33,627 nucleotides of DNA from Sulfuritalea hydrogenivorans sk43H (lineage in GTDB: Bacteria; Pseudomonadota; Gammaproteobacteria; Burkholderiales; Rhodocyclaceae). The translations under genes and the position numbers were made by a program. Positions 1-33,627 of the stretch are shown here, one piece after another. The DNA is taken from assembly GCA_945870205.1 (NCBI GenBank), contig CAMBRI010000020.1:1-33627 (forward strand), written 5' to 3'. The notes beneath the pieces were generated by a model. The model did no database searches. It saw only the letters and a program-made list of their open reading frames with translations, and was not told where the DNA came from. Each line of letters opens with the position of its first letter. Position 1 is the stretch's first letter.

Positions 1-2066
1 CCGTCCAGCAGGTCCATCTGCAAAACGTCCTGCGGACAGGGCACCAAAACCGAAACGGCCTCGGCGCGTCCTGATACCACTGCAAAGCGCCGACCGCCAT
101 CGAATGACACGGCGGTCAGGTCGTCGCAGCGCGTACCGCTGCACCTCACGGCCTGCGCCGCGCCGCCCGCGACGCGGTTGAGCATGGCCAGCGCGAGGCC
201 GGTCGGGCGCAGGCGATCAGCGTAAGCGAGATCGCGGGTGACTCCCCACAGGCGCACCAGGCCCTTGCCTTCCTGCAGATAGCTGTCGAAGCCGGCGAAG
301 CTGTAGACCGCCTGCTCGCGGATTCCGGCCAACGTGCCCTGCAGCAGGCGACGGGCCAGCGCCGGGCCGCTGGCGGCGCCGGCAACGACGGCGTCGCGGC
401 TCGCGGCATCGGCCGTGCCCAGCGTGGTGTGAAAATTCTCCTCGTAGACCGCCAGGCGCTTGCCTTGCGCGCGTGCCGCCTGCGCTTCGCGGGCGATCAG
501 TTCGCCGCTTTCCTCGAAGGCGGCACGCTGCGCGGCAGGAAGCGTCGTGCCGGCATCCAGGCGATACAGGAAGTAGGGCGCCACGGCGACGCGCGCGGCT
601 TCGCGCGAGAGGGCACCGGTTTCGCGCGGGCTCTCGGGATTGACGAACTGGGCGTTGGCGACGGTGACGATGCGCGGGTCCTTGCGGCCGCCCTCGCGCA
701 GCAGGCGGAAGGCACGATCGGCGACGGCGGCGTGGGTGGCGGGATCGGGTATGCCGCCGGGACGGAAGATGGCGTTCCAGTTCTCGTTGCCGAATTCCAG
801 CATCACGGTATCGAAGTGGTGGCGATCTGCGGCGTCGCGCAGCAACGCGCCGAAGCGCCGCCATTCGTCGTCGTCGAGCGTGGTCGGCGCCACCACCCAG
901 GGTTGCGCGCCGACTTCGGCGCAGAGCTCGAAGAAATCCGCCAGGCCGTAATGGTTCTGCGCCTCGTTGTCACCGGGGCGGTAACGCGCCGGGCGGTGGC
1001 CGGGCCCGACGGCCAGCCGGTTGTCCAGCGTGTCGCCGAGTTGCCCCTGCCAGTCGCGCAGGAAACCCGGACGCAGCGTCTTCAGCGTATCGACCGCCAC
1101 GCGGCGGAAGCCGCCGGCACCGGACTCGGCTTCGCCGAGGTAGGCGTCGTCGATCAGCACTTCGCCCTCGCTGGCCTTGATGCCCAGCGTCAGCACGCCG
1201 GGAGGGCCTTCGTCCCTGCCTTCGAACTCGAAGAAGTGTCGCTGCCAGGCGCTCTGCAGCGGCACCTTCGCATCGAGGAATACCTCATGCCCGTTGCGAT
1301 CGAAATGCACCTGCAGGCTGGCGCCGGGACTTGCGGCGCGCGCCCAGAACTCGAGTTTCCATTTACCCCTGACCGGCAGCAGTTTGCCGGCGCGGTCGGC
1401 GATGTTGTCAAAGTAGTGCAGCAGTTCTGCGGGTTGGCCGGGACTCGCGAGAAGACGCACGGACTGGCGGCCCGGACTACCGGGTCGAAACTCGTCCGTC
1501 GATTTTGCGATGCGGCTGCCCTTGCCCTGCCACCAGCCGGGCGCGGCCTGCAGGTCGATGTCGCGGGTGAGCACCACCACGTCGCCTGCGGCAAGGCCAT
1601 CGCCGGTCGCATCCAGCAAGATTTCCGCGAAGCCGTCGGCGCGCTTGCGCGAATCGGCCACGCGGCCGCTGCGTCCGGCCGCCATGCCGCTGCGGATGTC
1701 ATAACGGCCGCCGTTCCAGAAGCCGTCCGGCCGCGCCAGCCAGTCGGTGTCGTCGACGATGCGGCGGCCATCGACGGCCTTGACGATCACGATGCTGCGG
1801 TCGAGCACCGCTTCGAAGCCCGGGTTGGCGAGGATATTGGAACGCAACTGCTCGGCGCCCCATGTGCCGGAGCCGCCGAGGTTGAGGCCGTAGCGCGGCA
1901 GGTCGGCCTCGAGCGGCGGGCCGTCCGGTGTCAGTGTGGCGGTGTTTGAGAAGGCATTGCAGCCCGCGAGCAGGAGGCCGCCCGCCAGCAGCGCACACCA
2001 GCGCCTGCAGCGGCCGGCGCGCCGTAGCGCCGGCGCCGACTCTTGCGTTGCACCGGACGCGCTCAT
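1..2066 (-). CDS. Lipoprotein with clan-A glycoside-hydrolase-like domain (3' end outside window)
   Basis: An uninterrupted minus-strand frame runs from an ATG at 2066 off the left edge, giving at least 688 codons. The N-terminus has a basic stretch, a hydrophobic segment and a lipobox LLLAGC with Cys36, so it should be a lipid-anchored envelope protein. The middle has a beta-sandwich-like, carbohydrate-binding-looking part (about 190-340, my reading). Then comes LEFGNENW around Glu428, the Asn-Glu acid/base pattern of clan-A glycoside hydrolases (GH39/GH51-like), with a candidate nucleophile in YEEN at Glu542/543. It lies 12 bp after the methyltransferase, so it is probably the last or a late gene of unit C. 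A role in trimming or remodelling the exported polysaccharide is inference; the exact GH family is not recognised. A long antisense frame opposite it is a coding shadow. Confidence 0.75.
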   Translation of the reverse strand, partial: MSASGATQESAPALRRAGRCRRWCALLAGGLLLAGCNAFSNTATLTPDGPPLEADLPRYGLNLGGSGTWGAEQLRSNILANPGFEAVLDRSIVIVKAVDGRRIVDDTDWLARPDGFWNGGRYDIRSGMAAGRSGRVADSRKRADGFAEILLDATGDGLAAGDVVVLTRDIDLQAAPGWWQGKGSRIAKSTDEFRPGSPGRQSVRLLASPGQPAELLHYFDNIADRAGKLLPVRGKWKLEFWARAASPGASLQVHFDRNGHEVFLDAKVPLQSAWQRHFFEFEGRDEGPPGVLTLGIKASEGEVLIDDAYLGEAESGAGGFRRVAVDTLKTLRPGFLRDWQGQLGDTLDNRLAVGPGHRPARYRPGDNEAQNHYGLADFFELCAEVGAQPWVVAPTTLDDDEWRRFGALLRDAADRHHFDTVMLEFGNENWNAIFRPGGIPDPATHAAVADRAFRLLREGGRKDPRIVTVANAQFVNPESPRETGALSREAARVAVAPYFLYRLDAGTTLPAAQRAAFEESGELIAREAQAARAQGKRLAVYEENFHTTLGTADAASRDAVVAGAASGPALARRLLQGTLAGIREQAVYSFAGFDSYLQEGKGLVRLWGVTRDLAYADRLRPTGLALAMLNRVAGGAAQAVRCSGTRCDDLTAVSFDGGRRFAVVSGRAEAVSVLVPCPQDVLQMDLLD

Positions 2067-2078
2067 GCGGCCCTGAAC

Positions 2079-2762
2079 TTACGCAAGCTGCAGCCGCGCC
2101 GCGGCGGGTGCCGGCGCCGTTTCGGGTTTGCGGGCGCTGAGCAGATACTGGAAGCTCAGGAAATTACGGAACAGGCCGAAGCTCAGCAGGTCCTTCCATT
2201 TGTCCCAGCTGCCCCAGGCATAGGTGGGACGTTCGTCGGCCAGTTGCAGCCCGGCCTGTTGCAAGAGGTCGATGGCGGTTTCGCGACTGAAGAAGCGCAG
2301 GTGGGTGCGGTCCATGATGCCCGCGGTTTCGTAGCGCCATTTGCCGGTCAGGAGCAAAGGCAGGATGACGCTGTGATGGCGGATGTTGGGCAGGCTGGCG
2401 ATGAGCTTGCCGCCGGGACGCAGCAGCGACTGCAGGCGTTTGAGCGTGGCCCAGGGATCGACCAGGTGCTCGAGCACGTCGAGGCAGAGGATGAGGTCGA
2501 ACGAACCCGGGGTCAGTTCGCCGATATGCTGGTCGACATCGCCCTCGTACAACTCGTCCAGCTTCGTCCGGGCCACCGCGGCGGCATCGGCGAAAAGTTC
2601 GATGCCGACGACCCAGCGGGCACGACCCGATGCTTTAATCCAGGCCAGCGTGCCGCCGCCGCCGCAGCCGACTTCCAGCACGCGCCCCGCCCGCCTCGGC
2701 AGCAGCGGCTCGATGTCCCTGCGCACGAAGGCGAAATAGTTGTCCTGCTTGTCCTCATACAT
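2079..2762 (-). CDS. Class I SAM-dependent methyltransferase
   Basis: A 227-residue protein with the methyltransferase fold signature. Motif I is VLEVGCGGGGTL at about 28-39, the acidic end of strand 2 is VGIELF, and LILCLDVLEHL is the motif IV region (Methyltransf_11/23 type). Its ATG overlaps the end of the GT25 gene by 8 bases (ATGTATGA arrangement), so the two are translationally coupled. The context suggests O- or N-methylation of a sugar or chain end in the EPS. The acceptor cannot be read from the sequence. Family assignment is firm; the substrate is unknown. Confidence 0.85.
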   Translation of the reverse strand: MYEDKQDNYFAFVRRDIEPLLPRRAGRVLEVGCGGGGTLAWIKASGRARWVVGIELFADAAAVARTKLDELYEGDVDQHIGELTPGSFDLILCLDVLEHLVDPWATLKRLQSLLRPGGKLIASLPNIRHHSVILPLLLTGKWRYETAGIMDRTHLRFFSRETAIDLLQQAGLQLADERPTYAWGSWDKWKDLLSFGLFRNFLSFQYLLSARKPETAPAPAAARLQLA

Positions 2763-3498
2763 GCTGCGCTCCTTCGATTCGTGCCGGACTGCGACCCGCG
2801 CGGTTCTTGACGCCGCGCGCGAGGCCGGCGAGCTGGCGGGTCAGCGGCAGGCGGTCGTACCACTTGTTGGGAAAGATGTCGCTGCGCGAACTGCGCTGGC
2901 CGCCCAGCGAGGGCGTCGCCATCAGGGTCACCACGTCCGGATGCTGCATGCGGAACAGCGAATAGGCGCCATCGACGTGCATCGGGCTGCCCAGCGGATG
3001 GCCGGTCGGCCGCTGCAGGCAGGCTTCGAGGTGGTCGTGCAGCGGACGCAGGATGCGGCCGTTCAGGGCGTAGAAATGCGTCGTCGCCAAGGGCTCGCGA
3101 GTTTCGTGCCACGCCGGCACCGCACCGGCTGCAGCGGCCTCGACATGGCCGAAGTAGGCGAAGTCCCAGGGGCCTTCTTCCAGCCTGAGCCGCATGGCCT
3201 CCGGCGGCGCAAGGATGCGGGGGTCGAGGGCGAGGTCGTCTTCCATGACGAGGATGTTGTCGAGCCCGTCGCGGATGGCTTCCTTGAGGATGCCCAGATG
3301 GCTCATGAAGCAGCCGCGCGCGCCGAGGCTGGGGAACTCGCCGGCGTCGGCCGGGCGCACGGCGCGGAAGTAGCGGATGCGCTCGCCGTCAGCGCGCAGG
3401 CCCGCCTGCTGCAGTTCTGCGTTCATTTCACGGCGACGGTCGTCGCGCTCGGGCAGGTTGACGATGTAGCTGCGCTGGAAGTGCTGGATCAGTTGCAT
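2755..3498 (-). CDS. Glycosyltransferase family 25 (LPS-type)
   Basis: A 247-residue protein opening with YIVNLPERDDRR, the GT25 N-terminal signature. MEDD at about 85-88 is the acidic metal/nucleotide-sugar motif. GT25 enzymes, such as LPS galactosyltransferases, transfer a sugar from a nucleotide donor to a surface glycan. The start is supported by an AAGGAAA ribosome-binding site 6 nt upstream. It is separated from the Wzc-like gene by 140 bp carrying a strong hairpin, so it may be partly insulated from the start of unit C. Donor and linkage are not predictable. Confidence 0.85.
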   Translation of the reverse strand: MQLIQHFQRSYIVNLPERDDRRREMNAELQQAGLRADGERIRYFRAVRPADAGEFPSLGARGCFMSHLGILKEAIRDGLDNILVMEDDLALDPRILAPPEAMRLRLEEGPWDFAYFGHVEAAAAGAVPAWHETREPLATTHFYALNGRILRPLHDHLEACLQRPTGHPLGSPMHVDGAYSLFRMQHPDVVTLMATPSLGGQRSSRSDIFPNKWYDRLPLTRQLAGLARGVKNRAGRSPARIEGAQHV

Positions 3499-3582
3499 TG
3501 CGATTTCCTTGCGAAGAAGTTAACGTGAAACGACATGTTCGGAGCGGCTGGTGATCGCCGAGCGAAGCGAGCGGATTAATAG

Positions 3583-3598
3583 CCCCCCGCGAGGGGGG
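3583..3598. repeat. Perfect C6/G6 hairpin in the wzc-GT25 intergenic gap
   Basis: Six C, a GCGA loop and six G form a perfect stem (83-88 against 93-98 of the 3500s), flanked by a further G7 run at 3602-3608 and by a CGCTCG direct repeat at about 3560-3573 (minus sense). It lies in the 140-bp gap after the Wzc-like stop codon. There is no U-run after the hairpin on the minus strand, only CTATTAAT, so it is not a classic intrinsic terminator. It may be an mRNA-processing or stability hairpin, or a copy of a dispersed REP-like palindrome. The rest of the gap holds only the GT25 ribosome-binding site. Confidence 0.5.
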
Positions 3599-3638
3599 AT
3601 GGGGGGGCGGGCCTTCAATTTGCCTTTCGCGTGTTTCA

Positions 3639-5825
3639 TCATCGCGGGTGCCTCAACCTGCCAAGAAAGTCAGGGGTACGGAACAGCCAGGCCGGCAGCG
3701 CCGTCAGTCCGGCACGCAGGGCCGTGCGCCAGCCTGGCTCGGTAAAGTACTCGGACGTCTTGCGGCCCGTCAGGTATTCAAGCTGCATCTCGCGCAGGTA
3801 GCCGCCGCCGGAGAAAGGCTGAACGCGGTTGACCACGGTGCCCACGGCGGCCGGGGCAACCCGTTCGAGCTGGCGCCCGGCACGACGCAGTTCGCCGCCG
3901 GTGATACCGGCGGCCTCGACCACCAGTACCAGGTGCTGCAGATTGCGCGCCAGGATCTCGGCGTCGGCGGACAGCAGCAGGGGCGGAATATCCACCAGGA
4001 CAAAACGGAAGTCGGCCTTGCATCCGGCGGCGACGTCGCTGACGCGGTCGAGGCGGTCGAGATGGCGTCGGCCCGCCGTATCGCCGACCCAGACCCGTGC
4101 CGGCAGATCGCCCGCGGCCGGGATGATGCACTCGGCGACAGCGGCCTCGCCGCTCAGGCACCGGGCCAGGCCAGGCCTGTCCGCCGCACCTTGCCGCATG
4201 CGTGGATCCGGCTTGAAGGCATTGGCTTCCATCGCCAGTGACGGATAACCCAACGCCGTCAACGTGCGCGCCAGTGCCAGGACCATTTCGCTGGAACCGG
4301 CACCCGGCTTGACGGCGGAAAAGGCGAATACGTGCGTGCCGTTCTCGGCCTGTTCGCGTATCAGGCTGCCCGCCATGCGCCGCATCAGATCCTCGCCGAG
4401 CATCGCGGTGGGCCCGTCGGCGTCCTCCACCATCCAGCCCAGGGCCGGGATGCCCAGCACGCGCTCGACGTCATTCACGGTATGCACACGGCGATCCAGC
4501 AGGTCGCGGGCAACCGGCGCCAGCAGGCCGGCGCCCAGCGCCGCGGCCAGCACCATCAGCAGCAGCTTCTTCTTGCCCGGACCGAAGGGCAGTTCGGGCG
4601 GCAGGGCCGGCGTCACGAGGCGCACGAAGCCAAAGGAGTTTTCCTCGGCGGCGAACTCGTTGAGGCGCTCGCGCAGCATGTTGAGTTCCTTGCGGTCCTG
4701 CTCGAGGTCGTGGGTCAGCGTCATCGCCTGGTTGAACAGGCCGGCGAAGCGCGCGCCCTTCTTTTCCTGCTCGGCAAAATCGCGGGCGAGTTCCGTTTCC
4801 ACCTGCCGCGCCTGGTCGACGGTGGTCAGATAGCGCGCCAGCACGCTGCCGGATACCATCTTCGTCAGGGAGCCGATCTGGGTTTCGATTTCCGTCTCGA
4901 TGCGCTTCATTTCATCGGTCAATTCGCGATACGCAGGGTGCTGGGGCGTGAGGCCGGAGAGCGTGGTCAGCAGTTCGGCGCGACGCTTGTAGAGGTTTGA
5001 CTTGAGGTTGGCCAGGCCCGGATCGATCAGCACCGCTTCCTGCACAGAGCGCGTGGTGATGTCCGTCTCGCCGCGTTTCTGGAAGGCCTGCAATTTGGAC
5101 TCGGCGTCGAAGCGCTTGTGCCTCGCCTCGGCCAGTGCCGTGCGCTGCGCGTTTAGAACGCGGTCATAGGGGTTCTCCACTTTCTCGTCGAAGCTGGCAA
5201 TGCCCAGTTGCAGGGCCAGCTCGGTGCGCTTCGTGGTCTTTTCCTCGACGCGGCGCATCAGTTCCGCTTCGCGTCCTTCGACGTTGCGCTGGCGCACGTC
5301 GGCGCCATAGATGCGCTCCGTCTTCATGCGTTCGACGTAGGCCGTGACGACGGCGTTGACCAGGTCGGCAAGGCCTTCCTGCTTCGGGCTTTGCAGCGAG
5401 ATCTCGATCATGTAGGTGTCCGGCACGGTGCGCACAGACATCTGCGCACGCAGGCGGTCGATCGCCTGGCGCTCGCTTTCCGCCGGCTGGCGCCAGATGG
5501 CGGCCTTGTCGCCGAAGCTGCGCAGCGCATCCTGAACGATATCGTAGCGCAGCACGCTGCGCGTCTGGTGCTCGAGGAATTCGCGGTACTGCGTGTTCGA
5601 GGGGAAGCTCAGCTCGCCGTCGTCGCGCAGGTTCTTCATGTAGCGCGGCGCCACCTGCACGGTGGCGGTGGTGGCATACATGGCCTGCCCCTTGATGAAG
5701 CTCACCGGGATACCGGCCAGCAGGACGATCAGGAATACTGCCAGGGCCAGCCGGGGATGGGCGAGCAGGCTGACCAGGGGCTTGATGCCGCGGCCGGGCA
5801 GGCTGGCGGTGACGGCTTCGGACAT
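3639..5825 (-). CDS. Wzz/Wzc-like EPS chain-length and export protein with degenerate BY-kinase domain
   Basis: A 728-residue inner-membrane protein, close in length to Wzc (about 720). TM1 is at about 26-44, followed by a Wzz periplasmic domain with long coiled-coil (about 180-395). TM2 is at about 419-437, preceded by the proline-rich VTPALPPELP motif typical of Wzz/GNVR proteins. The cytoplasmic part has the BY-kinase fold, but its nucleotide motifs are eroded. The Walker A reads KPGAGSS at 506-512 with Ser511 where Lys is expected, Walker A' reads LAMEANAFKPD with no paired Asp, and only Walker B (LVDIPP, 610-615) looks normal. The C-terminus lacks an obvious tyrosine cluster. The start is set at ATG 5825, because the longer upstream frame runs into the nucleotidyltransferase gene. 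The likely role is as a structural polysaccharide co-polymerase that may not phosphorylate. Confidence 0.85.
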   Translation of the reverse strand: MSEAVTASLPGRGIKPLVSLLAHPRLALAVFLIVLLAGIPVSFIKGQAMYATTATVQVAPRYMKNLRDDGELSFPSNTQYREFLEHQTRSVLRYDIVQDALRSFGDKAAIWRQPAESERQAIDRLRAQMSVRTVPDTYMIEISLQSPKQEGLADLVNAVVTAYVERMKTERIYGADVRQRNVEGREAELMRRVEEKTTKRTELALQLGIASFDEKVENPYDRVLNAQRTALAEARHKRFDAESKLQAFQKRGETDITTRSVQEAVLIDPGLANLKSNLYKRRAELLTTLSGLTPQHPAYRELTDEMKRIETEIETQIGSLTKMVSGSVLARYLTTVDQARQVETELARDFAEQEKKGARFAGLFNQAMTLTHDLEQDRKELNMLRERLNEFAAEENSFGFVRLVTPALPPELPFGPGKKKLLLMVLAAALGAGLLAPVARDLLDRRVHTVNDVERVLGIPALGWMVEDADGPTAMLGEDLMRRMAGSLIREQAENGTHVFAFSAVKPGAGSSEMVLALARTLTALGYPSLAMEANAFKPDPRMRQGAADRPGLARCLSGEAAVAECIIPAAGDLPARVWVGDTAGRRHLDRLDRVSDVAAGCKADFRFVLVDIPPLLLSADAEILARNLQHLVLVVEAAGITGGELRRAGRQLERVAPAAVGTVVNRVQPFSGGGYLREMQLEYLTGRKTSEYFTEPGWRTALRAGLTALPAWLFRTPDFLGRLRHPR

Positions 5826-5841
5826 GGGGTTCGCTCTTTGC

Positions 5842-7008
5842 TCAGGCCGCGCGCAGCAGCGCGTAGCCAAGGATCTCTTCCTGCGTCCGGTTCCGGACCG
5901 CTTCGCCGCTGCGCGCATCGCCAAACATCCAGGCGGTGTCGGTGTGGCTGCCGTCGAGCACGGTACCATCGGCGGAAGCGCAATAGCTGCTGCCGACGAT
6001 CTTGCCGCGGCAATAGGTGCCGCCGCCGACGCGCGTGTGCTCGGTGACCACGCTTTCCTCGACGTGGGCGCCCGTTTCGATGACGGCGCCGGCGCCGATG
6101 ACCACCGGGCCTATCAGGGATGCGCCGTCCTGGATCTCTGCGCTGCCGCCGATATAGACCGGCGGCACGACGTGGCAGCGATCGAGATCGGCCTTGACGT
6201 TGATGCCCATCCAGACGCCGGGGCGTACCTCCTTGCCCGGAATGCGGAAGCCGTTGATGTCGCCGCGCATGGCGCTCATGCTGACCTCGTGAAAGTCGGG
6301 CATGCGGCCGATGTCGAGCCACTGCCAGGGCACGCTGGCGGTCATGCCGTAGAGTTGGCCGGCACTCGCCAGGGCCGGAAACAGCTGGCTGCCGATGTCG
6401 AACGGCCCGCCGGCGGGAATATGCTGCAGGACCTCCGGTTCGAAAATGTAGATGCCGGTATTGATGGTGCAGCTCTTTGCTTCCTCGGGGCTCGGTTTCT
6501 CCTGAAACTCCGTGATGCGGCCCTCTCCGTCCTGCACCGCGACGCCGTAGCTGGATACCTGATTGCGTGCCACTTCGAGCAGGGCGATGGTCGCCAGGCC
6601 GCCCTTGCGGCGATGAAAATGCAGCAGTTCGGAGATGTCGAAGTCGATTACCGCATCACCGCAGAGGACGATGAAGGTTTCGTCGAAAAAGCCGGAATGG
6701 TCCTGGATCTTCCGGATGGCGCCGGCGGAGCCGAGCGGCTCGTCGATCAGCCGGCCGTTTTCCTCACGGCCCTCGAACGAGTAGGCCATGTCGACGTCGT
6801 AGCGCGCGCCGTCACCGAAATAGGCTTCGATCTGCGGGCTCAGATAACTGGTGTTGACCATGATCTGGCGGATGCGGAAGCGGCGCAGGTGCTCGACCAG
6901 GAAGGCCATCACGGGCTTGTTGATGATAGGGATCATCGGCTTCGGCATGCGGTCGGTCAGCGGGCGGACGCGGGTGCCGCGACCGGCGGCGAGTATCAGG
7001 GCTTTCAT
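5842..7008 (-). CDS. Sugar-1-phosphate nucleotidyltransferase with left-handed beta-helix domain
   Basis: A 388-residue protein. MKALILAAGRGTRVRPLT is the NTP-binding signature and MPKPM supplies the conserved lysine. LCGDAV at about 115-120 carries the metal-binding Asp118. A C-terminal hexapeptide region (about 255-360) has repeats such as VVIGAGAVI. This matches mannose-1-phosphate guanylyltransferase or glucose-1-phosphate uridylyl/thymidylyltransferase-like enzymes. It would make the NDP-sugar donor for the EPS. The start at 7008 has an AAGGAAG site 5-6 nt upstream; the 32-residue upstream extension lacks support. It is the first gene of unit C and sits 16 bp before the Wzc-like gene. 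The nucleotide and sugar specificity is open. Confidence 0.85.
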   Translation of the reverse strand: MKALILAAGRGTRVRPLTDRMPKPMIPIINKPVMAFLVEHLRRFRIRQIMVNTSYLSPQIEAYFGDGARYDVDMAYSFEGREENGRLIDEPLGSAGAIRKIQDHSGFFDETFIVLCGDAVIDFDISELLHFHRRKGGLATIALLEVARNQVSSYGVAVQDGEGRITEFQEKPSPEEAKSCTINTGIYIFEPEVLQHIPAGGPFDIGSQLFPALASAGQLYGMTASVPWQWLDIGRMPDFHEVSMSAMRGDINGFRIPGKEVRPGVWMGINVKADLDRCHVVPPVYIGGSAEIQDGASLIGPVVIGAGAVIETGAHVEESVVTEHTRVGGGTYCRGKIVGSSYCASADGTVLDGSHTDTAWMFGDARSGEAVRNRTQEEILGYALLRAA

Positions 7009-7034
7009 CGTGGCTTCCTTGTGTAAGCGGGTGA

Positions 7035-7088
7035 GCGCATTACACACGGGCGGCCCATGGGGGATGTGAACGAACTGCAAACTCTTCG
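7035..7088 (-). promoter_or_regulatory. Shared EPS upstream element, copy 1 (unit C)
   Basis: The 27-bp block at 7062-7088 shares 23 of 27 positions with the block at 17484-17510 and 19 of 27 with 27761-27787. On the plus strand its centre is GAACTGCAAACT. It ends 53 nt before the start codon of the nucleotidyltransferase. A second block GCGCATT (AATGCGC in the sense strand, 7035-7041) lies 34 nt closer to the gene and overlaps a TGTAAT -10-like hexamer. The geometry fits an activator site centred near -45 over a weak sigma-70 promoter. The regulator is not identified. Confidence 0.55.
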
Positions 7089-7128
7089 AAAACAGCCCTG
7101 CCACGGCAATGGCGGAAAAGGACGAGCC

Positions 7129-9153
7129 TCAGCGGCGCGCGAATTCCCCCTTGCAGGCCGCCAGCAGCCTGTCGATCCCGTCTATCAGCGGACCTGCCCG
7201 CTCCGGCCCGCCGGCGCCTGTTTCCAGCTCCTCCGCCATTGCAGCCAGTTCATCGAGCCCGAGGGTTGCCGCCGAACCTTTCAGGCCATGCGCCAGGTGC
7301 CCCATCGCCGCCGTGTCGCCGCCGGCGCAGAGCGCACGCAGTCGCGCCGCATCGCCGCCGTGGTCTTCGAGAAAGATCGCACGGGCATGGGCAAGCGCCT
7401 CGTGGTCGTAAAGGAAACGGGCCTCGACGGAATTGTCGTCGTCGGGCCCTGCGCCGGCGCCCTCGACCGGATGCAGCCAGCGCGTCAGGCAGCCCCAGAG
7501 TTCGTCGACGTCGATGGGTTTGGCGATGAAGTCGTGCATCCCGGCCGCCATGCAGGCTTCCTGCTCGGCCCGGCTGACACCGGCCGAAAGGCCGATGATC
7601 GGAAGTTCGTGTCCCAGTTCCCGCAAGCGGCGGGTCGCCTCGAGGCCGTCCATTCCGGGCATCTGCACGTCCATCAGCACCAGATCCGGAGCCGCCGCCG
7701 CGATCTGCTCGAGCACCTCGTGCCCGTCTTGCGCAACGATCGTCGCGATTCCGGCTCGTCCGAGCCATTGCGTGATCACCAGCTGATTGACGCGATCGTC
7801 TTCGGCGACCAGGATGCGGCGCCCGCGAAACTCCTGTGGCACTTCCGCAGATGCCGTCGCGGCCGCCGACATCTTCGCGGTGGCTGCGTCCCCGACTTGC
7901 AGCGGCAGGATCAGGGTGAAGCGGCTGCCGCTGCCGACGCTGCTTTCCGCCAGCAGCTCGCCGCCCATGCCGCGCGCCAGTTCGCGCGAGATGTGCAGCC
8001 CGAGCCCGCTGCCGCCATAGCGCCGCGCCGTGGCAGCGTCGGCCTGGGTGAAGGGCGCAAACAGGCGCGCCAGGGCCTCGGCCGGAATGCCGATGCCGGT
8101 GTCGGCCACGCACAGGCGCAGCATCGGCGCGTCGGGGTCGCCGGCCACATCGACATGCAGGTCGACGCGGCCCGCCGCCGTGAATTTGATGGCATTGCCC
8201 AAGAGGTTGGTCAGGCACTGGCCGAGGCGCAGACGGTCACCCAAGAGGCAGGCAGGCACTTCGGGAGCAAGGTGAAAGCCCAGCTCCAGCGGCATGCCGG
8301 CGGGAACCTGGCTGCGGATGGCTGCGAGTTCATCGAGCAGTTCCGCCAGCAAAAAGGGTTCGTGCTCGAACTCCATGCGGCCGGATTCGAGCTTGGCGGC
8401 ATCGAGCAGGTCATTGATGATGCGCAGCAGATTTTGTCCGGAGCGGGCGATCTTGCCGATGAAATCGCGCTGCCGCGAATCGAGCTCGGTGAGCAGGACC
8501 AACTGGCTCAGTCCGATGATGCCGTTCATCGGCGTACGCAGTTCGTGGCTGACATTGGCCAGAAAATCGCTCTTGGCACGGTTCGACTCCTCGGCCGCAA
8601 TGCGCGCCCGCTCGATCTCCGCCGTCGCCTGGCGCTGTTCCGTGACGTCGTCGAAAACGTGGCCATAGTGGTCATCGTCGACCTGGATCGAGGCGAGTTC
8701 GATCACGATCTCTCTTCCGTCGCTGCGCGCGACCCGCAGCTCTGCCTGGCTGATGCCCTGCTCGTGCAAGAGCTTCAGGTGGCGCTCGAGCCGGGCCGCG
8801 GAAGCCGGGCTGGTGAGCGCCTGCAACTGGCTGCCGCAAAGCACTTTGACGTCGCGCCCGGTGATGCTCGCGGCCGCGGGATTAGCGCGCAACACCAGCC
8901 CGTCGCGGTCGGTCTCGAGTATCCCAGTCAGGGCATAGTCGAAATAAACGCGCGCCGCCTGTTCGGAGGCCTGAGGCGGGACCGATGCGCCGGCACCGAG
9001 GCGGGACAGCAGGTCTGCCGCAGACCTGGCGAGTTCCTGCACGACCGAAGCGTCGGGCAGGACAGCACCCGGGGCATCGAGTCGTGCGCACAAGGCATCG
9101 ATGGCGCGCCGTGCCGCCAGCGCCAACTCCTGCAATTCCTTCCCGCTGCTCAT
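7129..9153 (-). CDS. Cytosolic hybrid histidine kinase (PAS-HisKA-HATPase-REC-HPt)
   Basis: A 674-residue protein without membrane segments. A PAS domain spans about 68-175, and HisKA has SHELRTPMNG with His203. HATPase_c has N box NLLGNAIKFT (316-325), G1 DTGIGIP (351-357) and G2 GGSGLGL. A receiver domain has LMDVQMPGMDG with Asp495 and AKPID, and a C-terminal HPt has AHGLKGSAATLG with His622. All catalytic residues are present, so it should run an internal His-Asp-His relay and pass phosphate to a separate response regulator. Its ATG overlaps the stop of the PP2C gene (ATGA, 9150-9153), so the two are co-translated. The orphan OmpR-type regulator at 17662 is the nearest candidate acceptor, which is inference. 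Confidence 0.9.
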   Translation of the reverse strand: MSSGKELQELALAARRAIDALCARLDAPGAVLPDASVVQELARSAADLLSRLGAGASVPPQASEQAARVYFDYALTGILETDRDGLVLRANPAAASITGRDVKVLCGSQLQALTSPASAARLERHLKLLHEQGISQAELRVARSDGREIVIELASIQVDDDHYGHVFDDVTEQRQATAEIERARIAAEESNRAKSDFLANVSHELRTPMNGIIGLSQLVLLTELDSRQRDFIGKIARSGQNLLRIINDLLDAAKLESGRMEFEHEPFLLAELLDELAAIRSQVPAGMPLELGFHLAPEVPACLLGDRLRLGQCLTNLLGNAIKFTAAGRVDLHVDVAGDPDAPMLRLCVADTGIGIPAEALARLFAPFTQADAATARRYGGSGLGLHISRELARGMGGELLAESSVGSGSRFTLILPLQVGDAATAKMSAAATASAEVPQEFRGRRILVAEDDRVNQLVITQWLGRAGIATIVAQDGHEVLEQIAAAAPDLVLMDVQMPGMDGLEATRRLRELGHELPIIGLSAGVSRAEQEACMAAGMHDFIAKPIDVDELWGCLTRWLHPVEGAGAGPDDDNSVEARFLYDHEALAHARAIFLEDHGGDAARLRALCAGGDTAAMGHLAHGLKGSAATLGLDELAAMAEELETGAGGPERAGPLIDGIDRLLAACKGEFARR

Positions 9154-11885
9154 GAGGGCATGGCAGCGTCACGCTCGCAGGCCGCACGCTTGATCAGGCG
9201 GATGCTGCTGACGCCGGGCAGGGGTCTGGCGTACTCGACGGCATCGACGCAATTGTTGATGATGTAGAGGCCGAAGCCGCCATCGCTGTTGCCGCTGAAA
9301 TCGGGCTGCGGGTCGTCGGGCGGTGAAAAGTCGGGGCCGGGGTAGATCAGCTCGACGGAGTATTCATCGCTGCGCCGGGTCAGGCGACAAGCGATGGTGG
9401 CGTCGTTGAAATAGGGTTTGGCGTGGCGCAGGATGTTGGTCGCCGCCTCGAAGCTGGCCAGGATGACCGCCTGCACCTCGTCATCCGGCAGAGGCCCGGC
9501 CGTTTCGGCGATTCGGGCGCGCAGCGCGCCCAATGCATCAAGGCGCCAGGGCAGGATCAGCAGGCTGGGATTGGTACGCTGTTCGATGCTACCTCGCGGT
9601 GGAGTGCGGCCAGGCAGCACCTCGACCATGATCGCCGTCTGATCGTCGTCGAGGACATCGCTGCCGACGAAATTCCTCACCTGCTGCCGCATCGACTGCA
9701 GCAGGGAACTCGGCGGCAGCGAAACAGCGCGGCCGGCACCGAGAATGGAGCAAAGGCGGGGCAGGCCGAATTCCTCGCGGTGCCCGTTAAACGACTCCGT
9801 AATGCCGTCTGAATAGACCAGGAGCGCGTCGCCGGATGCCAACTCTACTTTCTGCTGCGAATAGACCTCGTCCTCGATCACGCCGATGGGCAGGTTGTCG
9901 CCAATAACCTGCAGGATGCTGCCGTCAGTGCCGCGCGCCAGCAGCCCGGGTGTGTGACCGGCATTGACGACACACAGGGTACCGGCAGCAATATCGAAGC
10001 GGTACAGTGCAAGGGTAACAAAGGAACTGAGCTCTATCAGCCGTGGCGTCAGGTTGTGGTGCAGGGCATTGATGATCTCGGCCGGCGTCGGCAGCTGGTG
10101 TTCGTCGGCACGCTGCGCGAAAAGCTCGGCGAGGACCTTGTTGTAACTGCTCTTTACGCCAGCACCGATCAGCGCAGCCGGAACGCCTTTCCCCATCACG
10201 TCGCCGACCAGAAGCTCGAAGCAGTCGGGGCGGAAGCGCGTGACAGCAAAAAAGTCGCCGTCGATGCCCTGCGATGATTCGGTATAGGTTGCCAGGCGGG
10301 CGCCGTGTATGCCCTCGGGAAAATCGCCCAGCAGCAGCGAGCGCTGGATATCGCTGCCCGTCTCCAGTTCGCGGCGGCGCGCGTCGGCGAGGTCGTGCTC
10401 GATGAGCTTCTGCGCCGTGATGTCGGTGCGGATCGCGACATACTGGTAGGGCAGGCCGGCGGCGTCGAGCCAGGGAACGATGGTCGCAGCCACCCAGTAG
10501 AGGTTTCCGTTCTTGTTGCGGTTGGCGATCTGTCCGTGCCAGACCTTTCCCGAGGAAATGGTTTCCCAAAGCTCGCGATAGAAGGCGGGGGAATGCACTG
10601 CCGACCTGACCATGCGGTGATTCTGTCCCAGCAGTTCGTGGCGGCTGTAGCCTGAAATCTCGAAGAACTTCTCGTTGGCGTAGGTGATTGCCCCCGTCGC
10701 GTCGGCGATGCTGACGATCGAGTGCTGGTCCAGCGCGAATTTCTGGTACTCGAGTTCGCGCAGGGACTGGCTAAGCAGGCCATTGACGCGCACCTGCTCT
10801 GCCTCGAGGGCCTTGCGTTCCGTAATGTCGCGAATGAAACCGGCAAAGTAGGTGCGGCCCTCAGCCTCGAAGGGGACAACGGCTATTTCGATCGGGAATT
10901 GGTAACCGCTGCGGCGGATCGCCGTGATCTCGATGCGCTGCTTCAGGATCGGGCCGCTGCCTGTGGCCAGGTAGTGCTTCATGCCACGCTCGTGGGCAGC
11001 GCGGTGTTCGGTTGGAATGATGGTTTCGGAAAGGGTCCGGCCGCGAACCTCCGCGGCGAGAAAACCGAAGGTGCGTTCGGCTGCCGCGTTGAAGTCCACG
11101 ATCGCACCCGCATCATCAATGGTGATGAAGCAGTCCAGTGCAGCCTCCATGATCGCGCTCTTGCGGCTTTCGCTATCGGTCAGGGCCTGGTGCTGCGCCG
11201 CCAACTCCTTAGAAACCCGGTTCAAGGCCGTCACCAGGTCCCGCGTTTCGCTGACGGAACTGTCGGTCGCAACCATGCCGCCGAGATGGCTGGGGAGTTC
11301 GCCGGCGAATCTTGCGGTGACCTTCAGGTCTTCCACCATGCGACGCAGCGGGACCCAGATCAACAGGTGCCCGGGCAGCAGGCAGAGCGCCGCGAAAAGC
11401 AGCGAAATCTTGGTGACGGTCCAGACTTGGCTGGCGATCGACTCGGGCGAAAAGTTCAGGCGGAACACGCCATAGTCCTTGCCGCCCACCAGAATGATGC
11501 GGTTGATCGGATACAGGCGCCCGGCAACCTGTGCGCTGATCCAGTCCGGCGGCTTGACCATGTTCTGCAGGCTGTTTTCGGCGCGCACCCGGCCGCCGGA
11601 TACATCGATGAACTCCGCCGACGAGAGCATCGAGCCGACGGCAGCTTTCGCCAGAGTGCGCCTGACGGTGTCGTAGTCGCCAATCACGGCGCTGTCGGAC
11701 AAGGTCGGCGTCAGGACATCGGCGAGGATGCTGGTCGATTCGTAGGCGTCGTCGATCGCCTGGGTGAATTGCTGATAGTAGAAAAGCCCGAGGCCGGCGA
11801 AGGTGAGCGCGAACAGGCTCACCGAATAGAGGACAAAGATCCGGCTGGCGAGCGATCGGGGCAGGCAGCGGGCGATAAGGCTCAT
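9150..11885 (-). CDS. Membrane sensor PP2C phosphatase fused to RsbW-like HATPase
   Basis: A 911-residue protein. TM1 (15-37), a periplasmic sensor of about 120 residues and TM2 (158-180) are followed by a HAMP-like linker and two PAS domains (about 242-355 and 382-492). A SpoIIE/RsbU-type PP2C phosphatase follows (about 518-757) with DGDFF, GDVMGKGVPAAL, NAGHTPG, YSDGITE and the terminal DDDQTA. The C-terminal HATPase resembles RsbW/SpoIIAB: N box EAATNILRHA (813-822) and G2 DGGFGLYIIN (868-877). The G1 box reads YPGPDF where an Asp is normally found, so kinase activity is uncertain. The architecture recalls SypE of Vibrio fischeri and HsbR/CrsR proteins, which act on a STAS partner. Start 11885 is chosen because upstream codons overlap the binding-protein gene; the gap to it is 7 bp. 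Confidence 0.88.
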   Translation of the reverse strand: MSLIARCLPRSLASRIFVLYSVSLFALTFAGLGLFYYQQFTQAIDDAYESTSILADVLTPTLSDSAVIGDYDTVRRTLAKAAVGSMLSSAEFIDVSGGRVRAENSLQNMVKPPDWISAQVAGRLYPINRIILVGGKDYGVFRLNFSPESIASQVWTVTKISLLFAALCLLPGHLLIWVPLRRMVEDLKVTARFAGELPSHLGGMVATDSSVSETRDLVTALNRVSKELAAQHQALTDSESRKSAIMEAALDCFITIDDAGAIVDFNAAAERTFGFLAAEVRGRTLSETIIPTEHRAAHERGMKHYLATGSGPILKQRIEITAIRRSGYQFPIEIAVVPFEAEGRTYFAGFIRDITERKALEAEQVRVNGLLSQSLRELEYQKFALDQHSIVSIADATGAITYANEKFFEISGYSRHELLGQNHRMVRSAVHSPAFYRELWETISSGKVWHGQIANRNKNGNLYWVAATIVPWLDAAGLPYQYVAIRTDITAQKLIEHDLADARRRELETGSDIQRSLLLGDFPEGIHGARLATYTESSQGIDGDFFAVTRFRPDCFELLVGDVMGKGVPAALIGAGVKSSYNKVLAELFAQRADEHQLPTPAEIINALHHNLTPRLIELSSFVTLALYRFDIAAGTLCVVNAGHTPGLLARGTDGSILQVIGDNLPIGVIEDEVYSQQKVELASGDALLVYSDGITESFNGHREEFGLPRLCSILGAGRAVSLPPSSLLQSMRQQVRNFVGSDVLDDDQTAIMVEVLPGRTPPRGSIEQRTNPSLLILPWRLDALGALRARIAETAGPLPDDEVQAVILASFEAATNILRHAKPYFNDATIACRLTRRSDEYSVELIYPGPDFSPPDDPQPDFSGNSDGGFGLYIINNCVDAVEYARPLPGVSSIRLIKRAACERDAAMPS

Positions 11886-11892
11886 GCCGGGT

Positions 11893-12753
11893 TCAGCGCA
11901 GATGCGCCGGAGCAGTCTTGAAAAAATTGATGTAAGCGCCATACTCGCTGCCATCCGAAGCGATGAACACGGCATCGTCGGGCAGTTCGACCTGCCTTGA
12001 CGCCTCCCGGATGACCGCCAGCCCCTTCGGGTCCCCGGCCATTCCGACAAAGGCATCGGCGATGGCCTTGGCATCCTTCGCCGGCACCGCCGGCGAAACC
12101 ATCAGCGCGAGGTCGTGCACCGGCTCGGAGCTCCACAATACCCGGTAGGCCTTTTTCTCCCGGCGCGCAAAGCCCTCGACCAGCTGCGAATTGGCGCCGA
12201 CGGCCTTGACCTTGCCGCTGAATAGTTGCACCAGCGCACCATCCATGTTGCCGCCGAAGATCACCTTGACGTCGATGCCTTTGGACAGCAAGTGTGCATA
12301 GGGCATTTTGTAGGCGACGAGGGCTTCCGGTCCGGCAAAAGCCACCTCCTGTCCGGCGAGTTGGGAGATGTCGGTAACCGGGGAGTCGGCGGCGGCGATC
12401 AGCTGCGCATGGAGCGGCGGTGTCTTGCGCCGGGCAAAGACCTTCCAGCCGAGTTGCTGGCGTTCCGGACTGAACAAATGATTGGTAAACGCAAAATCCA
12501 CTTCCCGGGCGAGAACAAAACTCGTGGTGTCCGCCGACGTCCGGCCTATCTTCAGGCTGAGCTTCACGCCGCTCTTCTGCGATACGTAATTTAGGATCGG
12601 ATTCCAGTAGCCGGCCGTCAGGTTGATGCCGTATTGATTCACCGGCGAAAACTTGTACCCGTCGCCCGTTTGCGCGCCGGCGAGTGAATGGAAAAACAGT
12701 CCGAAAAGGCTCAAGAGGAGCGTGAAAATCCTGCCGGGAAACCTTGTTTTCAT
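11893..12753 (-). CDS. PhnD-like periplasmic substrate-binding protein
   Basis: A 286-residue protein. A signal peptide (basic start, hydrophobic 9-24, cleavage near AGA/QT at 27-28) precedes a mature protein with the phosphate/phosphite/phosphonate-binding fold pattern. NQYGINLTAGYWNPILNYVS is followed by the characteristic DFAFTNHLF, then QLAGQEVAFAGPEA and DGALVQLFSGKVKAVG. No ABC permease or ATPase gene is adjacent. Instead it is the first gene of a unit with a membrane phosphatase sensor 7 bp downstream, so it more likely presents a ligand to that sensor than feeds a transporter (inference). Start 12753 is preferred over longer upstream frames because it gives the signal peptide and has an AAGG site upstream. 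The 170 bp before it (12754-12923) must hold the unit B promoter, but I see no convincing boxes. Confidence 0.82.
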   Translation of the reverse strand: MKTRFPGRIFTLLLSLFGLFFHSLAGAQTGDGYKFSPVNQYGINLTAGYWNPILNYVSQKSGVKLSLKIGRTSADTTSFVLAREVDFAFTNHLFSPERQQLGWKVFARRKTPPLHAQLIAAADSPVTDISQLAGQEVAFAGPEALVAYKMPYAHLLSKGIDVKVIFGGNMDGALVQLFSGKVKAVGANSQLVEGFARREKKAYRVLWSSEPVHDLALMVSPAVPAKDAKAIADAFVGMAGDPKGLAVIREASRQVELPDDAVFIASDGSEYGAYINFFKTAPAHLR

Positions 12754-12923
12754 TGTCGCGCCTTGAAATTGGCAAATCGAAATTCTGCACCAGGCAGCAA
12801 TTCCGTAACGCAAGCAGCTGTCGCCATGCAGCGGGCAGCAGCCGACATTATCCCTTTCGCTGCAGCCGGTTCGCCGGATTCCTGCGCCGGTCGAAAGATT
12901 TTCCGCTGCAGCACCATCATCCG

Positions 12924-13949
12924 CTAGGCAACCTGCTTGAGTTGCTCCGGCCCGGAATGCCCCAGGGCGTAACGCCAGGCATCGCGGACAATGTCGCGCA
13001 AGGCCGGGTAGCGGGGAACCCAACCGAGCTGGTATCGCGCCTGCCGACTATCGGCGATCAGCCGCGCCGGGTCGCCGGCCCGCCGCGACTCGATCCTGAC
13101 CGGAACGGCGCGCCCCGTGACGGCGCGCACGGTGTCGATGACCTCGCGCACGGAAAAGCCCTGGCCGTTGCCGAGGTTGACCGCCAGGCTCTGCCCGGTT
13201 CGCTGCAGGGCTTCAAGGGCGAGCAGGTGGGCCTGGCACAGGTCATCGACATGGATATAGTCGCGGATGCAGGTGCCGTCCGGTGTGTCGTAGTCGTCGC
13301 CATAGACGCACAATTGCTTCCGCTTCCCAAGCGCCACTTCCAATGCGATCGGAATCAGGTGGGTTTCGGGTTCATGGCGCTCGCCGATGCGGCCCTCGGG
13401 ATCGGCCCCCGCCGCGTTGAAATAACGCAGGCAGGCGCTCTTGAGTCCGTGGGCGTGGTCGAAGTCGGCCAGCATCTGCTCAACCATCAGCTTGCCGCGG
13501 CCATAAGGATTGACCGGCTGCGCCGGATGCTTCTCGTCGATCGGCACATACGCCGGCTCGCCGAAAATCGCTGCCGTCGAGGAGAACACCAGATGGCGCA
13601 CCTCATGGAGGACCATGGTATCGAGCAGGTTGATGGTATTAGCGACGTTGTTGCGGTAGTACAAGCCGGGCTTTTGTACCGATTCGCCGACCTGGATGCT
13701 GCCGGCGAAATTCATCACGGCGTCGAAATGACCGGCGGCGAACAGGGCATCGAGGGCCGCCGTGTCGGCCAGGTCGCCCTGAACGAAGCGGCCCCCGAGC
13801 ACGGCATCGCGATGGCCGGAAGAAAGGTTGTCAAAGACGGTCGTGTCGTAACCGCCTTCCAGCAGCGCCTTGACCATGTGTGAGCCGATGTAGCCTGCAC
13901 CCCCGACGACGAGAACCGCCTTCCTGCCTGCCTGTCCGTCGGCTGCCAT
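12924..13949 (-). CDS. galE: UDP-glucose 4-epimerase
   Basis: A 341-residue SDR-family epimerase. GGAGYIGSHMV is the NAD-binding Gly motif, FDNLSSGH the cofactor loop, and FSSTAAIFGEP carries the catalytic Ser/Thr. The YxxxK pair is YGRGKLM, and YFNAAGADPEGRIGE and RDYIHVDDL are typical of GalE. It interconverts UDP-glucose and UDP-galactose and so supplies donor sugars to the EPS glycosyltransferases. Two starts are possible. A GTG at 13988 overlaps the STAS stop, but ATG 13949 has a strong AGGAAGGGG site 8 nt upstream and fits the usual GalE N-terminus, so it is preferred. It is the last gene of unit A. HexNAc specificity cannot be excluded. Confidence 0.9.
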   Translation of the reverse strand: MAADGQAGRKAVLVVGGAGYIGSHMVKALLEGGYDTTVFDNLSSGHRDAVLGGRFVQGDLADTAALDALFAAGHFDAVMNFAGSIQVGESVQKPGLYYRNNVANTINLLDTMVLHEVRHLVFSSTAAIFGEPAYVPIDEKHPAQPVNPYGRGKLMVEQMLADFDHAHGLKSACLRYFNAAGADPEGRIGERHEPETHLIPIALEVALGKRKQLCVYGDDYDTPDGTCIRDYIHVDDLCQAHLLALEALQRTGQSLAVNLGNGQGFSVREVIDTVRAVTGRAVPVRIESRRAGDPARLIADSRQARYQLGWVPRYPALRDIVRDAWRYALGHSGPEQLKQVA

Positions 13950-13984
13950 GATGCCGCCCCTTCCTGGTCTTGCTGCCGGGTCGC

Positions 13985-14323
13985 TCACAGCGCGGCCAGC
14001 GCTTCTTCGCGGGTATTGTAGATCGAGAAAATGCGGTGCATGCGGACGAGCTCGAACAGGGCCTGCACCGGCTTGGCCATGGCGAACAGCTTGAGCTGTC
14101 CCTTCTTGCCGTTCATGGTGCGCAGGCAGGACAGCAAGGCGCCCAGCCCGGAACTGTCGATGAAGCTAAGCTTGCTCATGTCGATTAGAACGTTCTGGTG
14201 GTCTTCCAACACGGGGAGCAGCCTATCCTTGAACGCCTTGACGTTACCGGCATCCAGATTTTCGCTCTGGACGATGACAATCGCTCCCTTGCCTTCCTGA
14301 ATCTTTTCGATGTCGAGTTGCAT
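13985..14323 (-). CDS. STAS-domain anti-sigma factor antagonist-like protein
   Basis: A 112-residue single STAS domain of the SpoIIAA/RsbV type. LIDMSKLSFIDSSGLGALLS contains the DSSG motif with phosphorylatable Ser57/Ser58. A good AGGAGA ribosome-binding site precedes the ATG. Such proteins are phosphorylated by an RsbW-type kinase, dephosphorylated by a PP2C phosphatase, and bind a partner only in one state. A PP2C-HATPase protein is encoded in the next unit, 2.1 kb downstream, which makes it the likely partner. Location inside a biosynthetic operon suggests that the partner-switch output acts on EPS production, as SypA does in V. fischeri. No sigma factor or anti-sigma gene is visible in the window. 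Confidence 0.88.
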   Translation of the reverse strand: MQLDIEKIQEGKGAIVIVQSENLDAGNVKAFKDRLLPVLEDHQNVLIDMSKLSFIDSSGLGALLSCLRTMNGKKGQLKLFAMAKPVQALFELVRMHRIFSIYNTREEALAAL

Positions 14324-14364
14324 GATGATCTCCTGTTAAATGGGTGGGTGGTGCACTGCTGGGT

Positions 14365-15897
14365 TTAGTCCGCTGCGCCGGATGGCACAGCAGCAATCGG
14401 GTTTGATGCGGGGGTCGGAGGCGACCGGCGCAGGTCGCGCAGCACGCGGCCGAGGTATGTGCGCAACAATTTCCAGGTGACGCGGAAATCACCCTGTGCT
14501 GCACATGCGAGTACGTCACCAGCGAACTGGCCGTCAGAGTCGGATGCGGCCAAATCCTGCAACAGCGACTCATTTAGCAGTCCGCAGCGGTTCAGGGCGT
14601 AAAGCCGGCGCCATTCCGGCGGCAAGCGGCGCACCTCGCGGTGACTGCGCAACGCCGGACCGCCAAGCTGCAGGCGACCGCCCATCATTTCTCGCAGACC
14701 GGGGTAGAAGGTGCGGCAGAAATGGGTTGCCCAGTCGCGCGACTCGCCCCCCGAGAGCGCTTCAGGCAGGGCTAGGACGACGGCTATCCGGCCCGGATCG
14801 GTGCGGCCGGGCTGCGGAAAGGGGACAACTGCCGGCAGGCCGCTTTCTTCGCGCTGATGACGTGTCCTCCAGCGCGCCAGCCAATGCACCGGCAGCAGGG
14901 CAAGACGCAGGGCCCGGGCCAGGGCGCGCTGTCCCGGCAGGTCCGCCGCGCCTTGGCGCGGCAGTCCGGCCAGCAGGTTCGGATCCAATATCTCGGTGAC
15001 GGTGTTCAAGGGGATGTTGGCCAGAAGACTGCCATTCGTGATGATGCCATGCAAATCGAGGTCTTCGCCGACATAGGTGTCGGGCAATACCAGGCTGTTG
15101 CTCAGATGCGTGCCGCGATCGATGAAGCTGCCGGATTCGATGGACACGTTCGGCCCGATCACCGCGCCGGCGGCCACCTTCACCCCCGCGCCGATATGGA
15201 CCGGGGCGACGATCTGCGCCGACGGATGTATTTCGCTGCCGCGACCCGCGGAGAAAGCCGCCGCCCGTGCCGCCAGCAGGCACCGGTTGGCGCCGAGCAG
15301 TTCCCCCCGCGTAGCGGCGGCCAGGGGTCGCACAACGGCCTGCACCCCAAGCCGTGGGTCACGCAAAACGAACTGTTCGAGCTGCGAACTCTCGGGCAGG
15401 TGTTCGCAGGCCTGCAACCATGCGCCGGAAAACAGGCCCCAGCCGGTCCAGCGAGTCACAGTACCTTCGTTCCAGCACAGAGAATGACCGGCTGCCGAAG
15501 GTTCGCCGGCCGTTTCAATCGCCGGCAGGGGCGCGACGGGCAGCCGGGTCGCGTCGGCCAACCAGTAGCGGCGCTGCGGATCGAGGTCGAAGCGGCGCAC
15601 GAAGCGCGCCAGCGATTCGTCGCCATTCAGGTAGTGGTAGCTGACGCGACAGCCCCAGCGTTCGCCGTCCTGCAGCAGCTCACGAACCGGCGCGGCCGCA
15701 TCGCCGACCGCGACGTGGATATGGCGGCATCCGGCGCGCACCAGATGCTCGACGGCGCGCTGCAGGAAGGAGCGGCCCTGCAGGGGTAGCAGCATGGAGG
15801 GAAGGCTGAATCCGGCATCGTCGGCCGTCGTCGATCGCTGCGTAGCCAGCAGGATGGCGGCATCCGCGCGATCAGCGAATGGGTTGGGGTGCGTCAT
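14365..15897 (-). CDS. Composite EPS protein: degenerate nucleotidyltransferase-like, hexapeptide, and sugar-transferase-like tail
   Basis: A 510-residue protein in unit A. Residues 1-200 follow the pattern of a sugar-phosphate nucleotidyltransferase: AILLATQ in place of LILAAGxGTR, then SMLLPLQGRSFLQRAVEHL. The Gly-rich catalytic loop and signature Arg are missing. Residues about 220-300 are hexapeptide-like repeats (IHPSAQIVAPVHIGAGVKV and following). The C-terminal part (about 395-490) has MMGGRLQLGGPALRSHREV, LPPEWRRLYALNRCGLLNES and a final LLRTYLGR. It resembles the C-terminal half of bacterial sugar transferases, without their membrane segment or Asp-Glu dyad. The ATG overlaps the WecG-type gene by 4 bp. 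Function is unknown; a scaffold or regulator of initiation is a guess. Confidence 0.75.
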   Translation of the reverse strand: MTHPNPFADRADAAILLATQRSTTADDAGFSLPSMLLPLQGRSFLQRAVEHLVRAGCRHIHVAVGDAAAPVRELLQDGERWGCRVSYHYLNGDESLARFVRRFDLDPQRRYWLADATRLPVAPLPAIETAGEPSAAGHSLCWNEGTVTRWTGWGLFSGAWLQACEHLPESSQLEQFVLRDPRLGVQAVVRPLAAATRGELLGANRCLLAARAAAFSAGRGSEIHPSAQIVAPVHIGAGVKVAAGAVIGPNVSIESGSFIDRGTHLSNSLVLPDTYVGEDLDLHGIITNGSLLANIPLNTVTEILDPNLLAGLPRQGAADLPGQRALARALRLALLPVHWLARWRTRHQREESGLPAVVPFPQPGRTDPGRIAVVLALPEALSGGESRDWATHFCRTFYPGLREMMGGRLQLGGPALRSHREVRRLPPEWRRLYALNRCGLLNESLLQDLAASDSDGQFAGDVLACAAQGDFRVTWKLLRTYLGRVLRDLRRSPPTPASNPIAAVPSGAAD

Positions 15898-16691
15898 GAT
15901 GTCCTCCGTGGAACAAGTTTGTCCGGTCGCGACCCCTTGATGCGGGCCCGCAGCCAGTCGATGCCGATGCGGCTCAGGAAGACCGCGTTGCCGACAACGT
16001 AGCGCCGCCACAGCCGACGCGGTTCCTGAATCAGGCGGAACAGCCACTCGAGGCCGAGCCGGCGCATCCACAAAGGGGCGCGCGGAATGCGGCCGGAGTA
16101 GTAGTCGAACAGGCCGCCGACGCCGATCGCCACGGTGGCGCCGGTTTTCTCCAGGTTGCGCGCGATCCAGGTTTCCTGGGCGGGTGCGCCCAAGGCGACG
16201 AGGACCACGTCGGCCCGGCTGGCACGGATGGCGTCGATGGTTTCGGCTTCGGCTCCTGCCGGCTGGTAGCCGTGCAGCGTGCCGGCGATCTGCAGCGCCG
16301 GGAAGCGGGCCAGCGCCCAGCCGGCGGCGGCGGCCGCGACGCCGGGCTGCGCGCCATACAGGAACAGGCGCTTGCCTTGTTGCTCCAGCGATTGGCACAG
16401 GCGCGGAAACAGATCGGTGCCATTCACGTTGTCGCGTACCGGCTGGTGCATGATCCTGCCGGCGATGCGCATGCCGATACCGTCGATGAACACCCAGTCC
16501 GTTGTCGCCAAGGCCTCACGGTAAGCGGCATTGACCGCAGCAATGTTCACGCAATCGGCATTGACGAAGCTGATCCGCGTCGGCTGCCCCGCCGCCAGGG
16601 CCGCGTCGATGGCGGCAAGGGCTTCGTCCATGGCGAGATTGAGCAGGCGGATGCCGCGAATGTCGAGACTGGCGGGAACGATGGTGCTCAT
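15894..16691 (-). CDS. WecG/TagA/CpsF-family glycosyltransferase (GT26)
   Basis: A 265-residue protein with the family motifs FVNADCVNI (42-50), FIDGIGM with catalytic-type Asp70, NGTDL (90-94), LFLYGAQPGV, VLVALGAPAQETWI and IGVGGLFDYYSGRIPRAP. The family adds a second sugar (classically ManNAc or ManNAcA) onto a lipid-linked first sugar at the membrane. The C-terminal basic stretch after residue 215 (RRLGLEWLFRLIQEPRRL) is the membrane-association tail usual in the family. It directly follows the initiating transferase gene (9-bp gap), which fits step 2 of repeat-unit assembly. Confidence 0.9.
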   Translation of the reverse strand: MSTIVPASLDIRGIRLLNLAMDEALAAIDAALAAGQPTRISFVNADCVNIAAVNAAYREALATTDWVFIDGIGMRIAGRIMHQPVRDNVNGTDLFPRLCQSLEQQGKRLFLYGAQPGVAAAAAGWALARFPALQIAGTLHGYQPAGAEAETIDAIRASRADVVLVALGAPAQETWIARNLEKTGATVAIGVGGLFDYYSGRIPRAPLWMRRLGLEWLFRLIQEPRRLWRRYVVGNAVFLSRIGIDWLRARIKGSRPDKLVPRRTS

Positions 16692-16700
16692 GATCGCAGC

Positions 16701-17426
16701 TCAGTAGGCGCCGCGGCCGGTGATGACCGCCGGTATCGTCAGCAGCAGGAGCTTGAAGTCCTCGCGCAGGCTTTGCTTGCCGATGTACTCGGCGTCCAGC
16801 TCCACCTGCTGCGGGAAAGGAATCTCCGAGCGCCCGGACACCTGCCAGATGCAGGTCAGGCCGGGGATGGCATCGAGGCGGCGGCGGTCGTCGAGGGTAT
16901 ACCGCGCCACTTCCTTTTCCAGGGCGGGACGGGGACCGACCAGCGACATGTCGCCGCGCAGGACGCACCAGAGTTGCGGCAGTTCGTCGATGCTGGTCTT
17001 GCGCAGGATGCGGCCGATCCAGGTGATGCGCGGGTCGCGCCGGATCTTGAAGGTGATGCCGTCGCCGTGCTGGTTGGCGCTCATGATCTGCTGCTGCAGC
17101 GCCTCGGCATTGACCACCATGGAACGGAACTTGGGAAAGCGGAAGACGCGACCCCACTTGCCGACCCGGGTTTGCCAGAACAGCACCGGGCCGCGATCGG
17201 TGAGCTTGATCAGGATAGCCGCCAGCCCCATCACCGGCAGCGCCGGGATCAGCACGCCGCAGGCTACGAGGATGTCGAACAGGCGCTTGGCGGCCCCGCC
17301 GGCGCGGCTCGAAAGGCGCCAGGCCAGGCGCTTGGCAGCATCCATCGCTGCGCGCCGCACCGAGGGCGTCAGCCGCTGTTCGAGGCGCTTCAATTGCTGG
17401 TCTTTGATGGAAGTGGCGTTGCTCAT
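16701..17426 (-). CDS. Initiating phosphoglycosyl transferase (bacterial sugar transferase family)
   Basis: A 241-residue small monotopic phosphoglycosyl transferase. KRLFDILVA (48-56) is followed by a re-entrant hydrophobic segment (about 54-76), then FWQTRVGKWGRVFRFPKFRS. The catalytic TSIDELPQLW has the Asp147-Glu148 dyad, with SLVGPRPALEKEV and PGLTCIWQVSGRSEIPF after it. It transfers a sugar-1-phosphate from UDP-sugar to undecaprenyl phosphate and so starts the EPS repeat unit. The start is set at 17426. A longer frame to 17615 would run across the shared regulatory element at 17484-17510 and has no family similarity. It is the first gene of unit A. The sugar (glucose, galactose or HexNAc) is not resolved. 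Confidence 0.9.
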   Translation of the reverse strand: MSNATSIKDQQLKRLEQRLTPSVRRAAMDAAKRLAWRLSSRAGGAAKRLFDILVACGVLIPALPVMGLAAILIKLTDRGPVLFWQTRVGKWGRVFRFPKFRSMVVNAEALQQQIMSANQHGDGITFKIRRDPRITWIGRILRKTSIDELPQLWCVLRGDMSLVGPRPALEKEVARYTLDDRRRLDAIPGLTCIWQVSGRSEIPFPQQVELDAEYIGKQSLREDFKLLLLTIPAVITGRGAY

Positions 17427-17457
17427 GGCGCTTGCGGATCCAGGCTGTTTGTATGCT

Positions 17458-17510
17458 GCGCATTTCACCAAACGCCGGCAGGCGGATGTGTCCGAACTGC
17501 AAACTGTTTG
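17458..17510 (-). promoter_or_regulatory. Shared EPS upstream element, copy 2 (unit A)
   Basis: The block at 17484-17510 carries GAACTGCAAACTGTTTG on the plus strand. In the sense strand it reads as a near-perfect tandem of CAGTTTG and CAGTTCG; the CAAACTGTTTG part is also palindromic. It ends 57 nt from the start codon of the initiating transferase. The companion block GCGCATT is at 17458-17464, 33 nt closer to the gene. The region 17427-17661 is shared with the divergent response-regulator gene, whose own promoter I cannot place. Confidence 0.6.
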
Positions 17511-17661
17511 AAAAGGAGTATTCGCAGCGGCCGCATGCGCCGGCGCGACCTGCGCTGCCGCCGCGGCTTTCCGGCGCGCTGCTTCAGGGTATGATTCCAA
17601 GCCGAAAAGCCTCATCTGGGAGGCTTCCTACGCGCTTTCGGCATCCGCAACAGGACACGAC

Positions 17662-18384
17662 ATGTATATCGGCATACTCGAAGACGATGCGGCACAACAG
17701 GAACTGTACAAGCTCTGGTTCGGTTCACCGCCGCACAGCTGCCAGTGTCACGACTCGGCGCGCAGCTTCATCGACGCGCTGCAAAAGGAGCGCTTCGACC
17801 TGCTGCTGCTGGACTGGATGCTGCCGGAGAGCAGCGGCGAGGTGGTGCTGAAGTGGGTGCGCGAGAACCTCGGCTGGGAACTCCCGGTCATCTTCATAAC
17901 CTCGCGCGACAGCGAGGTGGATGTGGTCACGGCGCTGCGCGCCGGCGCCGACGATTACGTGGTCAAGCCGCCGAAATACCACGAACTGCTGGCACGCATC
18001 GAGTCGCTGTCGCGGCGCACCAAGGCCCCGCCCCTGGTCAAGTTCGGCGCCTACGAGGTCGATCAGGAAAGGCGCAGCATCGCGATCGACGGCAAGCCCG
18101 TGGAACTGACGCAGAAGGAATTCGAGCTCGCCTGCTACATGTTCCAGAGCCCGGGCAAGCTGCTCTCCCGCGTGCATCTGCTGGAAAAGCTCTGGGGCCT
18201 GAATGCCAACGTCGACACGCGTACGGTAGACACTCATGTCAGCCGCATCCGCCGCAAGCTCGGCATCGGGCCGGAGCGCGGCTGGCAGATCATTCCGGTC
18301 TACGGCTGGGGCTATCGCATCGAGAAAGTCGGCGCCGGCGAGACGGAGGCCAAACCCGCGAAGCAGGGCAAGACCTCGGCCTGA
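17662..18384 (+). CDS. OmpR-family response regulator
   Basis: A 240-residue protein. The receiver domain (1-118) has the EDD acidic pocket at 7-9, phospho-acceptor LLLLDWMLP with Asp51, the Thr/Ser switch FITS and Lys102 in VVKPP. The C-terminal winged-helix (about 125-225) has LTQKEFELACYMF, LLEKLWG, RTVDTHVSRIRRKL and YGWGYRI, the OmpR/PhoB DNA-binding signature. No histidine kinase gene is adjacent, so it is orphan locally. It is the only plus-strand gene inside the EPS block and is divergent from unit A. It is therefore the prime candidate to bind the shared upstream element and to receive phosphate from the HPt of the hybrid kinase. Both roles are inference. Confidence 0.92.
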   Translation: MYIGILEDDAAQQELYKLWFGSPPHSCQCHDSARSFIDALQKERFDLLLLDWMLPESSGEVVLKWVRENLGWELPVIFITSRDSEVDVVTALRAGADDYVVKPPKYHELLARIESLSRRTKAPPLVKFGAYEVDQERRSIAIDGKPVELTQKEFELACYMFQSPGKLLSRVHLLEKLWGLNANVDTRTVDTHVSRIRRKLGIGPERGWQIIPVYGWGYRIEKVGAGETEAKPAKQGKTSA

Positions 18385-19313
18385 GCGGGCGGCAGATGTT
18401 CGGCTGCGGGCATCGTGCCGGGCTTCTCCATGGCGTCGAGTTCGGCCGGGCTCAATACACCGCGCAGCAGGCGGGCGAAGTTCGCTGACGAGGCGCGCAG
18501 GTAAGCGGGCGTGACGGCCTTGAGGTAGGACTCGCCCCACAGGCCTTCCCACAAGTGCAGGCAATACGACTGGCTGGCGCGCCGGTAGTGCCACTCGCGT
18601 CCGCGCAGGGCGTGGAAGGTGCGGTAGTAGGCCTGGCGGACGGCATCGCGCCGGCCACCGAAGGGTTCGGCCGCGAGGCGGACCAGATTCTTCGCCAGGC
18701 GGGTCACCCGCTCCCACAGTGTCGGCCGCTCGCCCCAAAGGTAGCGATGCACGGGATCGTTGTGCGTCGGGTAAAAGAAGGCGTACTTGTCCGCGACGTG
18801 GATCAGCTGCGGATGCGCCTGCGCCATCTGCCAGGGTAGAACCACCGAGTGGTGGTTCCAGCGGCTGCCGTCGAAGCTGCGGTACTGTTCGCGCCACAAC
18901 TGAAGGAATTCGGCGTCGCCGCGCGCGAGGATCACGGCATTGCACAAGCCGGTGCCGGGCTCCATGCCCATGACGAATTCATGGCGCAGCAGCGGGTCGA
19001 AGGGCCGTAGCGAAACGATGTCGAGGTCCAGATAGATGCCGCCGAAGTGCTGCAGCATCTCGAGGCGGATGACGTCCGCCATGTGCGCCCGGTAGGTGAT
19101 CGGGTTGCCGTGGATCTCGTGCACCTGCGCCACCCGATGTAGCGTCATGAACGGCCGGGCCTTTACCCACCAGTCGCCGGTCGGTTCTTCGGTGTGGTGA
19201 AAGTAGATGACGTCGGGACGGTTGACCTTCCACGCCGTATAGACCGCAAGAAAGTGGATGAAGGAAAAGGCGCGGCCGCCGACATAAATAAAATGAATAA
19301 TCCTGGGAATCAT
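18312..19313 (-). CDS. GT32-like glycosyltransferase with DXD motif
   Basis: A 333-residue protein beginning IPRIIHFIYVGG, as in the capsular/Och1-like family. The signature YRAHMADVIRLEMLQHFGG is followed directly by IYLDLDIVSLRPFD, the DXD sugar-nucleotide site. These enzymes add mannose, galactose or similar residues to surface glycans. It is the last gene of unit D, starting 3 bp after the PilZ gene. The last 24 codons run antisense through the end of the response-regulator gene (73-bp convergent overlap, 18312-18384), and this tail (after about residue 290) is low in recognisable structure. Donor sugar unknown. Confidence 0.85.
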   Translation of the reverse strand: MIPRIIHFIYVGGRAFSFIHFLAVYTAWKVNRPDVIYFHHTEEPTGDWWVKARPFMTLHRVAQVHEIHGNPITYRAHMADVIRLEMLQHFGGIYLDLDIVSLRPFDPLLRHEFVMGMEPGTGLCNAVILARGDAEFLQLWREQYRSFDGSRWNHHSVVLPWQMAQAHPQLIHVADKYAFFYPTHNDPVHRYLWGERPTLWERVTRLAKNLVRLAAEPFGGRRDAVRQAYYRTFHALRGREWHYRRASQSYCLHLWEGLWGESYLKAVTPAYLRASSANFARLLRGVLSPAELDAMEKPGTMPAAEHLPPAQAEVLPCFAGLASVSPAPTFSMR

Positions 19314-19316
19314 CGA

Positions 19317-20144
19317 TTACTCCAAGCTCATGCGCAACGGTTGATGGCGCAGGACCAGTCGCCTTAAATTTTGACGAAGGGATTCGGTCGATAGATTCAG
19401 TACCGCTCCGATCCGCCGTGCCCCTCCCGTCGCACTCCCGACGTAACGCAGAGTAAATCCGATGGGGGACAGCGATCCGTCGCACATGTCCAGTGAAGCG
19501 TCAAGAAAAGTCTGGTTGGCTACCATCGCGCCTGCCATCGACCAGGGGAGCAACGCACCGATTCCGCTTTCCGAAATATCCAGCACTCGCGCCCTGAGAG
19601 TGCCAACACGCGGCACATCAAAGATCAGGCCTGCATCCAGCGATTGTGGCAGGCGAACCCGAAAGCTTTCACGCATTTGAACAAGGAGCATCCACTCCGG
19701 GATGGCAGCAATGTAGCAAGGTATCCGTCCGTAATATCCCGACCCGAGCAGGTCAAGCGTGAAGAACACAGGGGCATTGTTGTGGTGCGCCGTGATATTT
19801 ACTCGCCCATCGAGGATGACACGGGCGTGGCTGAAATCGTTGGTCACTTGCCTGAGCCGCAGGCGCCCACTGGCAATATCTATCGACAGCACCCGAATTG
19901 GGGAAGTGCCCACGACACTGCGCGCCGTCAGGCCGATCGGGCTTCTTGCATCGAGAAGTTGCTGCAACACCTTCACGACTTGTCGTCTGTTGCTGATGAT
20001 CTGGCAGGGACCATCCATGCCTTTGGCGTCGACTTCAAGCGCAAACCGGGGATCCGGGCGGTCAACGCTTTCGCCTCGGGTGAGGAATGCCGGCAAGGCA
20101 ACCTGCTTCGCGAGCGCGCTGGCCCGTGTTAGAAGCTCAAGCAT
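19317..20144 (-). CDS. PilZ-domain (YcgR-like) c-di-GMP receptor, copy 1
   Basis: A 275-residue protein with a YcgR_N-like N-terminal half (about 50-150) and a C-terminal PilZ domain. The c-di-GMP contacts are R158-xxx-R162 in QMRESFRVRLP and D189-x-S191-xx-G194 in LDISESGIG. It is paralogous to the next upstream gene: both share the ordering, the EMR/QMR...RVRLP junction and a closing RLxRLIVRHQ-type helix. The base composition is visibly less GC-rich than the flanking genes, so it may have entered or diverged separately. It probably couples c-di-GMP level to EPS synthesis or secretion, as PilZ proteins such as Alg44 do. The partner is unknown. Confidence 0.85.
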   Translation of the reverse strand: MLELLTRASALAKQVALPAFLTRGESVDRPDPRFALEVDAKGMDGPCQIISNRRQVVKVLQQLLDARSPIGLTARSVVGTSPIRVLSIDIASGRLRLRQVTNDFSHARVILDGRVNITAHHNNAPVFFTLDLLGSGYYGRIPCYIAAIPEWMLLVQMRESFRVRLPQSLDAGLIFDVPRVGTLRARVLDISESGIGALLPWSMAGAMVANQTFLDASLDMCDGSLSPIGFTLRYVGSATGGARRIGAVLNLSTESLRQNLRRLVLRHQPLRMSLE

Positions 20145-20241
20145 ATGAACTCTTGCTTTGTTCAGAACCGCGTGCCAGCGTGTCGGTCGCGGCGGGACTG
20201 GCCGCCGGGCAAATGAAAATGTCGGGCCAGGGGTCCATAGC

Positions 20242-21054
20242 TTAGTTCGGCTCCGCGAACAGCATCTGATGGCGCACGATCAGTCGGTGCAGGCGCTGAC
20301 GGTCGCCTTCCGAGGTCGGGCGGATGGTGACGCCGAGGCGATGTCCGCCATCAAGTGTGCTGCTGACGTGGCGCAGTTCAAGGTTCAGGGTGCAGGTTTC
20401 GCCGTCATGGGTGTGGAGCATCGCGCTCATCCAGCGATCGCCGACGGCCGGGCGGTATGACGGTATTTGCGGTAACCACAGGCCGGTGCCGCCTTCGCTG
20501 AGGTCGAACACAGTTGCTTCGACCGGCGCCCTGCCCGGCCCGCTCAAAACCAGCCTTGCCGGCTCGGTGTCGGGCAGGCGAACACGCGGCGCGTCGCGCA
20601 TCTCGGAGAACAACAACCACTGCGGTAAAGCTGCGCGGTAGCAGGACTTCCCTGCCGCTTCGACGGATTGCGTGATGTCGAAGGTGCAGATGACGGGCAG
20701 TTCCATGAAGCGGCTGCCGAGATTGACGTAGGCCTCCCGCAGCAGGGCGGCGTGCGTGCCATCGTCGGCGACGCGTTCCACCAGCAGGTGGCCGGCGGCG
20801 TCGATTCCGATTATGCGGCTGCGCCCGCTGCGCAACTGGTTGCGCCCGGCCAGAGTCACTTCCTGCCTCGTGTCGCAAATATGGCGCAGGACGTGTTCGA
20901 TCTGGTAGCGGTCGCGGATGATGCGCCACGACCCGTCGGCCGCATCGAGTTCCGAGTGGTTCCGGCTTGCGTCGTGTCCGGCGGCGGTGATGGCGTTTGC
21001 GGCCGCCCGCATGCGCCGTGTCGAAACGCCGACGCGCGAAAGTATGCTGATCAT
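20242..21054 (-). CDS. PilZ-domain (YcgR-like) c-di-GMP receptor, copy 2
   Basis: A 270-residue protein laid out like its neighbour. The N-terminal YcgR_N-like half has DRYQIEHVLRHICDTRQEVTL and the C-terminal PilZ domain has R153-xxx-R157 (EMRDAPRVRLP) and D184-x-S186-xx-G189 (FDLSEGGTG). Both c-di-GMP-binding motifs are complete. The ATG overlaps the stop of the acetyltransferase gene (ATGA at 21051-21054), so it is translated with a biosynthetic gene. A 97-bp gap separates it from the second PilZ gene; I see no promoter or terminator there. No transmembrane segment is present, so it acts in the cytosol. Confidence 0.85.
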   Translation of the reverse strand: MISILSRVGVSTRRMRAAANAITAAGHDASRNHSELDAADGSWRIIRDRYQIEHVLRHICDTRQEVTLAGRNQLRSGRSRIIGIDAAGHLLVERVADDGTHAALLREAYVNLGSRFMELPVICTFDITQSVEAAGKSCYRAALPQWLLFSEMRDAPRVRLPDTEPARLVLSGPGRAPVEATVFDLSEGGTGLWLPQIPSYRPAVGDRWMSAMLHTHDGETCTLNLELRHVSSTLDGGHRLGVTIRPTSEGDRQRLHRLIVRHQMLFAEPN

Positions 21055-21560
21055 GTGAGTGTCTCCTGGTGGATGATTCGTGCGGGAATGCCGACGGCAA
21101 ATGTGCCGGGCGGTACGTCCTTTAGGACCACGGCGTTGGCGCCGATCACGGCGTCGTCGCCGATGACGATGTCGCCGAGGATCTTGGCGCCGGCGCCAAT
21201 GTCGACCCGGTTGCCGATGCGCGGTGCGCCGCGCTGGCCGGTGCGCTTGAGGCCGATGGTGACACCGTGGCGCAGCACCACGTCATCGCCGATGACGCTA
21301 TCGCCGCTGATGACGATGCCGCCGAAGTGTTCGATGCGCAGCCGGCGACCGACCCGGGTTTCGCACGGCAGTTCGACCCCGGTGAGCATCTGGCAGCCGG
21401 TGCGCAGAATCTTGTAGAGCAGCGAGAAGGGCTTGCGCAGGAAGGCGGGCCGGATGCCGTAGCGCCACTGGCCGAAACGATAGACCCACATGACCCACAA
21501 GCCCTGGCGCCAGATGTCGCCTTCGTAGGTCTGCCAGTCTTCTTTCAGGTTTTCGATCAT
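21051..21560 (-). CDS. Serine O-acetyltransferase-like hexapeptide acyltransferase
   Basis: A 169-residue left-handed beta-helix protein: HFGGIVISGDSVIGDDVVLR, HGVTIG, IGNRVDIGAGAKILGDIVIG and a closing DVPPGTFAVGIPARII. The HxGxxI-type catalytic His pattern is as in CysE-like and EPS acetyltransferases. The N-terminal part (DWQTYEGDIWRQGLWVMWVY) is the short helical region seen in EPS-cluster homologues, shorter than in true CysE, so O-acetylation of a sugar is more likely than cysteine synthesis. Start 21560 begins MIENLKEDW; the longer upstream frame crosses the promoter region. First gene of unit D. Confidence 0.85.
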   Translation of the reverse strand: MIENLKEDWQTYEGDIWRQGLWVMWVYRFGQWRYGIRPAFLRKPFSLLYKILRTGCQMLTGVELPCETRVGRRLRIEHFGGIVISGDSVIGDDVVLRHGVTIGLKRTGQRGAPRIGNRVDIGAGAKILGDIVIGDDAVIGANAVVLKDVPPGTFAVGIPARIIHQETLT

Positions 21561-21587
21561 GGTGGGTTCGCGTTGGGTTTGCCGTAG

Positions 21588-21653
21588 TGCGTATTGGAAC
21601 GCCTGCGGGGTGCCCGATTGCGAAGCAAGTCCAAACCGGTTGCAAACTTGTTG
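21588..21653 (-). promoter_or_regulatory. Shared EPS upstream element, weaker copy 3 (unit D)
   Basis: TGCAAACT at 21641-21648 followed by TTG at 21651-21653 matches the right half of the element seen at units A, C and E, but the left half is poorly conserved (13 of 27 overall). The proximal block GCGTATT at 21589-21595 is 28 nt from the start codon, as at the other copies (27-32 nt). The gap between blocks is 45 instead of 33-34, about one helical turn more. Plausible but clearly weaker. Confidence 0.35.
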
Positions 21654-21667
21654 TGACATGCCGGCGC

Positions 21668-22666
21668 TTACCAGGGACGCGGCGGGCTGACCGCGCCGCC
21701 ATGGGTTTCGAGCCAGGCGCGCTGCATCAGGCCGACCAGTCGATGCGACTCGGCGGCCTTGACGGCGACTGCGGGCGATCGGGCGGCAAGGCTCGCCTTG
21801 AGCCGGCGCAGGGCATGCCAGCCGGTTTCCAGGCGCGCCAACAGCCAGGCGCCGAGGCGGCCATGGTGCTTGCGGTAGTAGAGCAGCGCGCTGCGCATGC
21901 GCCACAGCACCAGTTGCGAACCTGAGGAGGAGATCTCGGCGTTCTCGACCGTCTTCGAGGATTCGCCGCCGAGATGGCGGATGACGATGTCCGGCCAGTA
22001 CCAGATCTGCCAGCCGGCGGCCTTGAAGCGGCGGCAGAGATCGACTTCCTCGTAATAGAGGAAGAAGCGCTCGTCGAAGGGGCCGACCGCGCGCAGCGCA
22101 TCGTGGCGCATGATGGCGAAGGCGCCGGGCACCCAGTCGACATCGGCCGGCTGCGCCGGATCGGCCCAGGTGCGATCGAAGCGGCCGAACAGGCGGGAGC
22201 GCGGAAAGCGCGCGGCCAGGCCGGAGATCACCAGCACTTCGTTGAGCAGGGAAGGAAAGCGCCGCGCCGACGGCTGGTCGCGTCCGTAGCCGTCCACCAG
22301 GCGGCCGCCGGCCATGCCGACAGCGGGCGAGGCATCCATGCGCTCGATGGCGTTGGCGAAGGCGTGCGCCTCGACCTGCGCGTCCGGGTTGAGCAGGATC
22401 ACGTAGCGGCCCTGCGCCGACTTGAAGCCGAGGTTGTTGGCGGCGGCGAAGCCGAGGTTGGTCGTGCTGCGCAGCAGGTGCGCCCGCGGAAATTCGCGCG
22501 CGACCATGTCGGCGGAAGCGTCGCGCGAGGCGTTGTCGACCACGATGACCTCGATTTCGCGCCGGCCGATGGCCGTATAGAGGCTGTTTAGGCAGGCCCG
22601 CAATATGTCGCGGGTGTTGTAGGAAACGATGATGACGGAAGCTTCGGGGGCATTGCCGGAATTCAT
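21668..22666 (-). CDS. GT2 glycosyltransferase (rhamnosyltransferase-like)
   Basis: A 332-residue cytosolic GT-A enzyme: VIIVSYNTRDILRACLNSL, VDNASRD, TTNLGFAAANNLG, LLNPDAQVE (DXD-equivalent NPD at 93-95), VPGAFAIMRHDAL, and FDERFFLYYEEVDLCRR with the catalytic Glu/Asp. This is the WbbL/rhamnosyltransferase-like branch of GT2. Start 22666 has a GGAG ribosome-binding site; the longer frame upstream lies inside the neighbouring GT gene. Last gene of unit E, 16 bp after the membrane GT2. Confidence 0.9.
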   Translation of the reverse strand: MNSGNAPEASVIIVSYNTRDILRACLNSLYTAIGRREIEVIVVDNASRDASADMVAREFPRAHLLRSTTNLGFAAANNLGFKSAQGRYVILLNPDAQVEAHAFANAIERMDASPAVGMAGGRLVDGYGRDQPSARRFPSLLNEVLVISGLAARFPRSRLFGRFDRTWADPAQPADVDWVPGAFAIMRHDALRAVGPFDERFFLYYEEVDLCRRFKAAGWQIWYWPDIVIRHLGGESSKTVENAEISSSGSQLVLWRMRSALLYYRKHHGRLGAWLLARLETGWHALRRLKASLAARSPAVAVKAAESHRLVGLMQRAWLETHGGAVSPPRPW

Positions 22667-22682
22667 GGTGAGGTTCTCCAGG

Positions 22683-23867
22683 TCAGGAACCGTTGCGATC
22701 GGTTCGGATCCAGACGCTGCCACGGGCGGCGCCGGCGAGGGTGGTGGCAAGCATGCGCAGCTTCCACAGCAGGTAAAGGGGGACGCGTGCCAGAGACCAC
22801 AGGCGCGACCAGGGCAGGCGGGCCACGCGCATGGCGACCAGGGTATGCAGGGCAACGATGCCGAGGCTGGCGCCGGCGACGATAGCCAAAGGACTCGCCA
22901 GTGGCGCCAGCAGCGCCAGAGCGGCCAGCAGCAGCATGACGTGGTAGGCCAGCGGCAGCAGCAGCAGGTCGGCCAGAGGCTCGAGGAAACGCCCCCGACC
23001 GCGCATGACGGCGCCGGCCAGCGCCGGGCCGTGCTCGGCCAGCATGCGCAGGCGTCCGCCTTCCCAGCGCGCGCGCTGCACCCGGTTGCCCTGCTCGCCG
23101 GTCGGCATTTCGCCGCGGACTTCGCAGTCGTCGGCGAATCCGACGCGGATGTCGGCGGCGACCAGTTTGAGGTGGTATTCGAGGTCCTCGACGACGGAGC
23201 TCGCGGTATAGGGAACCCGCTGCAGCACTTCGCGGCGCAGGGCGAAGCCGTTGCCGAGGATGCCGGCCGAGAGGCCGAGGCGGTCGCGGCCGCGCGGGCG
23301 CAGCACGTTGAAGGCGGCCAGGGCGATCTCGGCCAGGCGCGTGCGCGGCGCGGCGTCGCCGTTGAGTACCGTGTAGCGTGCCTGCAGCGCCAGGGCGCCG
23401 CCGGCGAAATGGCAACGCAGGCTGGTCAGCAGGTTGTCGGTGGCCATGCTGTCGGCATCAATGACGATGTAGACGACATGACCTTCGCCCGCCATCGTGG
23501 TGAAAGCGTGGTCAAGCGCATAGCCCTTGCCGCGCCGTGTCGCGTCATGACGCTCCAGCACGCGGGCACCGGCGGCGAGGGCGATGGCGGCGGTGTCGTC
23601 GTTGCAATTGTCGGCCACCACCACCACGTCGGCGTCGCCGTCGGCGCGGGCGATGGCAATCAGATTGTCGATGGTGCGGCGAATCCCGGCGGCCTCGTTG
23701 TGCGCCGGGACGACGATGGCTAGGCGACCGGGCAGCGCACCCGCCGCACGGCGGCGCGCCGGCAGGCTGCCCGCCAGGGTGAGAACTGCAAGGTAGAGGG
23801 TGCCGACAAGCGTCGGCACCAGCAATACGGCGGCAGCGACCTCAAAAAAAGCGGCAAGGCTGGTCAT
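22683..23867 (-). CDS. Membrane GT2 glycosyltransferase
   Basis: A 394-residue protein. An N-terminal TM segment (about 9-33) is followed by a GT-A domain with IVVPAHNEA, VADNCND, DAD at 137-139, VED at 226-228 and QRARW at 264-268. These are the D, DxD, ED and Q(Q/R)xRW elements of processive-type GT2 enzymes. The C-terminal hydrophobic segments (about 295-350) are two or more TM helices. It could be a synthase that both polymerises and translocates or a simple membrane-anchored transferase; the short membrane part favours the latter. It sits 9 bp after the acyltransferase gene in unit E. Confidence 0.85.
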   Translation of the reverse strand: MTSLAAFFEVAAAVLLVPTLVGTLYLAVLTLAGSLPARRRAAGALPGRLAIVVPAHNEAAGIRRTIDNLIAIARADGDADVVVVADNCNDDTAAIALAAGARVLERHDATRRGKGYALDHAFTTMAGEGHVVYIVIDADSMATDNLLTSLRCHFAGGALALQARYTVLNGDAAPRTRLAEIALAAFNVLRPRGRDRLGLSAGILGNGFALRREVLQRVPYTASSVVEDLEYHLKLVAADIRVGFADDCEVRGEMPTGEQGNRVQRARWEGGRLRMLAEHGPALAGAVMRGRGRFLEPLADLLLLPLAYHVMLLLAALALLAPLASPLAIVAGASLGIVALHTLVAMRVARLPWSRLWSLARVPLYLLWKLRMLATTLAGAARGSVWIRTDRNGS

Positions 23868-23876
23868 GGCGAATTC

Positions 23877-24512
23877 CTATGCCACCGCTTCGGCGGCGCT
23901 CGCGGCGCCGGGTCCGAAGAAGTGCTCGATGCGCTGGCGATCGAGCGCGGCATCGGACGGTCCGGCATACCCGGCTTGCATGAACGGGTGGTCGTGCCAC
24001 GGCAGGCTCGCGGTTTCCGCCTGCAGGCGCTCGATCAGGTCCGGGACTGTACCGATCACCCGTGCCGGGACACCGCCGACGATGCTGCCCGGCGGCACGT
24101 CGCGCGTGACGACGGCGCCCGCCGCCACGATCGCATCGGGGCCGATGGTGACGCCGGGCATGATGATCGCCTGGTGGCCGACGAAGACGTTGTCGCGGAT
24201 GTCGATCCGGCCGACCTTGTCCAGGCTCAGTCCGTAGGCCTGTTTCAGCATGGAAACCGCCCCGTCGTGGCCGAACAGGGTGCAACCCGTGAGATGGACG
24301 TTGTTGCCCAGGCGCACATAGGCCGGATCGGTGATGGCAACGTTCATCTGGATATGGCAGCCCGTACCCATCGCCATCAGGCCGGCGTGGCGCTTGACGA
24401 TGGCGGCCCAGGCCTTGCCGTCGGGTTTGCAGATACGCCGGTAGAGGCCGAGTAGGCGCCCCGTCTTCAGCGCATGGGCGGCAAGCATCCGGCGCAGGAG
24501 GCTGGCGATCAT
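23877..24512 (-). CDS. Hexapeptide acyltransferase (EPS O-acetylation)
   Basis: A 211-residue left-handed beta-helix protein. NVAITDPAYVRLGNNVHLTG, VFVGHQAIIMPGVTIGPDAIVAAG and VTRDVPPGSIVGGVPARVIG form the C-terminal catalytic coil typical of the xenobiotic/NodL-like acyltransferases. An N-terminal helical segment (RRMLAAHALKTGRLLGLY) may bind the membrane face. The ATG overlaps the stop of the GT4 gene (24509-24512). A longer open frame in this register runs on to 26009 but crosses the GT4 gene and is not coding. Acyl donor and target sugar unknown. Confidence 0.83.
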   Translation of the reverse strand: MIASLLRRMLAAHALKTGRLLGLYRRICKPDGKAWAAIVKRHAGLMAMGTGCHIQMNVAITDPAYVRLGNNVHLTGCTLFGHDGAVSMLKQAYGLSLDKVGRIDIRDNVFVGHQAIIMPGVTIGPDAIVAAGAVVTRDVPPGSIVGGVPARVIGTVPDLIERLQAETASLPWHDHPFMQAGYAGPSDAALDRQRIEHFFGPGAASAAEAVA

Positions 24513-25846
24513 GCCGGTGCTCCCAACCGGGTTGCGAAGACGCCGCCGAGACGCTGGACATTGCGCGTCAGGCTGTACTTCTGTTGCACGCGGGCGCGGC
24601 CGCTGCGTCCCAGATAGTGGCGCAACGGGGCGTCGTCCATCAGGCGGGCCAGCGCCGCGGCAAGTTCGTCGCTGTCCGAAGGTGTTACCAGCAAGCCGTC
24701 CTCGCCATCGCGAATGAGCTCGGGAATGCCGGTGATGCGCGTGCTGACGCAGGGAATGCCGCTGGCCATGGCTTCCATCAACACCACCGGGATGCCTTCG
24801 GCAAAACTGGCCAGGGCGAAGGCATCGGCTTCGGCATACCAGGCGCGCACCTCCGTCTGGTTGAGCGCGCCGGTGAAGCGGACAAGGTGTTCCAGCCCGT
24901 TTGCGGCGACGGCTGATTTGAGCTGGTCTTCGTCCGGGCCGCTGCCGACGAGCACCAGGCGCAATTGGCGACCGGACTGGTGCAACTGCCGGCAGGCCTC
25001 GATCAGTATGCGCTGCCCCTTGGCCGGCGTCAGGCGGCCGACGCAAAGGATGGTGAACGGCCGCACCGTCGCGGGCCGCCTTGCCGGTACGTAACGCTCG
25101 GGGTCGACCCCGAGCGGGCAGATCTCGAACTTGTGCCACTGGCTGGCCGGCGAGAGGTGCATCAACTGGCTGCGGGCGTAGGCTCCGATGCAGACGATGA
25201 AGTCCGCGGCGGCAATCTTTTCGGGCAGCCACTGCCCGGGCGCATCGTAGAACTCGTCCGGGCCATGCACGGTCAGTGACAGGCCGACAGGCGCGAACTG
25301 CTTCAGCACCAGCGCGACGTTGGCGGCGGCGCTGGCGAAGTGCACGTGCAGGTGCTTCATGTCGCGGCTGTCCATCCAGCGCGCCAGCATCAGCGCCTCG
25401 GTGAAGTAGAAGAGCCCGTAGGCCTTGCGGCGCAGGTCCCAGCCGCCCAGGCCGACGGCGAAACGCAGCCCGCGCAGCCACGCGGCCGGCCGGCACAGCC
25501 CATGCAGGTGTGCGGCGATGGCGCCGAGGATGCCGTGGCGCTTGACGTAATAGGTGCGTCCGGCTTCGCTGCGTTCCTCGACGCCCATGTCCTGCTCCGC
25601 GCTGTCCGGCGCATTGATCGAGGCGACCTCGATGTCGAAGCCGCGCCGGCGCAGTTGCAGGACTTCGCGCAGGATGAAGGTGTGCGAGATGGCCGGGTAA
25701 CGGCTGACCAGGTAGGCCATGCGGACGCGGCCGGCCTGCCGGCTGCCGGTCGGCACGGCAGATTCCGTGCGCGGGCCGGGGGATGGTTTCAGCGCCGGCT
25801 CGAGATGCGGCAGGCGCGGCAGCAGGGTGGCGGAATTCAGCAGCAT
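24509..25846 (-). CDS. GT4 glycosyltransferase
   Basis: A 445-residue GT-B enzyme. The N-terminal acceptor domain has VRMAYLVSRYPAISHTFILR, as in colanic-acid and amylovoran-type transferases, and HLHVHFASAAANVAL. The C-terminal donor domain has LCVGRLTPAKGQRILIEA and the E-x7-E catalytic pair in FAEGIPVVLMEAMASGIP, a retaining GT4 signature. Start 25846 is preferred; the upstream extension overlaps the previous GT4 gene out of frame. It overlaps that gene by 10 bp. It extends the EPS repeat unit at the cytoplasmic face. Confidence 0.88.
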   Translation of the reverse strand: MLLNSATLLPRLPHLEPALKPSPGPRTESAVPTGSRQAGRVRMAYLVSRYPAISHTFILREVLQLRRRGFDIEVASINAPDSAEQDMGVEERSEAGRTYYVKRHGILGAIAAHLHGLCRPAAWLRGLRFAVGLGGWDLRRKAYGLFYFTEALMLARWMDSRDMKHLHVHFASAAANVALVLKQFAPVGLSLTVHGPDEFYDAPGQWLPEKIAAADFIVCIGAYARSQLMHLSPASQWHKFEICPLGVDPERYVPARRPATVRPFTILCVGRLTPAKGQRILIEACRQLHQSGRQLRLVLVGSGPDEDQLKSAVAANGLEHLVRFTGALNQTEVRAWYAEADAFALASFAEGIPVVLMEAMASGIPCVSTRITGIPELIRDGEDGLLVTPSDSDELAAALARLMDDAPLRHYLGRSGRARVQQKYSLTRNVQRLGGVFATRLGAPA

Positions 25847-27114
25847 GACAATGCCCTTTCGACGATGATTTCGCGGTAGATGTCCTCGGCGGCGGCGATC
25901 TTGGCCGGCCAGCTGTAGTGCTCCTCGACCTGGCGCCGGCCGGCGAGCCCGCGCCGCTGCCATTCCAGAGGATCGCGCAGGACGTCGCGCAAGGTGATGC
26001 ACAGGGCATCGATGACCTGGGCCGGACTTTTCAGCGGCAGCAGCGCACCGATCTGGTCGGTGACGATTTCGCCGGGGCCGCCGAAGTCCAGCGCGATCAC
26101 CGGGCGGGCGCTGGCCATGGCTTCCAGCAGCACGGCGCCGCCCGATTCACGCACCGAGGGCAGGCAGAACACGTGGCAGGCCTTCATGTGGCCGGCCACG
26201 CCATCGAGCGGCAGCGCGCCGTGGAAGCTCACGCGGCCGGCAAGCTTCAGTTGGTCACGCAGCCGCGTCCATTCCTCGCGCATGGGGCCGTCGCCGACGA
26301 CGTCGAGCCGGACCGGCAGGCCCTCGTTGCGCAGCCGCGCCAGTGCCTGCAGCAGCATGTCGAGGCCCTTGATCGGCACCAGGCGACCGGTGAACAGGAC
26401 GCGCAGGGGGCGCGTGTCGGTGGGCAGGGGCGGCCACGGCGTGACGGTGAAGCGCGACAGTTCGACGCCGTTTTCCAGCATCGTGCGGCAGCGCGCGTGG
26501 TTACGCGGCGCGATGGCGCGCAAGGTCGTGCGGCTGGCGGTCAGGATGCGGGCGGCACTGCGCGAGGAACCGAGCGCGGCGTCCACCAGCCGGCCCAGTT
26601 CGCGCACCTTGATCAGCCAGGTCGATTCCTGTTTCATTATGGCGGCGAAGCCCGGCGGGTCGGTGAGGCCGCTGTTGAGGGGGCCGATCACCGTCGGCAG
26701 GCCCAGCCGCCCCAGCCAGGTCGGCGCCGCCAGGGTTACCGGGGTGACGCGATGCAGGACGCTCCACACGGCGCCATCGGCCAGGCGGCGGCGCAGCTGG
26801 CGCCAGGCGGCAAAATCGAAGACGAAATAGTCGAGCGAGGACACCAGGAAGACGCTGTGCTCGCTGCGCGGGAAGATGCGTTTCGCCAACCGATACAGCG
26901 GGCCGGCGAACCACTCGGTGTCGATGTAGATGACCTCGCTGTCGCCCAGCGGGGCGCCGGCCTGCTCGAGCGCGGCGCGGTTGCGCACGTGGGTCACCAG
27001 CGTCACGGAATTGTCGGCGCACAGGCGGGAATACCATTCCCAGCCGATCTGCGACACCGAACCCATGCCCGGACCGCATTGATAGGCCACCAGCAGGATC
27101 TTGCGCGCGTTCAT
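25837..27114 (-). CDS. GT4 glycosyltransferase
   Basis: A 425-residue GT-B enzyme opening with ILLVAYQCGPGMGSVSQIGW, the pattern of GT4 enzymes that begin with ACxPGxGSE. The donor domain has VLFTGRLVPIKGLDMLL, VVGDGPMREEW and the E-x7-E pair in RESGGAVLLEAMASARP. Its ATG overlaps the stop of the acyltransferase gene by 4 bp. The two GT4 genes in tandem share little beyond family motifs, so they probably add different sugars. The C-terminal ALSCC end is unusual, but nothing suggests a frameshift. Confidence 0.88.
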   Translation of the reverse strand: MNARKILLVAYQCGPGMGSVSQIGWEWYSRLCADNSVTLVTHVRNRAALEQAGAPLGDSEVIYIDTEWFAGPLYRLAKRIFPRSEHSVFLVSSLDYFVFDFAAWRQLRRRLADGAVWSVLHRVTPVTLAAPTWLGRLGLPTVIGPLNSGLTDPPGFAAIMKQESTWLIKVRELGRLVDAALGSSRSAARILTASRTTLRAIAPRNHARCRTMLENGVELSRFTVTPWPPLPTDTRPLRVLFTGRLVPIKGLDMLLQALARLRNEGLPVRLDVVGDGPMREEWTRLRDQLKLAGRVSFHGALPLDGVAGHMKACHVFCLPSVRESGGAVLLEAMASARPVIALDFGGPGEIVTDQIGALLPLKSPAQVIDALCITLRDVLRDPLEWQRRGLAGRRQVEEHYSWPAKIAAAEDIYREIIVERALSCC

Positions 27115-27707
27115 GCCGCGGCTCCCTGGTGCAGCGACCGCGCCGGAACCCCGCCGACGACGCGGGCAGCCGGGACATCGCGCGTCACCACGGCGTTGGC
27201 GCCGATGACGGCGCCGTCGCCGACGGTCACGCCCGGAAGTATCGTCGCGCCGCGACCGATCCAGACATTGCGGCCGATGCGGATGGGGCGGGCGTCGTGG
27301 CCGGAATCGCGCGGCGCGAGTCCCGGGCCGAAGCGATGGTTGGCGTCGCGCAGGCTGGCGTATTCGCCGATCATGCTGCCGCTACCGATCTCGATGCCGG
27401 CGTAGGCCACGATATGTACGCCGCGCGACAGGACCACGTCGTCGCCGATGTCTATGCTGCCCGCCTCCCGCGTTTCCAGATAGAGCTCGCGGTAGAGATA
27501 CAGATTGCGGCCGAAGCGGATGCGGCCGGTGCCGTGCAGTTCGGGCATCCCTTGAACCACGACCGACGCATCCAGGGACTCAACCCGGGCGCTGAGGCGC
27601 ACGAAGGCCCAGAACCGCCCGAGGCGACCGTCCATGGTGCCGCCGAGCATCACCAGCGGACGCACCGCCTTTGCCAGAAAGCCTTTCACTACAGCCATCG
27701 TTTTCAT
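27111..27707 (-). CDS. Hexapeptide acyltransferase (maltose/galactoside acetyltransferase-like)
   Basis: A 198-residue protein. A short N-terminal hydrophobic segment is followed by beta-helix repeats: IRFGRNLYLYRELYLET, IDIGDDVVLSRGVHIVAYAG, IRIGRNVWIGRGATILPGVTV and DGAVIGANAVVTRDVPAARVVGGVPA. The motif DANHRF carries the catalytic His of NodL/GAT-like acetyltransferases. ATG 27707 is chosen over 27725 because GAGGTGAT precedes it at a good distance. First gene of unit E, downstream of copy 4 of the shared element. Probably adds acetyl groups to the polysaccharide or its precursors. Confidence 0.85.
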   Translation of the reverse strand: MKTMAVVKGFLAKAVRPLVMLGGTMDGRLGRFWAFVRLSARVESLDASVVVQGMPELHGTGRIRFGRNLYLYRELYLETREAGSIDIGDDVVLSRGVHIVAYAGIEIGSGSMIGEYASLRDANHRFGPGLAPRDSGHDARPIRIGRNVWIGRGATILPGVTVGDGAVIGANAVVTRDVPAARVVGGVPARSLHQGAAA

Positions 27708-27733
27708 CCCGATCACCTCGCCCATCCGATGGG

Positions 27734-27787
27734 ACGTATTCAATGCGATGGCAGGGGGGCGGTTGTGTCGGGAATGAAAACTCTTTG
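27734..27787 (-). promoter_or_regulatory. Shared EPS upstream element, copy 4 (unit E)
   Basis: The block at 27761-27787 (plus-strand core GGAATGAAAACTCTTTG) matches the 17484-17510 copy at 21 of 27 positions. It ends 53 nt from the start codon, the same as copy 1. The proximal block ACGTATT at 27734-27740 lies 34 nt closer, again the same as copy 1, and gives AATACGT with a TTGAAT -10-like hexamer in the sense strand. The region also hosts the divergent promoter of the DUF255 gene. Confidence 0.55.
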
Positions 27788-27852
27788 CTACGTCGCAGCG
27801 GGGATTTTGCGATCCATGTTCGCTACCAACGCCATGACGCTGGCGGAATGCC

Positions 27853-27877
27853 ATACTTGACTATTTTAATCGGGTAT
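27853..27877 (+). promoter_or_regulatory. IscR type-1-like palindrome upstream of the DUF255 gene
   Basis: A 25-bp imperfect palindrome: half-sites ATACTTGACTA (27853-27863) and TAATCGGGTAT (27867-27877) around TTT. The form agrees with the type-1 IscR consensus (ATA..YGACTA...TAGTCR..TAT) that binds [2Fe-2S]-IscR. It contains a TTGACT -35-like hexamer and a TATACT -10-like hexamer, but they are only 12 nt apart, so the exact promoter register is unclear. It lies 28 nt before the ATG at 27906, where a bound repressor would block RNA polymerase. Confidence 0.5.
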
Positions 27878-27905
27878 ACTGAGTGCCTGTTTCCCGAGGC
27901 CTTTC

Positions 27906-29894
27906 ATGTCGCAATCCCTGTCCAACCGGCTTTCAGCCGAAACCTCGCCCTATCTCCTGCAGCACGCCGGCAATCCAGTGCATTGGCAGCCCTGGGATGA
28001 GCAAACGCTCACTCTGGCACGCCAGGAGAACCGCCCAATCCTGCTTTCCATAGGGTATTCGGCGTGCCACTGGTGCCACGTGATGGCCCACGAGTCCTTC
28101 GAGGACGAAGACGTCGCGGCGGTGATGAATCGCCTGTTCGTCAACATCAAGGTCGACCGCGAGGAGCGCCCCGACCTCGACCAGATCTACCAGAGCGCGC
28201 ACCACCTGCTGACGCAGCGCAATGGCGGCTGGCCGCTGACCATGTTCCTCTCGCCGGACGGCACGCCCTTCTTCGGTGGCACCTATTTCCCCAGGGAGCC
28301 CCGCTACGGCCTGCCCGGTTTCGCCGACCTCTGCGTGCGGGTCGCAGAAGCCTACCGCGATCGCGGCGAGGACATTGCCGCCCAAGCCGCCGAAATTCGC
28401 GCGGCGCTCGCAGCGACAGTGCCTGAACCCGCCGCGACGACAAGCGCCTTAGATGCCGCGCCGCTGACTGCCGCACAGGCTTTGCTGGCCAGGGCCTTCG
28501 ATCCGGTTCATGGCGGCTTTGGCGGCGCACCGAAGTTTCCGCACCCGACCGACCTGGCCTTCCTGCTGAGTCGGAATGACGCGACCGCGCGCCAGACGGC
28601 ATTGACCACGCTCACACGCATGTGCGAAGGCGGCATTTACGACCAGATCGGCGGTGGCTTCTGCCGCTACAGCGTAGACGAGCGCTGGGAGATCCCGCAC
28701 TTCGAAAAAATGCTGTATGACAACGGACCCTTGCTGGGGCTCTGCGCCGATGCTTGGGCCCTGAGCAAAGAAGCCATTTACGCTCGCGTCGCAGAGGAAA
28801 CCGCCGCCTGGGTCATGCGCGAAATGCAGGCGGCCGATGGTGGCTACTACTCCTCACTTGATGCCGATTCGGAAGGTGAGGAAGGCAAGTACTACGTCTG
28901 GGACCGTCACGAAGTGAAAAGCCTGCTGACGCCCGAAGAGTGGGCGCTGGCGACGCGGCGCTGGGGCTTCGACGGCCCGCCGAACTTCGAAAACCACCAC
29001 TGGCACCCGAAGCTCGCGGGCGAACTGCTTCCCGACGAGCAGGACGTGCTCGAATCTGCGCGCCGGAAGCTTTTTGCCGCACGCGAGCGGCGCATTCGCC
29101 CCGGTCGCGACGACAAGGTACTAAGCAGTTGGAATGGCCTGATGATCGAAGGCATGGCCCATGCCGCGCGCGTGTTCGGCCGCACCGACTGGCTTGTCTC
29201 GGCGCAACGGGCAATGGACTGCATCCGCAAGACCATGTGGCGCGATGGTCGCCTGCTGGCGACCTCCAGGAATGGCCGTGCCCACCTCGACGCCTATCTC
29301 GACGACCATGCTTTCCTGCTCGCCGCACTGCTGGAACTTATGCAGGCAGAATTCCGCCGCGAGGATCTCCTCTTCGCCGTGGAACTGGCCGACACCTTGC
29401 TGGTCCGCTTCGAAGACCAGGAAGCGGGGGGCTTCTTTTTCACCGCACACGACCACGAGGCCTTGATCCACCGCCCCAAGACCGGGCACGACAATGCCAC
29501 TCCTGCGGGCAATGGCATTGCTGCGGTTGCCCTGCAGCGCCTCGGACACCTGCTCGGCGAGACGAGCTACCTGGGCGCCGCCGAAAGAACACTGCGCCTG
29601 TTCTGGCCGCAGATTCGTCACTCTCCGGCCGGCTTCGGCGGCCTGCTGAGGGCGCTTGAAGAAGCGCTCACTCCACCGGAAATCATTATTCTGCGCGGAC
29701 CGGCTGCCGGAATGACGGATTGGCAGCGTGCGCTGGGCGCTGATCCGCGTCGACTGGTTTTCGCCCTGCCCAACGGAACGGCTGACCTGCCGGCGATTCT
29801 GGCCAAGCCTGAAAGCGATCACGTCAACGCCTGGGCATGTCGCGGCGTTACTTGCTCAGCCCCAACGGCGGATTTGAAAGAACTGGTTTATTGA
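27906..29894 (+). CDS. Thioredoxin-domain protein of the DUF255/YyaL (SSP411) family
   Basis: A 662-residue protein of the usual family length. The N-terminal thioredoxin-like domain (about 5-165) has [14 protein letters not shown], the redox motif CHWC at 54-57 with a following [18 protein letters not shown] and [20 protein letters not shown], all family hallmarks. The rest has the six-hairpin (alpha/alpha-barrel) fold pattern, with [30 protein letters not shown] and [13 protein letters not shown]. No signal peptide is present, so it is cytosolic. The biochemical function of this family is not established. It has its own divergent promoter with an IscR-like site; GAGG precedes the ATG. Confidence 0.92.
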
Positions 29895-30047
29895 TTTGAA
29901 GCATTTTTGGTAAAGGGCGCTTCCGGTAGCATGTGCAGGTTTTTGGTTTCGGCTATCGCGCTCGATGCTGATTTTAGTGGCGCAGGCGTTCATGGAAACC
30001 CGGTTTTGCGCGGCACACATTCTTAACCACACAACAAGGAACTCAAC

Positions 30048-30356
30048 ATGAAATCTGTATTGATCTCTGCGCTGGTTGCTGCCGGCGTCATGGTGTCGGC
30101 TCCGGCCTTCGCCAACAAGGACCTGGCCACCAAGAGCGGCTGCATGGCCTGCCACGCTACCGACAAGAAGCTGGTCGGACCCGCCTATCAGGAAGTGGCG
30201 AAGAAATACAAGGCCGCTGACGAGGCGATGCTGATTGAAAAGGTTCGCAAGGGCGGCAAGGGCAACTGGGGTCAGATCCCGATGCCCCCGAATGCCGCTG
30301 TGAAAGATGAAGACCTGAAGACCCTGATCAAGTGGGTTCTCGCCGGCGCCAAGTAA
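30048..30356 (+). CDS. Small periplasmic class I cytochrome c (c551/c552 type)
   Basis: A 102-residue precursor. The signal peptide has a cleavage site after SAPAFA (22), leaving a mature protein of about 80 residues. CMACH at 32-36 binds haem c, and Met79 in QIPMPPN is the distal ligand. This is the cytochrome c551/c552 pattern of soluble electron donors in betaproteobacteria. AAGGAA precedes the ATG. The 153 bp between the DUF255 gene and this one holds no clear promoter boxes. A strong terminator follows, so it is likely monocistronic. Confidence 0.93.
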   Translation: MKSVLISALVAAGVMVSAPAFANKDLATKSGCMACHATDKKLVGPAYQEVAKKYKAADEAMLIEKVRKGGKGNWGQIPMPPNAAVKDEDLKTLIKWVLAGAK

Positions 30357-30380
30357 TCCTCGCCGTCGCGCCAGTCAAAG

Positions 30381-30413
30381 GCCGGTCCCGCCAATCGCGG
30401 GTCCGGCTTTTTT
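30381..30413 (+). terminator. Intrinsic terminator after the cytochrome c gene
   Basis: An 11-bp stem (GCCGGTCCCGC against GCGGGTCCGGC, one T-T mismatch) with a 5-nt loop is followed by six T. It lies 24 bp after the stop codon. Confidence 0.9.
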
Positions 30414-30441
30414 GTTGCCCCGCCCCAGTGTCCAGACGGCA

Positions 30442-30470
30442 TTGACAAGTAGGGAGCAGAAGGCAAGAAT
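30442..30470 (+). promoter_or_regulatory. Predicted sigma-70 promoter of the livJ-like gene
   Basis: A perfect TTGACA (30442-30447), a 17-nt spacer and AAGAAT (30465-30470, 4 of 6). It lies between the cytochrome terminator and the ATG at 30523, giving a leader of about 45 nt. Predicted from sequence only. Confidence 0.55.
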
Positions 30471-30522
30471 CGCCCCGCTGATTCATTTTCCATCCGTTTC
30501 CCGACCTCTACGGAGCCTCGCC

Positions 30523-31944
30523 ATGAAACTCGCTCAAAAAGCCCTCTCGCTTTCCGTGCTCGCCGCTGTCGCCCTGATGGGCTGCGAGAAAGAACCGCCC
30601 CCGCCGCCGCCCCTGCCGCCCCCGCCGCCACCACCGATGGTGATCAAGATCGGCAGCGTGGCCCCGCTCACCGGCGGCATCGCGCATCTGGGCAAGGACA
30701 ACGAGAACGGCGCCCGCCTCGCCATCGATGAAGCCAACGCCGCCGGCGTCTCGCTGGGCGGCAAGAAGGTCAAGTTCGAACTGCTGTCGGAAGACGACCA
30801 GTCCGACCCGAAAGTCGGCAACACCGTGGCGCAGAAGCTGGTTGACGCCAAGGTCGCCGGCATTGTCGGCCACCTCAATTCCGGCACCACCATTCCTGCC
30901 TCGGCCATCTACAACCAGGCCGGGCTGCCGATGATTTCCGGCTCCGCCACCAATCCGGCGCTGACCGAGCAAGGCTTCAAGGGAGTATTCCGTGTCGTCG
31001 GGCGCGACGACCAGCAGGGCCCGGCCATTGCCAACTACCTCGCAGGTCAGAACAAGCCCAAGACCGTGGCCGTCATCGATGACGCGACAGCCTACGGCGA
31101 AGGCCTCGCCAATGAAGTCGAGAAGACTCTCAAGGCGGCCGGTGTCAAGGTCCTGCCGCGCGAGAAGGGTACCGACAAGACGGTGGACTGGAAGGCCGTG
31201 CTGACCAAGGTCAAGGGCAAGAAGCCGGACGCCGTGTTTTACGGCGGCATGGACGCCACCGGCGGCCCGCTGATCAAGCAGGCGCGCGAACTGAAAATGA
31301 CCGCCGTGTTCGCTTTTGGTGATGGCGCCTGTACCGACAAGATGGCCGAGCTCGCCGGTCCCGCGGCCGAAGGCCTGCTCTGCTCGCAGGCCGGGATACC
31401 GGTGCAGGCCGCAGGCAAGAAGTTCCTCGATGCCTACAAGGCCAAGTTCAAAGTCGACCCGATTCTCTACTCGCCCTTCACCTATGACGCCGCCAACCTG
31501 TTGATCGCGGCGATGAAGAAAGCCGACTCGCCGGACCCGGCGAAATACCTGCCGGTGCTCGCAGCAATCGACTACACCGGTGCCAGCGGCAACATCAAGT
31601 TCGACGAAAAGGGCGACCGCAAGGACGCCGAGATGACGATCTTCACCTTGAAGGAGGGCAAGATCACGCCTGTCGCCATCCTCAAGAGCGGCAAATCGAT
31701 GACGCTCGACGAGTACGCCCAAGCCACGGCGCCCGTTGCTCCGGCACCGGCGGCGGCTCCCGCCCCGGCCGCAGGAACGGCGCCCGCACCCGGCGGCGCT
31801 CCTGCGACTGCTCCGGCTCCCGGCGCAGCTCCGGTTGCGGCGCCTGCTGCAGCGGTTCCGGCGGCTGCACCTGCTCCGGCCCCGGCAGCAGCTCCGGCGG
31901 CGGCTCCGGCCCCGGCTGCTCCTGCCGCTCCAGCGAAGAAGTAA
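30523..31944 (+). CDS. livJ: Branched-chain amino-acid-type ABC transporter substrate-binding lipoprotein
   Basis: A 473-residue protein, about 100 longer than usual LivJ/LivK. Signal sequence with lipobox ALMGC (Cys21), so a lipid-anchored periplasmic protein. A proline-rich linker (about 25-38) follows before the binding domain begins at VIKIGSVAPLTGG. Typical family stretches are GIVGHLNSGTTIPASAIYNQ and MISGSATNPALTEQG. The C-terminal 70 residues are almost only Ala, Pro and Gly, ending APAKK. Start 30523 is chosen because it yields the signal peptide. The family binds Leu/Ile/Val, but many members take other amino acids, amides or aromatics. A terminator-like hairpin separates it from livH. 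Confidence 0.88.
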   Translation: MKLAQKALSLSVLAAVALMGCEKEPPPPPPLPPPPPPPMVIKIGSVAPLTGGIAHLGKDNENGARLAIDEANAAGVSLGGKKVKFELLSEDDQSDPKVGNTVAQKLVDAKVAGIVGHLNSGTTIPASAIYNQAGLPMISGSATNPALTEQGFKGVFRVVGRDDQQGPAIANYLAGQNKPKTVAVIDDATAYGEGLANEVEKTLKAAGVKVLPREKGTDKTVDWKAVLTKVKGKKPDAVFYGGMDATGGPLIKQARELKMTAVFAFGDGACTDKMAELAGPAAEGLLCSQAGIPVQAAGKKFLDAYKAKFKVDPILYSPFTYDAANLLIAAMKKADSPDPAKYLPVLAAIDYTGASGNIKFDEKGDRKDAEMTIFTLKEGKITPVAILKSGKSMTLDEYAQATAPVAPAPAAAPAPAAGTAPAPGGAPATAPAPGAAPVAAPAAAVPAAAPAPAPAAAPAAAPAPAAPAAPAKK

Positions 31945-31960
31945 GCATCTGCTGAAGCGA

Positions 31961-31998
31961 ACGGGGAAGTCGCCCAATGGCGGCTTCCCCGTTTTTTT
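31961..31998 (+). terminator. Hairpin with U-run between livJ and livH
   Basis: A 14-bp stem with one G-U pair (ACGGGGAAG... against ...CTTCCCCGT) and a CAAT loop is followed by seven T. It lies 16 bp after the livJ stop. It probably ends most transcripts and lets only part read into livH and livM, which fits the high need for binding protein over permease. Confidence 0.85.
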
Positions 31999-32057
31999 GT
32001 TTCGGCCGGCATGCCGGCTACGCAGTCCCCCGAGGAACACTCAGCAAGCCCGCAGCC

Positions 32058-33044
32058 ATGGAAATCCTGATCCAGCAGATCATCAACGGCCTCACCACCG
32101 GCAGCGTATATGCCGTTGTCGCGCTGGGCTACACGATGGTCTATGGCGTGATCCAGTTGATCAACTTTGCCCATGGCGAGGTGGTGATGATCGGCGCCAT
32201 GGTGGCCTTTTCCGTCATCACCTCACTGGCCGGCAGCAGCCTGCCGCCGCTGGTCATCGTCCTTGCTGGCGTCATGGCCGCGGTTCCGGCCTGCATGGCC
32301 ATGGGCTACCTGCTCGAACGCGTCGCCTATCGGCCCTTGCGCCACGCGCCGCGCCTGGCGCCGCTGATCACCGCCATCGGCATGTCCATCATCCTGCAGC
32401 ATCTGGCCCTGCTGGCCTGGGGCCGTAACCCGCTGGCCTTTCCACAGATCATCGACAACCAGGTGTTCGGCATCGGCGGCGCGACGATCAGCAGCGTGCA
32501 GATCGCCATCATTCTCCTGTCATTGACGATGATGGCCGGCCTTTCCTGGTTCGTCTATCGCACCCGCTTCGGCATCGCCATTCGCGCGACGGCCGAGAAC
32601 GTGCACATTGCGGGCCTGATGGGCGTCAATGCCAACCGCGTAATCGCCGCCACCTTCGTCATTGGCGCCGGACTGGGCGCCGTGGCGGGAGTGATGTATG
32701 GCAGCTACTACGGCATCGCCCATTACACGATGGGCTTCAACCTCGGCCTCAAGGCCTTTTCCGCGGCCGTGCTGGGCGGCATCGGCAACATAGCCGGCGC
32801 CATGCTGGGCGGCATCCTGCTCGGTTTGGTCGAAGCCCTGGGAACAGGCTACATCGGCGAACTGACCGACCTTTGCACCTGGCCCATGATCCAGGGCGCC
32901 ATGAGCATGCAATGCGCCGACGGCGGTAACTTCGTGCTGTTCGGCAGCAACTATCAGGATGTTTTCGCCTTTCTCATGCTGATCCTGGTGCTGGTGTTTC
33001 GCCCCTCGGGTCTGCTCGGCGAACGCGTTTCGGAGCGGGCATGA
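32058..33044 (+). CDS. livH: Branched-chain amino-acid-type ABC transporter permease LivH
   Basis: A 328-residue inner-membrane permease. It opens with IQQIINGLTTGSVYAVVALG and GVIQLINFAHGEVVMIGAM, the LivH signature. It has eight or so hydrophobic segments, the EAA-like cytoplasmic loop with RTRFGIAIRATAENVHIAGL, and FKAFSAAVLGG-like KAFSAAVLGGIGNIAGAMLG. Start 32058 begins with MEILIQQ; the 27-residue upstream extension covers the terminator hairpin. The insertion near 290-305 (CTWPMIQGAMSMQCADGG) is longer than in the E. coli protein and lies in a loop. Overlaps livM by 4 bp. Confidence 0.92.
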   Translation: MEILIQQIINGLTTGSVYAVVALGYTMVYGVIQLINFAHGEVVMIGAMVAFSVITSLAGSSLPPLVIVLAGVMAAVPACMAMGYLLERVAYRPLRHAPRLAPLITAIGMSIILQHLALLAWGRNPLAFPQIIDNQVFGIGGATISSVQIAIILLSLTMMAGLSWFVYRTRFGIAIRATAENVHIAGLMGVNANRVIAATFVIGAGLGAVAGVMYGSYYGIAHYTMGFNLGLKAFSAAVLGGIGNIAGAMLGGILLGLVEALGTGYIGELTDLCTWPMIQGAMSMQCADGGNFVLFGSNYQDVFAFLMLILVLVFRPSGLLGERVSERA

Positions 33045-33627
33045 CCACCAACCGCGAAAAACTCGGCCTCGCCCTGATCGCCATCGCGCTGATCGCACTG
33101 CCCTTCGTCCTCGCCTCGGCCGGCACCGCCTGGGTGCGTATCACCAATTTCGCCGTGCTGTTTGTCCTGCTCTCGCTGGGCCTGAACATCGTGGTCGGCT
33201 TTGCCGGCCTGCTCGATCTCGGCTATGTGGCTTTTTACGCCGTCGGCGCCTACGTCTATGCCTTGCTGGCCTCGCCGCATTTCGGACTGCACCTGCCGTT
33301 CTGGGTCATCCTGCCGATCGGCGCCGCCGTGGCCTGCATTGCCGGAGTGATACTCGGCGCGCCGACACTGCGCCTGCGCGGCGACTATCTGGCGATTGTC
33401 ACGCTCGGCTTCGGCGAGATCGTGCGCATTTTCATGAACAATCTGTCCTCGCCGGTGAATCTGACGAACGGACCGAAAGGCATCAACCGCATCGACCCGT
33501 TCCAGATCGGACCGCTGAATTTCTCGAGTACCGACACGCTCGCCGGGCTGGTTTTCAGCGGCCCGATCAAGTACTACTACTTCCTGATGCTGGTGCTGCT
33601 GGCCGTCATCGTGATCAATCGGCGCCT
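33041..33627 (+). CDS. livM: Branched-chain amino-acid-type ABC transporter permease LivM (3' end outside window)
   Basis: The frame opens at ATG 33041 (ATGA overlap with livH) and runs off the right edge, giving 195 codons and no stop. Hydrophobic segments start soon after TTNREKLG. LGLNIVVGFAGLLDLGYVAFYAVGAY is the LivM hallmark (given in two parts: LGLNIVVGFAGLL, then DLGYVAFYAVGAY). LRLRGDYLAIVTLGFGEIVR with NGPKGI follows further on. It pairs with LivH to form the transmembrane channel. The ATPases LivG and LivF should lie beyond the edge. Confidence 0.92.
   Translation, partial: MTTNREKLGLALIAIALIALPFVLASAGTAWVRITNFAVLFVLLSLGLNIVVGFAGLLDLGYVAFYAVGAYVYALLASPHFGLHLPFWVILPIGAAVACIAGVILGAPTLRLRGDYLAIVTLGFGEIVRIFMNNLSSPVNLTNGPKGINRIDPFQIGPLNFSSTDTLAGLVFSGPIKYYYFLMLVLLAVIVINRR

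Follow-up and report, generated by a model that had tools for sequence, protein, structure and literature searches.

A shared upstream element marks an EPS regulon in Betaproteobacteria and points to a candidate OmpR/PhoB-type regulator

In PhoB-dependent promoters, the Pho box stands where the -35 element would otherwise be. In the syp polysaccharide system, SypG is a sigma-54 activator that acts on several syp promoters, while SypE is a SpoIIE-like protein and SypA is a STAS protein. PhoB is described, in passages of PMC10294691, as working through the recruitment of RNA polymerase. The syp genes of Vibrio fischeri form a polysaccharide locus under the response regulator SypG, in which SypE acts via SypA at a level below transcription, according to parts of PMC12369376. 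For PhoP of M. tuberculosis, sections of PMC4832192 describe 7-bp motifs with 4-bp spacers (11 bp) that are bound by tandem dimers, and longer arrays that are bound more tightly.

In this study, a bipartite element upstream of EPS transcription units was analyzed in a stretch of 33,627 nucleotides, referred to here as the window, which is contig C20 of a genome assembly of 4.44 Mb (391 contigs, 85% complete). The element is a real EPS regulon operator, previously undescribed as far as open-licence papers are concerned, and its arrangement is of a familiar kind; no description of the element or of the regulon was found in the open-licence full-text literature. The main reading, to which a probability of about 0.8 is given, is that the element combines a -10 element with an activator site that replaces the -35 element and would be bound by the response regulator encoded at 17662, and that it ties the EPS units into one regulon. 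The features on which this reading is based are the following:

7062 to 7088, minus strand: upstream block of unit C, putative activator site, AGTTTGCA-N7-CACA
7039 to 7044, minus strand: putative -10 of unit C, TGTAAT
5842 to 7008, minus strand: first gene of unit C, NTP_transferase
17484 to 17510, minus strand: upstream block of unit A, AGTTTGCA-N7-CACA
17462 to 17467, minus strand: putative -10 of unit A, TGAAAT
16701 to 17426, minus strand: first gene of unit A, Bac_transf (polyprenyl-phosphate sugar transferase)
27761 to 27787, minus strand: upstream block of unit E, AGTTTTCA-N7-CACA
27738 to 27743, minus strand: putative -10 of unit E, TTGAAT
27111 to 27707, minus strand: first gene of unit E, hexapeptide acetyltransferase-like
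17662 to 18384, plus strand: OmpR/PhoB-type response regulator, proposed activator (Pfam Response_reg and Trans_reg_C; motif co-occurrence)

The geometry of the element was first proposed in a sequence-only reading of the window, in which the three 27-bp blocks were said to agree pairwise at 19-23 positions and to lie 53, 57 and 53 nt upstream of the first genes of units C, A and E. Recomputation gave 23/27 for C and A, 19/27 for C and E and 21/27 for A and E, and the same three distances were obtained from the start codons at 7008, 17426 and 27707. The usual core among the collected sites is A-G-T-T-T-K-C-A, N7, C-A-C-A. The second block, AATRCGY, is located at 7035-7041 (C), 17458-17464 (A) and 27734-27740 (E). 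Its placement 33-34 nt closer to the genes holds when counted from the middle of the first block, while the gap between the two blocks is 19-20 nt. The equal distance of this second block from the start is approximate only, with 26, 31 and 26 nt from the end of AATRCGY to the ATG in C, A and E and 28 nt in D.

The second block most probably represents a -10 element at a fixed spacing, with the first block in place of a -35 element, as judged from the base patterns of the collected sites. The T-N-N-A-A-T hexamer that AATRCGY overlaps, already noted for the window, is also found in other genomes: it is observed 19 or 20 nt past CACA in 31 of 34 collected sites, which are our own selection. It is also present in 20 of the 23 motif-model matches (E<=0.003, locus sequence read), a count in which L153 is scored twice, being inside locus L162, and in 12/14 model-independent matches with the same limits. 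The models R1-R3 include the -10 region, so that their matches are biased towards having the hexamer. At 19-20 nt the hexamer is absent in L158 and L159 (G690) and in L146 (G198, before STAS). Its second base is A in none of 33 sites, with a picking procedure that allowed A, and AAT is continued by GC or AC in 17 of the 33; since only about half of the sites continue in this way, AATRCGY is partly local. When TTGACA was searched at 16-18 bp spacing, the best match was 2/6 (11 scorable of 12 chosen sites).

Multiple comparisons were made in terms of chance. TGCAAACT occurs three times in the window, where 0.52 occurrences are expected from shuffles, and a three-mismatch pattern gave 10 matches compared with 2 for the reversed control pattern. 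A matrix was built from 13 sites in genomes other than that of the window and its close relative G012, and its three highest scores in the window are at A (41.1), E (37.9) and C (34.5). In 50 triplet-shuffled windows, the maximum score had a mean of 9.8 and a largest value of 19.2. These shuffles are the fair null; background loci, which reach up to 30.7 with the matrix, were chosen for weak similarity and are an unfair one. The 13 sites were originally found with matrices from the window's own copies, and therefore this is a consistency test rather than a blind one and not wholly independent. Chance similarity was rejected on the basis of the other-genome matrix and the genomic distribution of the sites. 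Pattern matches off the EPS contigs (L005-L009 and L011), which score at most 13.8 with the first three-site matrix, were also rejected; L010 scores 23.0.

Unit D carries a variant of the element:

21619 to 21648, minus strand: variant block of unit D, AGTTTGCA-N18-CGCA, the standard N7 plus 11 bp
21593 to 21598, minus strand: putative -10 of unit D, TCCAAT, 20 nt past CGCA as counted by eye
21051 to 21560, minus strand: serine acetyltransferase-like first gene of unit D, with EpsC as the best NCBIfam match (under the cut-off of that model)

With the 13-site matrix, the D region comes fourth in the window with a score of 15.8; the largest shuffle score is higher, so that D alone is insufficient as a plain match. 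The claim of a weaker copy with 11 nt more between the blocks is supported by the same form before the orthologous serine acetyltransferase-like gene in G012 (L028) and in L093. A whole extra 11-bp unit is tolerated at the D promoter in these three genomes, although the three promoters are homologous and count as one event. No element was found upstream of the EpsC-like genes of L099 and L100, and L100:19153, which was caught by the same loose +11 pattern, was taken as chance. The 11 added bases would fit protein binding in 11-bp steps.

The distribution of the element was studied with a DNA model, R1, built from nine sites. At E<=2e-4, a scan of the own 4.44-Mb genome gave five sites, which are confined to two EPS contigs. 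Three are those of units A, C and E, and the other two lie on contig C150 as follows:

C150, 865 to 922: site before a GGDEF-EAL gene, which is cut by the contig end
C150, 7625 to 7669: site before a row of flippase-like, polysaccharide export, rmlB-, rmlA- and rmlC-like genes (wzx-wza-rml-like)

A scatter of matches without relation to start codons had been named as the outcome that would speak against a regulon; all five sites precede EPS or EPS-linked genes. The GGDEF-EAL gene and an O-antigen-ligase-like gene (Wzy_C, 29.3 bits, just under the Pfam cut-off) are transcribed divergently, and the same arrangement is found in G012. The site at C150:7625 and the G012 GGDEF-EAL site are not among the nine of R1.

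The claim of a common regulon element is also borne out in relatives, in which orthologous operons are preceded by it. In G012, whose sugar transferase is 89% identical, the counterparts of the A, C and E promoters retain the element. The NTP_transferases of G012 (C1:23994-25175) and of the window (5842-7008) are 53% identical and differently placed, and the element is observed before both. In G177, which belongs to another genus, the element precedes orthologs of A, C and E and is present in further places; seven motif matches at E<=0.3 all lie in 35 kb of one contig. Eight of the ten model-independent sites are located before a sugar transferase, three NTP_transferases, an epimerase, a GT4, a STAS and a PAS gene, and the other two before UbiA-HAD and DUF4114, which are not plainly EPS genes. 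The models were built without the second divergent G177 site and the three D sites, and the second and third models also without G012:C249. The genome-wide distribution and the fixed -10 spacing together support the earlier proposal of an activator site plus promoter for the EPS units.

Several single loci were inspected as well. In G177, L103 (18259-18346) has two outward-pointing, back-to-back elements, each with its own T-N-N-A-A-T, and the minus side of this divergent pair shows only a 94-aa frame. L151 carries a similar pair, at 537 on the minus and 624 on the plus strand, which separates a PAS gene from a sugar transferase gene. L055 2783-2830 (G012 C249) is a weak match (E 0.01) at or just before an LTXXQ-family reading frame. 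Among the weak matches L074 (G282), L079, L081 and L032, a sensible context was found only for L074, which is upstream of STAS.

The regulator encoded at 17662, which combines a receiver with a PhoB-type output domain, falls below the cut-off for the best 25 of the 77 NCBIfam models matched, the best being PhoB (TIGR02154) with 158.7 bits and a cut-off of 296.2. An acidic pair, Asp, Thr and Lys, which we take to be the phosphorylation residues of its receiver, are retained in 29 aligned regulators.

The motif mostly tracks close orthologs of this regulator across several betaproteobacterial lineages. Within the genus, the motif (E better than 0.05) and a regulator ortholog (at least 82%) occur in the same 2/31 genomes, G000 and G012; no motif better than E 0.05 was found in the other 29, and the next-best regulator has 40% among the matches listed. 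The cluster contains many genes besides the regulator, and co-occurrence in two congeneric genomes therefore does not single it out, a purpose for which the wider samples are better suited. In a sample of the order (379 genomes), the motif is found at E<=0.002 in G000, G198, G433 and G471, which are the top four in terms of regulator ranking, and in G471 the site adjoins the regulator gene. The next three by regulator, G581, G523 and G367 (50-55%), have no motif at E<=0.002. In a sample of the family (297 genomes), the regulator is present at 66% or higher in five genomes and at 50% or lower in the next, and the motif (E<=0.02) is found in four of the five carriers, the fifth being G070, versus one of the 292 others. 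This lone non-carrier, G106 (E 0.014, 49% homolog), outranks G282 (0.016), in which the weak motif match came first and the regulator was then found. The motif scans of both samples used stricter filters, by which weak matches are lost, and the E-values of G433, G471, G198 and G282 are modest when taken singly. G581, with a regulator homolog of 55%, has a weak match (L141 1501-1550, E 0.04) upstream of a CheW-like frame that was named by eye.

A regulator scan of GTDB resulted in 13 loci: a 30% fragment from a genome outside the motif scan, G012 and G177, and ten others. The motif is present at E<=0.0014 in nine of these ten further regulator-bearing genomes, one of them doubtful. Four of the nine (behind L092, L095, L098 and L100) were not a source of sites for the model; three of these are clear (4.6e-6, 7.3e-9 and 2.8e-5), and G690, behind L100, is doubtful at 0.0014 because its best site is without hexamer and before a DUF4114 gene. 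The tenth genome (behind L096, G686) is probably G070, which has a regulator of 67%, no motif at E<=0.1 or 0.3, and a best matrix score near the regulator of 14.8. The surroundings of this regulator yielded a kinase homolog and no counterparts of the window's EPS genes.

In the proposed mechanism, the phosphorylated 17662 regulator would bind head to tail at TTTCNAANAG-TTTKCA-N6-ACACA. With T-N-N-A-A-T as the -10, the bound site would span roughly -59 to -32 and cover the missing -35 position. The bound regulator would recruit RNA polymerase to T-N-N-A-A-T, 19-20 nt past CACA, and a tandem dimer on the block would contact RNA polymerase at -35, after the family structures in sections of PMC4832192. 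At unit D, the same site would be used with one further 11-bp turn. The data show the element, its constant geometry, the regulon and the joint occurrence with the regulator; we infer that the regulator binds the element, activates from it and acts as a tandem dimer. In a direct-repeat test, a shift of 11 was the best among 5-15 (P=0.016 when prespecified, 0.14-0.26 for any shift), and a short inverted repeat in the upstream half had a P of about 0.02 by mean and 0.33-0.36 by sum; the internal symmetry of the sites may weakly back a tandem dimer. L145 (G433 C390) contains, as read by eye, three 7-bp motifs with 4-bp spacers, GTTTGCA-N4-GTTCACA-N4-CGACACA.

The same operator and promoter could also be served by another activator, encoded in the cluster or elsewhere, with the 17662 regulator as a fellow traveller. 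Numerous other genes travel with the cluster, the motif is accompanied in G198 and G282 by kinase, SpoIIE and STAS genes as well, and the upstream half can also be read as an inverted repeat, as the dimers of other regulator families need. We nevertheless consider this unlikely: in L097, G198 and G282 the regulator was found near the site, along with few homologs of the window's EPS genes, and the +11 form suits tandem 11-bp binding.

Other promoter types were compared using pattern scans of 12 sites, a non-random choice made to span genomes. An alternative sigma promoter, either of ECF type or a degenerate sigma-54 -24/-12 promoter with the upstream half as a distal element, is very improbable. 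The ECF pattern GGAACTT-N15/16-TCTAA has at least 3 mismatches in 12/12 sites. T-K-K-C ... T-T-K-C-A does resemble the sigma-54 pattern TGGCAC-N5-TTGC, with 2 mismatches in 2/12 sites, and the lack of A at the second place of the hexamer (0/33) is unusual for sigma-70; however, the best sigma-54 scans leave 2-4 mismatches in the 12 sites, the -24 GG is present in 2 of 24 aligned sites and GG and GC together in none, and the best conserved columns, AGTT and CACA, are at positions that are unconstrained in sigma-54 promoters. Hardly credible is an interpretation as degenerate Pho boxes recognized by the housekeeping PhoB, by which EPS would answer to phosphate, despite the PhoB model being the regulator's best NCBIfam match (TIGR02154, 158.7 bits) and a Pho-box-like T-N-K-C-A core at 11 bp. 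TGTCAT-N5-TGTCAT has 4-6 mismatches in 12/12 sites, and regulator homologs (E<=1e-25, counted by homology and not as PhoB) are present in 31/31 genomes of the genus, compared with 2/31 for the motif. A CRP/FNR-type class II site (TGTGA-N6-TCACA; 3-4 mismatches in the 12 sites) and the FliA pattern, for which no fit was found among the 12, were rejected as well.

Beyond the preferred reading of an activator site for the 17662 regulator, a broader picture can be drawn, which we regard as rather doubtful. The regulator, hybrid kinase, SpoIIE-STAS switch and operator might be one self-contained control cassette that spread between betaproteobacterial lineages and adopted any nearby EPS genes, with a promoter class of its own without -35, in which T-B-N-A-A-T never has A at -11 and which would be silent without the activator. 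The signalling genes concerned are part of unit B:

7129 to 9153, minus strand: hybrid histidine kinase (HisKA, HATPase, receiver, Hpt), candidate partner
9150 to 12074, minus strand: SpoIIE phosphatase with HATPase_c_2, partner-switch type
13985 to 14323, minus strand: STAS protein

Unit B had been described as being without the element, and indeed none was found there among the window's top matches in pairwise and matrix scans. It is separated from the last unit A gene by just 41 nt (14324-14364), and it may therefore be transcribed from the unit A promoter. The STAS homolog in G282 has the element upstream, and that in G198 has a weaker upstream site without hexamer. Based on gene content and the analogy with syp, the kinase, SpoIIE and STAS proteins are likely to be inputs or a second control layer.

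These results give an operator that can be tested, together with a candidate regulator of EPS formation, for Rhodocyclaceae and other Betaproteobacteria, with Malikia, Undibacterium and Quisquiliibacterium among the matches. Polysaccharide synthesis and a c-di-GMP enzyme gene are joined in one regulon, which in some genomes extends to a STAS gene, and the motif can be used to locate pathway genes off the main contig, such as the wzx-wza-rml-like row and GGDEF-EAL.

In comparison with known systems, PhoB-dependent promoters are similar in terms of an OmpR/PhoB-family response regulator and, under the proposed mechanism, of RNA polymerase recruitment from a site at the -35 position; their paired cores 11 bp apart may have a counterpart here. 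The element differs from the Pho box in its cores (TTKCA and ACACA), its asymmetric halves and its EPS regulon, and the regulator differs from PhoB in being far under the PhoB cut-off (158.7 versus 296.2 bits). The likeness to syp lies in a polysaccharide locus with a response regulator, here the proposed activator, and in the SpoIIE and STAS proteins that are also encoded in the window's locus, whereas -24/-12 is absent here and the regulator is of the OmpR/PhoB type. The M. tuberculosis PhoP sites are, as far as the sections of PMC4832192 describe them, direct repeats of one motif, while the two halves differ here; 11-bp tandem binding of the PhoP type, as presented in those sections, would account for the +11 form seen at unit D.
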